From contig NZ_CP072793.1 in the NCBI RefSeq assembly GCF_017901175.1, positions 372,001-436,000 of the forward strand: a stretch of DNA of 64,000 bases, in the 5' to 3' direction. The notes under the pieces were generated by a model. It was not told the DNA's origin. It saw only the letters and a program-made list of their open reading frames with translations, and searched no databases. Below, piece by piece: positions 1 to 64,000 of this stretch. Source of the stretch: Thiothrix unzii (GTDB taxonomy: Bacteria > Pseudomonadota > Gammaproteobacteria > Thiotrichales > Thiotrichaceae). Position 1 is the first letter of the stretch. Each line of letters begins with the position of its first letter. The position numbers and the translations under genes are program-made.

Positions 1-366
1 GTTTATTGGTTGGCGGTGAAGGTTGGTTTTTTCCCTGAAAAATTAAATAACGTTTTATTTCATATGCGTCTGCCTTCGGGGTCGATCTGGAAGCCGACAT
101 GGGGCGACTTCATGATTTTAATGGGGGTGCTGACGCTTTATGTAGAGCTGTTCAAGTCAACCCGCACTTCGGAAGTAACGATTTTTGACCATTTGTTTTC
201 TACGTTTGTGTTGATTGCCTATTTAACGGCTTGGCTGATTTACGATTGGGGTGGAAACTCGGTGTTTCTGATTTTAGCAGGCATGTCTTTTTTGGATGTG
301 ATTGCAGGCTTTACCATAACCATATCAGCCGCCCGCAGAGACCTGTCACTAGGGGGCAAGGGCTAG
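1..366 (+). CDS. Membrane protein, 5' end outside the window
   Basis: The frame is open to the left edge, so the gene may begin before base 1; a TTG at 10 and an ATG at 64 are the only in-window starts. The visible part has about three hydrophobic stretches (around residues 35-45, 65-80 and 85-103 of the open frame) and a short charged tail ending in SLGGKG. I do not recognise the family. It ends 50 bases before the OmpA-like gene and reads the same way, so the two may be co-transcribed. No function is claimed. Confidence 0.5.
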   Translation, partial: VYWLAVKVGFFPEKLNNVLFHMRLPSGSIWKPTWGDFMILMGVLTLYVELFKSTRTSEVTIFDHLFSTFVLIAYLTAWLIYDWGGNSVFLILAGMSFLDVIAGFTITISAARRDLSLGGKG

Positions 367-416
367 TGTGCGTCATTCTAACGATTTTAAGTATTGAGAT
401 GAGGAAGGTTCCCGTT

Positions 417-2537
417 ATGTATAAATTCATTGCCTGTCTAAGCATGAGTTCCGTGCTGGTTACGTCGGCCTATGCTGAAACCTTACAATTTCCAGATCCG
501 GCGAGTGTGCCACCTGAAGTCGTCAGCACTACGCAAGTGACTACGACGACGACCAGTACGGCGGAAACCGCGCCTGTTACAGCTGCAACCACGGGAACTA
601 GTGTTACCGAGAAAACTGAAACCACGCAGGGTTACGTTTATCCCGCCAGCACCACCAGTGTCACCAGTATGACGGATACGGCTACCGCGAATACTGCTGC
701 GACTACCAGCGTAACTCCAGTGACAACTGCGGCGACTACCACGACGGCAGCTGCACCGACTACTTACGGTTACACCTACAATTACGCGCAACCTTACAGT
801 ACGAGCGCGAATAACTACCGCTATGGCACACAACCGTTTAACACCGGAATGGGAATGCCGTTTTACAACCCCGGTTACTTCTTGCCCGCGCCGTTGTTTA
901 CACCACCGACACCACCGCAATTGTATTTACCGCAAATGCCGAGTTTCGCATGGCCTAACATGGGTGGCTATCGCAACGGTTACGCGACCACTACCAACCA
1001 ATATTACACTGGTGCGCAACAACAGCAGCCAGCGCAAACGCAGGCAGTAACCTCCACCCAAACCAACACCACACAGCAAATTGATACATTGAATCGCTCC
1101 TTGGGCACATTGCGCCAGCAGCAAACCGATTTGATGAGCAAAACCCAAGAAACCTTGTCTGCTCAAGATAAAACCATTGCTGACCTGAAACGCCAATTGG
1201 AAGATGCGAGTAAGGGTAAAGGTGAATTGCAGGGCAAGCTAGATGCGTTGCAAGGCGAGTTGGCAACCAGTGTCAAAAAGGCCGAACTCGAAAGCTGCAA
1301 AGCTGAAAAAGGCGAGTTGGAAGTCAAAGTCACAGACATGGATCAAAAAGTTTCCGCGATTGCTGAGGTTTCCCAGCAGTTTGCGCAATTGCGCCAGAAT
1401 TTTGCGGCGTTAGAAACGGAAAAACAGCAATTGGCAGCGGAAAAACAACGTTTAGCCAGTACCCTCGAAACCGAAACCAAAGACGGCGATAAAGACGGTA
1501 TTCCTGACAAACTCGACAAGTGTTTGGAAACCGCAGCGGGCGTAACCGTTGACGCAACCGGTTGTGAGCCACCCAAAGATGGCGACAAAGACGGCGTACT
1601 TGATCCTGCTGACAAGTGCCTAGACACCAAAGACGGCGTGAAGGTCGACGACAAAGGTTGTGATTTACCGCCACCACCACCGACAGATGGTGACAAAGAC
1701 GGTGTTCCAGACGATGCGGATAAGTGCCTTGATACTAAAGAAGGCGTGAAAGTCGACGACAAGGGTTGTGACTTACCACCACCGCCACTGGCTGATGGTG
1801 ATAAAGATGGCGTTCCAGACGATGCTGATAAGTGCCTCGATACCAAAGAAGGCGTGAAAGTCGACGACAAGGGTTGTGATTTACCACCACCGCCACCAGC
1901 AGATGGTGACAAAGACGGTGTTCCAGATGATGCTGACAAGTGCCTTGATACCAAAGAAGGCGTGAAAGTCGACGACAAGGGGTGTGATTTACCGCCGCCT
2001 GCGCCTGTTGATGGTGATAAAGACGGCGTTCCAGACGATGCTGATAAGTGCCTTGATACCAAAGAAGGCGTGAAGGTCGACGACAAAGGTTGTGACGCTA
2101 TTGCGGATGCGGACAAAGACGGTGTGGCGGATGACGCGGATTTGTGCGCTGACACTGCCGCCGATTCAGAGGTGAACCAAGTTGGCTGTTCCAAAACTGA
2201 AAACATCAACCTCAAAGGTGTCACCTTTGAAACTGGCTCGGCAGTATTGACGGCTACGTCTTTCCCGATTCTGGATGAAGCCGCTACCACCTTGAAAAAA
2301 TACCCCGATCTGAAAATCGAAGTCGGTGGTCACACTGACAGCAGTGGCGACAAAGCAGCTAATGAAAAGCTGTCCCAGTCCCGTGCTGAAGCCGTGATGA
2401 AATATCTGGTGGAAAAAGGTGCGAAAGCCGAACTTCTGAGTGCCAAAGGCTACGGCTCCAATACGCCGTTGGCGGATAACGCTACACCCGATGGCAAAGC
2501 GCAAAACCGCCGGGTTGAACTGAAAATACTGCCGTAA
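417..2537 (+). CDS. OmpA-family outer membrane protein with thrombospondin type 3 repeats
   Basis: A 706-residue exported protein. Start chosen at the ATG preceded by GAGGAAGG, which gives a signal peptide ending near AYA-ET; the longer open frame upstream has no such signal. Order of parts: signal (1-21), Thr/Ala-rich low-complexity region (to about 115), Pro/Tyr-rich region, Gln/Lys-rich coiled coil (about 220-350), seven DxDxDGxxD-type repeats (about 356-590) each with a C..C pair and separated by Pro tracts, then an OmpA-like peptidoglycan-binding domain (about 595-706) with the GHTDSSG and NRRVELK motifs. The repeats are expected to bind calcium. Inferred role: a stalked envelope protein tied to peptidoglycan. 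No eight-stranded OmpA barrel is evident. Confidence 0.93.
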   Translation: MYKFIACLSMSSVLVTSAYAETLQFPDPASVPPEVVSTTQVTTTTTSTAETAPVTAATTGTSVTEKTETTQGYVYPASTTSVTSMTDTATANTAATTSVTPVTTAATTTTAAAPTTYGYTYNYAQPYSTSANNYRYGTQPFNTGMGMPFYNPGYFLPAPLFTPPTPPQLYLPQMPSFAWPNMGGYRNGYATTTNQYYTGAQQQQPAQTQAVTSTQTNTTQQIDTLNRSLGTLRQQQTDLMSKTQETLSAQDKTIADLKRQLEDASKGKGELQGKLDALQGELATSVKKAELESCKAEKGELEVKVTDMDQKVSAIAEVSQQFAQLRQNFAALETEKQQLAAEKQRLASTLETETKDGDKDGIPDKLDKCLETAAGVTVDATGCEPPKDGDKDGVLDPADKCLDTKDGVKVDDKGCDLPPPPPTDGDKDGVPDDADKCLDTKEGVKVDDKGCDLPPPPLADGDKDGVPDDADKCLDTKEGVKVDDKGCDLPPPPPADGDKDGVPDDADKCLDTKEGVKVDDKGCDLPPPAPVDGDKDGVPDDADKCLDTKEGVKVDDKGCDAIADADKDGVADDADLCADTAADSEVNQVGCSKTENINLKGVTFETGSAVLTATSFPILDEAATTLKKYPDLKIEVGGHTDSSGDKAANEKLSQSRAEAVMKYLVEKGAKAELLSAKGYGSNTPLADNATPDGKAQNRRVELKILP
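1578..2096 (+). repeat. Five tandem 108-bp repeats inside the OmpA-like gene
   Basis: Units begin at 1578, 1686, 1794, 1902 and 2010, an exact 108-base spacing. Each encodes a 36-residue thrombospondin type 3 unit plus a Pro-rich spacer. The last four are nearly identical at DNA level (DGVPDDADKCLDTKEGVKV in all four). Such identity implies recent duplication or gene conversion, so copy number may vary between strains. More diverged single units flank the array on both sides. Confidence 0.9.
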
Positions 2538-2554
2538 GAAGAACCCCCTCCTAA

Positions 2555-2576
2555 CCCTCCCCTTGTCAGGGGAGGG
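2555..2576. repeat. Perfect GC-rich hairpin in the OmpA-rsmA gap
   Basis: CCCTCCCCT, loop TGTC, AGGGGAGGG: a 9-bp perfect stem 18 bases after the OmpA-like stop and 22 bases before the rsmA start. It lacks a real T-run, so it is at best a weak terminator. Its look (Cs and CCTAACCC before the stem) is that of dispersed intergenic palindromes common in bacterial genomes, but I see only this copy here. Its closeness to the rsmA start means it could also affect rsmA translation. Confidence 0.5.
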
Positions 2577-2598
2577 AACTTTACCTCATCGGATTCAC

Positions 2599-3387
2599 AT
2601 GTCCCAATATCAACAACACGCCAAAAAACGTTTCGGGCAACACTTCTTGCATGACCGCAATGTCATCGACAACATGCTCCGCGCTGTTAACTTGCAACCC
2701 ACGGATCACGTCGTCGAAATCGGCCCCGGCCCCGGCGCACTCACCTTCCCGCTGCTGGAATTGCTGCCGCGTCTGGATGTGGTCGAAATCGACCGCGACG
2801 TGATTGCCTGGTGGCAACAACAGCCACAAGCCGAAGGTAAATTGCACATCCACGCCCAAGACGCGCTCAAGCTGGATATTCCGGCGTTGCGCGGCGACGG
2901 CGATACGCTGCGGATTATCGGTAACTTGCCGTACAACATTTCCACACCGCTGATTTTCCACTTTTTGGAACACCGGGCGCACATCCGCGACATGTTGTTC
3001 ATGCTACAAAAGGAAGTGGTGGATCGTCTGACTGCCGAGCCGGACAGTTCCGATTACGGGCGGCTCTCGGTGATGGTGCAATACTATTGCGAACCGCATT
3101 ATTTGCTGAAGATTGGCCCCGGCGCATTTACTCCGCCGCCTAAGGTTGATTCGGCGGTGGTGTATTTGAAACCGTGGGCAACGCCCCCGCACGTTGCCAA
3201 TGACCCGGAGCAATTTGGTAAGTTGGTACAGCAAGCGTTTTCGCAACGCCGCAAAACCTTGCGCAATACGCTGAAAGGCTTGCTGAGCGCAGAGCAGATT
3301 GAAAGCGTGGGAATAGATCCTGTGCGCCGTGCGGAAACGTTATCGGTAGAGGATTTTGTTAATTTGGCGAATTTACTAACGGGGTGA
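2599..3387 (+). CDS. rsmA: 16S rRNA (adenine1518/1519-N6)-dimethyltransferase RsmA
   Basis: A 262-residue protein that dimethylates two adjacent adenines in the 3'-terminal hairpin of 16S rRNA late in 30S assembly, using S-adenosylmethionine. Seen: N-terminal KKRFGQHFLHD, SAM motif I VEIGPGPGALT, acidic residue of motif II (VEIDRD), and the catalytic motif IV NLPYNIST. Length matches the family. The chosen ATG matches the usual N-terminus; a longer in-frame start at 2563 lies inside the upstream hairpin and is unlikely. The 3' end overlaps the convergent oxygenase gene by 29 bases. Confidence 0.97.
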   Translation: MSQYQQHAKKRFGQHFLHDRNVIDNMLRAVNLQPTDHVVEIGPGPGALTFPLLELLPRLDVVEIDRDVIAWWQQQPQAEGKLHIHAQDALKLDIPALRGDGDTLRIIGNLPYNISTPLIFHFLEHRAHIRDMLFMLQKEVVDRLTAEPDSSDYGRLSVMVQYYCEPHYLLKIGPGAFTPPPKVDSAVVYLKPWATPPHVANDPEQFGKLVQQAFSQRRKTLRNTLKGLLSAEQIESVGIDPVRRAETLSVEDFVNLANLLTG

Positions 3388-4864
3388 TGTTTGCCATCAC
3401 AGCTTTAGTACTGTCTGAGTGCGGGGATGCAGGTTTGAAATGCGTAAAGATGTTAGCGAAGCTGTTGCCCTGCAAGGGCGTTGGGCGACCGTGCGTTAAC
3501 CGTGCACCTTCGTAGAATACCACCTCACCCGGTTTTAAGATGACTTGGTGGGGGCGGTAATAGTTGTCCTCAATCAGCAAAGGCCAGTCTTCCTGCACCT
3601 CTTGATCGACGTTGATAATGGCACTGATGATGTGCGTGTCCAACCTGTCCCTGTGTGTTTTTAACACAGCCTGATCGCGATAGACGCGGATGCCGTAAAC
3701 ATAGGTTGGCTCTAAAACAGTGTTGCTCCATTGTTCCAGTAGGGCTTTCAGCGTGTCGTGGATTTCGTCGCGCAACGCGCTGCTAAGACTGACTAGTTCA
3801 CTGCTAGGCTGAAAGGTTTGTACGCCTGCTTTGTAGACAAAATCACCGGGAATGCTCTCGCTTTCCGGCATCATTTTGTTTTGCTCGTAAAAGGCTTTAA
3901 TTTTCAGGAATAGCGGCTCAGGCAATTGCCGCTTTTCAAAGCCTATCTTGGTGTAGTGGGGGATATACTCGTTAGCCACCTTGGTCTGCATCCCCGTTTT
4001 GCTGCCATCACGGGTGCAGCTACGAAACCATTTGGTGATGATGGCTTTGTAGCCTTTGCTTACCGGTTTTCCCCAATGCATTGAATCGGGGTTGACCGAG
4101 CCATCGGGGTTAAGGCTGTTCCAAATTACGGCGGTGCCTTGTTTGGGGTGAAAGGTTTTTTCAAGGTGAGTGAACGTGGTTTCGCCGCCTGCTTCGGTGT
4201 CGTTTAGGTAAATCATGAAGGTGTAGGTGCGCTGACCTTGCACCGCACAGTGCGTTTCCCAATCACAGGCTTCAAAATAATCGGTGTGTGCTTTGAATTC
4301 CTCGCCGACATCATAGTATTGACCTTGCATACTTTCGGAAAAAGCGATGTCGATACCGAGGTAGCGGCAAATGCGTTGGTCAATTTCGTGGATAAAGGGA
4401 TCAGTGCTTGCCCCTAAATTACAGGTTTTGCTGGTTCGGTAATATTGGTCAGGTTCAAGGTCATTGGTCAGGGTGGATGATGTTAACTGGGTGCGCATGG
4501 CGGCAATGATTTGTGTGCATTCTTCGGCTGTCAGAAAATCATCGACGAGATACAGTTCTAATCGCTCATCGTCAAGGCGTTTAGCATTGGGTAAATACAA
4601 GGCACGCTCTAGTGCCGTGCCACTAATATCACCTGCCGCGCGTGGTAACGTGTCTTGGGTTTGCGGTTGTTGCGTCCCTATTAAGGGATTTTCAAAGAGG
4701 TAAGGATTGGTTGTGGGGTGATAGTTGAGTTTTGCTGCGATGGTATGGTAGTCAAACTCGTTATCCAGCAAGATTTTGAAAATACCGTTTTTGTCACATT
4801 CACGGGCTAGGTTGGCATCAATCCAGTTCAACCAGTCCTGATCGAAATGTTGTTTCATCATCAT
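3359..4864 (-). CDS. Tandem 2-oxoglutarate/Fe(II) oxygenase, prolyl 4-hydroxylase-like
   Basis: A 501-residue protein with two oxygenase-like halves. The first (about 100-282) has the prolyl 4-hydroxylase pattern: H193-x-D195, a distal H263 and K273 for 2-oxoglutarate. The second (about 385-480) has H404-x-D406, a distal H458 in THGRP and an ANIFTHF strand. Its substrate is unknown; P4H-type enzymes hydroxylate protein or peptide proline. Three ATGs stand in a row; GGAG lies 8 bases before the third (4858), which may be the true start. It lies downstream of recQ on the same strand (147-base gap including the recQ end) and overlaps rsmA tail to tail. Family call is firm for the first half and good for the second. 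Confidence 0.85.
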   Translation of the reverse strand: MMMKQHFDQDWLNWIDANLARECDKNGIFKILLDNEFDYHTIAAKLNYHPTTNPYLFENPLIGTQQPQTQDTLPRAAGDISGTALERALYLPNAKRLDDERLELYLVDDFLTAEECTQIIAAMRTQLTSSTLTNDLEPDQYYRTSKTCNLGASTDPFIHEIDQRICRYLGIDIAFSESMQGQYYDVGEEFKAHTDYFEACDWETHCAVQGQRTYTFMIYLNDTEAGGETTFTHLEKTFHPKQGTAVIWNSLNPDGSVNPDSMHWGKPVSKGYKAIITKWFRSCTRDGSKTGMQTKVANEYIPHYTKIGFEKRQLPEPLFLKIKAFYEQNKMMPESESIPGDFVYKAGVQTFQPSSELVSLSSALRDEIHDTLKALLEQWSNTVLEPTYVYGIRVYRDQAVLKTHRDRLDTHIISAIINVDQEVQEDWPLLIEDNYYRPHQVILKPGEVVFYEGARLTHGRPTPLQGNSFANIFTHFKPASPHSDSTKAVMANITPLVNSPN

Positions 4865-5011
4865 TACTCCAGCACGCTGTTTTTGTTAATTGCTCGCTCC
4901 ATTCTACAAAACTGATGACGGGTATTTTAGAACAACTGGATGGAAGGGTGAGATTGCCGGGTACGTGGTGTTCCTGGTCATTGTTGCGCTTGGTGGGCTT
5001 TGGATGCTATG

Positions 5012-6853
5012 TCACAGAACTAAAGCGGCCGATACCACATCCAAAAACGCCTGCCCATACTGCGTAAGTTTACGTTCCCCAATCCCCGCAATACCCCGCA
5101 TCGCCTCCAGCGTTTGCGGGCGTTCATCCGCCATTTGCAGCAAGGTGGAATCGTGGAAAATGACATACGGCGGCACACCCTGTTCCTGTGCCAAGCGTAG
5201 TCGCAGCGCACGCAAGGCTTCCCACAAGGCTTCCACCTCAATGGGCATGGTATCGCGGTTAAACCGGGGTTTGGCGACAGGATCACCCCGCACACGATCA
5301 CGCCGCACCCGTTCGCGCTTCTGCTCCTTGCGCAAATGCAGCTCGATTTCCCCACGCAATAACGGGCGGGCGTTATCGGTCAAGCGCAAGCCGCCATGCC
5401 CGTCCACATCCACCGTCAAATACCCCAGCGCAATCAATTGGCGGAAAATATTGCGCCATTCCGCATCCGAATGCTCCTTGCCAATCCCAAAGGTGGAAAG
5501 CTGCTCATGGCGAAACTGGCGGATGCGCTCATCATCCTTGCCCAGCAACACCTCGATAATGTAATTCACCCCGAAACGCTGCCCGGTGCGGTACACGCAC
5601 GACAAGGCTTTTTGCGCCGCCACCGCTGCTTCCCACACCTCCGGCGGATTCCGGCAATTATCGCAATTCCCACACGGTTGCGGTGTAGGCTCACCAAAGT
5701 AGCTCAACAACGCTTGGCGGCGGCAGGTCGTCATTTCGCACAAGCCCAACATGGCTTGCAGCTTGTGGTGTTCAATGCGCTTTTGCTGCTCGCTAGCGGT
5801 TGATTCCAGCATCATCTGGCGCAAAGTGATGACATCTTGCAGGCCATACGCCATCCACGCATTCGCGGGCAAACCGTCGCGCCCAGCCCGCCCGGTTTCC
5901 TGATAATAGGCTTCGATGCTTTTCGGCAAGCTCAAATGCGCCACGAAACGCACATCCGGCTTATCAATCCCCATGCCGAACGCGATGGTGGCAACGATGA
6001 TCACGCCCTCTTCGCGCAGGAAACGTTGCTGGTGGTTACGGCGCGTGTCCGCATCCATCCCCGCGTGATACGGCAACGCGGTGCGCCCCTGTTGCGCCAG
6101 CCATGCGGCAGTATCTTCCACCTTTTTGCGCGACAGGCAGTACATAATCCCGGCATCCTGCGAATGATTTGCGTCGATGAACTGCCACAATTGTTGCCGC
6201 GCCTGCTGCCCTTGCTGGATAGTGTAGTGAATATTGGGGCGGTCAAAACTGTTGACGTAAATATCAGCGCGTTGCAGGCGCAACTGCTCAATGATTTCCT
6301 GACGGGTACGCTGATCCGCCGTCGCCGTCAGCGCAATGCGCGGCACACCGGGGAAACGTTCCGCCAGCATCGACAATTGCTGGTATTCCGGGCGGAAATC
6401 ATGCCCCCATTGCGACACGCAATGCGCTTCGTCGATAGCGAACAGGCTGATACCGATGGTGGAATGCAAACGTTCCAGCAAGGGCAGCATTTTTTCGCTG
6501 AGCAAGCGTTCAGGCGCGACATACAGCAAGTCGATTTCACCCGCCAGCAATTCACGCTCCACCCGCTGCACCGCGCCGTAGTTCAGCGAGGAATTGAGGT
6601 AAGCGGCGCGGATACCCAGTTGCAGCAGCGCATCGACCTGATCCTGCATCAACGCAATCAGCGGCGACACGATAATCCCCACGCCATCGCGCACCAAGGC
6701 GGGAATCTGGTAACACAGCGATTTGCCGCCGCCGGTTGGCATTAGCGCGAGGACATCATGATCTTGCAGCAATGAGCCGATAATATCGCGCTGGTTCAGG
6801 CGAAAATCGGCGTAGCCGTAGGTATTGTTGAGAATGTGGTAGGCTCGTTGCAT
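5012..6853 (-). CDS. recQ: ATP-dependent DNA helicase RecQ
   Basis: A 613-residue 3'-5' helicase of recombination repair, close to the usual RecQ length (about 610). Seen: motif 0 FRLNQRDII, Walker A PTGGGKS, DEAH box, motif [12 protein letters not shown], a four-Cys zinc site ([13 protein letters not shown] to CGNCDNC), winged-helix region, and a C-terminal HRDC domain. Start choice: the ATG at 6853 gives the normal N-terminus ([14 protein letters not shown]). An alternative ATG at 6928 has a better Shine-Dalgarno (AGGTGA) but adds a Pro-rich 25-residue extension and leaves only 29 bases to the divergent moaD, so I prefer 6853. Confidence 0.95.
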
Positions 6854-6957
6854 GGGGGTATTGTAGGGTGCGATGGGAGTACCTACAACAGCGCGTGGTC
6901 GGGCGATAGGCGGCTGAGGTATCATCATCAGGGTTTCATCACCTTTTCGAGGACATT

Positions 6958-7191
6958 ATGCCGATTAATGTATTATTTTTCGCCAGCCTGCGCGAACGTT
7001 TGGGGAAAGCCCAAGCCAGCATTGATACCGATGTGCCGTTAACCGCGCACGAGGTTTGGCAGCGCAGCAGCGGTGGGGCGGCATTGCCTGTGAATGTGCT
7101 GGTTTCAGTTAATCAGGCGTATGCGAATCTGGAAACGCTGGTGCAAGCCGGTGATGAAGTGGCGTTTTTTCCGCCTGTGACCGGAGGTTGA
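6958..7191 (+). CDS. moaD: Molybdopterin synthase sulfur carrier subunit MoaD
   Basis: A 77-residue ubiquitin-fold protein. Its C-terminal Gly-Gly (PVTGG) is adenylated and thiocarboxylated, then donates sulfur to precursor Z within the MoaD-MoaE complex to make molybdopterin. The terminal PPVTGG is intact. A GAGGAC Shine-Dalgarno precedes the ATG. The stop is one base before the moaE start, so the two subunits are translationally linked. It is divergent from recQ. Confidence 0.93.
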   Translation: MPINVLFFASLRERLGKAQASIDTDVPLTAHEVWQRSSGGAALPVNVLVSVNQAYANLETLVQAGDEVAFFPPVTGG

Positions 7192-7192
7192 G

Positions 7193-7633
7193 ATGATCCA
7201 TGTGGAAGTGCGCGAAGCGGCGTTTGACCCTTGGCAAATGCTGTCGCAATGGCAGGCCACGCAAGCGGCGAATACCCGTTCCGGTGCGACTGCGGTTTTC
7301 GTGGGGACAATGCGTGACTTTAACGAAGGCGATGATGTTACCGGGATGTTTTTAGAGCATTACCCTAGCATGACCCAGCGTCAGTTAACCGAATTGACCC
7401 AACAAGCGATGGAAAAATGGTCGCTGGATGCCGCGTTGGTGGTGCATAGAGTAGGGGAGTTAACCCCCGCCGAACCGATTGTATTGGTGGCGGTTTGGTC
7501 GGCACACCGCGCGGCGGCGTTTGCAGCGTGCCGTGAGATCATGGAAACCCTCAAACACGCCGCGCCGTTTTGGAAGCGCGAAACTTTAGCGGATGGTTCG
7601 GTGCGTTGGGTGGAAAAGAATACGCAGGGCTAA
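7193..7633 (+). CDS. moaE: Molybdopterin synthase catalytic subunit MoaE
   Basis: A 146-residue subunit that converts cyclic pyranopterin monophosphate to molybdopterin with sulfur from MoaD. Seen: GATAVFVGTMRDFN near the N-terminus, LEHYPSMTQ, HRVGEL, VAVWSAHRAAAF and the active-site lysine motif PFWKRE near the C-terminus. Length is normal. It follows moaD by one base and ends one base before the convergent smpB stop; no terminator hairpin is visible between them. Confidence 0.96.
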   Translation: MIHVEVREAAFDPWQMLSQWQATQAANTRSGATAVFVGTMRDFNEGDDVTGMFLEHYPSMTQRQLTELTQQAMEKWSLDAALVVHRVGELTPAEPIVLVAVWSAHRAAAFAACREIMETLKHAAPFWKRETLADGSVRWVEKNTQG

Positions 7634-7634
7634 A

Positions 7635-8117
7635 TTAATGACGCTTCATAATCCGGTCTTTTTCACGACCCCAATCGCGTGCTTTTTCGGTGTCGCGCTT
7701 ATCGTGTAACTGCTTGCCTTTGCCTAAGCCGATTTCGACCTTGACGCGGTTGTTTTTCCAGTACATTGCCAGTGGCACGATGGCGTAACCTTTGCGGTCA
7801 ACGGCATTGTTGATGCGCACGATTTCAGTGCCGTGCAGCAGCAGTTTGCGGGTGCGTACCGAGTCAGGAATAACGTGCGTGGACGCTGACAGCAGGGCAC
7901 TGATGTGCGCACCGAACAGGAATGCTTCGCCTTTTTCCATGATCACGTAGCTTTCTTTCATCTGGATGCGCCCGTCACGCAGGCTTTTCACTTCCCAACC
8001 TTGCAGCACTAAACCGGCCTCGAAGGTCTGTTCGATGTAATAGTCGTGGCGTGCCTGTTTGTTGAGGGCAATGGTTTTGCTGCCGGGGGAGCTTTTTTTC
8101 TTGGTCGCTTTAGCCAT
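7635..8117 (-). CDS. smpB: SsrA-binding protein SmpB
   Basis: A 160-residue partner of tmRNA in trans-translation, which rescues stalled ribosomes. Seen: N-terminal [21 protein letters not shown] split across the first strand region, GWEVKSLR, the OB-fold core, and the basic C-terminal tail [16 protein letters not shown] that enters the mRNA channel. The start was set to MAKATKKK by homology; the open frame extends 42 codons further but without family resemblance. The tmRNA gene itself is not in this window. Confidence 0.97.
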
Positions 8118-8288
8118 GATCTTTAGATGCAGTATCGGTAAAGCAGGAATGATAACCGTAAACGGCACACAATTGCAGGATTCTGCACAGAATTCGGTTA
8201 ACCGTATGGCGGGACGCGCTTGCTTCTGGTGATTTCCCTTCATAGTATGGATGAACGTTATATAAAAATTGATAAACGGCGGTATTCC

Positions 8289-9518
8289 ATGACTACAGCA
8301 ACCCTACGCACGTCCCGTGCTTTCAGCGACTGGATTCCAGCAAGTTGGGCGTACCCCGAAACCGGTGCGACCCGTGATTTACGTCTCGATTTTATGCGCG
8401 GTTTCGTGATTCCGTTGCTGTTTGCCAGCCATTTTGAGTTTTTTTCCGCGCTGATGTTTATCGGCTGGGAACGCATCGGGGTGGTGTCAACGGCTGAGGT
8501 TTTCGTGATTCTTTCCGGCATTGTGGTGGGCATGGTGTACGGCAAAAAAGTGAAACGCGACGGGTTGGCAGCGGTGATGCCCGGTTTGCTGCAACGTTCG
8601 GTGGATTTGTACCGGATTAGTGTGGTGATGATTTTGATCGTGGCGGCGATCCGCTACATTCCTTGGCTGGATAGTACGGTAATTACCACCTTTCACGACC
8701 CTTATGGCGGCAACACTTATCAGCTTTACCCCGCGTTGGATGCGAATTTGTCGACAGTGATCAGCAAGGCGTTATTGCTGCAAATCGGCCCGCACCAGTT
8801 TCAGGTTATAGGGATGTACGTGGCGATGTTCGTTTTGTTTACCCCGCTGGTGTTTTTTATGCTCACTAAGCAACGGGTGGGGCTGCTGCTGGGGGTAAGT
8901 TGGGTGTTGTACGCGATTCATTATGGAGCACCGTTTCAATCGTTGCGCCCGACTGGTGCGCAGTTTGAGTATGCTTTCCCCTTGCTGGCTTGGCAGTTAA
9001 TTTATGTGCATGGCATGGTGGTGGGTTATTACAAACAGGATGTGCTGAACTTTTTCAAGGGTGCGTGGGGGCAGCGTTTGCTGTACTTGTGCGTGCTAAT
9101 GACGCTGGGATTTATCTGGCTGACGCTGAATCATCCGCTGGTACAATTCCCAGATTGGGCAAGATTACAGGTGATTCCACCGGATACTTTTTTATACATC
9201 TACAATGAATATTTCCCGAAAAGCAAGTTGGGTATTGGGCGACTGATTAATGCGGTGGTGTTGTTTGTGAGTATTTACGCGCTGTTAACCGTGTGCTGGC
9301 AACCGTTGCATCGTGCGTTGGGCTGGTTGTTGATTCCGCTGGGGCAGGCATCGTTGTATGTGTTTTTTACGCACGTATTTTTATTGCTGGCGATTATGAA
9401 TACGCCGCTGCCGGGGTATAACGATTTTTGGATTAATACTGCGATTCATGCCGGGTTGCTGGCGTTGGTGTGGGTAATGGTGAAAAAAGAGTTTCTGTTT
9501 AAATGGATTCCGCATTGA
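8289..9518 (+). CDS. OpgC-like membrane acyltransferase
   Basis: A 409-residue polytopic membrane protein with about ten hydrophobic segments. The start region [11 protein letters not shown] followed by an [11 protein letters not shown] stretch, and the FTHVFLLL segment near the end, match the OpgC family, members of which add succinyl groups to periplasmic glucans in the inner membrane. No opgG or opgH is present here. It stands convergent, 19 bases from the end of the minus-strand glycan operon, so I infer it decorates that glycan. The ATG at 8289 gives the family N-terminus; in-frame ATGs at 8247 and 8220 are possible but have no better ribosome site. Confidence 0.85.
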
Positions 9519-9537
9519 GTGCAGTGCGGCGAATTGC

Positions 9538-11193
9538 TTAAAACTGCCAGCCTTGACTGACTGTTACCGCACCTTGGTTGAGGTTGTCGCCGGGAAAGGC
9601 ATTCGTACCGTAATTGCTGTATTCCACCCGCCACTTACCGGGGCGCGGGTCGGCGTAACCGAAGGCGTAAGTCCAGTTCGGGTTGCCGCCGCTTAACGGC
9701 ACGCTCGCGGTGGTGCGGGCGTACCATTTGGATTTGGGGTTCCATTGCAGGGTTCCGCTGAGACTGGGCTTGCCGTTGGCGGGAATGCCGAGATTCGCGG
9801 ATGCGGCAAGTTTGTGATTGCTTAAAGTGCGGGATTTGATTTTATGCCCGATATTGAGCGTGGTTTTTTTCAACGCTAAACCTTCCCCCGGTTGCAACGG
9901 CCCCCAGTTATTGGCTTGCACCGACCAGCCCCCCGGTTTGTTATTGGCGTATCCCGCACTCCATGCATACCCCGGTTCACCGTCTTTAAGTGAGGCATTG
10001 CCGCTGATAAACCAATCAGGTTTGGGCGACCAAGTAACGCTGGCAGACACGCTATTACTGCCGTCTTTGAGCGAAACGCTGTCAGCAATACTACCGGCGA
10101 TGCGTAACCGTTGTGATCTGCTGGCAATCCCGCTCATGTCGTGTGCGGGGAGCGCACCGTTATCTGGCATTTCCTGATACATCGGAATCTCCCCGGCTGC
10201 CGATTGCGCAAGAATAGCTGGCAACACCACCTCTTCCTGCGTCACTGTTTTAGCTGGCGTTGGGGGGCGTACTTTTGGCATCGGTGCGGGCTTGCTGATT
10301 GCTGTGTCCTCCAGTGGCGGTGCAGGGGTAATCGCAGTCGTGGCTAACGTTATCGGTGATTCAGGCATGTTGACCGCGCTGGGTGGCTGCTGGGGTGCGG
10401 GTGGTTTCTGAGGTGCTGCGGTTTTCACGACGGTTGGTGCGGACTTGCTTGCGAGTGCTGGCGGTTCGGCTTTTACTGCCGTTTTGATGGGCGTAACCGG
10501 GCAAGTCGTTTGCCAGTTAAACGGAAATGGCGTGGTTGCCGCAGTTACTTCCACATTATCGGTAAGCGGTCGCAGCCATGCGGGTGCGGTTTCTGCTTCT
10601 CGCACCAATAAGCCTGTTTCCGGGTGCGGAAAACATTGCTGGCGGTAAATCCGGTGTAAAAACAGGTGATAAGCCGGGGGGGCGATGCGGATTTCATCCA
10701 GCAGTAACGGCACAAAGCGCGTCGTCGGATCAGGTGTGAGGAAACCCCATTGGCGAAAACCTTCCCATTTTAGTGGCACATCGCCAGCGCGTTGTTTTTG
10801 CAGCACGGCATTTTGCAGCGATACATCGTAAAACTGCTGATCATCCAGCACTTCGCAATAGTCCCATTGCAACGCTACCCGTTCCGCCGTTTCGCGCAAA
10901 TCGGGGAAGCGCGTCGCCGTTTGCTGCAAGGTATGCAGGGCAATGTCGAGCGTTCCGGCGTGCAGGCTGGGTTGGGCGGGGCGTTTGCCGAGCCATTCAT
11001 CCGGCCATTGTTGCCCCGCCGGGGAAATATTGAAAAGTCGCTGAAGGTGATGCGCTGCGGTCGGGCTATCCACTGCACAGGCGAGGGTTTCCAATGTTTG
11101 CAGTAACGGCGGTTGCGGTTGTGCCAGTGTTGTTGGCATCCATAACCCGCCTGTTACTGCCAGTAACAGGCTTTTATTTAACCGCGCAAGCAT
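9538..11193 (-). CDS. Outer-membrane beta-strand-rich protein of the glycan operon
   Basis: A 551-residue exported protein of no family I can name. Signal peptide at 1-24 (ending TTLAQ), a globular region to about 235, a Pro/Ala/Lys-rich linker (about 235-345), then a C-terminal region of alternating strands (SVSASVTWSPKPDWF, SGTLQWNPKSKWY, WTYAFGYADPRPGKW) that ends in Phe (GWQF), as outer-membrane barrels do. The start lies 20 bases inside the preceding DUF3131 gene, so translation is coupled. Last gene of the operon that starts at the Hpt gene. Inferred role: outer-membrane export or anchoring of the glycan; alternative: a periplasmic beta-sandwich. Confidence 0.6.
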   Translation of the reverse strand: MLARLNKSLLLAVTGGLWMPTTLAQPQPPLLQTLETLACAVDSPTAAHHLQRLFNISPAGQQWPDEWLGKRPAQPSLHAGTLDIALHTLQQTATRFPDLRETAERVALQWDYCEVLDDQQFYDVSLQNAVLQKQRAGDVPLKWEGFRQWGFLTPDPTTRFVPLLLDEIRIAPPAYHLFLHRIYRQQCFPHPETGLLVREAETAPAWLRPLTDNVEVTAATTPFPFNWQTTCPVTPIKTAVKAEPPALASKSAPTVVKTAAPQKPPAPQQPPSAVNMPESPITLATTAITPAPPLEDTAISKPAPMPKVRPPTPAKTVTQEEVVLPAILAQSAAGEIPMYQEMPDNGALPAHDMSGIASRSQRLRIAGSIADSVSLKDGSNSVSASVTWSPKPDWFISGNASLKDGEPGYAWSAGYANNKPGGWSVQANNWGPLQPGEGLALKKTTLNIGHKIKSRTLSNHKLAASANLGIPANGKPSLSGTLQWNPKSKWYARTTASVPLSGGNPNWTYAFGYADPRPGKWRVEYSNYGTNAFPGDNLNQGAVTVSQGWQF

Positions 11194-12637
11194 CGCACGT
11201 TTGAGTTTTGGCTACGTCCAGCTTCATCCCGCGCTGGCAGCGTTTGCACGTTGGGTAAAATTCACCGTATTTTTTGTGCAGCAGCAGGCTCAAAATAATC
11301 CCGTTGGTGTTGGCGGTAATCGCTTTATTGTAGCCGCCGCCGTTTTCGTAAATGCCCGAATACCAGCCGCGTTCTGGGTCGTAAGCGGTATTTACGGTAT
11401 AGGCCAGTTGCTTACTGTATGGATCATCGGGGAACAGCAACGCCATCGACATTGCGGCTTTCACCGAAATGGTTTTGAGGTTGTCGTAGCGCACCCCTTT
11501 GTCGGTGGTGGTATTCCAAGGCAATCCGGCGGTGAAAATGGTGTTGTAAAGGAAGTACGGTTTTTGGTCGATATTGTCTTCTGAAACAGCCGTGATTACC
11601 CCGGTTTCTTCCCAGCGGCGTTTTTGTACTTGGTAAATATTTGCCAGTAACGGTTGGTTCTCGGCATCAATACCGTTTTCAACCGCATCCATTGCATACG
11701 ATTCTGTTACCACGTAGTTGTACGCGCCCAAATCACGTGGATCGCGGCGGTCATACGCCACTGGCACGTCGTAAATATTGATTGTTTCGCGGAATTCATT
11801 GTTGTAAGTGGCTGAAACTCGCTGATCGTAACCCAATTCGCGGAAAATTTTCCCCGCGTATTGCTCGTAACCCAACCGCCCTTCCTGCGCTACCACCATC
11901 GCTTTAGTGGCGGGGTCACGGTAAAGCCCGAACATTTGCCCGTCTTTAATCAAGCGGGTTAAATCCCAGCGTTCCACTGCTTTTTTAGCTGGGTAGGCGT
12001 ATTTCGGATGCATACAGCCCAGCGTATTCAGCCAGGAAATGATTCGCGCCAGATCCAAGGCAGAAACCCCGATCCCGTCCGGCGCGGGTTGATTGCGGTA
12101 ATCCACCATTGCGCCCGTGCCTGCGTGATACACCTTGTTGGGGGCTTCCTTGTTGAACAGTTCCATTGTGGTGAGGGTTTTGAACATCGCTTGAATGCGT
12201 TCGTCGAAATCCTTTTCGTCAATCAAACCAAAATCGTGCGCGGCTATGGTGGCAGCCAGTGCCGAACCCGTGTCCCACATCGTGGTGGATTGGTATTTAT
12301 CCGCCGCGTTATACAAGCCGGTCTTGGGGTTGTAATTGTTTTCAAAGTATTTCCAAGCGACTTTTGCCATTTCTAGGTCTTTGCTGCATAAGCCTTGCGG
12401 GTTGCCTAAGCAACTGTTGTCGGGGGCTTGAGCCAGTGCGCAAAAAGTGTCGTTGCGTGACGCGCTGTTACTGGATGACAGCAAACTCCACACACTGCCA
12501 GTTTGATGGGGAGTGGGGGCGGTTTGGGTAATTGCGTAGATAATTCCTGTCGCGAGCAATATCCCGGTAAGCCATGCCAGACCAATGCGCACGGGGCGAC
12601 GTGTCCAGATTTGTTGTTTATTATTATGCTCAGTCAT
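11174..12637 (-). CDS. DUF3131 periplasmic protein with a Cys-rich tail
   Basis: A 487-residue protein with an N-terminal membrane anchor (about 17-36) and a DUF3131 domain (about 85-460), an alpha-helical toroid-like fold related to glycoside hydrolases. Shared with the paralogue at 25765-27081: WDTGSALAATIAA, MVDYRNQPAPDGIG, EGRLGYEQYAGK, DPRDLGAYNYV, AVSEDNIDQKPYF, RGWYSGIYENGG, ITANTNGI. Unlike the paralogue it ends with CKRC and CDAC pairs, a zinc-ribbon-like or disulfide tail. The gene overlaps the upstream membrane protein gene by 8 bases and the downstream barrel gene by 20. Inferred role: trimming or binding the nascent polymer in the periplasm. Confidence 0.8.
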   Translation of the reverse strand: MTEHNNKQQIWTRRPVRIGLAWLTGILLATGIIYAITQTAPTPHQTGSVWSLLSSSNSASRNDTFCALAQAPDNSCLGNPQGLCSKDLEMAKVAWKYFENNYNPKTGLYNAADKYQSTTMWDTGSALAATIAAHDFGLIDEKDFDERIQAMFKTLTTMELFNKEAPNKVYHAGTGAMVDYRNQPAPDGIGVSALDLARIISWLNTLGCMHPKYAYPAKKAVERWDLTRLIKDGQMFGLYRDPATKAMVVAQEGRLGYEQYAGKIFRELGYDQRVSATYNNEFRETINIYDVPVAYDRRDPRDLGAYNYVVTESYAMDAVENGIDAENQPLLANIYQVQKRRWEETGVITAVSEDNIDQKPYFLYNTIFTAGLPWNTTTDKGVRYDNLKTISVKAAMSMALLFPDDPYSKQLAYTVNTAYDPERGWYSGIYENGGGYNKAITANTNGIILSLLLHKKYGEFYPTCKRCQRGMKLDVAKTQTCDACAVK

Positions 12638-13142
12638 TGCCCAGTTCCCCTAAAACGGCTTCGATTTCTTTGCGGATAGCAGCAACGTTAGTATTAGTGT
12701 CACCGCCTTTCCACGCGCTGACCAGTTTGTCGATAGGGTTCATTAAACCTTGCAGGCGGGCTTTTTTATCGGCAAAAGTTTCACCTGCTTCCCACAGTGG
12801 CTTTTTTGTGGTGGCAAGCTTTTCAGCAGCAGGCACGCCTTTACCTTCCGCACGTAATTGTTCTGCTTGATTGACCACTGACAGGGTTTTGTAAAGGTTT
12901 AAGCGTTTTTGCAGCGCGGTGAGCTTTTGTTCGGCGGCATCGTCAGCGGCTTTACCCAGTTTGCTGGTTACACCGTGGATTGCGTCCAGCTTTTCGGTGA
13001 GTGGGGTGAGCGCGGCGGTAACGCTGGCGGCGGATGCTTGTTGCCCTTGTTGTAATGCAGCGTGTAATTGCTGATTTTGGAAGGTGAGATAAACGACCAG
13101 CACCAGCAGCATACTCAGTAAAACGTGTTGCAAGGTATTCAT
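12630..13142 (-). CDS. Single-pass membrane protein with coiled-coil region
   Basis: A 170-residue protein I cannot assign. It has an N-terminal membrane span (about 7-22, VLLSMLLVLVVYLTF), then Gln/Ala-rich and Leu/Lys helical sequence suggesting a periplasmic coiled coil, and a charged C-terminal half. It begins 16 bases after the hybrid kinase and overlaps the DUF3131 start by 8 bases, so it sits exactly between the signalling and glycan genes of the operon. It may scaffold the DUF3131 protein at the membrane; that is inference from position only. Confidence 0.6.
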   Translation of the reverse strand: MNTLQHVLLSMLLVLVVYLTFQNQQLHAALQQGQQASAASVTAALTPLTEKLDAIHGVTSKLGKAADDAAEQKLTALQKRLNLYKTLSVVNQAEQLRAEGKGVPAAEKLATTKKPLWEAGETFADKKARLQGLMNPIDKLVSAWKGGDTNTNVAAIRKEIEAVLGELGND

Positions 13143-13158
13143 CGACAGTTCCTCGGCT

Positions 13159-14547
13159 TTAGGTTATGGCGGGACACCATGCCCGCAAAGTGGTTGCCAA
13201 TACGTCCATTTGGATGGGTTTGGTGAGGCAGTCGTTCATGCCCGCTGCGAGGTATTCCAGTTCATCGCCTTTCATGGCGTTGGCGGTCAAGGCGATGATC
13301 GGCATCGCAGCGAGTTGCGGAAATTCAGCGCGGATACGGCGGGTAGTTTCTACGCCGCTGATACCGGGCATTTGAATATCCATTAACACCAGCGCGAAGC
13401 TTTCGGTATGCAGGTAATCAAGGGCTTGATAGCCGTCTTCCGCCAGCGTGATGTGATAACCCAGTTTAGTGAGCATTCCCCGCGCTACCATTTGGTTAAC
13501 CTTGTGGTCTTCCACTACCAAAATGCGGGCGAGTTGCTGATCTTTATTGCTGGTAACAGCGGCGCGAGGTGGCGTGCTGTCGGTAATCGGTGTGACTGCA
13601 CCGGGTGGCACGGCGGTTAAATCCACAATCGGGATTTCAAACCAGAAGGTACTGCCCGCGCCCAAGGTACTTTCGATCCCAATCGTGCCGCCCATTAAGT
13701 TCACCAGTTTACGGCTAATCGCCAGCCCCAAACCCGTACCGCTTTGTTTGTGCTGATCGTAACGGCTGATTTGGCTGAAAGCGTGAAACAGTTTGCGCTG
13801 TTTTTCGGGGGGAATGCCTACGCCAGAATCTTGCACTTCAAAGCGTAAGGTTTCTCCGCCGGGATGGCTAATACGCACTTGCACGCCGCCGCGTTCGGTA
13901 AATTTAATCGCATTACCCACTAAATTCAGTAACACCTGACGCAAACGCAGCGAATCGCCGTGTAAGCGTGTTGGCAAATCTTCCGCAATGCAGACCTCCA
14001 GCGTTAACTGCTTTTGCACGGCAATGGTACGCATCGTGGCAATGATATTGGGTAAAATATCGCAAATCAGGAAGCCTTCATCCAGCAGTTCCAGCTTGCC
14101 TGCTTCTAAGCGGGAAATGTCGAGAATGTCGTTGATAATGCCCAGTAATGACTGCGCCGATTGCAAAATAGTATCAACCTGCAAGCGTTGTTCCGACTCC
14201 AGCGTGGTGTGCTGCAATAGGGTGGTCATACCGATAATGCCATTCATCGGGGTGCGGATTTCGTGACTCATGGCGGCGAGAAACGCACTTTTCGCCCGGT
14301 TAGCAGCCATTGCCTGATCACGCGCTTCGACCAATTCGCGGGTGCGTTCCGTCACGGTTTGCTCCAGCGAATCGGCGACAGCGCGTAATTCCTGATTAGC
14401 TTGATACAGTTCCAAGCTTTTCGATTCCAGCAATTGCTCCGCTTGTTTACGCGCATTACGTTCGCGTTCTAAGCGTTTTTCCAGCCGTGCGACCAGTTCC
14501 GCACTCATGGTTTCAGGCTGCAATGCGTTGGATATGGAATTCAACAT
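13159..14547 (-). CDS. Hybrid histidine kinase linked to H-NOX
   Basis: A 462-residue soluble hybrid kinase. N-terminal coiled coil (about 14-85), HisKA with H95 in [11 protein letters not shown], HATPase with N box ([14 protein letters not shown]) and G boxes ([16 protein letters not shown]), and a C-terminal receiver with D390 (VLMDIQMPG), T and K (CLTKP). It has no membrane span or PAS domain, so its input must come from a partner protein. Its start overlaps the H-NOX gene by 35 bases, and H-NOX proteins commonly control the neighbouring kinase. Phosphate would pass to the Hpt protein encoded first in the operon. Confidence 0.93.
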
Positions 14548-15064
14548 GCGTGCCCCGGCCTTGCGAACAATCGCGGATGTCGATTTTTGCAGGTTCTTGG
14601 TAATGGTAGAGACAGCCTTCGATCAAACCTTCGGCGAGTGAGGAAAACGGATGCTGGGAACGGTACACCATCACCAATTGCTGATCGTTATCGCTGCGGG
14701 TAGTTTCAAAGCTGGGTAATTCCGCATCGGGGTAAAGTTTGCGCACTTCGATGTGCACGTAATTTTCAATCGAATCCAGAAAATCGAAAGCGGTGCGGGT
14801 ATTGTGGAAAAACGCCGGATACAGTTCCACAAAACGCCCGAACAAATGTTGTCCAAAAATTTTCACTAAAGCCGGAATCGGTAAGCGGGTTTCTTTGGAT
14901 AGGCATTGCACCAACGCCAGCATTTCAGAATGCGGGTAAGTGCCTACGGCGGTATACGCGCCACCGGATGGCAGGTTGGCATCGTCAATAATATCGTCCA
15001 CCATTGCGGCAGAAAATTTTTGCTCAACCATGTCGAGAAATTCGGTAAAAACCAGACCTTTCAT
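14513..15064 (-). CDS. H-NOX heme-based nitric oxide sensor
   Basis: A 183-residue H-NOX (HNOB) domain protein, a cytoplasmic heme sensor that binds NO and in other bacteria inhibits or activates an adjacent histidine kinase. Seen: [17 protein letters not shown] start, [14 protein letters not shown], and the proximal heme ligand H104 in [19 protein letters not shown]. The propionate-binding motif, usually Y-x-S-x-R, reads Y134-x-S136-x-H138 here, so the Arg is replaced by His. The gene lies between Hpt (24-base gap) and the hybrid kinase (35-base overlap), which makes a functional link to both very likely. Confidence 0.93.
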
Positions 15065-15088
15065 TGGGTATTCCCCTGTTTACTGTTG

Positions 15089-15475
15089 TTATGCGGATAG
15101 GGCGGTAACGATTGGCGCGTGGGCATTCAGCCACACACAAACTTCGGCGTAAGTGGTGTTGAGCTGTTGCCAGTGTTGCATAGCGCGGATTTGATCTTGA
15201 TCGTCTTTGTATTCTTCCAGCAAGCGTGCCAGCTCTGCCATGCCGAATGCACCAATCAGGCGGCTGCTGGACTTGAGTTTGTGGCAAATAATGCCGACTT
15301 GTTGGCTATCACCTTGGGTAATGCTTTGCTGTAAAGCGTCGATGGCGGCAACCACATCCTGGTGGAAAACGTCCAGCAGTTCGGTAAATTCGTCTGCCAT
15401 GATTTCTTGCAGTTCGTGGTAAGTATCCGCATCAATGGTGTGGGCTGTCGTTATTGTCATCATTCCATTACCCAT
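15089..15475 (-). CDS. Histidine phosphotransfer (Hpt) protein
   Basis: A 128-residue single-domain Hpt protein that accepts phosphate from hybrid-kinase receivers and passes it to a response regulator. H65 lies in CHKLKSSSRLIGA, the standard Hpt signature. It is the first gene of the minus-strand operon (Hpt, H-NOX, hybrid kinase, membrane protein, DUF3131, barrel). It diverges from the REC-PP2C gene, 91 bases away. Neither hybrid kinase in the locus has its own Hpt domain, so this protein is the obvious hub for both. An in-frame ATG at 15463 is an alternative start. Confidence 0.92.
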   Translation of the reverse strand: MGNGMMTITTAHTIDADTYHELQEIMADEFTELLDVFHQDVVAAIDALQQSITQGDSQQVGIICHKLKSSSRLIGAFGMAELARLLEEYKDDQDQIRAMQHWQQLNTTYAEVCVWLNAHAPIVTALSA

Positions 15476-15566
15476 AGGCTTATAGTTGTGTATTTTGAGT
15501 TTTGATTGGTGCTAGGATACACCTAATAACTTATTTCATTCAAATCATAAAAAAGACATATCGAAG

Positions 15567-16766
15567 ATGAATATCCTAGTGGTAGATGATGCCAGAGATA
15601 TGCAGTTGATTCTGCGCCGCATCTTGACCCTGATGGGACATCATGTGGTACTCGCGGATCACGGTGAAGCCGCGTGGGAGCTGATCCAACAACAGCATTT
15701 TCAACTGGTGATTAGCGATTGGGTAATGCCGTTTATGGACGGCCCCACCTTATGCCGCACTATTCGCGCGGCGAGCTTACCGCATTACGTGTACATTATT
15801 TTGCTCACGGGTATGTCAGGCAAGCAAAATCTGATCCAAGGTATGGAAGCGGGTGCGGATGATTTCGCCACCAAGCCGATTGTGCGTGAAGAGCTGGAAG
15901 TACGCCTGCGTGCAGCCCAGCGTGTGCTGGATCTGGAACACCGTCTGGAAGATAAAAACCGTCATTTGGAAAGTGTTAATCACTCCTTATCCGCTGCGCA
16001 ACGCTTGATTCAAAGTGATTTGGAACGCGCCGCAGTGTTGCAGACGGGGGTATTGCCGAGTCAGAAAAACTTTGGGCGGGTAAGCGTCGATTGGTTTTTC
16101 CAGCCTGCGCAATACATTGGCGGCGATACTTTTAACTATTTTCCGTTAAATGATGATTTGTTCTTTTTTTATTCGATTGATGTTTCCGGGCATGGTATCG
16201 CATCGGCGTTGCTGTCGATGTGTTTACAAACCTTGCTGAGTGCAACCAGTGAATTGCATTGTTTGACCGAGTTAAATGCGGAGGCGATTGCAAACGTGCC
16301 ATCGCGTTTGGCAGCCCGCTTGAATCAGCATTTACACGAAAAGCTGGATACCGGGGATCACTATTTAACCATGATCATGGGTGTGGTCGATACCCAGCAA
16401 GAGCGGTTACATTTTGTGCAAGCAGGGCATCCGCAGCCATTTTTATACACGCCGGGAACCAGCGGATTGGTACAGGTCGAGTGTACTGGGTTTCCGATAG
16501 GTTTATTGCCGGAGGTGGAATACGAAACCATTAGCGTGCCGTTTCCGAGTGGTAGCCGGTTTGTGTTGTATTCCGACGGGTTACTGGAATTGCCGACAGC
16601 GCACGATGAATTGTTAACCGAAACAGGATTGTTGCAAGCCTTGCAAGCCTCCATCGGGCAGCCGGTGAATACATTGATTGAGCCGTTGCGGGTACAGCTA
16701 GGGTTGGATCAGGCGGTGCAAACGCGCCCTGATGATATTTCTTTGCTGATTATGGAGCTGCACTGA
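15567..16766 (+). CDS. Response regulator with PP2C (SpoIIE/RsbU-type) phosphatase
   Basis: A 399-residue protein. Receiver domain (1-120) with D51 (VISDWVMP), T81 and K103 (ATKP); coiled linker (about 125-160); PP2C-type phosphatase (about 165-399) with metal motifs IGGDTFNYF, DVSGHGIASALL, GHPQPFLY, YSDGLLEL and DDISLLI. The family removes phosphate from a serine of a STAS anti-anti-sigma protein; such a protein is encoded at 19759-20097. The architecture resembles the REC-PP2C part of Pseudomonas HsbR, which is fed by HptB. The 3' end overlaps the convergent second hybrid kinase by 17 bases. Expected to be the output of the phosphorelay. Confidence 0.93.
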   Translation: MNILVVDDARDMQLILRRILTLMGHHVVLADHGEAAWELIQQQHFQLVISDWVMPFMDGPTLCRTIRAASLPHYVYIILLTGMSGKQNLIQGMEAGADDFATKPIVREELEVRLRAAQRVLDLEHRLEDKNRHLESVNHSLSAAQRLIQSDLERAAVLQTGVLPSQKNFGRVSVDWFFQPAQYIGGDTFNYFPLNDDLFFFYSIDVSGHGIASALLSMCLQTLLSATSELHCLTELNAEAIANVPSRLAARLNQHLHEKLDTGDHYLTMIMGVVDTQQERLHFVQAGHPQPFLYTPGTSGLVQVECTGFPIGLLPEVEYETISVPFPSGSRFVLYSDGLLELPTAHDELLTETGLLQALQASIGQPVNTLIEPLRVQLGLDQAVQTRPDDISLLIMELH

Positions 16767-18411
16767 CAGGACAGGCGCGTTGTAGCACCTCTAGCAATGC
16801 CTGTACCTTAAACGGCTTGCTCAGGAAGTCGTCCATTCCGGTTTGCAGGCAATGCATTTTGTCGCTGTGCATGGCATTTGCGGTCAAGGCGATAATTGGG
16901 GTGCGTGCTAATTGCTGGTGTTGTTCTGCGGTGCGGATCAGGCGTGTGGCTTCTAAGCCATCCATTTCTGGCATTTGCACATCCATTAAAATTACGTCCG
17001 GCGGGTTGATTTCCCACGCTTGCAGGGCTTCACGACCGTTTTCTGCGACAGTGACTTGATGACCTGCTTTGTTTAATAAACGCACCGCCAACATCCGATT
17101 TACCGGATTATCTTCCGCCAGTAATACGTGTAACGGGCGTGTGCTTAACGCTAGTGTGCTGGTGGTGACAGGTTGTGGTTGTACGGCTTGCGCGGCGACT
17201 TCTAACAATAGGTCAAAGTGGAAAATGCTGCCTTGTCCTGCGTCGCTTTCCACCTGTAAATGCCCGCCCATCATTCCAATCAATTGCGCGGAAATGGTTA
17301 AGCCCAAACCCGTGCCGCCATAACGCCGGGTGATGGAGTTATCCGCTTGTTGAAACGGCTGGAAGATGCTGGCCTGCCTTTCCGGGGAAATACCAATGCC
17401 GGTATCGTGTACCGCAAACAATAGCCGGACTTTGTCGTTGGGCGCACCGCTTTGCTCGCTAATTGTGATGCGTATCGCGCCACGTTCGGTGAATTTAATC
17501 GCATTACCCACCAAATTAATCATCACTTGACGTAAACGTCCGCTATCGCCAGCGATTAAATCCGGCACGTCGGCGGCGACTTCCCAATGGAAATCGAGTT
17601 GCTTTTCCAGTGCCTGCATCCGTAACGGGGTAAAGGTGTCCTGCAATAGCGGGCGCAGCGCGAAGGGGGCGTTAATCAGGTCAAAGCTTCCGGCTTCAAT
17701 ACGTGAGAAGTCGAGGATTTCATTGATAATGTCGAGCAAGGCATTGGATGATGATTTAATCATCCCCAAGTATTCGCGCTGCGTTTCTGAAACTTCGCTG
17801 TACAGCATTAAATCGGTGAGGCCAATAATGCCATTCATCGGGGTGCGGATTTCGTGGCTGATCATTGCCAGAAATTCGCTTTTGGCTTTGCTGGCTTGTT
17901 CGGCGTGGGCTTTGGCTTTGAGGGCTTCGGCGCGGGCTTCTTCCAGAAAAGCGTGTTGTTGACAGGCCAGACACGCGGTTTCCAAGCGTTTTAACACCAA
18001 GCCTAGTGCGAGTAAGTAAGTTTCCGGCAGCGGTGGGTCACGCACCAAGACCAGTAAACCATTATCCCCCAGCGGCATGAAGTGGTAGTGGTTTGCGTCC
18101 AATGTCAGGATTTCCCCCGGTCTTTTGACGCGCCATTGTTGGCTGGCGATCTGCTGGATGCGGGTTGCCAGCAGTGGGCTATCTTGCTCAATCGAGCCGC
18201 GTACTGCGGGGTAACTGTAGGTGGGGGCGGGGGCAGTATGATTTTCCGACGGGGTAATACCGTTGTGCAACCAAATGTAACCGCTGCGGCAGTTCAGCAA
18301 TTTCAGTGCGGGCGGCAGGAATTTGCGTAACATACTGCGCAAATCCAAATCTTGCCCAATCAGTAAGGCGAGGGCGTACTGAACCGACACCAATTCCAAG
18401 GTTGAATTCAT
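16750..18411 (-). CDS. Hybrid histidine kinase paired with a FIST sensor
   Basis: A 553-residue soluble hybrid kinase. The N-terminal 140 residues look GAF-like (FLPPALKLLNCRSGYIWLHN), then a short coiled coil, HisKA with H186 ([12 protein letters not shown]), HATPase ([31 protein letters not shown]) and a receiver with D477 (ILMDVQMPEMDG) and K (LSKP). The start overlaps the FIST gene stop by four bases, so the two are coupled. In several bacteria a FIST hemoprotein (NosP) regulates the co-cistronic kinase (NahK), and this pair matches that layout. No Hpt domain of its own. Confidence 0.92.
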   Translation of the reverse strand: MNSTLELVSVQYALALLIGQDLDLRSMLRKFLPPALKLLNCRSGYIWLHNGITPSENHTAPAPTYSYPAVRGSIEQDSPLLATRIQQIASQQWRVKRPGEILTLDANHYHFMPLGDNGLLVLVRDPPLPETYLLALGLVLKRLETACLACQQHAFLEEARAEALKAKAHAEQASKAKSEFLAMISHEIRTPMNGIIGLTDLMLYSEVSETQREYLGMIKSSSNALLDIINEILDFSRIEAGSFDLINAPFALRPLLQDTFTPLRMQALEKQLDFHWEVAADVPDLIAGDSGRLRQVMINLVGNAIKFTERGAIRITISEQSGAPNDKVRLLFAVHDTGIGISPERQASIFQPFQQADNSITRRYGGTGLGLTISAQLIGMMGGHLQVESDAGQGSIFHFDLLLEVAAQAVQPQPVTTSTLALSTRPLHVLLAEDNPVNRMLAVRLLNKAGHQVTVAENGREALQAWEINPPDVILMDVQMPEMDGLEATRLIRTAEQHQQLARTPIIALTANAMHSDKMHCLQTGMDDFLSKPFKVQALLEVLQRACPVSAAP

Positions 18412-19559
18412 GCCTTGTTCTCCGCTTGTGTCAGCACGCCCAGCACGATGGTTTTGTTGAAAAACTCCAGACAGGTGTTACCCGCGTCGGCAATTTCCCC
18501 CAACGATAAGCAGCCTGCCAGCGGAACACCGGGCGGTAAGGCGTTACGAATATTGTCGACTTCTTCATGGAAGCGGTCTTGCAAAAACAGGGTGCGGCTA
18601 ATGCAGTCAAACAACAAACCCAATACCGGCGGTGCATCAGGAAGGTGCAGTTTGGCAGCGCATTGGCGCGACGCACTCAGCAGGTTTTCAGTATTGCCCT
18701 TGAGGATGTAAATAATGTGATTAGCGGGGACTTCCCCCACGCATACCAATTTATCACCTTCATTGAACAAGGGGTCACGCACCACCACATCACCGGTGAG
18801 GCGTTCCAAGCCAAACGGGTAGGCTTTCGCCAACTCGAAAAAATTGTCGGTATCAAACGATTTACCACTGTCAGCTTCCACCACCTGACGGTAAACCGCG
18901 AAAGCAGGCTGGTAATCGAGCGTAGTAATCGTGTTGTTGTACGCGCCCGTAACGAAAAACGGCCCCGCAAACTTATGCCAGCCGTGTTCAATGCCAATGC
19001 TAACCTGTAAGGGTAGGGCGGTAATTTGAGCGCAATCCATCAGCAACCCTTGATTGCTAATGATGCAAGGTTTTTGCACGAAACTCAGCGAACCCGCGCC
19101 ACCGCCAATGTAGTGGCAATGACTGCCAAAAACTTCGTAAAGGCTTTCGAGTAGTGCGGCAATGCGCTTGCTCAAACCATCCACCAAGGTGACGAGGGTG
19201 GAACCGGGTGCTATGTGTGTTGCGAGTGCTTCCGTCGCTGCAAAGTAATCGCTGTCAGGGTTGGATAAATGTTCAACCACATGCACTTGCGCCGTCCCGG
19301 GCAATGCGCACACTAAACTGCCTTGGCGCAAGGTTTGCCCGTTAGCAATAATCTCCGGGAAAATGCCACCAAACACTGGAACGGGCAGGGCGTGTAAGCG
19401 TGCGTCGAGTTGTTCCGGGGTAAACCCGTTAGCATCGGCTGCCAGCACTAACAGGCTGCGTGCTCCTGTGGCAAGTGCTTGATCCAACAGTTGAAACAAA
19501 CCGTCGCAGCTTCCGCTGGTTTCCACAAATAATTCAACAGGTGTTTGATACGTAAGCAT
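18408..19559 (-). CDS. FIST-domain sensor, NosP-like
   Basis: A 383-residue cytoplasmic protein with FIST_N (about 15-215, LVLAADANGFTPEQLDAR, GGIFPEI, TLVDGLS, GGGAGSL) and FIST_C (about 225-370, ending GCLSLGEIADAGNT and FFNKTIVLGVL). FIST proteins are sensory; a subset called NosP binds heme and nitric oxide and controls a neighbouring hybrid kinase. Whether this one binds heme cannot be read from the sequence. I chose the ATG at 19559, just before TYQTPVELF; the frame stays open for 23 more codons. The gene overlaps the kinase downstream by four bases. Confidence 0.88.
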   Translation of the reverse strand: MLTYQTPVELFVETSGSCDGLFQLLDQALATGARSLLVLAADANGFTPEQLDARLHALPVPVFGGIFPEIIANGQTLRQGSLVCALPGTAQVHVVEHLSNPDSDYFAATEALATHIAPGSTLVTLVDGLSKRIAALLESLYEVFGSHCHYIGGGAGSLSFVQKPCIISNQGLLMDCAQITALPLQVSIGIEHGWHKFAGPFFVTGAYNNTITTLDYQPAFAVYRQVVEADSGKSFDTDNFFELAKAYPFGLERLTGDVVVRDPLFNEGDKLVCVGEVPANHIIYILKGNTENLLSASRQCAAKLHLPDAPPVLGLLFDCISRTLFLQDRFHEEVDNIRNALPPGVPLAGCLSLGEIADAGNTCLEFFNKTIVLGVLTQAENKA

Positions 19560-19669
19560 GGTGATGATCTCTGCGCGATTATTGTTCTGATGAGTATGGC
19601 TCAACATTCTACCCAAGCTCATGTGCATAAGAAAGTTTTATCAAAGCAATCGGAATGCCAATCTTGATA

Positions 19670-19699
19670 TTGCCGTGAGTCGGGTGGCGTGTGTACAAT
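19670..19699 (+). promoter_or_regulatory. Candidate sigma-70 promoter of the STAS-glycan operon
   Basis: TTGCCG at 19670, an 18-base spacer and TACAAT at 19694, about 60 bases before the STAS start. The -10 match is 5 of 6 and the -35 match 4 of 6. The next five genes have gaps of at most 42 bases, so this is the likely main promoter of the plus-strand operon. Not proven. Confidence 0.42.
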
Positions 19700-19758
19700 G
19701 TCCCTATTAATTAAAATGATAAGTGCTAATAGCTTTCCCAACAACGAGGATAATAACA

Positions 19759-20097
19759 ATGCAATTTGCAACCCGTACCGAAGGTGATTTCATCATTGCC
19801 ACCATTCTGGAAACCCGCATGGATGCCGCCATTGCGCCAGCACTCAAAATCCACATTGCTCAATTACTCACCGAAGGCAAAACCCGTATTGTACTCGACA
19901 TCACTGACGTGACTTTCATGGACAGTAGCAGCCTTGGCGCACTGGTCAGTTTGCTGAAAATGGTAGGTAATAAAGGCGACCTGATTATCGTTGGCGCGAC
20001 GGGCATTGTCGCGGAATTATTCAAATTAACCCGCATGGAGCGGGTGTTCCGCATGGCTGCGACTGTCGATGCGGCGATGGAAGCTATTCCAGCCTAA
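19759..20097 (+). CDS. STAS-domain anti-sigma factor antagonist
   Basis: A 112-residue single STAS domain protein of the SpoIIAA/RsbV type. The phosphorylation site motif FMDSSSLGALVSL is present, with S56-S58 after D55. When dephosphorylated such proteins bind an anti-sigma or other target kinase. The expected phosphatase is the REC-PP2C protein at 15567-16766 and the expected kinase the HATPase at 21342-21773. The start has a GAGGA site 10 bases upstream; an in-frame earlier ATG has none. First gene of the plus-strand operon. Confidence 0.94.
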   Translation: MQFATRTEGDFIIATILETRMDAAIAPALKIHIAQLLTEGKTRIVLDITDVTFMDSSSLGALVSLLKMVGNKGDLIIVGATGIVAELFKLTRMERVFRMAATVDAAMEAIPA

Positions 20098-20139
20098 TAA
20101 TAATTGAATAAGCGTCGATAGATGCGAGGGGAGGGGGCG

Positions 20140-21342
20140 ATGAAAGCGATGATTCTGGCGGCAGGTAAGGGGACACGGGTACGCCCTATCACCAACGAAA
20201 TGCCAAAACCGATGATTCCCATTTTGCGTAAGCCGGTGATGGAGTCGATTATCGACCTGCTACGTGCCCACGATGTGCATGAAGTGGTGGTGAATACCAG
20301 CCATTTAGCTCCGGTGATCGAAAACTATTTTCGGGATGGCAGCCAGCATGGGGTGCACATGGCGTATTCCTACGAAGGTCACATGACTCATGCCGGACTC
20401 GAAGGTAAAGCCCTCGGTTCGGCGGGTGGGATGAAACGGATTCAGGATTTTTCCGGCTTTTTCGATGAAACCTTTATCGTGTTGTGCGGTGATGCGTGGA
20501 TCGACCTCGACATCAGTGCCGCGCTGCGCTGGCATAAAGAAAAGGGCGGGATTGCCACAGTAATCTTGCAGGAAGTGCCGCATGAGGAAGTACATAAATA
20601 CGGCGTGGTAAAATTGGATGCACGTGAACGTATTGTGCAGTTTCAGGAAAAGCCCAAGCAGGAAGAGGCAGTTTCCAACACCATCAATACGGGTATTTAC
20701 CTGTTTGAGCCGGAGATTTTCCGCTACATTCCTTCCGGCGTGGAATACGACATTGGCAGTCAATTGTTCCCTGCACTAGTCGCGGCGGGTGAGGAATTCT
20801 ACGGTTTGCCGATGGATTTTCAGTGGGTCGATATTGGCTCTGTACCTGATGTATGGGCAGCGACGCGTATGGCATTACAAGGTCAGATCAAAGGTTTCCC
20901 GATGCCTGGTAAGGAAGTGCGCCCCGGCGTGTGGACGGGCATTAATACCAGCATCAACTGGGAAAAGGTGAAAATTATCCCGCCAGTTTATATCGGCAGC
21001 AGCACCAAAATTGAAGCAGGTGCAGAAATCGTCGGGCCGTGCATGATTGGTGCAAACTGCGTGATTGAATCCGGTGCGGAAATCAGCCAATGCCTGATTA
21101 GCGATTACACCCGCGTGGGCGGTATTGCCGTGCTCGATAACAAATTGGTGTTTGGTGGTGACTGCATTTCCCCGGATGGCAGTGTGTTGAATCTGGGTGA
21201 AACTCAAATCCGCTGGCTGGTTGATGATATGCGTCGTGCGCTGAATCCCGGTGATATTCACGACATGTTGCTGTTTAGCAATATGCTCAGTTTCCACGAA
21301 TTGAATGCGCGTGAAACCTTACCTGAGCTGGAGGTGGCGTAA
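20140..21342 (+). CDS. NDP-sugar nucleotidyltransferase with left-handed beta-helix
   Basis: A 400-residue enzyme of the sugar-1-phosphate nucleotidyltransferase family, which makes NDP-sugars for polymer synthesis. N-terminal signature LAAGKGTRVRPIT then MPKPMIP; GDAWIDLD with the metal Asp; FQEKP; DIGSVPDVWAATR. The C-terminal part (about 270-345) has hexapeptide-type repeats (IGSSTKIEAGAEIVGPCMIG). Sugar specificity cannot be read: mannose-1-P and glucose-1-P members look alike. A GGAGGGGG ribosome site precedes this ATG. The stop overlaps the next start by one base (TAATG). It is placed between the two partner-switch proteins, suggesting dedication to this system. Confidence 0.92.
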   Translation: MKAMILAAGKGTRVRPITNEMPKPMIPILRKPVMESIIDLLRAHDVHEVVVNTSHLAPVIENYFRDGSQHGVHMAYSYEGHMTHAGLEGKALGSAGGMKRIQDFSGFFDETFIVLCGDAWIDLDISAALRWHKEKGGIATVILQEVPHEEVHKYGVVKLDARERIVQFQEKPKQEEAVSNTINTGIYLFEPEIFRYIPSGVEYDIGSQLFPALVAAGEEFYGLPMDFQWVDIGSVPDVWAATRMALQGQIKGFPMPGKEVRPGVWTGINTSINWEKVKIIPPVYIGSSTKIEAGAEIVGPCMIGANCVIESGAEISQCLISDYTRVGGIAVLDNKLVFGGDCISPDGSVLNLGETQIRWLVDDMRRALNPGDIHDMLLFSNMLSFHELNARETLPELEVA

Positions 21343-21773
21343 TGGAGGCCACCTACCGTGAATACAATATCCGGCTTTCCATCGACAGCCGTTTGGAGCA
21401 GGTGCGGGTACTTTCCGGGGCATTGCGCGGTATTGGGCAAGAGCTGTCGCTGTCCGAAGAGCAACTGGGGCAACTCGAATTGATGATGGTGGAAGCCGTC
21501 AACAATGTAATTGAACACGCTTACCAAATGCAGCATGGCAATGATGTGCAGGTGCGGGTGGAATACAGCCCGCAGGAAGTGCATTTAGTCATTTCCGATC
21601 AAGGTCACGCGATGCCGGACGCATTGCATACCGAAACCCGTGAAATGCCGAACCCGGATGATTTACCGGAAGGCGGTTGGGGCATGGGGTTAATTCACCT
21701 GCTGGCGGATTCGATCCGTTACAGCCGCGATGCCAAGGGCAATCACTTGCACGTCAGCAAGCAGTTGACCTGA
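21342..21773 (+). CDS. RsbW/SpoIIAB-like serine kinase (HATPase)
   Basis: A 143-residue GHKL ATPase of the anti-sigma kinase type. N box MVEAVNNVIEHAYQ, G1 box ISDQGHAMP, G2 box GGWGMGLIHLL. Such kinases phosphorylate a STAS partner and sequester a target such as a sigma factor. Pairs naturally with the STAS protein two genes upstream. No sigma factor gene lies next to it, so the target may be a distant sigma factor or a component of the glycan synthase. Overlaps the nucleotidyltransferase by one base and is one base from the GH2 gene. Confidence 0.91.
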   Translation: MEATYREYNIRLSIDSRLEQVRVLSGALRGIGQELSLSEEQLGQLELMMVEAVNNVIEHAYQMQHGNDVQVRVEYSPQEVHLVISDQGHAMPDALHTETREMPNPDDLPEGGWGMGLIHLLADSIRYSRDAKGNHLHVSKQLT

Positions 21774-21774
21774 T

Positions 21775-23922
21775 ATGCAACGTGGGCTGTGGATTGTGCT
21801 GTTAATACTGCTGCTCTTACAGGGTTGCAGTACCCTGCCAGCTACTCAGCCAGCAACGTCGGGTAATAGCCGTTCGTTGGCAGGAACTTGGGCGTTTTTG
21901 CCATCTGGTTCTGTGGCTATGCCTGCTGCGGATGCGCGTTGGCAACGTATTCAGGTTCCCGCTAACTGGTATACGCAAGGTTACGATCATCATGGGATTG
22001 CTTGGTATCGGCTGCAATTTAATGCGGTTGCTGATCCCGCTATGGTTTCTCGGTTGCACTTCGGCGGGGTGGATTACTTCGCGGATGTGTGGCTAAACGG
22101 GCAGAAGCTTGGCGCGCATGAAGGCTATTTCCAACGCTTTGCTTTTGACGTAACGCCGCACCTTAAAACGGGTCAGAATACCTTGCTGGTGCGGGTGAAT
22201 AGCCCGCTGGAAAAACCGCAAGATTTTTCGTTACACAAGCGACTGATTAAAGGGATTTTTGCGCATCACGATACGCGCCCCGGTGGTGCTTGGTCGGAAC
22301 GCGGGCAGGAACGCAATACTGGCGGGATTTGGGGTGAGGTGCGCTTACAGCAATCGCCGCAAGTACAGCTTGTGCCGCAACAAGTATTGGTGCAACCGAC
22401 TCAAGGTTTGACGCATTGGCGGGTTAACGTGGATCTTGATGTGCTGGGGGCGTTGCCAGCAGATGCGCAGTTGCAGTGGACATTGGGTCAATGGCAAGGC
22501 ACAAGCCCAGTCCGTGACACTCTTACTATCCCCATCGCTCACCCCAAACTCTGGCAACCCAAGGGTTACGGTGAGCAACACCTTTACACGCTTAGCGTTA
22601 GTGCGGTGCAAAACGGCACAGTGCTAGACAGCTTCCAGCGCACTATCGGTTTCCGCAAAGTCGAGCGTTCTGCGCAAGGCATCTGGAAAATTAATCATCA
22701 GCGTATCTTGCTCAAAGGCACTAATTACATCGCTCATCAGTGGTTGAGTGCGATGACACCGCAAGATTTCCGGCGTGATATTGCTTTGATGCAAGCGGCT
22801 CACATTAATACGGTGCGCGTCCACGCCCACGTCACCGCGCCGGATTTCTACCGTTTGTGCGATGAAATGGGGTTAATGGTGTGGCAGGATTTTCCGCTGC
22901 AATGGGGCTATCAGGATACGCCAGAGTTCCACCAGCAAGCGGTTTCGCAGGTTGGCGATATGATCCGCCAGTTTGGGCAATACCCATCCATTATCCACTG
23001 GACATTGCACAATGAACCGCCGTGGGATGCGGATTGGATGAAGTGGAAATACCAAGACTACCATCCGCAGCAAAATAAATTGCTCGACGCAAAGCTCTAC
23101 AAAGCGGCGAAAACGCTGGATAACACCCGTCCGATTTCTGCGATTTCTTCTACTAAAGAGCATCCGTGGTTGGGTTGGTATTCTGGGCATTGGTTGGATT
23201 ACGCCAAACCCACCAAGCAATCCACCATTGCGGAATTCGGGGCGCAAGCATTACCCGACCGCTTCGCACTGGCAAAGATTTTGGGCGAAGAGCCTGAATT
23301 ACCCAGCAGCAAGGCTGATTGGAAGCCGTGGGAATATCACAATTTCCAACGTAAAGAGACTTTGGAAATTGCCAAAGTCGCGTCAGGAAAAACGCTGGAA
23401 CAATTCATTACCAACACCCAGCAATATCAGGTGCAACTCACGCAACTTGCAGCGGAATCGTACCGACGGCAAGCCTATCAGCCGGTTGGTGCGTTATTTC
23501 AGTTTATGCTGGTGGAAGATTGGCCTTCGATGAATTGGGGTGTGGTCGATTTTTGGCGTAAACCCAAACCGGGTTATTACGCTTTACAACACGCTTACCA
23601 GCCGATTTTGCCAAGTCTGGCGTGGACTAAGGTGGAATATGCCGCCAATGAGCCGGTGCGCGTTGGGGTGTGGGCGTTAAATGACAGCCTGACCCGCATT
23701 CCTCATGCCCATTATCGGCTCACGCTATGGCAGGGTAAGCAAAAGCGCGATACTCAAGACTGGCAGTTTGAACTTACGCCCGATATGCACCGCCAGTTGC
23801 GCGACTACCTTGTGCCAGTGAATGCGGCGGGTGCTTATCGCCTTGAGGCTGAGATTCTTGATGCGCAAGGCAAGGTCGTTAGCCGCAATGAATACCGTTT
23901 TACCATCCAATCACAACAATAA
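21775..23922 (+). CDS. Glycoside hydrolase family 2 lipoprotein
   Basis: A 715-residue lipoprotein: N-terminal LLILLLLQGCS lipobox with Cys19, then sugar-binding jelly-roll (about 35-190), immunoglobulin-like domain and TIM barrel (about 300-600). Acid/base E414 in HWTLHNEPPWD and nucleophile E487 in TIAEFGAQ fit GH2 (beta-galactosidase, beta-mannosidase, beta-glucuronidase group). Substrate unknown. It probably faces the periplasm or outer membrane and would edit or release the polymer made by the adjacent GT2. Gaps are 1 base before and 10 bases after. Confidence 0.9.
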   Translation: MQRGLWIVLLILLLLQGCSTLPATQPATSGNSRSLAGTWAFLPSGSVAMPAADARWQRIQVPANWYTQGYDHHGIAWYRLQFNAVADPAMVSRLHFGGVDYFADVWLNGQKLGAHEGYFQRFAFDVTPHLKTGQNTLLVRVNSPLEKPQDFSLHKRLIKGIFAHHDTRPGGAWSERGQERNTGGIWGEVRLQQSPQVQLVPQQVLVQPTQGLTHWRVNVDLDVLGALPADAQLQWTLGQWQGTSPVRDTLTIPIAHPKLWQPKGYGEQHLYTLSVSAVQNGTVLDSFQRTIGFRKVERSAQGIWKINHQRILLKGTNYIAHQWLSAMTPQDFRRDIALMQAAHINTVRVHAHVTAPDFYRLCDEMGLMVWQDFPLQWGYQDTPEFHQQAVSQVGDMIRQFGQYPSIIHWTLHNEPPWDADWMKWKYQDYHPQQNKLLDAKLYKAAKTLDNTRPISAISSTKEHPWLGWYSGHWLDYAKPTKQSTIAEFGAQALPDRFALAKILGEEPELPSSKADWKPWEYHNFQRKETLEIAKVASGKTLEQFITNTQQYQVQLTQLAAESYRRQAYQPVGALFQFMLVEDWPSMNWGVVDFWRKPKPGYYALQHAYQPILPSLAWTKVEYAANEPVRVGVWALNDSLTRIPHAHYRLTLWQGKQKRDTQDWQFELTPDMHRQLRDYLVPVNAAGAYRLEAEILDAQGKVVSRNEYRFTIQSQQ

Positions 23923-23932
23923 GCGTACTGTT

Positions 23933-25768
23933 ATGGGATTCTATTTCGACAAATTTGAAGCGCGTCAGCCCGAACCGCCGCTACCTTATTCGGCAGTGAC
24001 GGAAGGTATCTGGCAATTTCTCGCGGTGATCGCGATGACTCTCGGTGCATGGTATTTGTGGTGGCGGTGGACTCAATCGCTTAACCCGGACGCGCTGTGG
24101 TATGCCATCCCGTTAGCTGTGGCAGAAACCGCCTCGTATTTCGGCTTGGGTTTATTCGTTTTCAACTTGTGGAAGGTGAAAGATTACGAGCAACTGCCCC
24201 CGCCTGCCAATTTCAAGGACGTGGTGCGCCCGGATCAAGCGGAAGATCGCCCCATTAAAGTCGACGTGTTTTTCCCCACTTACAACGAAGAGGTGGAATT
24301 GGTGCGTTTAAGCATCATTGACGCGAAAAAAGTCACCTACCCTCATCCGCTTGAGTTAAGTATTTTCGTGCTGGATGATGGTAAACGCCCGGAAATGCAG
24401 CAAGTCGCCACCGAAGAAGGTGTGGGCTATCTGACCCGTAGCAGCAATATCGGTTTCAAAGCGGGTAATTTACGCAATGCAATGGAACAGACTCACGGTG
24501 ATTTTATCGTGATTTGCGATGCGGATACGCGCCCGTTTCCAACCATTTTGGAACATACCCTCGGTTATTTCCGTGACCCGGATGTGGCGTGGGTGCAAAC
24601 CCCGCAGTGGTTTTTTGATTTACCCGAAGGTAAACGTTTGCCGGAAGTTTGGGGGCGTTACCTCAAAGCACCGGGACGCTGGCTGGGCAAAGGTGTGGAA
24701 GCCCTTATCGGTGAAGTGCGTGTCGGCGAAGACCCGTTTGTGAATGAGCCGAAAATGTTTTACGACGTGATTCAACGCCGCCGTAATTGGGCCAATGCAT
24801 CGTTTTGTTGCGGTGCTGGCTCCATTCACCGCCGTGAAGCAGTGATGGAAGCCGCGCTTAAATGTTACGCCGATACCATTGAAGCGCAGGTCGGCAAACA
24901 ATCAAAACAATTACAAAAACTGATGGGAAATGCCGAACTGGACAGTGAGTTAGTGCAGGAAATGCGCCATCAGGTAGCGGGTGAAGAAGAGTTTACCCCG
25001 TATCGTTTCCACGTTTCCGAAGACATTTACACTTCTATTGTGTTGCACGCTGATCAAGACCGTCACTGGAAATCGGTAATGCATCCGGCGGTTGAGTCGA
25101 AAATGCTTTCCCCGCAGGATTTACTGAGCTGGACGGTGCAACGTTTCAAATACGCGGGTGGCACGCTCGACATTGTGTTGCACGATAATCCGATGACGCG
25201 CAAAGGCATGAGCTGGGCGCAGCGTTTGATGTACGGCGCGACCGCTTGGTCATACCTTGGCGGTATCTGGAATATGGTGTTTTTGCTGGCTCCGTTGGTG
25301 TATTTGTTCAGCGGCATTGCACCGGTAAGCGCGTATACGGGCGACTTTTTCAAGCATATTTTACCGTTCCTGATTTTCATGGAACTGGCCTTTATGGTGG
25401 GGACGTGGGGCATCGCTGGCTACCGTTCTAAGGCTAGTTATTTATCATTCTTCCCGGTGAATTTACAGGCGATTTGGACGGTGTTGAAAGGCGAAAAAAT
25501 CAAGTTTCCGGTTACGCCCAAAGACCGTCAGGAAGGTAATTTCTTTCATCTGGTGTTGCCGCAGTTTACGGTGATTGTGTTGACGTTGGCGGGTTTGGTG
25601 TATGCATCGGTGCAGTATTTTGTGCTGGGCAATAACGCTTATTCGCTGGGTGGAGTTTTGGTCAATATTTTCTGGGGGCTGAATAATATTTTCGCGTTGA
25701 GCGGAATTGTATTCGCTGCATTTTGGAAGCCAGAGGAAGAACAACAATATAACGAGGTGATTGCATGA
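23933..25768 (+). CDS. Cellulose-synthase-like family 2 glycosyltransferase without PilZ
   Basis: A 611-residue processive membrane glycosyltransferase. Two N-terminal membrane spans (about 20-40 and 50-70), then the GT-A domain: FFPTYNEE, D148-D149-G, D196-A-D198, VQTPQWFFD, FCCGAGSIHRREA, SED at D364, followed by about five membrane spans. The product-site motif, usually QxxRW, is Q403-R-F-K-Y407. The protein ends soon after the last span, so there is no PilZ domain and no direct c-di-GMP control as in BcsA. The start is the ATG 10 bases after the GH2 stop; longer in-frame starts lie inside the GH2 gene. The product is a beta-glycan of unknown kind. Confidence 0.92.
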   Translation: MGFYFDKFEARQPEPPLPYSAVTEGIWQFLAVIAMTLGAWYLWWRWTQSLNPDALWYAIPLAVAETASYFGLGLFVFNLWKVKDYEQLPPPANFKDVVRPDQAEDRPIKVDVFFPTYNEEVELVRLSIIDAKKVTYPHPLELSIFVLDDGKRPEMQQVATEEGVGYLTRSSNIGFKAGNLRNAMEQTHGDFIVICDADTRPFPTILEHTLGYFRDPDVAWVQTPQWFFDLPEGKRLPEVWGRYLKAPGRWLGKGVEALIGEVRVGEDPFVNEPKMFYDVIQRRRNWANASFCCGAGSIHRREAVMEAALKCYADTIEAQVGKQSKQLQKLMGNAELDSELVQEMRHQVAGEEEFTPYRFHVSEDIYTSIVLHADQDRHWKSVMHPAVESKMLSPQDLLSWTVQRFKYAGGTLDIVLHDNPMTRKGMSWAQRLMYGATAWSYLGGIWNMVFLLAPLVYLFSGIAPVSAYTGDFFKHILPFLIFMELAFMVGTWGIAGYRSKASYLSFFPVNLQAIWTVLKGEKIKFPVTPKDRQEGNFFHLVLPQFTVIVLTLAGLVYASVQYFVLGNNAYSLGGVLVNIFWGLNNIFALSGIVFAAFWKPEEEQQYNEVIA

Positions 25769-27081
25769 GCTTTAAACAAGGATTGGTTCGCGCCCGCAGC
25801 CACATTATCTTTCTGACAGGTTTGGTCACGGCATTTGGCATGGTCGGTTGGCTGGAGGGGATTAGCATGGGTAACGCTGCAACCCCGGAGGCGATAGTCG
25901 CACCCAGCAACGATGTCAGCATCGCCCCGACTCGTGCGTTGACTGCGCAGGAAATGCAATGGGCGCAAACCGCATGGAAATATTTCCAGAACAACACTGT
26001 TCCCGCCACGGGGTTGGTGAACTCGGTTGATAACTATCCCGCATCAACGTTGTGGGACACCTCGTCTTACCTGATGGCGGTTATTGCTGCACAACGTTTG
26101 GGTATTATTGAGCAAACTGAGTTCGATGCGCGTATTTTTAAAGCCTTGGATACATTGGCGAAACTGCCGTTGTTTGAAGGTAAACTGCCCAATAAATCGT
26201 ACAATACTGTGTCGCTGCAAATGGTCGATTACACCAATCAACCCAGCGAAAAAGGTATCGGTTGGTCGGCAATTGATATTGGGCGGTTGCTCGTGCCGCT
26301 CAATGTGTTGACTTGGCATTACCCGCAACACACCACAGCGGTGAAACAGGTATTAGCCAGTTGGGACACTAAGCCGATGCTGGTTAACGGTGTGTTGCAT
26401 GGCGCGGTTGTGACCGATGCGGGCGACACCGAATACTTGCAAGAAGGGCGGTTGGGTTACGAAGAATACGCCGCGAAATCCTTTAATTTGATGGGGTTAG
26501 ATGTCGCCAACTCGTTGCGTTACACCGATTTCCTCAAATTTGTGAACATTGAAGGGGTGGAGATTGGCACTGACAGTCGTGATCCGCAGCAATACGGGGC
26601 GCACAACTACGTGGTCAGTGAGCCTTATATTCTTGATGGTATTGAGTTCGGCTGGGATCATTTGTCGCAAGAGCTGGCATGGCGCGTTTACAAAGCGCAG
26701 GAAAAACGCGCAGCTAATACCGGTGTATTGACTGCCGTTTCTGAAGACAATATCGACCAGCCGCCGTACTTCGTTTACAACACCGTGTTTACCGATGGCA
26801 AAGCGTGGAATGCGATTTCCGAAAAAGGTGCGGATGCCAGCCAATTTAAGAGCTTGAGTACCAAAGCGGCATTCGGTTGGCACATGCTTTACGAAACGGC
26901 TTACACCAAACAACTGGTGGAAAAAGTTGCGACATTAGCGAATCCGCAACGTGGTTGGTATTCCGGCGTGTATGAATCTAACGGGCAACCGAATAAAGCG
27001 ATTACCGCCAATACCAACGGGATTGTTCTGGAAGCGTTGGCGTATAAGCAAGGCGGCAAGTTGATGCGTTTGGGGCGGTAG
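25765..27081 (+). CDS. DUF3131 periplasmic protein, paralogue of 11174-12637
   Basis: A 438-residue protein with an N-terminal anchor or signal (about 12-34) and a DUF3131 domain (about 65-430). Shared blocks with its paralogue: WDTSSYLMAVIAA, MVDYTNQPSEKGIG, EGRLGYEEYAAK, DPQQYGAHNYV, AVSEDNIDQPPYF, RGWYSGVYESNG, ITANTNGIVL. It lacks the Cys pairs found at the end of the paralogue. The start overlaps the glycosyltransferase stop by four bases. Having one copy in each operon ties the two operons to the same product. Likely a glycan-processing or binding protein; the reaction is not established. Confidence 0.83.
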   Translation: MSFKQGLVRARSHIIFLTGLVTAFGMVGWLEGISMGNAATPEAIVAPSNDVSIAPTRALTAQEMQWAQTAWKYFQNNTVPATGLVNSVDNYPASTLWDTSSYLMAVIAAQRLGIIEQTEFDARIFKALDTLAKLPLFEGKLPNKSYNTVSLQMVDYTNQPSEKGIGWSAIDIGRLLVPLNVLTWHYPQHTTAVKQVLASWDTKPMLVNGVLHGAVVTDAGDTEYLQEGRLGYEEYAAKSFNLMGLDVANSLRYTDFLKFVNIEGVEIGTDSRDPQQYGAHNYVVSEPYILDGIEFGWDHLSQELAWRVYKAQEKRAANTGVLTAVSEDNIDQPPYFVYNTVFTDGKAWNAISEKGADASQFKSLSTKAAFGWHMLYETAYTKQLVEKVATLANPQRGWYSGVYESNGQPNKAITANTNGIVLEALAYKQGGKLMRLGR

Positions 27082-27158
27082 TACTGGCAAGCGTGGGAAA
27101 TCTTGCGTATATTCAGCGGCTTCACTATCATCCGCCGGTTTACGTTGAAGTACCTCTT

Positions 27159-27536
27159 ATGGCCTTGTATACACTGAAAGTTATCGCTGATTTTGCCTCC
27201 GCTCACACCTTGCGTGACTATCCGGGTGCGTGCAGCCGGATGCACGGACACAATTGGAAAGTGGAAGCCGAAGTGGAAGCCAATACCCTCAATAGCATCG
27301 GGATGGCGATTGATTTTAAAGACATTAAGCGTGAAGTTCGGGCGATTGCTGAAGAATTAGATCATCAGTATTTAAACGATCTCGCGCCTTTCCAGACGAT
27401 CAACCCCACGGCGGAACACATTGCGCGTTACTTCTTTCAAACCTTAAGCCAGCGTTTGAATGACGAACGGGTACGGGTGTGCGCATTGACCATTTGGGAA
27501 ACCGAGCGAGCGTGCGTGCGTTACGCTGAAGGTTGA
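27159..27536 (+). CDS. queD: 6-carboxytetrahydropterin synthase QueD (PTPS family)
   Basis: A 125-residue enzyme that converts dihydroneopterin triphosphate to 6-carboxy-5,6,7,8-tetrahydropterin for queuosine. Zinc ligands and catalytic Cys are in FASAHTLRD and CSRMHGHNWKVE; MAIDFKDIK, LDHQYLND, NPTAEHIA and the terminal WETERACVRY fit the family. No other queuosine gene is next to it. It follows the glycan operon by 77 bases and may be read from it or from its own promoter. The ATG used removes a 22-residue unrelated extension. Confidence 0.9.
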   Translation: MALYTLKVIADFASAHTLRDYPGACSRMHGHNWKVEAEVEANTLNSIGMAIDFKDIKREVRAIAEELDHQYLNDLAPFQTINPTAEHIARYFFQTLSQRLNDERVRVCALTIWETERACVRYAEG

Positions 27537-27660
27537 TTCAGATTGGATTCAGATGGCTTCCTGTGCCACAATACGACCCAAACATTACCGGTCAAGATTA
27601 ACTACAATTCGAGTGGATGTTGATTTTTGGTCGTATTTTTAATTTTCAAGGAGCTGTTCC

Positions 27661-28284
27661 ATGAAATTTCTTGTTGGCTTTTTCAGCCTTGAGTGGATGC
27701 GCGTTTTTGATTTTTTAGCACCCTTAGCGATCCGTTTATTTTTAGCACCGATGTTCTGGATTTCAGGTGTTCAACGTTTAGGATTATTTTCCAGCACTGA
27801 TTTTGTGCTGTGGAATCCACTGACATGGGTTAATACCGAAGCGTTCCAGCAAAGTGTTGCTGCCGTTACCAATACCGTGATTTCGGGTTTGGGTGCGGAA
27901 ACGCTGGTGATTTTGCTGGGGTCAATTGAAATTGCCGCAGCAGTATTGTTGGTGTTGGGTTTTGCAGTGCGCTGGATTGTATTGGCACTGATGTTCGTGG
28001 TGGTATTACTGGGTTTGATGGCAATGGGCGAAGCTGGCTTCCTCACCACCATGCAGCAATTGGTGATGAGCCACGGTTATACCAATATGACCAACAATCT
28101 GACGGAAGTGTATTTGGTGTACTTTATCCTGCTGCTGGCGTTGTTCTTCATGGGGGCAGGGCGTTGGTTTAGCTTGGATTGGTATATCTACCGCAGTTTC
28201 GTGAAGCGTTTAGACAATAAAGCGGTGCGTCACGACCCGTTTGAAATTGATGCTACCGATGAACCGGGTCTGCAAAAGCACTAA
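27661..28284 (+). CDS. DoxX-like membrane protein
   Basis: A 207-residue membrane protein with four hydrophobic segments (about 20-35, 73-98, 98-120 and 143-163) and the LAIRLFLAPMFWISGVQRL start typical of DoxX-like proteins, a family first linked to thiosulfate:quinone oxidoreductase and also found with redox stress genes. An AAGGAG site precedes the ATG. It stands alone, ending at a strong terminator. The substrate is not known. Confidence 0.75.
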   Translation: MKFLVGFFSLEWMRVFDFLAPLAIRLFLAPMFWISGVQRLGLFSSTDFVLWNPLTWVNTEAFQQSVAAVTNTVISGLGAETLVILLGSIEIAAAVLLVLGFAVRWIVLALMFVVVLLGLMAMGEAGFLTTMQQLVMSHGYTNMTNNLTEVYLVYFILLLALFFMGAGRWFSLDWYIYRSFVKRLDNKAVRHDPFEIDATDEPGLQKH

Positions 28285-28301
28285 ACCCGCGACATAACGT
28301 T

Positions 28302-28328
28302 AAAAAGGCTACCTCGGTAGCCTTTTTT
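28302..28328. terminator. Bidirectional rho-independent terminator
   Basis: AAAAAGGCTACC, loop TC, GGTAGCCTTTTTT. The stem is followed by a T-run on the plus strand and by the complement of the leading A-run on the minus strand, so it can end both the DoxX-like gene and the convergent small membrane gene. Confidence 0.88.
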
Positions 28329-28329
28329 A

Positions 28330-28587
28330 TTAGCGGCTTTCACCGCGCTCACGCATCAGTTTCACCTTCTCATCGTTGTGTTTCATCAGTTGAAACGTCA
28401 GGTAAATCTTTGCGGGAATGGATAAAAATAACCCGCCAGCAATCAGCGCGGCGACAATCGCAATACCTTGCACACCATGTCCGGTCACAATGTCAGTGAA
28501 AATCACCAAGCCCACACCGACGGCAGCAGTGCCTAACCCGACCACAATCAGTGCGTACATCAGGTGAGTTAGTCGTTTTTCGTTCAT
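28330..28587 (-). CDS. Small two-span membrane protein
   Basis: An 85-residue protein with two hydrophobic helices (about 8-30 and 38-60) and a charged C-terminus (KHNDEKVKLMRERGE). I do not recognise the family with confidence; the layout resembles short uncharacterised DUF membrane proteins. It is convergent with the DoxX-like gene and shares its terminator. Confidence 0.6.
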   Translation of the reverse strand: MNEKRLTHLMYALIVVGLGTAAVGVGLVIFTDIVTGHGVQGIAIVAALIAGGLFLSIPAKIYLTFQLMKHNDEKVKLMRERGESR

Positions 28588-28742
28588 GGCATACCTATTT
28601 GTAGAAACATGGAAAGGGAAGGTGGACAGCTCTCATTATCCGCCGCAATTGAATCCGGGGTAATTGATGCTTCTCAATCCTTGGTAGTTTAGCGGATTTA
28701 TGCTTGATGAATTTGTGTCAATGGCCTTGAAGTTGTCATCAC

Positions 28743-28771
28743 TTGACAGTATATTAGAAAAATCTAATATT
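28743..28771 (+). promoter_or_regulatory. Promoter with palindromic operator for the DUF302 pair
   Basis: TTGACA at 28743, a 17-base spacer and AATATT at 28766. Filling the spacer is a perfect inverted repeat, ATATTAGA-AAAA-TCTAATAT (28751-28770), overlapping the -10. A palindrome in this position is what a repressor operator looks like; AT-rich sites of this kind are used by ArsR/SmtB-family repressors. No such regulator is encoded in the window. The downstream start is at 28793, leaving a very short leader. Confidence 0.55.
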
Positions 28772-28792
28772 TATTGTCGATGGGCTATTGCA

Positions 28793-29269
28793 ATGAAAAT
28801 GTTAAAAAAGTTAATAGTAATGGGCATCACTGTGTGGTGTTTGAGCATGACAGCCAATGCGACGGCGACACCCAGTGGTTTGAAATTGACCTTGGTACAA
28901 GAGTCGCCTTATGGTTTTGAAGAAACCTTGGAGTCGCTACGTAACACCATTCATGCGCATAATTTTCGGGTATTCCCCGACCGTTATCTGGAAGAAGGTT
29001 TGACCGATGAATTGTCAGTGAATACCAAGCAGGTTAGCGTGCGTTTTTGTAATTTCAGTGACTTACACGAAGCGTTGCAAATTGAGCCGCAAGTCGGGGT
29101 GCTGTTGCCGTGTACGATTACGGTGATAGAGGATGACACTGGTAAGGTGACATTGGTAACAGGCAATGTGAAAGCCATGCTTACTTTGTTCGATAACCCG
29201 CGTTTGACCGCTGCCTTTAAAGATTTAGAAGGCAAGTATCAGGCGATTATTGATGAGGTGACCTTATGA
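28793..29269 (+). CDS. Exported DUF302-like protein, first of a pair
   Basis: A 158-residue protein with a signal peptide (about 1-24, ending ANATA). The YGFEETLESLRNTIHAHNFRV region resembles the DUF302 fold, but the match is weaker than for its neighbour. It has two Cys (in RFCNF and LPCTI). The start is the ATG at 28793, with no clear ribosome site; ATG at 28799 is an alternative. The stop overlaps the next start by four bases. Role unknown; DUF302 proteins often occur with sulfur-oxidation or redox genes. Confidence 0.68.
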   Translation: MKMLKKLIVMGITVWCLSMTANATATPSGLKLTLVQESPYGFEETLESLRNTIHAHNFRVFPDRYLEEGLTDELSVNTKQVSVRFCNFSDLHEALQIEPQVGVLLPCTITVIEDDTGKVTLVTGNVKAMLTLFDNPRLTAAFKDLEGKYQAIIDEVTL

Positions 29270-29745
29270 AAGCATTAGCGCGTTGGTTAGGCGTTGGCCT
29301 GAGTCTGGTCATATTAAACAGTCCGCTACAGGCGCAAGAAAAGGTATTAAGCGCACGCACTACGCAAGGGTTTGATGCAACCTTGGAACAGGTGCAGGAT
29401 GTCTTGAAGCAGCAGGGTTTTAGTGTCGCCCATATTCAAAAATGCGATGGCGGTTTGCATGATATGGGCTACAAAACAGACAATTATAAAATTGTGTTTT
29501 TTGGGCGGCTTGAAGAAGTTCGCGCGTTAAGCAAGCAATACCCTGATCTTGTGCCATTGTTTCCTTTTAAGCTGGCAATCTACGCGGATGGTAAAGACAC
29601 GGTGATGTCCGTCCTCAATCCGGTGGAATTAGCTCCGTTGTTGGATGCTGATCCGGCGTTGCAGCAGCAACTGAAAGCGTGGGAAAAAGATTTTCGCGCG
29701 GTGTTAGCAGCCATGAAAACCACGCGGGTGGCTCAGGCTAACTAA
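29266..29745 (+). CDS. Exported DUF302 protein, second of a pair
   Basis: A 159-residue protein with a signal peptide (1-23, ending PLQAQ). The core TTQGFDATLEQVQDVLKQQGF and VAHIQKCDGGLHDMGYK fit DUF302, with one Cys in the mature part. It overlaps the preceding related gene by four bases, so the two products are made together and may form a heteromer. It ends seven bases before the stop of the convergent coiled-coil gene. Function unknown. Confidence 0.75.
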   Translation: MKALARWLGVGLSLVILNSPLQAQEKVLSARTTQGFDATLEQVQDVLKQQGFSVAHIQKCDGGLHDMGYKTDNYKIVFFGRLEEVRALSKQYPDLVPLFPFKLAIYADGKDTVMSVLNPVELAPLLDADPALQQQLKAWEKDFRAVLAAMKTTRVAQAN

Positions 29746-29751
29746 TCAGCC

Positions 29752-31461
29752 TCAAGCCGTCGCGCTGTAATGGCGCAATTGTTGCCCCAGTTTTTGCAGC
29801 ATCGCATCGCGTTGTTGCAAAGCTTTTTCCTTGTGCAGCAATTGTTGATTGAGCTGGGCGATAATGGTGTCTTTGAGGTTGATTACTTTATCGCGCTGCT
29901 CGATTTTATGCGCAATATTTTCCGTCTCACTGCTGCCTTCTTGGTATTTTTCCGTGAGATTGGTGAGGGTTTCGACGTGCTGCAATAGCACCGATTCGCG
30001 CCCTGCTTGTTGACGTTCACGTTCGTTGAGTTGTTCTTCACGTTGTTGCAAAGTGTGTTCGCGCTGTTGCAATGCGGTTGTGCGGTGTTCGAGTTGCTGG
30101 GAGTGCTCCAGCACGTAGCGGTCTTTGGCTTGCAATGCCTGCGTATGGGTTTCGAGTTGTGCGCTACTGTCGCGCAAATGTTGTTCTTGTTGGTGCAACA
30201 GTTCGTCTTTGGCTTGTAAAAGCTGTTCCTTGTCGCTGAGTAATTTGCTTTGTTCGGCGATTTGCTGATCTTTTTGTAACAGCAAATTTTGCAGCGTTAT
30301 CACCTGAATGCTATGGCTTTCCAGATATTTTTGCTGTTCTTGTAAGCTGCCATCAAGATCCAGAATGTGTTGCTGCAAGGTGACGAGCAATTGGTCGCGG
30401 TTTTGGATTTCCTTGTCACGCTCTTGCAGTTGCTGAAATTGCGCGGCAATTTGGGTATCGCGGCGTTGTAAATGCTGTTCGCGTTCGCTGATTACTTGAT
30501 CGCGATTGATTAAGTGCCGTTCTTTTTCTTGAAGCTGCTGCACCGATTCCAACAGTAATTGTTCACGTTCTTGCGTGTAACGGTCTTTTTCGTGCAATAA
30601 GCGGGTTTGTTCCGCAAGTTGTTCGTTGCGTAAACTGATTTGCTCAATCTTGCGCCGTAGCAAGGAATCACGCTGGCGTAATTGCTGCTCTTTTTCTGAA
30701 ATGGTGTCGTCACGGCGTTGCAATAAACGGTCAACATCGCGCAGGCGTTGGTCGCGGTAATGCACTTCCTGATCCCGTGCTTTTAGCTGACGGTCACGTT
30801 CGGAGAGTTGGCGGTTGCGCTCGTTGATCAGGTGTTCTTGGGTGTAAATGCGTTGTTGTTGATCATTGAGCCAACGATTGACGGCAGTGAGTTGCTGGCT
30901 AAGTTCCTGAATATTGGCATCGCGTTTGCCGATTTGTTTGTCGCGGGTTTCGATTTCACGGTCGCGTTTGCCGATGTGATTATCTTTTTCTTCGAGACGG
31001 CGGTTACGGATGTGGATCTGATCTTCACGCTCTAAAATGAACTTTTCTTTTTGATTGATGAATTGCTCAATCTCACGCGAACGCTTTTCCAGCTCACGAA
31101 TCAAGTGATCACGTTCACGCACGGTTTCTTCTTTGTGCGCAATAGTGGCATCCCGCGCCTGAATTTGCTGATCGCGTTCGTGCAGGGTGTCGTGGGTGTT
31201 TTGCAGCAACTGTTCTTTTTGGTGCAACAGGTGTTCTTTGCGCTCTAAATGCTGATCGCGCTCAATCAAAGCCGTTTCTAGGGTGTTAATCCGCTTCTCT
31301 TGCTCTTGGCGTTTTTCATCCAACTGGTGCAGGGTACTTTCTGTTGCTTGCAGACGTTCGTTGGCATCCTTCCAACGGTCGATCAGGATTTGCCGGTCGG
31401 TTGCCGTCAGGAAACGGTTGCCTTCGATTTTTTCAATCAGAGTTTGTTCTTCGCGATTCAT
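29752..31461 (-). CDS. Long coiled-coil protein with near-perfect heptad repeats
   Basis: A 569-residue protein without signal or membrane span. After about 45 residues it is a continuous string of heptads, most with a charged pair at the same place and Leu/Ile three later, for example ERDQQIQ ARDATIA HKEETVR. There is no enzymatic domain. Such rod-like proteins can form filaments or scaffolds, as bacterial intermediate-filament-like proteins do; that is inference. It diverges from rpoH, 162 bases away. The sequence is very rich in Gln, Glu, Arg and Leu, so database matches to other coiled coils will be unspecific. Confidence 0.8.
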   Translation of the reverse strand: MNREEQTLIEKIEGNRFLTATDRQILIDRWKDANERLQATESTLHQLDEKRQEQEKRINTLETALIERDQHLERKEHLLHQKEQLLQNTHDTLHERDQQIQARDATIAHKEETVRERDHLIRELEKRSREIEQFINQKEKFILEREDQIHIRNRRLEEKDNHIGKRDREIETRDKQIGKRDANIQELSQQLTAVNRWLNDQQQRIYTQEHLINERNRQLSERDRQLKARDQEVHYRDQRLRDVDRLLQRRDDTISEKEQQLRQRDSLLRRKIEQISLRNEQLAEQTRLLHEKDRYTQEREQLLLESVQQLQEKERHLINRDQVISEREQHLQRRDTQIAAQFQQLQERDKEIQNRDQLLVTLQQHILDLDGSLQEQQKYLESHSIQVITLQNLLLQKDQQIAEQSKLLSDKEQLLQAKDELLHQQEQHLRDSSAQLETHTQALQAKDRYVLEHSQQLEHRTTALQQREHTLQQREEQLNERERQQAGRESVLLQHVETLTNLTEKYQEGSSETENIAHKIEQRDKVINLKDTIIAQLNQQLLHKEKALQQRDAMLQKLGQQLRHYSATA

Positions 31462-31563
31462 TTTTATTGTCTGCTTATCGGTTTACGCGCTGTTGTCGCA
31501 TAATAATATGCTAAAAAGAACCGGACATGAACCACTAATAATAACGGGAACCTTAACAGGTAA

Positions 31564-31590
31564 TTAGCACTCCAATAGGTAGAGTGCTAA
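31564..31590 (+). promoter_or_regulatory. Perfect CIRCE element (HrcA operator) before rpoH
   Basis: TTAGCACTC, nine bases, GAGTGCTAA: an exact match to the CIRCE consensus. It ends 33 bases before the rpoH ATG. A possible extended -10 (TGCTAATAT) overlaps the right arm, and a GGAACC at 31547 could be a sigma-E type -35. HrcA binding here would block initiation. The element is usually found before groESL or dnaK operons, so placing the heat-shock sigma factor under HrcA is notable. Confidence 0.92.
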
Positions 31591-31623
31591 TATAAGCCCA
31601 TAGCAAATAAGGAGACTACCCTA

Positions 31624-32493
31624 ATGACCCACGCATTGATGCTAAGAGGACAAACCTTACCCGTCCCGGTAGGTAATCTGGAAAGTTACATCCATGCGAT
31701 TCACGCCATTCCGGTGCTTGATGTCGAGCAGGAACGCGGTTTGGCGGAACGCCTCAAATACCACGATGATTTGGAAGCTGCACGTCAGTTGATTTTGCAC
31801 AATTTACGCTTTGTGGTGAAAGTGGCGCGTGGTTACAACGGCTACGGCTTGCCTTTGGGCGATTTGGTGCAAGAGGGTAATGTCGGCTTGATGAAGGCGG
31901 TGAAACGCTTTGACCCTGAAATGAATGTGCGCCTGATTTCGTTCGCGGTGCATTGGATTCGTGCGGAAATCCACGAATTTATTCTGCGTAACTGGAAAAT
32001 TGTCAAAATCGCCACTACCAAAGCGCAGCGCAAGTTGTTCTTTAATTTACGCAGCAGCAAGCAACGCATGGGCTGGTTGAACCACGAAGAAGCGCAGTCG
32101 ATGGCTAACGATTTAGGGGTGACAACCGCTGAAGTGTTGGAAATGGAAAAGCGTTTGAGTGCCAGCGACGTATCGTTTGACTTGAGTGCTGATCATGACG
32201 ATGACGACTCCGCAAGTTTTTCACCCAGTCAATATTTGGCAGCGGAATCTGCTGATCCATCGGAGCGGTTGGAAGCGGAAGAGTGGGACAGTTTTACCCG
32301 CGAGCGTTTGCAGACAGCATTAAAGGGATTGGATGCGCGTAGCCAAGACATTTTAGCCAGTCGTTGGTTAGTCGAAGAAAAAGCAACACTGCATGAGTTG
32401 GCTGCGAAATATAACGTTTCTGCGGAACGGATTCGCCAACTAGAAAATGCGGCGGTGAGCAAGTTGCGGTTGGCAGTTGTCGAGGCGGTTTGA
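31624..32493 (+). CDS. rpoH: RNA polymerase heat-shock sigma factor RpoH (sigma-32)
   Basis: A 289-residue group 3 sigma factor directing transcription of chaperone and protease genes. Region 2 (LILHNLRFVVKVARGYNG, LVQEGNVGLMKAVKRFDP, AVHWIRAEIHEFILRNW), the RpoH box (QRKLFFNLRSSKQRMGW) and region 4.2 (LHELAAKYNVSAERIRQLE) are all present. AAGGAGA precedes the ATG. A perfect CIRCE element and a downstream terminator frame the gene as a single unit. Confidence 0.96.
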   Translation: MTHALMLRGQTLPVPVGNLESYIHAIHAIPVLDVEQERGLAERLKYHDDLEAARQLILHNLRFVVKVARGYNGYGLPLGDLVQEGNVGLMKAVKRFDPEMNVRLISFAVHWIRAEIHEFILRNWKIVKIATTKAQRKLFFNLRSSKQRMGWLNHEEAQSMANDLGVTTAEVLEMEKRLSASDVSFDLSADHDDDDSASFSPSQYLAAESADPSERLEAEEWDSFTRERLQTALKGLDARSQDILASRWLVEEKATLHELAAKYNVSAERIRQLENAAVSKLRLAVVEAV

Positions 32494-32516
32494 TCAACAA
32501 CGGATGTGACCCACAT

Positions 32517-32543
32517 AAAAAAGGCCGCGTTAGCGGCCTTTTT
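32517..32543 (+). terminator. Rho-independent terminator of rpoH
   Basis: AAAAAAGGCCGC, loop GTTA, GCGGCCTTTTT starting 24 bases after the rpoH stop. The stem is perfect with a T-run on the plus strand. The A-run on the other side lets it also end transcripts of the small minus-strand genes that converge on it. Confidence 0.88.
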
Positions 32544-32563
32544 CTTGGCGTTTTGCTATCTGA

Positions 32564-32659
32564 TTAACCTAAAAAGGCGACAGACAAAAAGCTAAACCAT
32601 GAGAACGCAATCAAAGCTATCACGATCAGCATTGGTATTCCAAAATCCCAGCTCAACAT
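32564..32659 (-). CDS. 31-residue single-span membrane peptide, copy 1
   Basis: A 31-codon open frame, ATG to TAA, with an AGAGG ribosome site 8 bases upstream. The product begins MLSWDFGIPM and continues as one hydrophobic helix (LIVIALIAFSWFSFLSVAF). It is clearly homologous to the peptide at 32756-32848: D-F/Y-G-x-P, then IVIALI-x-FSWFSF-x-SV-x-F. Retention of the pattern between two copies and of both ribosome sites argues that it is expressed. It resembles the small helper subunits of membrane complexes in size, but I cannot name a family. Confidence 0.65.
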   Translation of the reverse strand: MLSWDFGIPMLIVIALIAFSWFSFLSVAFLG

Positions 32660-32755
32660 TTATACATACCTCTAAAGCACTTTCTAGAGGCAAGGATAAA
32701 AGAAACCCGCGCCGCTGACAAGCAAGCGCGTGTACAAATGCAGGTTCGGGTTCGC

Positions 32756-32848
32756 TTAAGCGAAAACAACCGAGAAAAAGCTGAACCATGAGAACAGGAT
32801 CAACGCAATCACAATCGCCGCTGGCAGGCCATAATCAAAACTAAACAT
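32756..32848 (-). CDS. 30-residue single-span membrane peptide, copy 2
   Basis: A 30-codon open frame starting MFSFDYGLPA, followed by a hydrophobic helix (IVIALILFSWFSFFSVVFA). AGAGGGA lies about 8 bases before the ATG. It lies upstream of copy 1 on the same strand, 96 bases away, with the pair between rpoH and the Tae4-like gene. Identity to copy 1 in the helix core is high. An alternative ATG at 32854 adds two residues but is too near the ribosome site. Function unknown. Confidence 0.65.
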   Translation of the reverse strand: MFSFDYGLPAAIVIALILFSWFSFFSVVFA

Positions 32849-32979
32849 CGTCATTCCCTCTCTTGCTGGGTGAATCAGTGAGGTGAAGTATGCCTTACAG
32901 CGGAAAATAGAAACTTGATCTGGCTCAACAAAACATTCTTTCCTATAGTCTAGGTAGTAATTCATTAAGGAGCCATTGA

Positions 32980-33747
32980 ATGCCTAGCCCAAGCCCTACG
33001 TTATGGGAACGTTTGTTCTCTTGGCTGAGACGACCACCCGCCCCGGTAATTACGCTGCCAACGCCTGTGGAGCCGCCAGTATCTATTACGCCACCGCAGA
33101 ACCCCGTACCTGCGCCAACGGTGACGCCCACGCCCACGCCACTGCCGACACCCACACCGCCTGTTACACCTGTGCCGCCTGTTACACCTGTGCCGCCACC
33201 GGTTATTCCAGCTCCTCCAGTTACGCCATTAGGGACAATGACCTTACCCACCGAAGGGCCTAACTTAGATTTCCGAAAACTGTGGCGCAATCACCCGACT
33301 TCCGGGGAGGGCGAGGTGTTTCCGTGCCGTGATGAAGAGGGTGTGCCGCATTTTGATAATCAGTGCGCCATTTTGATGGGAACGTGTTTATTACGTAGCG
33401 GTTTGTTGCACGGTTATGACAAAACGACTTGCTGGTATCGTGGGCATAAAGGTCATACGTTACGGGCGCAGGAATTATCCGGTTGGATGCGTCGTCACCC
33501 GGAGCGGTTTGGTCGGGTGGAAGTGCGCAGTAACGTGAGTTGGGGCGCGTACAAAGGGCGTACCGGTTTTATTTGTTTCCATAATTTCTGGGGAGCCGGT
33601 AATCAGGGTGATCACATTGATTTGTGGGATGGAACAGGCATTATCCGGCGTGAACTTGATCCATCATTGGAGGGGCCGGGATTGGCTGATGGTGCGTTCG
33701 ACTATTTCGAGCGTTCCGAGGAGGTCTGGTTTTGGCCAGTACATTGA
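32980..33747 (+). CDS. Tae4-like peptidoglycan amidase effector
   Basis: A 255-residue protein with a Tae4-type NlpC/P60-like catalytic domain (about 95-255): catalytic C129 in FDNQCAILMG, GHTLRAQELSGW, GFICFHNFWG, and H212/D214 in GDHIDLWDG. Tae4 enzymes are type VI secretion effectors that cut the D-Glu/meso-DAP bond of peptidoglycan. Before it is a long Pro/Thr/Val linker (about 20-88) and a short basic start with no signal peptide, as expected for T6SS cargo. No T6SS gene is in the window. The stop overlaps the next gene, a lipoprotein, by 16 bases. AAGGAG precedes the ATG. Confidence 0.82.
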   Translation: MPSPSPTLWERLFSWLRRPPAPVITLPTPVEPPVSITPPQNPVPAPTVTPTPTPLPTPTPPVTPVPPVTPVPPPVIPAPPVTPLGTMTLPTEGPNLDFRKLWRNHPTSGEGEVFPCRDEEGVPHFDNQCAILMGTCLLRSGLLHGYDKTTCWYRGHKGHTLRAQELSGWMRRHPERFGRVEVRSNVSWGAYKGRTGFICFHNFWGAGNQGDHIDLWDGTGIIRRELDPSLEGPGLADGAFDYFERSEEVWFWPVH

Positions 33748-34214
33748 AACACGTTGTTTGGGTAAGTTTGCTGGGCGGTTTGTTGGCGGGGTGTGGCGAT
33801 AACGCTGAACCTGAGAGCGAAGCGTTAGCACTGCCCGCGCAACTGGAGCAGGCGCACATCACCGATCAGGCGCGTGTCGCGGGATTGGATTTGGTGTTGT
33901 GGAACCAAGGCGGCGGTTGTCAATTGCAATCGGGTAAAGCGCAGCCGCCGGTTTGGTTGAAACCAATGGCTCCGTGCCATTTTATCAAATCACCGGGGCG
34001 CGATCAGGTGCAGGTGTTTCGTTTGGATAAAACCACGCAAATTGTGGCAGTGGTCGGCACTCCGGCGAAACAGTGGCGATGTGGGCAGGAAGTGCAGGGC
34101 TTAGTGATTAACGGTAGTCACTTTAAACCATCGACTTACATTATGCAGGGCAGCGTGTATTGTGCTGATCAGGGGTTACAAAATTTTCAGTACGGTTTAT
34201 TTGCCAAACCCTGA
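33732..34214 (+). CDS. Lipoprotein, candidate immunity partner of the Tae4-like amidase
   Basis: A 160-residue lipoprotein: signal with lipobox LLAGC (Cys21), then a mature part with five further Cys that could form disulfides. It starts at TTG inside the end of the amidase gene, behind a strong GAGGAGG site, so translation is coupled. Tae4 enzymes are normally paired with a periplasmic Tai4 immunity protein; I do not see clear Tai4 sequence, so the role rests on position, envelope location and Cys content. It ends one base before the stop of the convergent SPOR gene. Confidence 0.72.
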   Translation: MASTLKHVVWVSLLGGLLAGCGDNAEPESEALALPAQLEQAHITDQARVAGLDLVLWNQGGGCQLQSGKAQPPVWLKPMAPCHFIKSPGRDQVQVFRLDKTTQIVAVVGTPAKQWRCGQEVQGLVINGSHFKPSTYIMQGSVYCADQGLQNFQYGLFAKP

Positions 34215-34215
34215 G

Positions 34216-34770
34216 CTATTCGCCTTGAATAATGAAACTGCCCCCCAGTTTTTGCGGGTAGCGTCGACGTAGGCGGTCACGCATGGCTTCAGCATCCATG
34301 CGTTGCGTGTAAGAGCCAACCCGCAATTTAAATGATATACCTTGTGAGCCGCTCAAGCTCACGAGGTATGCGTCGTAACCGTCACGAATCAGGGCATCAC
34401 GTAGCTCATACAGTTGGCGTGAATCGTAGCCCGCTGCTACTTGTATGGCATAGCGCGTATTTTCGGCATAATCTGCGTCTTCTTGCGGGCGTTCCACCGT
34501 ATCGGATGGGCGTGTATGATGGGCTTGAACGTAAAGGTCATCATTCCAACGCGGTGTTTCCTGTGAGGCACGTTGTTGACGTTCTGGCATCTCGAACACT
34601 CTGCCGAGGTAGTAAGGTATGTCACGTAAAAAGGCGAGGTTTCCGGTTTTATATAAGACGATTAACCCAACGACAATGGCAACAATTAACAACGAATGCA
34701 GGAGTTTAAAAACAAACCCGCGTTGCCGCTGTAAGGACGATTTTTCCGCAATCCAACCCGAATGCTTCAC
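34216..34770 (-). CDS. SPOR-domain membrane protein
   Basis: A 184-residue protein with one membrane span (about 22-41, FKLLHSLLIVAIVVGLIVLY), a linker, and a C-terminal SPOR domain (about 105-184; YAIQVAAGYDSRQLYELRDAL, FKLRVGSYTQRMDAEAMRDRL). SPOR domains bind glycan strands lacking stem peptides at the division site. It is not an obvious FtsN, DamX or DedD. Given the adjacent amidase and L,D-transpeptidase, it belongs to a small cell-wall group. Confidence 0.87.
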   Translation of the reverse strand: MKHSGWIAEKSSLQRQRGFVFKLLHSLLIVAIVVGLIVLYKTGNLAFLRDIPYYLGRVFEMPERQQRASQETPRWNDDLYVQAHHTRPSDTVERPQEDADYAENTRYAIQVAAGYDSRQLYELRDALIRDGYDAYLVSLSGSQGISFKLRVGSYTQRMDAEAMRDRLRRRYPQKLGGSFIIQGE

Positions 34771-34902
34771 ACTGACCTCTTTGACTGTGTTGTTGTCTCA
34801 CTGACTATAGACAAAAACGCAGGGATACGGAAACAGGAATCTTTCGGCAAACCTGCATTTTTTGGACTAAAGCTAAGTAATTAAAACAACTGAGGATTGG
34901 TG

Positions 34903-35505
34903 ATGAAAAAACAATGGTTAATTTTTATACTTTGCGGCTTGATTTTTAGCATAGGCACAGTTCAGGCCGCCGATCATTCGGCAGTTTTAAGCGATTTACA
35001 GGTGAAATATCCGGGGTATTACGCGAATGGGGTATTGCTGGTGGATGACAGTGAGCAGCAAATGTATTGGTATCGCGATGCAGAATTGATGCGTACTTAC
35101 GCGATTTCTACCGCCGCGAAAGGCTTGGGGTCGCGTTCAGGCAGCAATAAAACACCAAGCGGTGCGCATCGCATCAGTACCAAAATTGGGAGTACGGCTA
35201 AACGTGGTGCGGTGTTCGATAAATTACAAAATACCGGGCGTATTGCCAAAATTTACACAGCACCTGCACCCGGTGTGACGGCATTAGTGCTGACACGGGT
35301 ATTGCGTTTGGATGGTTTGGAACCGGGTAAAAATAAAGGCGGTAACGTTGATACATTCAATCGTGCCATTTATTTTCACGGCACAAATAAGGAAGGTAAT
35401 TTAGGCAAACGCGCTTCTCACGGATGTATTCGGATGAATAATGACGAAATCATTAAGTTATTTCCGCAAGTGCCGGTTGACACCTTGGTTTACATTCAAC
35501 CGTGA
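34903..35505 (+). CDS. L,D-transpeptidase family (YkuD) protein
   Basis: A 200-residue exported protein with a signal peptide (about 1-23, ending VQAAD). YkuD domain with the catalytic pattern IYFHGTNKEGNLG and SHGCIRMNNDEI, giving His, Ser-His-Gly-Cys and Arg. Members cross-link peptidoglycan between DAP residues or attach lipoprotein; a role cannot be chosen from sequence. The ATG at 34903 has GAGGA nine bases upstream. Alone on its strand. Confidence 0.92.
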   Translation: MKKQWLIFILCGLIFSIGTVQAADHSAVLSDLQVKYPGYYANGVLLVDDSEQQMYWYRDAELMRTYAISTAAKGLGSRSGSNKTPSGAHRISTKIGSTAKRGAVFDKLQNTGRIAKIYTAPAPGVTALVLTRVLRLDGLEPGKNKGGNVDTFNRAIYFHGTNKEGNLGKRASHGCIRMNNDEIIKLFPQVPVDTLVYIQP

Positions 35506-35512
35506 ATACGCA

Positions 35513-35540
35513 AAAGGGGCAGCCCGTGTGTAGCTGCCCA
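35513..35540 (-). terminator. Probable terminator of the Cpx-like operon
   Basis: GGGCAGC and GCTGCCC arms (35518-35524 and 35534-35540) with a nine-base loop. Read on the minus strand the stem is followed by CTTTTGCG, a short T-run, so it could end the Spy-like transcript. It also lies just after the L,D-transpeptidase stop, where it lacks a T-run. Confidence 0.48.
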
Positions 35541-35578
35541 ATGCGAGGTGAAATCAAATCTCAAACTGCGAAAGTACC

Positions 35579-35983
35579 TTACAGCACGTCGCTTTCCAAA
35601 CGCTTTTTCATTTCTTCGCGGCGTTCTTCCTGACGTTGCTTACGCTCGTCTTGCATTTTCTGGAAGGTTGCTGCTTGTTCTGGGGTTAACAGCGCAGCTA
35701 CTTTAGTTTCGCCTTCGGTACGCATCGCCTGCATTTGCTTTTGCATTTGCTGGCGCATTTCGTCCATTTTGGTGCGCTGCTCTTTCATAATCGCGTCAAC
35801 TTGGGTTTGCTGTTCAGCGGTCAGGTCGAGCTTTTTAGTGAGCATTTCGCCCATTTGAGCGCGATGTCCGCCGAAGCCGCCATGACCACCTTTAGCACCA
35901 CAATCACCACCACCAGGGCCTGCGAATGCGACAGTCATGCCCAAAACCCCAATCAGTGCTGTTGCAATCAATGCCTTTTTCAT
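35579..35983 (-). CDS. Spy/CpxP-like periplasmic protein
   Basis: A 134-residue exported protein. Signal peptide (about 1-21, GMTVAFA), a Gly/His-rich stretch (GPGGGDCGAKGGHGGFGGH), then long helices with the LDLTAEQQTQVDAIMKEQRT and LLTPEQAATF motifs of the LTXXQ family (Spy, CpxP, CnrX). The Gly/His/Cys segment might bind metal. It lies downstream of a response regulator and sensor kinase on the same strand, as in Cpx-type or metal-responsive systems. AAGGAA precedes the ATG; the longer open frame is not supported. Confidence 0.85.
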   Translation of the reverse strand: MKKALIATALIGVLGMTVAFAGPGGGDCGAKGGHGGFGGHRAQMGEMLTKKLDLTAEQQTQVDAIMKEQRTKMDEMRQQMQKQMQAMRTEGETKVAALLTPEQAATFQKMQDERKQRQEERREEMKKRLESDVL

Positions 35984-36126
35984 CTGAATATTCCTTAAAC
36001 TGTTGTGTGGATGTTTTCTTCGGAAGCGGCGTTTGCCTTTCCGTTGAGATGAAGAATACGCGCCGATTGCGCAGCAATTTTGCTGCAATTGTGTAAACAA
36101 TGTGGAACTATGCGACTGTGTTGTGG

Positions 36127-36807
36127 TCAAGGCTCGAATTTGTAGCCTACGGAGTACACGGAATGAATCCATTCCTGATCTGGGGCAATATCGGAGAGTT
36201 TTTTGCGCAGTTTTTTAATATGGCTGTCAATCGTGCGATCAGAAACAATGCGGTTGTCGCTGTACACTTTCGACATGAGTTGATCCCGCCCGAAAATTCT
36301 GCCCGGTTGTTTATATAAAATTTCAAGTAATTCAAATTCAACCAGCGTTAGGCTGACTTCAGCTTGCCCTGAGCGCACGATCAGGCGGTCACGCTCTAAC
36401 ACCAGCGCACCCGGTGCAGTATCCGTCTGCGAGGCGTGAGTGACGCTTTCCCAGCGGCGTAACACGGCTTTGACACGGGCGACAACTTCGCGCGGGCTAA
36501 ACGGTTTGCAAATGTAATCATCCGCTCCCAATTCTAAACCCAATAAGCGGTCAATTTCTTCTACCCGAGCGGTCAGCATAATGATGGGTACGCCGGAAAA
36601 CTGGCGGATGTCTTTGCACACGCTCAAGCCGTCTTTGCCGGGGAGCATCACATCCAGCAAAATCAACGCGGGGGAGTGCGCTTTAACCCACGCGCTGACT
36701 TCCGTGCCATTCGCCAGCCAATCGGTTTGAAAGTTGGCATTTTGTAAATATTTTTGCAGCAAGTCGGCGATTTTGGGTTCGTCTTCGACAATCAGTATGC
36801 GTTCCAT
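36127..36807 (-). CDS. OmpR-family response regulator
   Basis: A 226-residue regulator with receiver domain (phosphoacceptor Asp in LILLDVMLPGKDG, ITMLTAR-type Thr, KPF Lys) and winged-helix DNA-binding domain (LVEFELLEIL, RTIDSHIKKLRKKL, SVYSVGYKFE). It is of the BaeR/CpxR type. It starts 13 bases after the kinase stop and precedes the Spy-like gene by 143 bases. Probably activates that gene and its own operon in envelope or metal stress. Confidence 0.94.
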   Translation of the reverse strand: MERILIVEDEPKIADLLQKYLQNANFQTDWLANGTEVSAWVKAHSPALILLDVMLPGKDGLSVCKDIRQFSGVPIIMLTARVEEIDRLLGLELGADDYICKPFSPREVVARVKAVLRRWESVTHASQTDTAPGALVLERDRLIVRSGQAEVSLTLVEFELLEILYKQPGRIFGRDQLMSKVYSDNRIVSDRTIDSHIKKLRKKLSDIAPDQEWIHSVYSVGYKFEP

Positions 36808-36820
36808 CAGGTATTTCCGT

Positions 36821-38284
36821 TTAGGTATTTAGCGGCAAACGCACCCGAATTTCCAAGCCGCCTAATGCTGCGTGGTGTGCGCTAATACTGCCGTCGTGCG
36901 CGGTGACAATATTGTGGCAAATGCTTAAGCCAATGCCTGCGCCGCCCGTGGCGCGATTGCGTGAGCTTTCGACCCGATAAAGACGTTCAAACAATCGCGG
37001 TAACGCGGTATCTGGCACATCCGGCGGTGAATCTTCAAAACGAATTTCCAGCCATTGTGGTTGCAGGCTGCTGACAATGCGTAACTGCCCCGGTTTGTCA
37101 GTATACCGCAGGCTGTTTTCCAATAAGTTAGTAAATAATTGCTGCAAACGCTGCGGGTCGCCCTGAATCATCACCGGCTGCACCCCAAGCCCCAATGTAT
37201 CCACTTGTAAGTTTTGTTCGTGCAATTGGGTGCTGTGTAACGTCAAGGTTTCACGCAAGAGCGCAAGCACATCTAGCGGGCGTTTGTGGTAGCTGAGTGC
37301 GCCGCTGTCCGACATTGACAGGTTGTAAAGGTCATCAACCAAGTGCTGCAACTGGCTGACTTCCTGATGCAAGGAGTTGAAAGTTTGCGCGTCAGGTTGA
37401 TTAATACCGTCTTGCAGGGCTTCGATTTCCCCGCGTAAAACCGACAAGGGCGTGCGTAATTCATGGGCAATATCGGCAATCCATTGCTTGCGTGAGGTTT
37501 CATTTTGTTGCAAACGTTCCGCCAGCTTATTGAAATCGTGCGTCAGTTGCCCCAATTCGTCACGCCCGCTGCTTGCCATGCGCAGTGCGTAATTGCCACT
37601 GGTTAATTGTTGAGTACCTGCCCGCAACGCCTGAATCGGTCTGCCTAAGTGCCGTGCCACTAAAAACGACAAAATGCCGGTAATCGGTAACGCCAGTAAC
37701 CCGACCAGCCACACAATGCGCTGCCAACGATCGGCAAATTCCACATCAACTTTTTCGGTTAAACTTTGACGGCGGTGTAAGCCTAAGTAACCGATGGTTT
37801 TGCCTTGCAGTTGCAGGCTGTGTAAATCTTCCGGCGTGCCAAAGCGGTTATTGCCTTTGAGCAACTTGCGTTGGCTATCGAGTAACACGATACGCGAGGT
37901 AAAGCGATCCATGCGGTGTTTGAGCGGATGGCGTGGCGGGGGCATTCCGCCTAATTCATGAGTATTGGGAGGGGGCAGAAACGGTGGTTGCGCATCGTCA
38001 GGCTCATCGCCGTTAGCAGGAAATAAGCTGCTACGCACCGCAGTGTGCAATAACTTTTCCCATTGACGCGGCTCTTCATCCAAAATGTCCCAACTGCCCT
38101 TAGCGGCATACAAGTTGATCAGTTGGGTTTCAATTTGGGTGAGTGAGCGACTTTCTTGCTCATTGAGGTAGTCTAAAAAGCTGCGTTTGAAATTAAATTG
38201 CATCACGCCCGCTACCCCGCCTACGGTGAGTAGGCAGGCCAAAAAGATGGCAATAAATAGCTTGGTGCGAATAGTTAAGATCAT
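36821..38284 (-). CDS. Membrane sensor histidine kinase (BaeS/CpxA type)
   Basis: A 487-residue kinase: membrane span near 7-28, periplasmic sensor (about 30-190) with a Pro/His-rich stretch (PPFLPPPNTHELGGMPPPRH), second span near 192-212, HAMP, HisKA (ADIAHELRTPLSVL), HATPase (NLLENSLRYTDKPG, GGAGIGLSIC). First gene of the operon with the OmpR-type regulator and the Spy-like protein. The His- and Pro-rich sensor segment could sense metal; not shown. No DxG-x-G defect is evident. Confidence 0.93.
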   Translation of the reverse strand: MILTIRTKLFIAIFLACLLTVGGVAGVMQFNFKRSFLDYLNEQESRSLTQIETQLINLYAAKGSWDILDEEPRQWEKLLHTAVRSSLFPANGDEPDDAQPPFLPPPNTHELGGMPPPRHPLKHRMDRFTSRIVLLDSQRKLLKGNNRFGTPEDLHSLQLQGKTIGYLGLHRRQSLTEKVDVEFADRWQRIVWLVGLLALPITGILSFLVARHLGRPIQALRAGTQQLTSGNYALRMASSGRDELGQLTHDFNKLAERLQQNETSRKQWIADIAHELRTPLSVLRGEIEALQDGINQPDAQTFNSLHQEVSQLQHLVDDLYNLSMSDSGALSYHKRPLDVLALLRETLTLHSTQLHEQNLQVDTLGLGVQPVMIQGDPQRLQQLFTNLLENSLRYTDKPGQLRIVSSLQPQWLEIRFEDSPPDVPDTALPRLFERLYRVESSRNRATGGAGIGLSICHNIVTAHDGSISAHHAALGGLEIRVRLPLNT

Positions 38285-38368
38285 GATTTCAGGTTTGACA
38301 CGACAACTGAGGTTTGGTTGCCAGTTTAACGCAAAGCCTTGCCCGAAAGATAACGTGGGAGATGCCGT

Positions 38369-39109
38369 TTAGCGTTTTATTTTTAGCCAGACGTGACCTT
38401 TGCTCCCGGATTTTTTCACTTGAAGAATATCGACCGTATGGCCTTGGGCAAGGTAGCCAACAGTTTCACTTAATGAGGTATTTTTGCCAGGTGGTTCAGA
38501 ACGAATGTTTGCTCCCCAGTTCAGTGCGTAACGTTGCCCAGCCGCAGGTAGTGTTTCACCAATCACCAAGCCGCGTTCTACCCACGCGCCATCAATGAAT
38601 TGCCCGGCGTAAATCCAGCCTTCGGGAGCATCACTTGGTGCGCTGCTTGGCACAGGTTGTGGCGTTACTGTTGCAGTTTCCTGTGGTGGAGGCGGTGTGG
38701 TGACTTCAGGTGTTGCAACAGGCTGAGGTTTTTCGACAGGTGCGGGTTGTGGTTTTACCACGGGTTCGGGTTTTGGGGGTAAAATCGGTTGCACAGTGAC
38801 GGCTGGTGGTTCGTTCTGGGTGTTGGGTTCCGGCTTGTCTTGCAGAGTTAAATTAGCAGCGATTGGTAATGCCGCAGGCGCGGGTGCTGGTTCTGCGATA
38901 GTGGGTTGGGTAATCGGTGGGGTGGGTGGTAAGGGTTGCGCGGCTAGTGCTTGCAATTCGTTCAGCGACGGGGTTGGTGTTTTGGTGCTTTGCTGAACCC
39001 ACCAGCCAGCACCAATCAATAAAACCCCGAAACCGATAATGAGCATCGCGAGGGCGCGTGCCATTGCTTCTTTACGATTGGTTTGTTTAACCCGGATCCG
39101 GTCAGTCAT
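38369..39109 (-). CDS. Membrane-anchored Pro-rich protein with SH3-like domain
   Basis: A 246-residue protein: short cytoplasmic start, one membrane span (about 16-38), a long Pro/Ala/Val/Lys-rich linker (about 50-155) and a C-terminal region (about 158-246) with NWGANIRSEPPGKNTSLSE and GYLAQGHTVDILQVKK, the pattern of bacterial SH3 domains. Inferred to sit in the inner membrane with the SH3-like part near peptidoglycan. It does not match a named family to my eye. Confidence 0.65.
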   Translation of the reverse strand: MTDRIRVKQTNRKEAMARALAMLIIGFGVLLIGAGWWVQQSTKTPTPSLNELQALAAQPLPPTPPITQPTIAEPAPAPAALPIAANLTLQDKPEPNTQNEPPAVTVQPILPPKPEPVVKPQPAPVEKPQPVATPEVTTPPPPQETATVTPQPVPSSAPSDAPEGWIYAGQFIDGAWVERGLVIGETLPAAGQRYALNWGANIRSEPPGKNTSLSETVGYLAQGHTVDILQVKKSGSKGHVWLKIKR

Positions 39110-39202
39110 TGCGCTTGTCCATCCATTGACTAAATTTATTACAGATGGGCAGAGACTAGCAAAAATTTACGCAATTGCCAGTGTTTTTTTGTTATTTTTT
39201 GA

Positions 39203-40276
39203 TCAAATGTAGGTGTGTTGGCATTGATTGCCAGCATTGCAGAGTAATTCGTAACTGATCGTTCCTGCTGCCTGAGCGATACGGTCAACAGAAAGGTGTT
39301 TACCCCACAACTCGACTTGATCCCCCGCGCGGGCTTCAATCGCGGTTAAGTCGATGACGATCATGTCCATTGAAACCCGCCCCAGAATCCGACTTTCTTT
39401 GCCATTGATCCATACCGGTGTGCCGGTGGGTGCGTGGCGTGGATAGCCATCAGCGTAACCGCAGGCGACAACGCCGGTACGGGTGTCTTCCGGGCACGTC
39501 CAGCTTGCGCCATAGCCAATGCTTTCACCCTTGGGAATGGTATGAATCGCGACCAGTGGTGCACTCAGGGTCATCACCGCTTCCAGCCCGTCGCGGCGTG
39601 CATTGCCATGCGCAAACGGTGAAGAGCCGTACAACATAATGCCGGGGCGTACCCAGTTAACGTGACTTTCAGGCCAAGCGAGGATGCTGGCGGAATTGCC
39701 GATACTGCGTGGAGCTTGCAGGCCATCGGTATATTTTGCGAAACGTTCCAGTTGTTGCTGCGTGTGCGGGTTGTCTGGCTCGTCCGCGCAGGCCATGTGG
39801 GTCATTAACCACGGGGTCGGTTTAATGTTGGGGTGTTTGCTGAGGCGTTCAAACAGGGTGCGTGCCTGTTCGATGGGTAAGCCTAAGCGGTGCATTCCGG
39901 TGTCGAGTTTTAACGCTACATCTAACTTGACGGAGGCAGGTGCGCTGTCCAGCAATTCCAGTTGGTGACGGTCGTGGATGACGGCTCGCAGGCGGTGTTC
40001 GGCAATGGCTTTCATGCTTTGCATGGTGTGAAAGCCTTGCAGCACCACAATCGGGTGAATGAAACGTGCTTGCCGCAGTTCCAAAGCTTCTTGCAGGCAA
40101 GATACTGCAAAACCATTGGCATGGCTCAGGGTTTCAGCAGCTTTGAGCATATTGTGCCCATACGCATTGGCTTTGATGACAGCCATTGCCAAACTGTTGG
40201 GCGCAACCTCGCGGCAACGCGCAAGGTTGTGACGTAAAGCGGCGGTGTCAATAATAGCGTGTGCAGATCGTTTCAT
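39203..40276 (-). CDS. alr: Alanine racemase
   Basis: A 357-residue PLP enzyme that interconverts L- and D-alanine for peptidoglycan. PLP lysine motif AVIKANAYGHN at about 32-43; catalytic Tyr of the second half in IGYGASWTCPE; MYGSSPFA and ILGRVSMDMIVID are family blocks. Length is normal. It lies 26 bases downstream of dnaB, the usual gammaproteobacterial arrangement. Confidence 0.96.
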   Translation of the reverse strand: MKRSAHAIIDTAALRHNLARCREVAPNSLAMAVIKANAYGHNMLKAAETLSHANGFAVSCLQEALELRQARFIHPIVVLQGFHTMQSMKAIAEHRLRAVIHDRHQLELLDSAPASVKLDVALKLDTGMHRLGLPIEQARTLFERLSKHPNIKPTPWLMTHMACADEPDNPHTQQQLERFAKYTDGLQAPRSIGNSASILAWPESHVNWVRPGIMLYGSSPFAHGNARRDGLEAVMTLSAPLVAIHTIPKGESIGYGASWTCPEDTRTGVVACGYADGYPRHAPTGTPVWINGKESRILGRVSMDMIVIDLTAIEARAGDQVELWGKHLSVDRIAQAAGTISYELLCNAGNQCQHTYI

Positions 40277-40302
40277 GCGGGCAGTGTAGCGGTTTGTGAC
40301 AA

Positions 40303-41685
40303 TTATTCAAATCCGGGGGTATAAACATCAGGGGTATAATTTTCAAACCGAGTGTATTTACCGAGGAAGGTGAGCCGACACGTACCAATCGGGCCATTAC
40401 GCTGCTTGGCGATAATGATTTCTGCCGTGCCTTTGTCGGGGGATTCGGGGTTGTAGACCTCATCACGGTAAATGAAGATGATAATGTCCGCGTCTTGCTC
40501 AATCGCGCCCGATTCACGCAAATCCGACATTACAGGTCGCTTGTTAGGGCGTTGTTCCAAACTGCGGTTAAGCTGGGAAAGCGCGATGACGGGCACGCTT
40601 AACTCTTTGGCTATGGCTTTGAGTGAGCGAGAAATTTCCGAAATCTCAGTGGCGCGGTTTTCTGTTGCCGCCCCGGTTTGCATCAATTGTAGGTAGTCGA
40701 GCACAATCAAGCCGAGTTGCCCGTGTTCGCGCATTAAACGACGGGCGCGGGCGCGGACTTCCGTAGGTGATAGGGCAGGGCTGTCGTCGATAAACATTGG
40801 CACATCGGAAAAGATTTTTACCGCCGTCGCCACACGCGGCCAGTCTTCGTCGGTCAGTTTCCCGGTGCGCAAGCGATGCTGGTCTACCCGACCCATTGAC
40901 GACAACATCCGCAGGGTCAATTGTTCAGCGGGCATTTCCATACTGAAAATGGCGGTCGGTAATTTTTTGTGAGCGGCGGCATATTCGGCGATGTTCATCG
41001 AGAATGTGGTCTTTCCCATCGATGGCCGTCCAGCGACAATCACCAAATCCCCTTTCTGTAACCCGGAAGTCATTTCGTCGAGGTCGGTGTAACCTGTGGA
41101 AACACCCGTAATATTGGTGTTGATTTTGCTGAGTTCTTCGATGTGTTCTAGGGTAACTTTCAAGAGTTTTTTCAAGGGTTTGAATACTTGCCCTTGCTTT
41201 GAACCGTGTTCAGCAATTTTGAATACTTTTTGTTCTGCTTCGTCCAATAACTCTTTGCTGGCACGCCCTTGGGAGTTGAAGGCTGAATCTGCAATGCCAG
41301 TGCCGACACTGATCAATTGTCGCAGGATGGATTTTTCCCGCACGATTTCCGCGTAAGCTTTGATATTGGCAGCACTGGGCGTGTCTTTCGCCATCGTTGC
41401 AAGGTAGACAAAGCCTCCCGCGTTTTCCAATTCATTGCGCTGTTTTAGCCATTCGGAAACGGTGATTAAGTCCAGCGGTTTGCTGTCTTCCGCAAGATCT
41501 GCAATCGCACGGAAAATCAACCGATGGTCTTGACGGTAGAAATCGGTTTCCACCACTTTATCGGCGATGGTGTCCCACGCGCTGCTGTCGTTGGATAACC
41601 CGCTCAGGAGCAAACCGCCCAGAACAGATTGTTCGGCTTCGATGGAGTGGGGAGGAATTTTCAGGGATTCGTAAGATTCTGCCAT
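40303..41685 (-). CDS. dnaB: Replicative DNA helicase DnaB
   Basis: A 460-residue hexameric helicase of the replication fork. N-terminal primase-interacting domain (PPHSIEAEQSVLGGLLL), RecA-like domain with Walker A GRPSMGKTTFS, Walker B LIVLDYLQLM and ALSQLNRSLE. No intein is present at the usual GRPSMGKT site. The ATG at 41685 is preferred to a TTG three codons upstream. It follows rplI across a terminator, so it has its own promoter or depends on read-through. Confidence 0.96.
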   Translation of the reverse strand: MAESYESLKIPPHSIEAEQSVLGGLLLSGLSNDSSAWDTIADKVVETDFYRQDHRLIFRAIADLAEDSKPLDLITVSEWLKQRNELENAGGFVYLATMAKDTPSAANIKAYAEIVREKSILRQLISVGTGIADSAFNSQGRASKELLDEAEQKVFKIAEHGSKQGQVFKPLKKLLKVTLEHIEELSKINTNITGVSTGYTDLDEMTSGLQKGDLVIVAGRPSMGKTTFSMNIAEYAAAHKKLPTAIFSMEMPAEQLTLRMLSSMGRVDQHRLRTGKLTDEDWPRVATAVKIFSDVPMFIDDSPALSPTEVRARARRLMREHGQLGLIVLDYLQLMQTGAATENRATEISEISRSLKAIAKELSVPVIALSQLNRSLEQRPNKRPVMSDLRESGAIEQDADIIIFIYRDEVYNPESPDKGTAEIIIAKQRNGPIGTCRLTFLGKYTRFENYTPDVYTPGFE

Positions 41686-41782
41686 AGCCGCCAAGTGTAC
41701 TGGAAATTAGAGGCAGTATGTTAGTAGCAGTCCGGTGCGGATGCTAGGGATAAGCAGTGAAAATGCTGTAGATAAGTAAACA

Positions 41783-41820
41783 GCTAAAAATCCCGCAACA
41801 TAAACGTATGTGCGGGATTT
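41783..41820 (-). terminator. Terminator after rplI
   Basis: AAATCCCGCA-ACATA, loop AACG, TATGT-GCGGGATTT: a long stem with a single bulged A. On the minus strand it runs into TTTTTAGC. It lies 29 bases after the rplI stop and separates the rpsF operon from dnaB. Confidence 0.78.
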
Positions 41821-41848
41821 GAGGATACCTCAGTAGCTAACGGTGCGA

Positions 41849-42295
41849 TTATTCCGCTTCGATAACAACTTTAACGGTAGCATCGACTTCGCTGTGCAGG
41901 TGTACGCCTACTTCAAATTCGCCCAAATGACGCAGTGCGCCTTCTGGCATACGAATTTCACGACGTTCAAGCGTAACACCGGCTGCATTGATAGCTTCTG
42001 CGATTTCGTGGTTAGACACGGAACCAAACAGTTTGCCTTCGTTGCCAGCTTTGGCCTGAATGGTAATAACCATGTCATCCAATTGTGCTTTACGTGCTTG
42101 TGCAGCCGCTAAAATGTCAGCCGCTTCAGCTTCCAATTCCGCACGGCGGGTTTCAAACTCCGCGATATTGGTTTTGGTTGCCATTTTTGCTTTTCCCTGA
42201 GGGATCAGGAAGTTACGCGCATAACCGGGGCGTACATTGACAACGTTGCCCAGTGTGCCCAGATTTTCTACTTTCTTCAGCAGAATGATTTCCAT
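41849..42295 (-). CDS. rplI: 50S ribosomal protein L9
   Basis: A 148-residue ribosomal protein. [21 protein letters not shown] and the [15 protein letters not shown] block define the N-terminal domain; a long connecting helix and the C-terminal domain ([14 protein letters not shown]) follow. The start was moved three codons inward from the longest frame to the universal MEIILL. Part of the rpsF-rpsR-membrane protein-rplI operon. Confidence 0.97.
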
Positions 42296-42341
42296 CGTTC
42301 TCACCTTGTCTGTAAGCAGGTTTGTGACCTGCGCTTAAAAC

Positions 42342-43250
42342 TTAACGTTTACGTGCCTTAATTTGACTGCGAAATCCGGCTAGGCTGTCGATAATGCCAA
42401 AAGCGGCGAGCAAAATGCCACCGTGAGCGGGCATCAAAAACAGCAAAATGTACATACCAATGAGCCAAGCTTTATGCTGCTGTAGCAATGCGACCAACCC
42501 ATGCACCAAGGCAATGCCTTGAAACAGGAACACAGTTAGCCCTGCAAATACCATATTGATGGCAGTTATTTGTTGGCTGAATAAAGCCAAGGTAATGACC
42601 GCAATCATCAACAGTGCCGCAGGCTTCCCCAGTTGCAATTCGCGCCATTCCGCGCTGAATCCACCGGGGTTGTACAGCATCGCTTGCCAGTGTCGGGCAA
42701 TTAACAGCGAGAGTATCAGCAATCCGCTGACAGCTCCGGCAATGCTACCTGATAAGATGCTGGCAGCATTATCCATCAGTTGTTGTTGCTCACTGGCTGG
42801 CATTTCTGCTGGCATCACCTGCATACTTTTTGCCACTTCAACAAATTGCATCCACAACGGCTGGTTTTGCCAAAAAGCTACTGGATCGCTGACTTGCAGA
42901 TGGAACAGCAACACTGCTCCGACTGTGATCGCTAACAATACCGTTAAGGTTTTTGACCAAGAAACGCTATTGCCCAGTAGGGTTGCCAGTAAGATAACCG
43001 ACAACCAAGTCAGCATACTGAAACCGAAACCCACGAAGGGGTTCATTTGCAGTAGCAGGCTTAACCCACCTAGTACGGCACTGCTAATCATGGCGATGAG
43101 CAGCCCACGTCGCCAGCCCATGCGCAAGGTAATCAGCCCAACGGCTGCATTGCCTAATAAGCCCATGAGCGGCAGAAACAGGGACAAAATGGAAAACAGC
43201 AGGATAAATCCAACTGCTTGCAATGGCCCTGCCATAATGAACTTTGCCAT
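42342..43250 (-). CDS. DUF2232 family membrane protein
   Basis: A 302-residue membrane protein with about seven to eight hydrophobic helices. It sits between rpsR and rplI, the position occupied in Pseudomonas and relatives by a YybS/DUF2232-like membrane protein. Blocks such as LMGLLGNAAVGLITLRMGWRRG near the N-terminus suit that family. Function unknown; conservation of place suggests a link to translation or envelope growth. 46 bases separate it from rplI. Confidence 0.78.
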   Translation of the reverse strand: MAKFIMAGPLQAVGFILLFSILSLFLPLMGLLGNAAVGLITLRMGWRRGLLIAMISSAVLGGLSLLLQMNPFVGFGFSMLTWLSVILLATLLGNSVSWSKTLTVLLAITVGAVLLFHLQVSDPVAFWQNQPLWMQFVEVAKSMQVMPAEMPASEQQQLMDNAASILSGSIAGAVSGLLILSLLIARHWQAMLYNPGGFSAEWRELQLGKPAALLMIAVITLALFSQQITAINMVFAGLTVFLFQGIALVHGLVALLQQHKAWLIGMYILLFLMPAHGGILLAAFGIIDSLAGFRSQIKARKR

Positions 43251-43307
43251 AATTTGCTCTTGCCGTTACGCAGTCATGTCACGCTAAAAGCGTGACAGCA
43301 CCAACCA

Positions 43308-43535
43308 TTACTTGTGTTGGTCTGAAAACGGCAACAAAGCCAAGAAGCGTGCGCGTTTGATCGCGGTTGCCAATTGACGTTGGTATTTCGCTTTCGTGCC
43401 GGTAATGCGGCTCGGTACGATTTTGCCGGTTTCGGTAATAAAGCTTTTCAAAATATCGAGGTCTTTGTAATCGACTTCGGTAATGCCTTCAGCCGTGAAA
43501 CGGCAGTATTTTTTGCGGCGGAATTGACGTGACAT
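43308..43535 (-). CDS. rpsR: 30S ribosomal protein S18
   Basis: A 75-residue ribosomal protein that pairs with S6 on the platform of the 30S subunit. [12 protein letters not shown], the IDYKD-like [13 protein letters not shown], and [24 protein letters not shown] split over the conserved second half are diagnostic. It follows rpsF by 23 bases. Its Cys (YCRF) suggests at most a partial zinc site. Confidence 0.98.
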
Positions 43536-43558
43536 AGGTATCTCCAGATCAGCCGTGG

Positions 43559-43948
43559 TTATTCGTCGTCAGATGAATCGTCGTCATCTTCAGGCAGTTC
43601 TTCGCGCATACGCTTGGCAGGCTTGCCTTCGCCGTCTTTCTTGAGCGGAGAAGCTTCAGTGATAGCCTGATCACAACGGATGGTAACGCTGCGGATAACA
43701 GCATCGTTGAAGCGGAAAATGGTTTCCAGTTCAGCCAATGTGGTTGCATCGCATTCGATATTCATCAGCACGTAATGCGCTTTGTGCAGTTTGTTGATTG
43801 GGTAAGCCAATTGACGGCGGCCCCAGTCTTCCAAACGGTGGATTGCGCCACCGCTTTCCTGCACCATGCCACGGTAGCGTTCTACCATTGCCGGTACTTG
43901 TTCACTCTGGTCGGGGTGAACCAGAAAGACAATTTCATAATGTCTCAT
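43559..43948 (-). CDS. rpsF: 30S ribosomal protein S6
   Basis: A 129-residue protein: [41 protein letters not shown] and RFNDAVIRS blocks are typical. The C-terminal tail is strongly acidic ([14 protein letters not shown]), longer than the short Glu tail added post-translationally in E. coli S6. First gene of the rpsF operon; a T-rich AT stretch lies upstream. Confidence 0.97.
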
Positions 43949-44186
43949 GTGGGTCTTCCTTTCGGGTTTAAAGCCTCCCGCTCTGTACGGTGAGGCAAGG
44001 GTTAAGGCGCAGCCAAGCGGCTAACGCACATAAAAGCGCGGAATTATCGGTAAAATGCCTAGTACTTGTCAAACAGTGAATCAGTTATTTTTCGGTCAAT
44101 AGGGGTAGCAGGGTCAAATAATGCGGGGATTTGTCCTATAATTTGAAGTCGAGCATAAAATCAATAAATGGGTAGGGGGTAAAACC

Positions 44187-45107
44187 GTGTTGGATAACGG
44201 ATGTGGGATGAGTTCGGCGGACTCTGGAGTGGCTAGTAGCGGCGTTTTTTTTCTGGAACGTGAATTGCAATGCCGTTTGCAGCAGTTTCCTATCAGTATC
44301 GCAGACTGGCAGCCGTTGGAAGTGCTGCATAACAGTGATAACGCTATTATTTTTCTTGCTCAAAATGCACAAGGCCAACAAGCCGCGATCAAACGTTTTA
44401 AATTTGATGTGCAAGCCGTTGCATTGGCGCGTGTCGCGCACTTTTTACGTGATTGTCGGGCGTTAGGTTTGTCGGAACAACCCGGTTTGGTGCATTTGTG
44501 GGACGCGGGAGTGAATCATCAGGCCATTTATTTGGTGATGGAGTACGTTCACGGTGACACGTTAAAAAATCATTTAGCAACGTTATCGCTGCCTGCATTG
44601 GCGCAGCGTTTGCGTTGGTTTAGTGAATTGCTGGCGGTGTTGGGGCGGGTTCATGCAGCGGGTTTGTTGCACCGTGACCTGAAAACGTCCAATATTTTGG
44701 TGCGTAATGATCAATCGCTGGTGTTGCTGGATTTCGGGATGGAAACACAACTCCTCGTTGAGGCGGGTTTTTTGCACGAAGACGAAATTTACTGTACACC
44801 TTACTACGTCAGTCCCGAACGTTTACTGGGTGAGCCAGCGGATGTGCGAACAGACTTGTACGCTTTGGGGGTGATTTTTTACGAATTGCTGGTGGGGCAA
44901 AAGCCTTATGAGGGACGCTCATTAGCGGAAATCTTGAAAAAACAGGCGTTAGCCCCCATACCGCAATTGCCGCTGTGGGTCGCGCGGTATCAGCCGTTAT
45001 TAAACGGTTTGTTGGCGAAGTTTCCTGAGAACAGATTGCCAAGCGTTACTGCGGTGGTACATATGTTGCATGAAATACAGGGCGAAGATTCGTTCGGTGG
45101 TGTTTAG
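44187..45107 (+). CDS. Serine/threonine protein kinase-like protein
   Basis: A 306-residue eukaryotic-type kinase domain without membrane span. VAIK-like lysine K69 (AAIKRFKF), catalytic loop LHRDLKTSN with D164, DFG at D182, and APE-equivalent SPERLLGEP, DLYALGVIFYELL. The glycine-rich loop is degenerate (VLHNSDNAIIF), but the residues for ATP, magnesium and catalysis are kept, so it may be active. Start GTG at 44187 has GGGGGT upstream; ATG at 44208 is an alternative. Followed by a two-span protein and exosortase H. Substrate unknown. Confidence 0.87.
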   Translation: MLDNGCGMSSADSGVASSGVFFLERELQCRLQQFPISIADWQPLEVLHNSDNAIIFLAQNAQGQQAAIKRFKFDVQAVALARVAHFLRDCRALGLSEQPGLVHLWDAGVNHQAIYLVMEYVHGDTLKNHLATLSLPALAQRLRWFSELLAVLGRVHAAGLLHRDLKTSNILVRNDQSLVLLDFGMETQLLVEAGFLHEDEIYCTPYYVSPERLLGEPADVRTDLYALGVIFYELLVGQKPYEGRSLAEILKKQALAPIPQLPLWVARYQPLLNGLLAKFPENRLPSVTAVVHMLHEIQGEDSFGGV

Positions 45108-45125
45108 GTATGAGGAGTGCATGGT

Positions 45126-45449
45126 ATGACTGCAAGAATTTCAAAATGTGCTAGTGCAAATTCGTGTCAGAAAAGTTTGACGTTTCATTTTATGCAAGCG
45201 GCTCGTTGGGTGGCGTTGCTGTTGTTGTGTGGCGTGGGTATCGGTTTGACCGCGTTGGAGTTTTACCGCCATGAAAACATTAGTTGGGTCTTTTTGGGTG
45301 TGTGTGTTGCCAGCGGTCTGATGTTGTTTTGGTTGGGGCAATGCCTGATGCAGACGGAATGTAGCACCATGAAGCGTGCGGGGAGCTGTGCCAAAGCCGC
45401 GTCATTAACAACACCTGCGTCTGTCGGGCAAACTATCGTCAGGTCATAA
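45126..45449 (+). CDS. Small two-span membrane protein next to exosortase H
   Basis: A 107-residue protein with two membrane spans (about 28-43 and 52-69) and a Cys-containing tail. GAGGAG lies eight bases before this ATG. It does not carry an IPTL-CTERM or PEP-CTERM sorting signal. It lies between the kinase (18-base gap) and exosortase H (47-base gap), so it may belong to that group. Not recognised. Confidence 0.55.
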   Translation: MTARISKCASANSCQKSLTFHFMQAARWVALLLLCGVGIGLTALEFYRHENISWVFLGVCVASGLMLFWLGQCLMQTECSTMKRAGSCAKAASLTTPASVGQTIVRS

Positions 45450-45496
45450 AACGGTTTACACTGACGGCCTGACAAAAATAATCAAAAGTAGGGGCT

Positions 45497-45982
45497 ATGT
45501 TACGTTTTCTGCTGGTATTCCTGCTGGTGCAGGGTATTTTCTTTGGGCTGGAAATGCTTCAGCCAGTGCAAACTGCGCTCATCTTGCCTTGGACAAGCTT
45601 ACTCGCCGATGTGAGTGGCTGGTTGATGTCCGCGTTTGATCCTCATGTTGCCACGTCTGGCAAAATCATTAGCAGCACACTGAACGGTTTCGCGGTTTCG
45701 ATTGAGCCAGGTTGTAACGGTGTCGAGGCTATGATCGTGTTGCTGGCGGCAATTATCGCATTCCCTGCGCCGTTGCTTTATAAAATTTACGGTTTATTAC
45801 TGGGTTTTATTGCCATTCAGGGGCTGAATTTGGTGCGGGTTATTAGCCTGTTTTATTTGGGGCAGTGGAGCCAAGAGCTGTTTGATTGGGCGCATTTGTA
45901 CATTTGGCAGGCGTTAATCATGTTGGATGCGCTAGTGGTATTTTTGGTGTGGATCCGCTATTTGCCTGAGGAAAAAGTATGA
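45497..45982 (+). CDS. xrtH: Exosortase H
   Basis: A 161-residue polytopic membrane protease-transpeptidase. The exosortase catalytic set is visible: C73 in SIEPGCNGVEAM, R114 in LNLVRVISLFYLG and H133 in WAHLYIWQALIM. The short length and sequence fit XrtH, which sorts proteins with an IPTL-CTERM type C-terminal signal to the outer surface. It overlaps the partner gene by four bases. No protein with such a signal is encoded in this window, so its clients lie elsewhere. Confidence 0.9.
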   Translation: MLRFLLVFLLVQGIFFGLEMLQPVQTALILPWTSLLADVSGWLMSAFDPHVATSGKIISSTLNGFAVSIEPGCNGVEAMIVLLAAIIAFPAPLLYKIYGLLLGFIAIQGLNLVRVISLFYLGQWSQELFDWAHLYIWQALIMLDALVVFLVWIRYLPEEKV

Positions 45983-46587
45983 CACATAAACCGTTACAGC
46001 GTTTTATGTTGGGTGTGCTGGTGTTTTTTCCGCTGACGTTTTTTGTGTGGTATGTGACAGCAGCCTTTCACCTTGCACCAGTGACCTTGATTAGTGAAAG
46101 TGTGCTGCATGGCGTGATTCCTGATGCCGTAATGTGGTTGCGTCTGGACGGGCATACGTTAGTGATGGCCTCTAATTTTGGGCACGATGCGGCTGGGCAG
46201 GTGGTTTCTCCGCCTGTGGGTGAGGATGTGTTGGGCTTTCATTTGAATCCGTTGATTTACAGTTACAGTTTGCCTTTGGTGGCGGCATTGATGCTGGCAA
46301 CACCGGGGCAGGATAAGTGGCTGAATTTATTGTGGGGAATCTTGTTGGTATTGCCTGCCGAAGTTTTCAGTATGGTATTTAGCGTATTAAAAACATTAAC
46401 GTTTGATGTGGGTCATGCGTTTCAGGTGCAGCAGGGTATTTCACAAACTGGGGCAGATGCGATTGCGTTGGGGTATCAGGTTGGCACGTTATTGTTGCCG
46501 ATGATAATGCCGTTGATTGTGTGGGTTGGATTAAATCGCGCATTTATTGTGCGACTTGCGCCACAATTAGAGCAGGTTTTTCGATAG
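45979..46587 (+). CDS. Exosortase H-associated membrane protein
   Basis: A 202-residue membrane protein with about four hydrophobic segments, starting with ATGA overlap at the xrtH stop. Proteins of this size and layout regularly follow xrtH and are named for that association; their role in sorting is unknown. The predicted central segment HLNPLIYSYSLPLVAALML is conserved in style. Assigned by context more than by motif. Confidence 0.78.
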   Translation: MTHKPLQRFMLGVLVFFPLTFFVWYVTAAFHLAPVTLISESVLHGVIPDAVMWLRLDGHTLVMASNFGHDAAGQVVSPPVGEDVLGFHLNPLIYSYSLPLVAALMLATPGQDKWLNLLWGILLVLPAEVFSMVFSVLKTLTFDVGHAFQVQQGISQTGADAIALGYQVGTLLLPMIMPLIVWVGLNRAFIVRLAPQLEQVFR

Positions 46588-46726
46588 TTGCGATAAACGG
46601 TCGGTTTTTCGCGGTTTATCTTGCTGATTTGAGGGTGTGCCCTAGTGTTAGTCGTGTAGTGCTTTGCATACAATGCGCCCGGTCACTAGCATGTGACTCG
46701 TGTGTGTTATCTTTTGGAGTTATGTA

Positions 46727-46834
46727 ATGGAACCCTCAATTAAGGGACTGTATGTTGCGATTGTTTTGATGACACTGTTGGTGTTATTGAACGTCGTTCT
46801 GACATTAAATGGTCTGTCACCGTTCGCGAATTAA
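46727..46834 (+). CDS. 35-residue single-span membrane peptide
   Basis: An open frame of 35 codons with GGAG eight bases before the ATG. The product starts MEPSIKGLYV and has one hydrophobic helix (VAIVLMTLLVLLNVVLTL). It lies alone in a 380-base gap between the exosortase pair and the antiporter. Nothing else is evident in that gap except an imperfect hairpin at about 46589-46617. No family recognised; expression is unproven. Confidence 0.48.
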   Translation: MEPSIKGLYVAIVLMTLLVLLNVVLTLNGLSPFAN

Positions 46835-46968
46835 ACCGCGAATTCACAGCGGCTGTGTTTAGTTCGCTGTTGCGCATCTGATAATCGATTCAAATAAATG
46901 CGCTTACCTGCTTATTCCATGCTTGTGCTATGCTTCACGGCGTTTGTCCTTCCTATGAGTAGTGCTTC

Positions 46969-48395
46969 ATGGATTACGGTGTATTGTCAATTTTGCCACC
47001 CTTGTTAGCGATTACGCTGGCATTGGTGACGCGCGATGTGCTTATTTCTTTAACGGTGGGGATTCTCGCCGGTTTTTTGATCCTCAATAATTACCAACCG
47101 CTGGATGCTGTTTTGGCAATGCTTGACAGCATTGTGGCGTTGTTTGCGGAAGGTTGGGTGGTGAAAACCCTGATTTTCTCGCTGTTCGTCGGTTCAGTGA
47201 TTCGCTTGATGGTGGACAGCGGCGGCGTTGCAGGGCTGGTACATTTTTTGACGCAGAAAAGTCGTGCGGTGCGCTCAGCTCGCGGTGCGATGTTGCTGGC
47301 ATATCTGATTGGAATAGTAATTTTTATTGAGTCCTCGATTACCTCGTTGGTGGCAGGTACGGTGGCGCGTCCGCTATGTGATAAATACGGGGTGTCGCGC
47401 CAGAAACTGGCTTACATTTGTGATGCGACTTCCGCACCGGTCTGTTCTTTGATTCCCCTGAATGGTTGGGGGCATTATTGCTGGGGTTGTTGGCGACGCA
47501 AATTACCGCCGGAGTATTGAGCGGCAGTGCCGTTGAAATTCTTTTGAAATCTATCTTTTATAATTTTTATGCATGGCTGGCATTGTTATTGGTGCTGGTA
47601 GTGATTTTGCGTAACTGGGATATTGGGCCAATGCGCCGTTTTGAAGAAAACACCACGCCCGTTAATATTCCTGTGCCGCCGGAAGGTGTGCACCTTAGCC
47701 GCATGTTGTTGCCCTTGGCGGTGTTGATTGGGATGATGCCGTTGTCGTTGTATTTTACCGGGCAAGCGAGTTTGCTGGGTGAGGGTAAAGCATTAGAAAG
47801 CCAAACGTTCTTGGATACGATTTTTGCGGGTAGTGGCTCTACTTCGGTATTTTACGCGGTATTAGCGACGTTATTGGTAGCGTTTGTGCAATACGTTATC
47901 TTGGGCAGCATGAGTCGGCAAGATTATTTCCGCAGTATGTTTGCCGGTGCGGGTGAGTTGTTGCCGATTGTGACCATTTTGGTGTTGGCGTTTGTGATTG
48001 GTAATTTGGTAAAAGAGCTGGATGCGGGTAACTATTTAGCATCATTGGCGCAAGGTTGGTTGTCGGCTGGCTGGATTCCGGTATTGGTTTTCTTGCTATC
48101 GGCGGTGATTGCATTTGCCACGGGAACGAGTTGGGGAACCTTCTCGATTATGATGCCGATTGGGGTGTCTTTGGCGGTTGCTACCGGTGCGGATGTGTAT
48201 TTGGTGGTGGGTGCAGTCGTGTCCGGCGGTGTTTTTGGCGATCATAGCTCGCCGATTTCCGATACGACGATTATTTCGTCACTGGCGGCAGGTTGTGATG
48301 TTGTAGATCACACCGCTTCACAACTGCCTTACGCGCTGCTCGCGGGTGCAGGTGCAGCGGTACTGTTTACAGTGTTTGGCTTCGCGCTGCTGTAA
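46969..48395 (+). pseudogene. NhaC-family Na+/H+ antiporter, interrupted by a single-base frameshift
   Basis: Two overlapping frames (46969-47520 and 47466-48395) together give one antiporter of about 475 residues with some eleven membrane spans. The first part carries SAPVCSLIPLNGWG, the second continues GALLLGLLATQ without loss. They join at a run of five Gs (about 47467-47471) where six would keep the frame. Either a base was lost in sequencing or assembly at the homopolymer, or the gene is recently broken. The reading on both sides is otherwise intact (ATGTSWGTFSIMMP, GVFGDHSSPISDTTI), which favours error or a very recent mutation. Confidence 0.87.
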
Positions 48396-49352
48396 TTACT
48401 GCTTTTCTTTGCGCCAATTCGCAATGCTGACGACCTTGTCGGGGTTGTCAGTATTGTCGGTATCAAACGGGTGATGGCCCAGTAACACCGATGGATTTCC
48501 TGATAGAAACTCGCGCATCAGGCGTAGTTTGAGGCTGTTGGGAAATTTGCTGGCACTTTGATCATTTTCTAAGGCTTCCGCCTCTTCCTCTGTCAATGAA
48601 TTCACCAGTTTCTCCCAGCGTTCATTTAATGCTTTTTCAATGCTTTCGCTGTCGGCTTCAAGTTTTTCCAGCACGTCTTCGGGTAAAGAATCTAAATAAG
48701 CGTCGATATTGCCTAAAATCTTCCCGAAACGCATTTCCAGTAATGAACGCAGCACTTCGTCTGTCCACTGTTCTTCGGCTTGGCGTGCAAAATTATCGCT
48801 GTCGCTAATGAGTTTACCTTCGGTATCAATCGCGCCGTAAGCTTCGCCATAACGTCGCCACAAAATGTACAACGGCCCTAAAAACTGCTCCAGTCGCTGA
48901 CTGTCTTCCGCCGTGGCTGGCTGAAATGTCACCGGATGAAATTGTGGGTACAGTTGGCAAAATTGGTACATCGCACTGACGTACTGGTAAGGGTTAAACG
49001 TCAAAGTGATGACATTTTCCTCGTATTCGTCATCAGGTTCGTCTTCGCTGGTGTCGAGTTCCACTTCGAGGAAGGGTTCGTAATGCTCGTAAACCAAATC
49101 CCATAAGATTTTACCGTCGCGGTGGCGCACAAAAATAGCAGATTCCACCTGAAATTCGGGTAAATCCGGGGTGCTGTTGACGATCCAGTAATCACCTGTT
49201 GCCTGTGCGCTGCGCACAAGCGAACGGAAATCCAACAGACCAAACGGGATTTCAAGAATGTTACTCGGATGGCGATAACCCTCCAGTACAACCAGTTGCA
49301 CGGAGGGCTGCCCGCCTTCGAGCGTGACGACAAATGATAGCGATTCTTCCAT
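48396..49352 (-). CDS. Uncharacterised acidic protein
   Basis: A 318-residue cytoplasmic protein rich in Glu, Asp and Leu, with no signal, membrane span or motif I know. The N-terminal 140 residues look like mixed alpha/beta (SFVVTLEGGQPSVQLVVLEG), followed by an acidic segment (DEPDDEYEEN) and long helices (SLTEEEAEALEND). It is convergent with the antiporter (stops abut) and lies 55 bases before the thiC end-region on the same strand, downstream of thiC. Function unknown. Confidence 0.7.
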   Translation of the reverse strand: MEESLSFVVTLEGGQPSVQLVVLEGYRHPSNILEIPFGLLDFRSLVRSAQATGDYWIVNSTPDLPEFQVESAIFVRHRDGKILWDLVYEHYEPFLEVELDTSEDEPDDEYEENVITLTFNPYQYVSAMYQFCQLYPQFHPVTFQPATAEDSQRLEQFLGPLYILWRRYGEAYGAIDTEGKLISDSDNFARQAEEQWTDEVLRSLLEMRFGKILGNIDAYLDSLPEDVLEKLEADSESIEKALNERWEKLVNSLTEEEAEALENDQSASKFPNSLKLRLMREFLSGNPSVLLGHHPFDTDNTDNPDKVVSIANWRKEKQ

Positions 49353-49407
49353 TGGCGCATTTTACCAAAATAGTGACAAATGCACCGAAAAATTCGCGCG
49401 GTAAAAT

Positions 49408-51462
<2,055 letters not shown>

Positions 51463-51565
51463 TCAAGTGAGCCGTAGATTTTTACCGCAGTTACCGTAAT
51501 TTGGTCTATATATGCGGTGAGGAGCTTTTCACCGTTTCCTATAACGGTCGCTGTAAGGAGTGCTT

Positions 51566-51736
51566 GTGTCAAACTGGATTATTAGCCGCTTGGTGGATTT
51601 ACTGTTGGTATTTGCGTTGGCGACATTGTTGTTGTGGTGGGGCGCGAGTCGTTACCCTTCGTTTTTCCCTGAACGTTTTCAGCAATATTGGGGTGTTGTG
51701 TCGCAGGTGGATGTGCAACCGCAGGTGCATCGTTAG
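51566..51736 (+). CDS. 56-residue membrane peptide before rnpB
   Basis: An open frame starting GTG with AAGGAG five bases upstream. The product (begins MSNWIISRLV) has one strong membrane helix (LLLVFALATLLLWWG) and a short soluble tail with FPERFQQYW. It ends 24 bases before the RNase P RNA. Family not recognised. The good ribosome site makes translation likely. Confidence 0.58.
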   Translation: MSNWIISRLVDLLLVFALATLLLWWGASRYPSFFPERFQQYWGVVSQVDVQPQVHR

Positions 51737-51760
51737 GCACTATCTGTTATGGTGCAGCCT

Positions 51761-52107
<347 letters not shown>

Positions 52108-52296
52108 TATTCTTTTTCTTTACCGCTTGTCTGGCGGGCTTCTTATTAGAATATCTTCGCTTACACACTGCATGTAAGTTGTCATGTTGTTATTCTAAGC
52201 TATTGAAATAAATCAAAACTTATTATTTTAAATTGAATAAATTTTCACTTTAAAACGCTAATTATTTAACTTTAAAGTAATTTCTTCGGAATTTCG

Positions 52297-52325
52297 TTGA
52301 CAGTATGTGGATGTCTGCCTATATT
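52297..52325 (+). promoter_or_regulatory. Promoter of the dcw cluster
   Basis: TTGACA at 52297, 17-base spacer, TATATT at 52320. This is the best sigma-70 promoter in the window, 66 bases before the mraZ start. Predicted transcription begins near 52332, exactly where the MraZ boxes begin, so MraZ bound there would block initiation. Confidence 0.72.
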
Positions 52326-52331
52326 CCTTTT

Positions 52332-52359
52332 CAAGTGGAAAAAAGTGGAAATAAGTGGG
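52332..52359 (+). promoter_or_regulatory. MraZ operator: three GTGG repeats at 10-bp spacing
   Basis: AAGTGG begins at 52333, 52343 and 52353, so the GTGG cores at 52335, 52345 and 52355 fall on one face of the helix. MraZ is known to bind three or four direct repeats of this type before its own gene. A further GGTGG at 52376 may serve as a weak fourth box. Confidence 0.8.
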
Positions 52360-52390
52360 TTTGTTTCCCTGCAAAGGTGGAATTTCGGGC

Positions 52391-52846
52391 ATGTTTCGTG
52401 GCATCTCTCACATCACAGTCGATCCTAAGGGACGCTTGGCAGTGCCTGCTAAGCACCGTGATGCGCTCACGCAAGCTGCAAATGGGCAAATAATTATCAC
52501 TGTTGACCACGCGGATAAATGTTTACTGATTTACCCAATGGATCAGTGGCTTAAACTTGAGAAAACCCTAATGTCTTTGCCTAACGTGAACCCTAGTGTT
52601 CGTCACATGCAACGCTTGCTGCTTGGTCATGCCGCCGAAGTGGAGTTGGATGCGCAAGGCCGCGTCCTATTGCCATGGCCCTTGCGTGAATATGCAGCTA
52701 TTGATAAGCATGTGGTATTAGTCGGGCAGGCAACCAAGTTTGAGTTATGGGATGCGGATGCTTGGGATAAAGCCCGTGATAGTTGGTTGCTTGATGCGCA
52801 ACAAAGCCCTGAAGCTACGGCGATTCTCAGTCAGGTTTTACTGTAA
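52391..52846 (+). CDS. mraZ: Transcriptional regulator MraZ
   Basis: A 151-residue double SpoVT/AbrB-fold protein that represses the dcw operon. Two DxKGR-type motifs are seen: ITVDPKGRLAVPAKHR and ELDAQGRVLLPWPLRE. The start fits the family MFRGISH. Its stop overlaps rsmH by one base (TAATG). Confidence 0.96.
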   Translation: MFRGISHITVDPKGRLAVPAKHRDALTQAANGQIIITVDHADKCLLIYPMDQWLKLEKTLMSLPNVNPSVRHMQRLLLGHAAEVELDAQGRVLLPWPLREYAAIDKHVVLVGQATKFELWDADAWDKARDSWLLDAQQSPEATAILSQVLL

Positions 52847-53793
52847 TGGTGGCTTCAATAGGGGAGATCTGGAAGCACGACACGGTGCTTCTTGATGAGG
52901 CGGTTGCTGCTTTGGCAATTCAACCTGCCGGTATTTATGTTGATGGCACTTATGGGCGTGGCGGGCATTCGGCGTTGCTGTTGCAACAATTGGGCGCGAA
53001 TGGGCGGTTAATCGTGATAGATAAAGATCCGGTAGCGATTGCCCATGCGCGTGAACGTTACGCACATGACGCACGGGTTTTTGTTTGGCACGGGTCATTC
53101 CGGGATTTTCCGCAGGCAGTATTAGCGGCGGGGGTTACGGATAAGATTGATGGGTTATTGTTGGATTTGGGGGTGTCATCACCGCAGTTGGATGATGCTG
53201 AACGCGGGTTTAGTTTTATGCGCGAAGGCCAGTTGGATATGCGCATGGATACTTCCAAAGGTTTGAGTGCTGCCGATTGGCTGAATCAGGCCAGCGATAC
53301 GGAGATTGCTGATGTGCTGTGGCGTTATGGTGAGGAACGCTTTTCTCGCCAGATTGGGCGTGAAATTGTGCGAATCCGCCAACAAACGCCTTTACAAACC
53401 ACCACGCAGTTGGCTGATTTAATCGCGAGTGTCATTCGTAAACGTGAACCGGGCAAGCACCCCGCCACCCGCAGCTTTCAGGCGATTCGTATCAAAGTGA
53501 ATCAGGAACTGGATGACGTTGAAGCGTGCTTGCAGCACGCGGTTGATTCTCTGGCTCCCGGTGGACGCTTGGTGGTGATTAGTTTTCATTCGTTGGAAGA
53601 CCGTATTGTTAAACACTATTTGCGCGATGTTTCTACGCCACCCAATATCCCAAGGGGGTTGCCAGTGATGCCAAAAATGATACAGCCGCCGATGCGTTTG
53701 ATCGGTAAAGCCGTGCGCCCCAGTGATGCGGAGGTGCAAGGTAATGTGCGTTCACGCAGTGCGATTATGCGCATCGGCGAGCGCGTCGCATGA
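52846..53793 (+). CDS. rsmH: 16S rRNA (cytosine1402-N4)-methyltransferase RsmH
   Basis: A 315-residue SAM enzyme methylating C1402 of 16S rRNA near the P site. HDTVLLDEAVAAL, SAM motif DGTYGRGGHSALLL, LLLDLGVSSPQLD, ATRSFQAIRIKVN and SFHSLEDRIVK are all present. Overlaps ftsL by four bases. Confidence 0.97.
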   Translation: MVASIGEIWKHDTVLLDEAVAALAIQPAGIYVDGTYGRGGHSALLLQQLGANGRLIVIDKDPVAIAHARERYAHDARVFVWHGSFRDFPQAVLAAGVTDKIDGLLLDLGVSSPQLDDAERGFSFMREGQLDMRMDTSKGLSAADWLNQASDTEIADVLWRYGEERFSRQIGREIVRIRQQTPLQTTTQLADLIASVIRKREPGKHPATRSFQAIRIKVNQELDDVEACLQHAVDSLAPGGRLVVISFHSLEDRIVKHYLRDVSTPPNIPRGLPVMPKMIQPPMRLIGKAVRPSDAEVQGNVRSRSAIMRIGERVA

Positions 53794-54062
53794 ATCGCTT
53801 TAACATGATGACGCTACTGGTGTTGTATGTGCTGGTCATCGGTTTGGCGTTATTGGTGGTGGCAAATCGGCACGAAGCGCGGCGTTTATTTGCAGAAGTG
53901 CAAAAACTGGAGCAGGAGCGCGACAGCTTACGTGCAGATTGGAGTCGCTTGAAGCTGGAACACAGCACGTTATTAAACCAAGTCCATGTGGAAACACAGG
54001 CAAAAGAAAGTTTGGGTATGAAAAAACCCGCCGCTAATGAATTGAAGGTTATCCGAGAGTGA
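53790..54062 (+). CDS. ftsL: Cell division protein FtsL
   Basis: A 90-residue bitopic protein of the FtsQLB divisome complex. One membrane span (about 7-24), then a periplasmic leucine-zipper-like coiled coil (AEVQKLEQERDSLRADWSRL) and HVETQAKESLGM, the usual end. Sequence is weakly conserved in the family, but position and architecture are decisive. Overlaps both neighbours by four bases. Confidence 0.93.
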   Translation: MNRFNMMTLLVLYVLVIGLALLVVANRHEARRLFAEVQKLEQERDSLRADWSRLKLEHSTLLNQVHVETQAKESLGMKKPAANELKVIRE

Positions 54063-55909
54063 AACGCAGACAATTAAAATCACCCGTTTTTCAAGGCAGG
54101 AGGCTTTTCCTGATGCTTGCCTTGTTGGTTGTGATTGGGATTTTATTGTTGCGTGCAGCTTGGTTAGAAATTTTTCAGCAAGAGTGGTTGCAAAAACAGG
54201 CGGATAAACGCCAATTACGTGAAGTGGTTGTGCCTGCGTATCGCGGTATGATTCTGGATCGTCACGGTGAACCAATGGCAATTAGTTCGCCGGTTGAGTC
54301 GTTGTGGTGTAACCCGCAAGATTTACTGAAAGCGCGTGAAAAATTACAAAAGCAATACGAGCTTACCCGCAAAGTTACCGATGCCACAGTGGGTAACGAC
54401 GGCGCGGAAGCTGATGAAGCGCATGAGTTAGCGGCTACTGATTTCGCGCGTTTGGAAAGCGGTTTTCGGGCGATTGAGAAAGCTTTGGCGATGCCTGAAG
54501 GTGGTTTGCTGAAAAAACTGGTTGATGCAGGCGACAAACATTTTTTGTATTTGGGTCGGCATTTGCCGCTGGAAGTTGCGCAAAGTATTAAAGATTTAGG
54601 TTTGCCGGAAATTGGTTCCACCCGCGAATACCGGCGTTATTACCCTTTGGCTGAAACGGCTGGGCATGTCGTGGGCATGACCAACTTGGATGATGACGGT
54701 ATTGAGGGCATTGAAAAAGCTAAGGATAGTTTACTCGGTGGTAAAAACGGTAAGACGCGCGTGGTGCGTGACGCTAACGGGCGTTTGGTGGAAAGCGTGG
54801 TGCGCTTGGAAGAAATGCAGCCAGGGCAGGACGTTTATTTGAGCATCGACCGTCGTATTCAGTATTTGGCTTACAAAGAATTAAAAACCCGCGTGAGCGA
54901 ATTGAATGCGAAAGCCGGTTCAGTGGTGGTCTTGGATGCGCATTCGGGTGAGATTTTGGCAATGGCGAACGTGCCATCGTTTAACCCGAACAATCGTGAA
55001 GCCATTGAGCCGTATTTGTACCGCAATCGTGCCGTTACGGATAAATCTGAGCCGGGTTCAACCTTGAAGCCGTTGACCATCGCTGCTGCCTTGGAGGCGC
55101 GGGTATTGGGTGCGGATGTGGAAATTAATACCTCACCGGGCAAGATCAATTTTGGTAAATACGTGGTGAAAGACCCGAAAGATTACGGTTCAGTCAGCTT
55201 ACCAATGTTATTGGCGAAATCCAGTAACGTGGGTGCAAGCCGTGTCGCTTTATTGATGGATGCGCGGCAGCATTGGATGTTTTTGAGCCGTTTGGGTTTT
55301 GGACGTGCGCCAGACGCGGGTTTTTCCGGGGAGACGCAAGGCAAGCTCACCAATTACGCACAGTGGGGTAAAGTTGATCGCGCCTCTCACGGTTATGGTT
55401 ACGGTTTATCGACCAGTTTGTTGCAGTTGACTCGTGCTTACGGGCCATTGGCGGCGAATGGTTTGTTAATGCCTACCAATATTTACAAAGTTGAACAGGC
55501 TGGGCAGCCGCAACAGGTGATGGCTCCAGAAACGGCACGCGCGGTATTACGCATGATGGAAGCAGTGGTGCAAAAAGGTGGCACGGGTGAAAAGGCAATG
55601 GTAGATGGTTATCGGATTGCGGGTAAAACCGGGACAGCTTACAAATATATTAATAATAGCTATCGCGATGATCGTTACTTGACCAGTTTCATTGGCATCG
55701 CGCCTGCGAGTCGTCCACGCTTGGTGGTGTCGGTGCAAATTGATGAGCCGAAAGTGGATGACAGTGGTGGGCGTGCGGCTGCACCCGTATTCGCTAAAGT
55801 AATGGCGGAATCGTTACGTTTATTGGATATACCCCCGGATAATTTACCCGTTGCTAAACCGGCGGTAGTGCCTGCTCCGGCACAGCCTGTTACAGAGGGG
55901 GCAACATGA
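54059..55909 (+). CDS. ftsI: Peptidoglycan D,D-transpeptidase FtsI (PBP3)
   Basis: A 616-residue septal transpeptidase with one N-terminal span (about 16-36). Catalytic motifs: SxxK in EPGSTLKPLT, SxN in KSSNVGAS and KTGT in IAGKTGTAYK. The non-catalytic domain has the REYRRYYPLAETAGHVVG block. Start is GTG, overlapping the ftsL stop (GTGA). The segment at about 100-170 (GNDGAEADEAHELAATDF) looks longer than in E. coli PBP3. Confidence 0.97.
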   Translation: MKRRQLKSPVFQGRRLFLMLALLVVIGILLLRAAWLEIFQQEWLQKQADKRQLREVVVPAYRGMILDRHGEPMAISSPVESLWCNPQDLLKAREKLQKQYELTRKVTDATVGNDGAEADEAHELAATDFARLESGFRAIEKALAMPEGGLLKKLVDAGDKHFLYLGRHLPLEVAQSIKDLGLPEIGSTREYRRYYPLAETAGHVVGMTNLDDDGIEGIEKAKDSLLGGKNGKTRVVRDANGRLVESVVRLEEMQPGQDVYLSIDRRIQYLAYKELKTRVSELNAKAGSVVVLDAHSGEILAMANVPSFNPNNREAIEPYLYRNRAVTDKSEPGSTLKPLTIAAALEARVLGADVEINTSPGKINFGKYVVKDPKDYGSVSLPMLLAKSSNVGASRVALLMDARQHWMFLSRLGFGRAPDAGFSGETQGKLTNYAQWGKVDRASHGYGYGLSTSLLQLTRAYGPLAANGLLMPTNIYKVEQAGQPQQVMAPETARAVLRMMEAVVQKGGTGEKAMVDGYRIAGKTGTAYKYINNSYRDDRYLTSFIGIAPASRPRLVVSVQIDEPKVDDSGGRAAAPVFAKVMAESLRLLDIPPDNLPVAKPAVVPAPAQPVTEGAT

Positions 55910-57420
55910 TGCAATCCATGCCATTAGCGGATCTGTTGCTTGATTTGGTTGTTGATGTACCAGCGGTCAATGTGACTGGGTTGAGTTTGGATAATCGCCA
56001 GATTCAAGCGGGCATGGCTTTTGTGGCTTTGCGTGGCACGCGCCAACACGGTTTGCATTATGCGGCTGCCGCTGTGGAAGCCGGTGCAAGCGTGGTGCTA
56101 TACGAACCTGAAGATGGTTTGAATTTGCCCAATTTGCCCGTGCCTTTAGTTCCCGTGCCTGCTTTGCGGGAATCGTTGGGAATGATTGCCGAGCGTTTTT
56201 ATCACGCGCCGACTGCGGATTTGTTCATGGTGGGCGTGACTGGGACTGATGGTAAAACGTCGATTACGCACTTTGTGGCAGAGGCGTTGAACGCACTTGA
56301 GCCACAATCCGCCGCCGTCATTGGCACGATTGGCATCGGTGAACCGCGTGCGTTGCGCCCCGCGACGCACACTACGCCGGATGCATTGACAGTGCAGGGT
56401 GTATTGCGTGGTTTACGTGATGAAGGTTTTCAATGTGTGGCGATGGAAGTGTCTTCGCACGCATTGGATCAGGGGCGCGTGAATAACGTGCGCTTTGACG
56501 TGGCGGTGCTGAGTAATTTAACCCGTGACCACTTGGATTATCACGGTACGGTTGAAGCTTATGCGGCTGCGAAACGTCGGTTGTTTTTGTGGGACGGGTT
56601 ACGCGCGGTGGTGTTGAATCGCGATGATGCGTTCGGACGGCAATTGGCGGCTGATTTAGCAGATTCTGCGCCACAAATCATCGGTTATGCGGTCGGTAAT
56701 CCAGCGGATTATCCGGCGAATACTTTGGTGGCAACTGATACCGTATTTGATCATGCAGGCATTCGTGCCAAGGTGGTCAGTGCATGGGGCGAAGGTGTAT
56801 TGCAAGCTCCGGTGCTGGGGCAGTTTAATTTACACAATTTGTTGGCAGCGTTAGGTGTGTTGTTGGCAAAAGGTGTGCCGATGGCGCAAGCCTTGGCGTG
56901 TTTGCAGCAGGTTTGGGTTGTGCCTGGACGGATGGAACGTGTCACTGCGCCTTCGCTCAGTGGCAGTGGGGAAGGTAACGGCAAACTGGTGGTGGTGGAT
57001 TATGCGCATACCCCCGGTGCATTGCAGCAGGTGTTAAAAGCGGCGCGGGTGCATACCCGTGGGCGGTTGCTGTGTGTATTTGGTTGTGGTGGTGATCGTG
57101 ATCGCGGTAAACGCCCATTAATGGCTCAAATGGCGGAAACAGGTGCTGACGTGGTGATCGTAACCGACGATAATCCGCGCACTGAAAATCCATACCAAAT
57201 ATTTGAGGACATTATGCAGGGCTTTACTCATCCTGCGGACGTGACGTTTGAGCACGACCGCGCTACCGCTATCCGTCTTGCCATTGCTCAGGCGCAACCC
57301 GGTGACACCGTGTTGATTGCTGGCAAAGGCCATGAAACCGTACAAATCTTAGCTACTGGCACAGTGCCATTTGATGACCGCGAACAAGCAGCGCAAGCGT
57401 TGCAGGAGTGTGCGGCATGA
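55906..57420 (+). CDS. murE: UDP-MurNAc-tripeptide synthetase MurE
   Basis: A 504-residue Mur ligase adding the third stem-peptide residue. ATP site VTGTDGKTSITHF, HTTPDALT, and the DNPRTENP motif that recognises meso-diaminopimelate, so this species has DAP-type peptidoglycan. Start ATG overlaps the ftsI stop by four bases; the stop overlaps murF by four. Confidence 0.97.
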   Translation: MMQSMPLADLLLDLVVDVPAVNVTGLSLDNRQIQAGMAFVALRGTRQHGLHYAAAAVEAGASVVLYEPEDGLNLPNLPVPLVPVPALRESLGMIAERFYHAPTADLFMVGVTGTDGKTSITHFVAEALNALEPQSAAVIGTIGIGEPRALRPATHTTPDALTVQGVLRGLRDEGFQCVAMEVSSHALDQGRVNNVRFDVAVLSNLTRDHLDYHGTVEAYAAAKRRLFLWDGLRAVVLNRDDAFGRQLAADLADSAPQIIGYAVGNPADYPANTLVATDTVFDHAGIRAKVVSAWGEGVLQAPVLGQFNLHNLLAALGVLLAKGVPMAQALACLQQVWVVPGRMERVTAPSLSGSGEGNGKLVVVDYAHTPGALQQVLKAARVHTRGRLLCVFGCGGDRDRGKRPLMAQMAETGADVVIVTDDNPRTENPYQIFEDIMQGFTHPADVTFEHDRATAIRLAIAQAQPGDTVLIAGKGHETVQILATGTVPFDDREQAAQALQECAA

Positions 57421-58763
57421 CATGGTTAACTTTGACACAAGTGGCACAAATGACCGGCGGTGTATTGCACGGGCAGGATGTTGCAGTGACACGGGTAGAG
57501 CGTGATTCGCGGGCGGTGCAGGCGGGTGATTTGTTCATTGCGTTACACGGTGAGCGGTTTGATGCGCACGATTTTTTACCACAAGTAGCTGGTAAAGCCA
57601 GTGGCGCATTGGTATCGCGGTACGTGGATGCAGCGATTCCGCAAGTGGTAGTGGACGATGTGCGTTTGGCTCTAGGGCGGTTAGCGGCGGCTTGGCGGCA
57701 ACAATACCAACAACCAGTGGTTGGCTTGACTGGCAGCAATGGCAAAACCACGCTGAAAGAAATGCTCACCGCGATTTTGTCGCTGCAAGGGCAAACTTTA
57801 GCCACATTAGGCAATCTGAATAACGATATTGGAATGCCGTTAACCTTGTTGCGGTTGCGTGCAAGCGATCAATACGCAGTGATTGAAATGGGGGCAAACC
57901 ATTTCGGCGAAATTGATTATTTGACGCGCATTGCTTGCCCGGATGTGGCAGTGCTGAACAATGCAGGTGCGGCGCATTTGGAAGGTTTCGGCGATATTGC
58001 TGGAGTCGCACGTGCCAAAGGTGAGATTTTCAACGGTTTGAGTGCGGCAGGCGTAGCGGTTATTAATGCGGATGATACTTACGCGGATTACTGGCAAAGC
58101 CTGAATCCACAGCGCAAGGTGTTGCGTTTTGGCATGGATAACGCAGCGGATGTGCAAGGTTTTACCGATGCAGATAATCAGTTTTATCTGCAAGCCCAAG
58201 GGCAAACTTTGGCGGTGAACCTGCAATTGTTGGGTCGCCACAATCAGATGAATGCGTTGGCGGCAGCGGCAGCAGCGTTGGCACTGAATGTGCCGTTAGC
58301 CACGATTGTGCAAGGTTTAGGATGTTTGCAACCGGTGAAAGGGCGGTTATGCCCGAAGCAGGGTGCGCACGGCGGTTTGGTGATTGATGATACTTATAAT
58401 GCCAACCCCACGTCGACCGCAGCGGCAGTGGCGGTATTGGCGGGCTTAAAAGGAAAAAAAATGTTGATATTGGGCGATATGGGCGAATTAGGCGAAACCG
58501 GCGAGCAGTTGCATGCTGCGATTGGGCAGCAAGCGGCAGCGTTGGGCGTGGATGAAATGTACACCTTGGGTAGCTTGAGTGCCGCAGCGAGTGCTGCGTT
58601 TGGCGCAAAAGGTTACGCTTTTAACGATTTAGAGAGCTTGTTAGCAACGGCGCAATCTGCATTACACGCGGGAACTCACGTGTTAGTGAAGGGTTCGCGT
58701 TCGGCTCGGATGGAACGGGTGGTGGATGCATTGACAGCCGTTGCTGTACAGGAGGCTGCATAA
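57417..58763 (+). CDS. murF: UDP-MurNAc-tripeptide-D-Ala-D-Ala ligase MurF
   Basis: A 448-residue Mur ligase adding D-Ala-D-Ala. Seen: [49 protein letters not shown] and [10 protein letters not shown]. The start shown overlaps the murE stop (ATGA); a start nine bases earlier lies in the same frame. The stop shares one base with mraY. Confidence 0.97.
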
Positions 58764-59845
58764 TGTTGGTGTGGCTATTTGATTTTTTAAGTGATTTTTA
58801 CAGCGGTTTTAACGTTTTTAAGTATTTGACTTTACGCGCTATTTTGGGATTGTTGACCGCCTTGTTTATCGCGTTGTGGACAGGCCCCGGAATGATTCGG
58901 GCGTTAACACGTTTGAAGATTGGGCAATACATCCGCGAAGACGGGCCGCAACACCAAATGAAGGCAGGAACCCCGACGATGGGTGGGGTGATGATTATTC
59001 TGGCGATTGGGGTGGCTACGTTACTGTGGGCGGATTTGACTAACCGCTACGTTTGGGTGGTGTTGGGTGTCACCGTGGGCTTTGGTTTGGTCGGCGGTTT
59101 GGACGATTACATCAAGCTGAAAAAGCGTCGCAATATGGGCTTAACCGCGCGTCAAAAATACCTGGGTTTAAGCGCGATTGGCTTCGCAGCGGCGTTTTAC
59201 CTGTATTTTTCTGCGCAAAGCCCGGTGGAAACCACGTTCTTTTTGCCGATCCTGAAGGATGCGAATTGGCAGATGGGTTGGTTGTTCATTCCGTGGGTGT
59301 ATCTGGTGGTTGTGGGCGCGAGTAACGCGGTTAATTTAACCGATGGCTTGGACGGTTTGGCAATTATGCCGACCATTATGGTGGCGGGTGGTTTAGCTGT
59401 TTTCGCTTACGTGAGTGGTCATGCGGGTATTTCTCAGTATCTGGGTGTGCCGCGTGTCGCTGGGGTTGGTGAGATCGTGGTGTTTTGCGCGGCAATTTTC
59501 GGGGCAGGTTTGGGCTTTTTGTGGTTCAACACTTACCCAGCGCAAGTTTTTATGGGCGATGTCGGCGCGTTGGCATTGGGTGCAGCGTTAGGGATCGTCG
59601 CGGTGGTGGTACGTCAGGAAATTGTGCTGGCGATTATGGGTGGGATTTTCGTGCTGGAAACCCTGTCGGTGATTTTGCAGGTCGGCTATTTCAAGGCAAC
59701 TGGTGGCAAGCGTATTTTTCGGATGGCTCCGTTGCACCACCACTATGAAAAAAAGGGTTGGCCTGAGCCGCGAGTGATTGTGCGGTTTTGGATCGTAACG
59801 GTCATTTTAGTCATGATTGGTTTAGCAACATTGAAGATTCGTTAA
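58763..59845 (+). CDS. mraY: Phospho-MurNAc-pentapeptide transferase MraY
   Basis: A 360-residue, ten-span inner-membrane enzyme making lipid I. Motifs: [38 protein letters not shown] and [12 protein letters not shown]. Length equals the family norm. One-base overlaps with murF and murD (TAATG on both sides). Confidence 0.98.
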
Positions 59846-61218
59846 TGGGTAACGTGAATATGGCAACAACTGCTTACAACTGGAACACGCTGGTGGTCGG
59901 CCTCGGTCAGACTGGGCTGTCGGTTGCGCGTTATCTGCATTCACGCGGCATTGCGTTTGCGGTGGTGGATAGCCGTGTTAATCCACCGGGTAAGGATGAG
60001 TTGCTGGAGCAGTTCCCCGCAGCACCTTATGCGTTTGGGGCATTTAGCGATGCAAGCGAATTGTTTACGCAGGCAGCAACGCTGGTGGTAAGCCCCGGTA
60101 TTGCCATTGCTACCCCGGAAATTCGGGCTGCGGGTGAACGCGGCGCGGCGATTATTGGTGATATTGAGCTGTTTGTGCGCGAAGCCCAAGCTCCGGTGAT
60201 TGCGATTACTGGTTCTAATGGGAAGAGCAGTGTCACCACGCTGGTCGATTTAATGGCAAAAACAGCGGGTATGCGTTCTTACGCGGGCGGCAATCTGGGT
60301 TACGCGGCGTTGGATTTATTGGCGCAACCCGTACCGGATTTGTACGTGATGGAGCTTTCCAGCTTTCAGTTGGAAACCACGCAATCGCTGCAAGCAGTAT
60401 CTGCGGTGGTACTAAATGTCAGTGAAGATCATCTGGATCGCTACGACAGTTATGCGGATTATGCTGCCACCAAAGCAGTGATTTACCACAATTGCGGCTG
60501 CGCGGTGGTGAACCGTGATGACCCGCTGGTAATGGCGATGTTGGCAGATTGGACGGATGTTGAGCGCAGTCGAAGTGTTAGTTTCGGTTTGGATATTCCG
60601 GCGGCTGGTCATTACGGGGTGCGCGAACACAACGGCAGGCGTTGGTTGGCGAAAGGTGAAACCCTGTTGCTGGCAGCCGATGCGATGAAATTGCCGGGTG
60701 AACATAATCTGGCAAATGCGTTAGCGGCGTTGGCATTGGGTGAAGCGGCAGGTATTCCGTTGGCGGGTATGCTGACAGCATTGTGTGAATTTACCGGTTT
60801 AGCGCATCGTACCCAGTGGGTACGCGAACGTCAAGGGGTGAATTGGTACAACGATTCCAAAGGCACGAATGTTGGTGCAACCCTCGCGGCATTGGCAGGT
60901 TTATCCGGCAAAACAGTGCTGATTGCAGGCGGACAAGGTAAGGGTGCGGATTTCTCGCCATTACGCCCGGTTGCAGCGGAAAAAGCCCGTGCGGTGATTT
61001 TAATCGGTGAAGACCGTAATAAAATCGCTGATGTGCTGGAAGGTTACGTGACTTATTTACTGGCACAAAGCATGGAAGACGCGGTGGAAGTCGCCGCAGA
61101 ACTCGCTCAACCCGGTGATAATGTGTTGCTGTCTCCGGCCTGTGCCAGTTTCGATATGTTTAAAGGTTACGGGCATCGCGGTGATGTGTTCAGCGATGCA
61201 GTGCGAGGCTTGCCATGA
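59845..61218 (+). CDS. murD: UDP-MurNAc-L-alanine:D-glutamate ligase MurD
   Basis: A 457-residue Mur ligase adding D-Glu. N-terminal VVGLGQTGLSVARYL, ATP site ITGSNGKSSVTTLV, NVSEDHLDRYDSY, HRTQWV, NDSKGTNVGATLAAL and LLSPACASFD. Start at the ATG overlapping the mraY stop; ATG at 59860 is the other candidate. Overlaps ftsW by four bases. Confidence 0.97.
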   Translation: MGNVNMATTAYNWNTLVVGLGQTGLSVARYLHSRGIAFAVVDSRVNPPGKDELLEQFPAAPYAFGAFSDASELFTQAATLVVSPGIAIATPEIRAAGERGAAIIGDIELFVREAQAPVIAITGSNGKSSVTTLVDLMAKTAGMRSYAGGNLGYAALDLLAQPVPDLYVMELSSFQLETTQSLQAVSAVVLNVSEDHLDRYDSYADYAATKAVIYHNCGCAVVNRDDPLVMAMLADWTDVERSRSVSFGLDIPAAGHYGVREHNGRRWLAKGETLLLAADAMKLPGEHNLANALAALALGEAAGIPLAGMLTALCEFTGLAHRTQWVRERQGVNWYNDSKGTNVGATLAALAGLSGKTVLIAGGQGKGADFSPLRPVAAEKARAVILIGEDRNKIADVLEGYVTYLLAQSMEDAVEVAAELAQPGDNVLLSPACASFDMFKGYGHRGDVFSDAVRGLP

Positions 61219-62435
61219 ATACGCCAGTAACGCCAACTGAAATGTTAACCCAAACCACGTGGGGGCGTTATGTCGACCGTGATTTGCTGGTGGCATTGTT
61301 GGCATTACTGGGCATTGGCATTGTGATGCTGGCTTCGGCTTCCTTGTGGGTGTCGGAGAAAAAATACGCTGATCCGTATGTGTTCTTAGAGCGGCAATTA
61401 ATGTTTTTAGGTGTTGGGGTCGTCTTTGCGATTGCGTTGTATCAGATCACCATGCGTTTCTGGCAGCAATTGGGAGTACGTTTGTTGCCATTGGTGTTGG
61501 TGCTGTTGATTCTGGTGTTGATCCCCGGCATTGGTAATGAAGTCAATGGCAGCCGTCGCTGGTTGAATTTTGGTTTTGCCTCGATTCAAGTGTCGGAGTT
61601 GGCGAAACTGATTATGTTGTTGTATTTATCAGGTTATTTGGTGCGTCACGGTAAAAATCTCGCGTTGTCTCCGTCGTATCAGCCGTTGTTAATTCCGTTG
61701 CTGGTGCTGGCTGTTACCGGGGCGTTGTTGCTGATGGAACCTGATTTTGGTTCCACCGTGATTATATTTGTTACGGGTCTGGCTTTGTTGTTTCTGGGTG
61801 GTGTGCCGTTGAAACGCTTAGGCATCCTGCTCGGCGGGGCGATTTTAGTGATGATTCCCTTGGCTTTCATGGGGTATCGCGGACGGCGTTTACAAGCGTT
61901 TTTAAACCCATGGGATTACGAATCGGGCATCGGTTATCAAATGGTTAATGCGCAAATGGCGATTGGCGAAGGTGGCTGGTTTGGTTCGGGCTTGGGCGGT
62001 GGCGTACAGAAATTACTTTATTTGCCGGAAGCGCATAACGATTTTATTTTCTCGATTTTAGCGGAAGAATTCGGCTTTATCGGTATTTTGGTGGTGTTGG
62101 CACTTTACGGTTGGCTGGTGTTACGCGCGTTTGTGATCGGTTTTCAGGCCGATAAAAGCGGTAAACATTTTGGCGCGTATGTAGCTTACGGCATCGGCTT
62201 TTGGATGGGGTTTCAGGTGATTCTGCACATCGGGGTGAATCTGGGGATGTTGCCGCCGAAAGGTTTGACCTTGCCGCTGATGAGTTACGGCGGCAGTAGT
62301 TTGATGGTGACGTTAATGGCAATGGCGTTATTGATGCGCGTCCACCGTGAAAATTGTGTTGCCCGTTTTGGTTTGCCAGAGCGTAAAGCAACGAATACGC
62401 GCAAAGCCGCAACGATAAGGAGAACTAGCGCATGA
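61215..62435 (+). CDS. ftsW: Peptidoglycan glycosyltransferase FtsW
   Basis: A 406-residue SEDS-family polymerase with ten membrane spans that works with FtsI at the septum. Blocks: NGSRRWLNFGFASIQVSELAKL (split over the TM3-4 region), MEPDFGSTVI, GGVQKLLYLPEAHNDFIFS and PLMSYGGSSLM. Overlaps murD and murG by four bases each. Confidence 0.97.
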   Translation: MNTPVTPTEMLTQTTWGRYVDRDLLVALLALLGIGIVMLASASLWVSEKKYADPYVFLERQLMFLGVGVVFAIALYQITMRFWQQLGVRLLPLVLVLLILVLIPGIGNEVNGSRRWLNFGFASIQVSELAKLIMLLYLSGYLVRHGKNLALSPSYQPLLIPLLVLAVTGALLLMEPDFGSTVIIFVTGLALLFLGGVPLKRLGILLGGAILVMIPLAFMGYRGRRLQAFLNPWDYESGIGYQMVNAQMAIGEGGWFGSGLGGGVQKLLYLPEAHNDFIFSILAEEFGFIGILVVLALYGWLVLRAFVIGFQADKSGKHFGAYVAYGIGFWMGFQVILHIGVNLGMLPPKGLTLPLMSYGGSSLMVTLMAMALLMRVHRENCVARFGLPERKATNTRKAATIRRTSA

Positions 62436-63553
62436 GCCAGCAACAACGTCCCATTATGATTACAGCCGGTGGCACGGGCGGTCATGTGTACCCCGGTTTA
62501 GCCGTGGCACGTGCGTTGATGGCGCAAGGCATTCCGGTGGTGTGGATGGGTACGCGCACTGGCTTGGAAGCACGGATTATTCCAGCGGCTGGTATTGAAG
62601 TGGCATGGCTTGATGTCAACGGTTTACGCGGTAAAGGCTGGAAAACCTTGGTGTTGGCTCCGGTGAATTTGGTGCGTGCTTTGGTGCAGTCGGTGCAAAT
62701 CATGGTGAAGCACAAACCCGCAGCAGTACTGGGTATGGGCGGTTTTGTTGCAGGCCCCGGTGGTTTGGTAGCGGCGTTATTGGGCAAGCCAGTGGTGATC
62801 CACGAGCAAAATGCGGTAGCGGGTTTGACTAATACCCTGCTGTCGTGGGTGGCGCGGCGCGTGTTGGAAGGCTTCCCCGGTACGTTTTCAAACAGTAGCA
62901 AAGTCATGGCAACCGGCAATCCGGTACGTTTAGACATTGCTGGTTTGCCCGCACCGTTGGAGCGTTTAGCCGATCGTGATGACCAGCCGATTCACGTCTT
63001 AGTGGTGGGCGGTAGCTTGGGTGCGCAAGCGTTGAACCAAATGGTTCCGCAAGCACTGGCGCAATTACCGCCAGAACAACGTCCGCAGGTACGGCATCAG
63101 GCGGGTGGTAAAAACCTTGAAGATGCGAGTAAGCATTACGCAGCGGCAGGGGTGACGGCGGATGTCACCGCGTTTATTGAAGATATGGCGGAAGCGTATG
63201 CGTGGGCAGATTTGGTGATTTGTCGTGCGGGTGCATTGACCGTGGCGGAATTGGCAGCAGCCGGTGTTGCTGCGCTGTTAGTGCCGTTCCCTCATGCAGT
63301 GGATGATCATCAAACCGCCAATGGCAAATACCTTGCCGATAACGGTGCGGCTTTGCTGGTACAGCAACGTGAGCTAACGCCTGAAAAGTTAGCGGCGATT
63401 TTACAAGATTTGGGAACTGACCGCGTGAAATTGCGCCAAATGAGCATCGCTTCGCGGCAATTGGCGAAACCGTATGCAACCGCTCAGGTAGCGGCGATTT
63501 GCGCAGCTTACGCTGGTTATGACTTCGACAACACAGCAGGGAAACAACAATGA
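62432..63553 (+). CDS. murG: UDP-GlcNAc:undecaprenyl-PP-MurNAc-pentapeptide GlcNAc transferase MurG
   Basis: A 373-residue GT28 enzyme that makes lipid II on the inner face of the membrane. [50 protein letters not shown] and [16 protein letters not shown] with [12 protein letters not shown] are present. Overlaps murC by four bases. Confidence 0.97.
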
Positions 63554-64000
63554 AAATAGGCAACGACCAGCTCGCTCGGAAACGCATTAGCCGCTTGCAT
63601 TTCATCGGTATCGGTGGCGCAGGAATGGGTGGCATCGCCGAGGTGGTGGCGAATTTGGGCTATACGGTATCAGGTTCGGATTTGTCCGAAAGTGCCATGA
63701 CGCGCCGTTTGGCAGCGTTGGGCGTGACAGTTCATAAAGGCCATACGGCAGAAAATGTCCAAGGCGCGGATGTTATTGTGGTGTCTACTGCGATTGATAG
63801 CCACAACCCGGAAATCGTCGCGGCACGTGAACAACGCATTCCGATTATCCGGCGTGCGGAAATGCTGGCTGAGTTAATGCGCTTCCGCCAAGGCATTGCG
63901 GTAGCAGGTACGCACGGAAAAACCACCACCACAAGCTTGACAACCAGTTTGTTAGTGGAGGGCGGGATGGATCCGACTTACGTGATTGGCGGTAAGTTGA
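63550..64000 (+). CDS. murC: UDP-MurNAc-L-alanine ligase MurC, 3' end outside the window
   Basis: The first 150 residues of a Mur ligase that adds L-Ala to UDP-MurNAc. [41 protein letters not shown] and ATP site [11 protein letters not shown] are seen. Starts with ATGA overlapping the murG stop. It continues the dcw cluster beyond the right edge. Confidence 0.97.

Follow-up and report, generated by a model that had tools for sequence, protein, structure and literature searches.

Control of biofilms by nitric oxide (NO) is mostly read as control through c-di-GMP. In Vibrio fischeri, SypA is a STAS protein, SypE is a single protein with both phosphatase and kinase parts, and the syp genes form a larger locus at another site. 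The pathway described there, HnoX-HahK-SypF(Hpt)-SypG/SypE-SypA, leads from NO through a phosphorelay to SypA, which is tied to the syp polysaccharide; hnoX-hahK forms an operon of its own, the Hpt belongs to the kinase SypF as one of its domains, the transcription factor SypG is involved, and a response regulator controls SypA below the level of transcription (PMC12369376). The HptB-HsbR-HsbA system of Pseudomonas feeds hybrid kinases into one Hpt, a REC-PP2C protein and an anti-sigma-factor antagonist with a biofilm output; HsbR itself carries a kinase/anti-sigma domain, and the outputs described there comprise FlgM/FliA, RpoS and a diguanylate cyclase, with no synthase in that description (PMC6482189). 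In the H-NOX/HnoK and NosP/NahK pairs, an H-NOX or FIST protein acts on a partner kinase, and the outputs described there are mostly c-di-GMP enzymes (PMC8846402, PMC12570481). Accessory block 3b of Klebsiella encodes a cellulose synthase, three DUF3131 proteins, OpgC, a hybrid kinase and an anti-sigma factor with its antagonist; the passage on it presents a gene block, names no H-NOX or FIST and gives no mechanism (PMC12974863).

The locus analyzed here lies at positions 8289-27081 of a window of 64,000 nt, the whole stretch of DNA studied, from the filamentous sulfur bacterium Thiothrix unzii; all coordinates are positions in that window. By analogy, it is best read as a condensed relative of the V. 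fischeri HnoX-HahK-SypF-SypE-SypA pathway, with which it shares an H-NOX and adjacent REC-bearing kinase, an Hpt protein or domain and, as predicted here, a response regulator that controls a STAS protein below transcription and a polysaccharide output. It differs in that a single locus encodes Hpt, PP2C, RsbW and GT2 as individual proteins and adds a second sensor kinase. It resembles the Pseudomonas system in the proposed convergence of hybrid kinases on an Hpt, a REC-PP2C and an antagonist, and the NO sensor pairs in placing H-NOX and FIST proteins beside kinases, yet here these adjoin a partner switch together with a synthase that lacks PilZ. The Klebsiella block has a very similar core gene set, a likeness by gene name only. 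Our literature search of open-licence papers returned no title or abstract describing this locus; the first-pass annotation knew of no described system with all these parts, a statement to be qualified by the V. fischeri pathway, which already joins NO, a phosphorelay and SypA to a polysaccharide (PMC12369376), and by the core lacking H-NOX that is mentioned for Klebsiella (PMC12974863).

Gene content and signaling proteins of the locus

Every gene that had been named from the sequence was recovered at its place and strand in the ORF list and in a Pfam scan of 8289-27081, and that gene list, correct in content, lacked the OpgC-type membrane protein at the start of the interval (8289-9518, plus strand; PF10129, 1.4e-50), a family named for the substitution of periplasmic glucans. 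The minus-strand run comprises, in its own direction, a stand-alone Hpt phosphotransfer protein (15089-15475; PF01627, 3.7e-11), an H-NOX heme NO/O2-binding-type protein (14513-15064; PF07700, 6e-39) that overlaps the start of the hybrid histidine kinase HK1 (13159-14547; HisKA-HATPase-REC; PF00512, PF02518, PF00072), a small membrane-anchored protein with a hydrophobic start and a coiled-coil appearance (12630-13142), which is conserved beside DUF3131a and matched no family above cut-off in Pfam and NCBIfam scans, DUF3131 protein a (11174-12637; PF11329, 2.6e-127) and a barrel-like protein of 551 aa (9538-11193; PF11329, 0.0014, below cut-off). A divergent gap of 91 bp (15476-15566), probably a promoter region, separates the Hpt gene from a plus-strand REC-PP2C phosphatase of the SpoIIE type (15567-16766; PF00072, 6e-25; PF07228, 1.6e-38). 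Two minus-strand genes follow, encoding a second hybrid kinase, HK2 (16750-18411; HisKA-HATPase-REC by Pfam), and a FIST_N/FIST_C protein (18408-19628; PF08495, 5e-24; PF10442, 3e-25), and a second divergent gap, of 94 bp (19629-19722), is likewise a probable promoter region. Beyond it, all on the plus strand, lie a STAS protein of the anti-sigma-antagonist type (19723-20097; PF01740, 1e-16; above the TIGR00377 cut-off), a sugar-phosphate nucleotidyltransferase with a hexapeptide tail (20122-21342; PF00483, 5e-53), an RsbW/SpoIIAB-like serine kinase (21342-21773; PF13581, 6e-27), a GH2-type glycosidase with a lipoprotein-like start (21775-23922; PF02836, PF22666, PF02837), a PilZ-less cellulose-synthase-like GT2 (23888-25768; PF00535, 6e-13) and DUF3131 protein b, with a helical membrane anchor (25765-27081; PF11329, 2.6e-153). 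The GT2 start falls at about 23888-23933, downstream of the longest ORF start, and homologues align from about residue 33. PilZ, GGDEF and EAL gave no match at E <= 0.05 in the 20 proteins scanned (16 of the cluster and 4 neighbors).

Heme sensors and a phosphatase/kinase switch beside polymer genes suggest NO control via protein switching and not via c-di-GMP. We lean towards the reading that the locus is one signaling-and-synthesis unit, in which NO-responsive kinases act through an Hpt/REC-PP2C/STAS/RsbW switch on glycan synthesis. HK1 would be governed by H-NOX and HK2 by the FIST protein, and the order of phosphotransfer that we infer runs from the REC domains of both kinases to the shared Hpt and then to the REC-PP2C phosphatase, at its receiver domain. 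This phosphatase and the RsbW-like kinase would set the phosphorylation of STAS, which would then permit or block the GT2 and its DUF3131/OpgC/GH2 partners; these may synthesize and process a beta-glucan at the cell surface or in the periplasm, perhaps with beta-1,2 links. By analogy with V. fischeri, NO is predicted to silence HK1, with a fall in glycan output.

The residues checked in the signaling proteins and GT2 of the window are intact, with two departures, one in each of the H-NOX and GT2 motifs. The H-NOX (1e-39 against solved H-NOX-type chains) has the HNOB domain, the proximal heme histidine and the YxS motif, with His104, Tyr134 and Ser136 present; at the Arg position of YxSxR, which we take to be the H-NOX motif, it has His, as do 19 of the 33 aligned rows, the others having Arg (13/33) or Ala (1/33). 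The heme histidine is missing in 3/33 family H-NOX proteins, one of them inside a cluster (L032). Pfam recognized no sensor domain in HK1, and alignment places its phospho-His in 36/36 rows and its REC Asp in 34/36, the remaining two being gaps. The Hpt phospho-His is kept in 25/25 aligned rows; no Hpt was found in five loci (L045, L046, L051, L053, L293), so the relay is not universal. As in NosP/NahK, a protein with FIST_N and FIST_C adjoins a hybrid kinase. This protein, whose His215 is invariant in 14/14 aligned rows, is a candidate for the heme/NO sensor that governs HK2. Both HK2 (164.6 bits) and HK1 (183.2 bits) fall below the cut-off of 400 for the NahK/ErcS family (NF041832), and the FIST protein had no match in NCBIfam, which may hold no NosP model.

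The components of a partner switch are all present, namely a SpoIIE-type phosphatase, a STAS protein with a phospho-Ser site and an RsbW-type kinase with an N-box. The REC-PP2C alignment retains the REC Asp in 37/38 rows and the PP2C Asp residues in 36-37/38, the middle Ser of the STAS DSSS motif is Ser in 38/40 rows and Thr in 2/40, and the RsbW N-box residues E, N and H occur in 38/38 rows, with one G2-box Gly column kept in 24/38. This RsbW-like kinase (94.4 bits) is the only stand-alone one found in the genome; the other six matches reach at most 27.6 bits, all within frames of 459-770 aa. Unlike HsbR/CrsR, which join REC, PP2C and kinase/anti-sigma domains in one protein, the phosphatase here has 399 aa with REC and PP2C only, and the kinase is encoded by a separate gene.

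Conservation of the cluster and exchange of its sensors

The first-pass annotation had proposed that NO or redox state controls polymer synthesis through this cluster, an interpretation that our analysis supports in part, the supported part being that the combined cluster is conserved in relatives. H-NOX, hybrid kinase, Hpt, REC-PP2C, STAS, RsbW, GT2 and DUF3131 occur together in 13/13 same-genus stretches (those taken around GT2); 8/13 also have FIST and a second kinase, which are absent in the other 5/13. Two same-genus genomes beyond these (G005, G009) have H-NOX with DUF3131 not found, and a same-genus locus in which DUF3131 was not found (L280) retains Hpt-H-NOX-HK1 with PP2C-STAS-NTP-RsbW. 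A locus of another genus (L281) has the full regulatory set without nucleotidyltransferase or GH2, its GT2 being read as two ORFs. In other genera H-NOX-HK1 lies on differing sides of the same cluster, and so the link has survived rearrangements. Across 63 family genomes, DUF3131 occurs in 32 and H-NOX in 33, with both in 29 and neither in 27 (Fisher p 2e-10, genomes treated as unrelated), and H-NOX lies <= 15 kb from DUF3131 in 27 of the 29 that have both. Within 15 kb of DUF3131, H-NOX is found in 27/32 genomes, FIST in 10/32 and the c-heme Cache domain (PF11845) in 8/32, where random placement would give at most 0.39, 0.8 and 0.93 matches, respectively; at least one of these sensor genes is present in 30/32, and the clusters of G032 and G270 have none of the three within that distance. 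This co-location is far beyond random placement, and the cluster is not accidental: relatives of Thiothrix share the polymer-switch-sensor neighborhood, with sensors almost always present beside it.

The second sensor swaps between clusters, being either a FIST kinase or a c-heme Cache kinase. A CxxCH motif is present in all six linked PF11845 kinases inspected, out of eight linked, and NO-sensor properties are described for the c-heme Cache domain fused to signaling modules (2026 preprint, PMC12889525). Genome-wide, family genomes hold 79 FIST and 98 PF11845 matches, of which only 10 and 8 are linked to the cluster.

The combination of GT2/DUF3131 with PP2C, STAS and RsbW is seen repeatedly, in Thiotrichaceae, Vibrio and Paracoccus, and with PP2C and RsbW in Pantoea, where STAS was not found. 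Vibrio THAF190c repeats the switch/GT2 gene order without GH2, as do three genomes of genus g210, and Paracoccus and Pantoea have variant forms; Vibrio-type loci likewise have the nucleotidyltransferase between STAS and RsbW, and the Paracoccus phosphatase has HAMP in place of REC. H-NOX and FIST had no match in any of 17 stretches outside the family, a set that excludes L202 and L204 (second halves of L201 and L203), L214 (no GT2) and L216-L219 (DUF3131 fused in 816-936-aa frames, GT2 at 18-31 bits). Three loci that have long flanks around a related GT2 (L166, L212, L213) yielded no partner-switch gene, and a megablast for the Pantoea locus found no copy in E. coli. A protein of that Pantoea locus recorded as 'globin' matches the PA3967 structure at 4.5e-6 and has no Pfam match at E 10; we call it globin-like and claim no more. 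Because heme sensors of NO-linked kinds adjoin a partner switch and a synthase without a c-di-GMP domain in this family, a possible path from NO to matrix that bypasses c-di-GMP can now be tested, and the answer would reach past Thiothrix since a similar core exists in Vibrio, in Pantoea, in Paracoccus and, according to the literature, in Klebsiella (PMC12974863).

Competing explanations

The RsbW-like kinase could be an ordinary anti-sigma factor, given that the genome encodes RpoS, RpoE-type and RpoH sigma factors. In a classical anti-sigma switch it would sequester a sigma factor such as RpoS, in the manner of CrsR/HsbR, both of which bind RpoS (PMC6482189), and the adjoining glycan genes would be one transcriptional target. 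RsbW does match anti-sigma kinase models, below their cut-offs, and STAS scores above the anti-sigma-antagonist superfamily cut-off (TIGR00377-type), yet the scanned proteins of 8289-27081 include no sigma factor, RpoH lies apart at 31624, and the switch keeps its place beside the same GT2 across several families. Family f196 bears on both sides of this question: in four loci STAS (29-52 bits) immediately precedes GT2 or GH2-GT2, and neither RsbW nor PP2C was found next to it. Two of these genomes with STAS (G384, G447) keep an RsbW-type frame of 176-180 aa elsewhere, as an anti-sigma role would allow, whereas in the other two (G334 and G443, 99 and 93 percent complete) no stand-alone RsbW-type kinase was found, and the persistence of STAS with GT2 there favors STAS as the acting partner. 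On balance we regard sigma-factor sequestration as the unlikelier explanation.

H-NOX in some bacteria binds O2 or senses redox. The sensors might accordingly report redox or oxygen and not NO, through H-NOX thiol/heme redox and FIST binding of heme or a small molecule, tuning the glycan of a sheath or holdfast where sulfide and oxygen form gradients. The V. cholerae H-NOX as a redox sensor (PMC7108781) and the response of a FIST protein to heme (PMC8846402) are consistent with this, as is the distribution of the cytochrome-d1 NirS, present in only 8/16 same-genus genomes against 16/16 for H-NOX; the occurrence of the sensor does not follow that of endogenous NO production, and we dropped self-production of NO as a driver. 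Set against it are three heme families, each NO-linked in print (PMC12889525, PMC8846402), at the same cluster, an observation compatible with O2 too, and we hold a redox or oxygen signal to be possible and somewhat doubtful. That the kinases and sensors merely drifted into a glycan island, functionally unconnected to it, would fit the variable sensor modules, such as the FIST/HK2 pair, and is very improbable in view of retention through rearrangements in several genera and a linkage of H-NOX in 27/29 genomes where random placement predicts fewer than one.

The preferred reading, NO-responsive control through the partner switch, might extend to a general class of NO-gated partner switches, a generalization we offer only tentatively. 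In such a class, a phospho-regulated STAS would take the place of c-di-GMP and directly gate a PilZ-less cellulose-synthase-like GT2, exchangeable heme NO sensors (H-NOX, FIST, c-heme Cache, perhaps globin) would converge on one Hpt/REC-PP2C node, and DUF3131 would be a new glycosidase/transglycosidase family shaping a beta-1,2-type glucan.

Glycan machinery and accessory genes

The GT2 is related to BcsA (1.5e-40 against BcsA chains) and keeps the D, DxD and ED motifs; unlike Bcs, it has QRFKY in place of QxxRW, no C-terminal PilZ and a TIGR03030 score of 231.4 bits against a curated cut-off of 699.1, and Pfam matched no other Bcs family among the cluster proteins. Its CCG-SED loop is 72 residues long in the GT2 proteins of Thiotrichaceae, Vibrio-type loci, Paracoccus and L215 and 68 in Pantoea, where RsbW is present, and in L166, where the switch is absent; loop length is without clean correlation to the switch, and this insertion was dropped as a regulatory site.

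A fold search with the AF2 model of DUF3131b (pTM 0.85) returned, among the structure matches listed, cyclic beta-1,2-glucan synthase domains and beta-1,2-glucanases as the nearest folds (Z 36 to 24), with the next group at about 21: the T. italicus cyclization domain (8wy1; Z 36.3, 2.6 A over 343 residues), a C. pinensis glucanase (5gzh; Z 31.7) and a T. funiculosus glucanase (6imu; Z 24.2), which we take to be GH189, GH144 and GH162 enzymes. A profile comparison, in which DUF3131 matches 8wy1 at 3.5e-6 along some 100 residues, agrees with the (alpha/alpha)6-type fold that the model appears to share with these enzymes, and certain acidic residues, E227 and D270 among them, do not vary across 40 sequences. 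The modeled likeness to the cyclization domain provides a concrete enzymatic hypothesis for a family of unknown function; GT2 and DUF3131 are separate proteins in Thiothrix, unlike in cyclic beta-1,2-glucan synthase.

Among the best 80 of 175 relatives, the next relatives of the nucleotidyltransferase are cyanobacterial (55-61 percent identity). Partner switches occur in cyanobacteria, and these relatives suggested a shared unit; the link was dropped, as STAS was found in 0/73 loci drawn from those 80 (L061-L133, some short) at E <= 1e-3, where the only PP2C- or RsbW-like matches were one each, both weak, in L065 and L063.

The barrel-like protein combines a helical start of weak DUF3131 likeness with about 12 predicted C-terminal strands and is possibly an outer-membrane outlet; its AF2 model (mean pLDDT 46.9) was too poor for a search, and a structure-based identity was abandoned. 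Many clusters of the family contain homologues, and Vibrio-type loci contain weak ones. OpgC is also found near GT2/DUF3131 in L036, L045, L046, L051 and L281, in Paracoccus (L168) and in Pantoea (L169).

Architecture of the cluster and its signalling proteins

Our findings suggest that the cluster at 8289-27081 follows a known design, the coupling of NO-type sensing to partner switching, in a variant that is conserved, condensed and open to exchange of its sensors, and that is here attached to a little-known synthase family. Among the scan matches, Thiothrix species are the closest named relatives of the genome that carries the window. Translation and Pfam scans recovered every gene named in the first-pass annotation, and Pfam added OpgC at the left edge. 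Neighbouring genes overlap or lie at most 25 bases apart (the GT2 start being nominal in this computation), except at two divergent gaps, of 91 bases between Hpt and REC-PP2C and of 94 bases between FIST and STAS.

This anatomy matches a relay in which the signal would run from kinase-REC through Hpt to the REC-PP2C phosphatase, which would act on STAS in opposition to RsbW. When the window proteins were aligned with homologues from fetched genome stretches, the phospho-His of the hybrid kinases is kept in 36/36 and 20/20 rows and that of Hpt in 25/25, as are the phosphatase REC Asp (37/38), the PP2C Asp residues (36-37/38) and the RsbW N-box residues (38/38). The middle Ser of the STAS site is Ser in 38 of 40 rows and Thr in two, and the Gly column of the RsbW G2 box holds Gly, as in the window protein, in only 24/38. 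The heme His is kept in 30 of 33 H-NOX proteins; the three that lack this proximal ligand are from L032, L279 and L289, the last two from genomes in which DUF3131 was not detected. In V. fischeri, NO is reported to inhibit biofilm via HnoX, which inhibits HahK, and phosphorylated SypE to promote biofilm through a post-transcriptional effect on SypA (PMC12369376); by analogy, NO would lower output here also. The first-pass proposal that NO or redox sensing acts through the partner switch on polymer synthesis is plausible, and conservation strengthens it, its biochemical steps being predicted from the genes.

Conservation within and outside the family

Among 57 genomes searched for GT2 homologues, 30 gave any match and 23, counting the window's genome, a close full-length homologue. 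Stretches were fetched round GT2 in the remaining 22. All 13 from the same genus hold Hpt, H-NOX, the H-NOX-adjacent hybrid kinase (HK1), PP2C, STAS, RsbW, GH2, GT2 and the DUF3131 copy at 25765-27081 on the plus strand (DUF3131b); the nucleotidyltransferase occurs in 12/13 and the pair of FIST and its hybrid kinase (HK2) in 8/13. PP2C, STAS, RsbW, GT2 and DUF3131b are all present in seven of the nine other-genus stretches, the remaining two ending at contig edges (L048, 4 kb; L052, which begins within STAS). One stretch from another genus, L281, carries the whole set including FIST/HK2, but without nucleotidyltransferase and GH2; its GT2 (L281:13770-15624, genome G283) reads as a pair of overlapping ORFs that differ in frame, which points to either a broken gene or an error in the sequence. 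L280, from a same-genus genome of 91 percent completeness in which no DUF3131 was found, retains Hpt-H-NOX-HK1 opposite PP2C-STAS-nucleotidyltransferase-RsbW, so the sensor and the switch together form a unit of their own.

One Thiothrix MAG (G002, contig C26, L058) contains a second sensor/switch module without GT2 or DUF3131, comprising two kinases, one with a c-heme Cache domain and CxxCH, together with Hpt, PP2C, STAS, nucleotidyltransferase, RsbW, FIST and HK2; roughly 20 kb from this module there is a NirS-type gene, apparently on the same contig. Among the best 80 of 175 relatives of the window nucleotidyltransferase (20122-21342), the closest outside Thiothrix are cyanobacterial (55-61 percent), and no STAS gene was found beside it at E <= 1e-3 in 73 cyanobacterial loci (L061-L133), some of them short.

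DUF3131 is rare, occurring in 2/229 genomes of a class sample and 20/398 of a phylum sample, each including the window's genome. Related GT2 genes defined 17 stretches outside Thiotrichaceae (L166-L170, L201, L203, L205-L213, L215), none with an H-NOX or FIST match. Seven match PP2C, STAS and RsbW together (L167, L168, L170, L201, L203, L205, L215), Pantoea L169 matches PP2C and RsbW, L207 PP2C only, and L206, L208, L209 and L211 STAS only; none of the three was found in L166, L212, L213 and the short L210. The order PP2C-STAS-nucleotidyltransferase-RsbW-GT2-three DUF3131 in Vibrio THAF190c and three genomes of one genus (g210) is the Thiothrix order minus GH2. In Paracoccus the phosphatase has HAMP in place of REC and a GAF gene adjoins, and therefore the input differs there. 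In Pantoea stewartii a PAS hybrid kinase with Hpt comes directly after a gene for a globin-like protein, and a similar core gene set is listed for Klebsiella (PMC12974863). The GT2 of L170, on a Nostoc plasmid, is more distant and is accompanied by three DUF3131 proteins, PIG-L, STAS, PP2C-like pieces, an RsbW-like gene and a hybrid kinase with Hpt.

Candidate heme sensors linked to the cluster

Across 63 family genomes, DUF3131 occurs in 32, H-NOX in 33 and both in 29. Several layouts occur: H-NOX together with Hpt, pointing away from PP2C (Thiothrix, L281, L282, L283, L296); H-NOX 3' of DUF3131b, following another hybrid kinase (L284, L285, L288, L295); and H-NOX convergent with DUF3131b (L286, L287, L293, L294). 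GT2 was not seen within the fetched H-NOX neighbourhoods L279 and L289-L292. By Pfam, the second hybrid kinase of L284 (5924-8743) has a periplasmic Tll0287/DUF3365 domain (PF11845, c-heme Cache), and genome searches placed such a domain at the same position in L285 (5077-7881), L288 (7472-10366) and L295 (4726-7587), as well as within the G013, G016, G028 and G276 clusters. Kinases of this type thus belong to the GT2/DUF3131 cluster of sister genera; stretches L033 and L053 contain one, that of L033 adjoining both H-NOX and FIST. CxxCH is present in 6/6 copies inspected, a set without those of G028 and G276. The swap of a c-heme Cache kinase into the cluster bears on the identity of the signal; a 2026 preprint reports NO-sensor properties for such domains fused to signalling modules (PMC12889525).

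When all family matches were placed against DUF3131 positions, 27 of 33 H-NOX, 10 of 79 FIST_C and 8 of 98 PF11845 matches lay within 15 kb, against random-placement expectations of at most 0.39, 0.8 and 0.93; these are not independent events because the genomes share kinship, and since FIST and PF11845 are common elsewhere in family genomes, only their DUF3131-linked copies count. At least one of the three sensor types lies within 15 kb of DUF3131 in 30/32 genomes, the exceptions being G032 and G270. FIST relatives in Haloarchaea (L171) and Salinibacter (L172) share 37 and 31 percent identity with the window protein and immediately precede PAS kinases, the L171 pair amid glycan genes.

The synthase, its possible product and candidate targets of the switch

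GT2 is related to BcsA (1.5e-40), scoring under the BcsA model cut-off, and Pfam finds no PilZ match in it; the sole PilZ match of the genome is in a 124-aa frame outside the cluster. QRFKY stands where the BcsA-type QxxRW is expected, its K and its Y each occurring in 49/53 aligned rows. The predicted model of DUF3131b (pTM 0.85) best matches the cyclization domain of cyclic beta-1,2-glucan synthase (Z 36.3, 2.6 A, 343 residues). Cyclic glucan synthases, putative glucoamylases and beta-1,2-glucanases come next, reaching down to Z 24, and at about Z 21 other glycosidases and epimerases begin. For the uncharacterised family DUF3131 (PF11329), the model predicts a beta-1,2-glucan-enzyme fold. 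OpgC is named for glucan substitution, and its position beside DUF3131b, together with this modelled fold, makes a beta-glucan that may contain beta-1,2 links our leading guess for the product.

How the switch reaches the synthase may be read in two ways. STAS may contact the synthase directly, as suggested by four loci of one family (f196) in which STAS alone still adjoins GT2. In two of these genomes, G334 and G443, all PF13581 matches are weak and fall in frames of 366-634 aa, ordinary kinases by size, although an RsbW-sized frame does exist elsewhere in the other two, G384 and G447. Alternatively, RsbW may hold a sigma factor, a reading consistent with the RpoS and RpoE-type factors of the genome and with related partner switches described as targeting RpoS (PMC6482189).

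Elsewhere in the window, 54059-63553 is an ordinary cell-wall and division run (PBP transpeptidase, Mur ligases, FtsW/RodA family, glycosyltransferase 28), and an RpoH sigma factor gene (31624-32493) lies a few kilobases 3' of the cluster.
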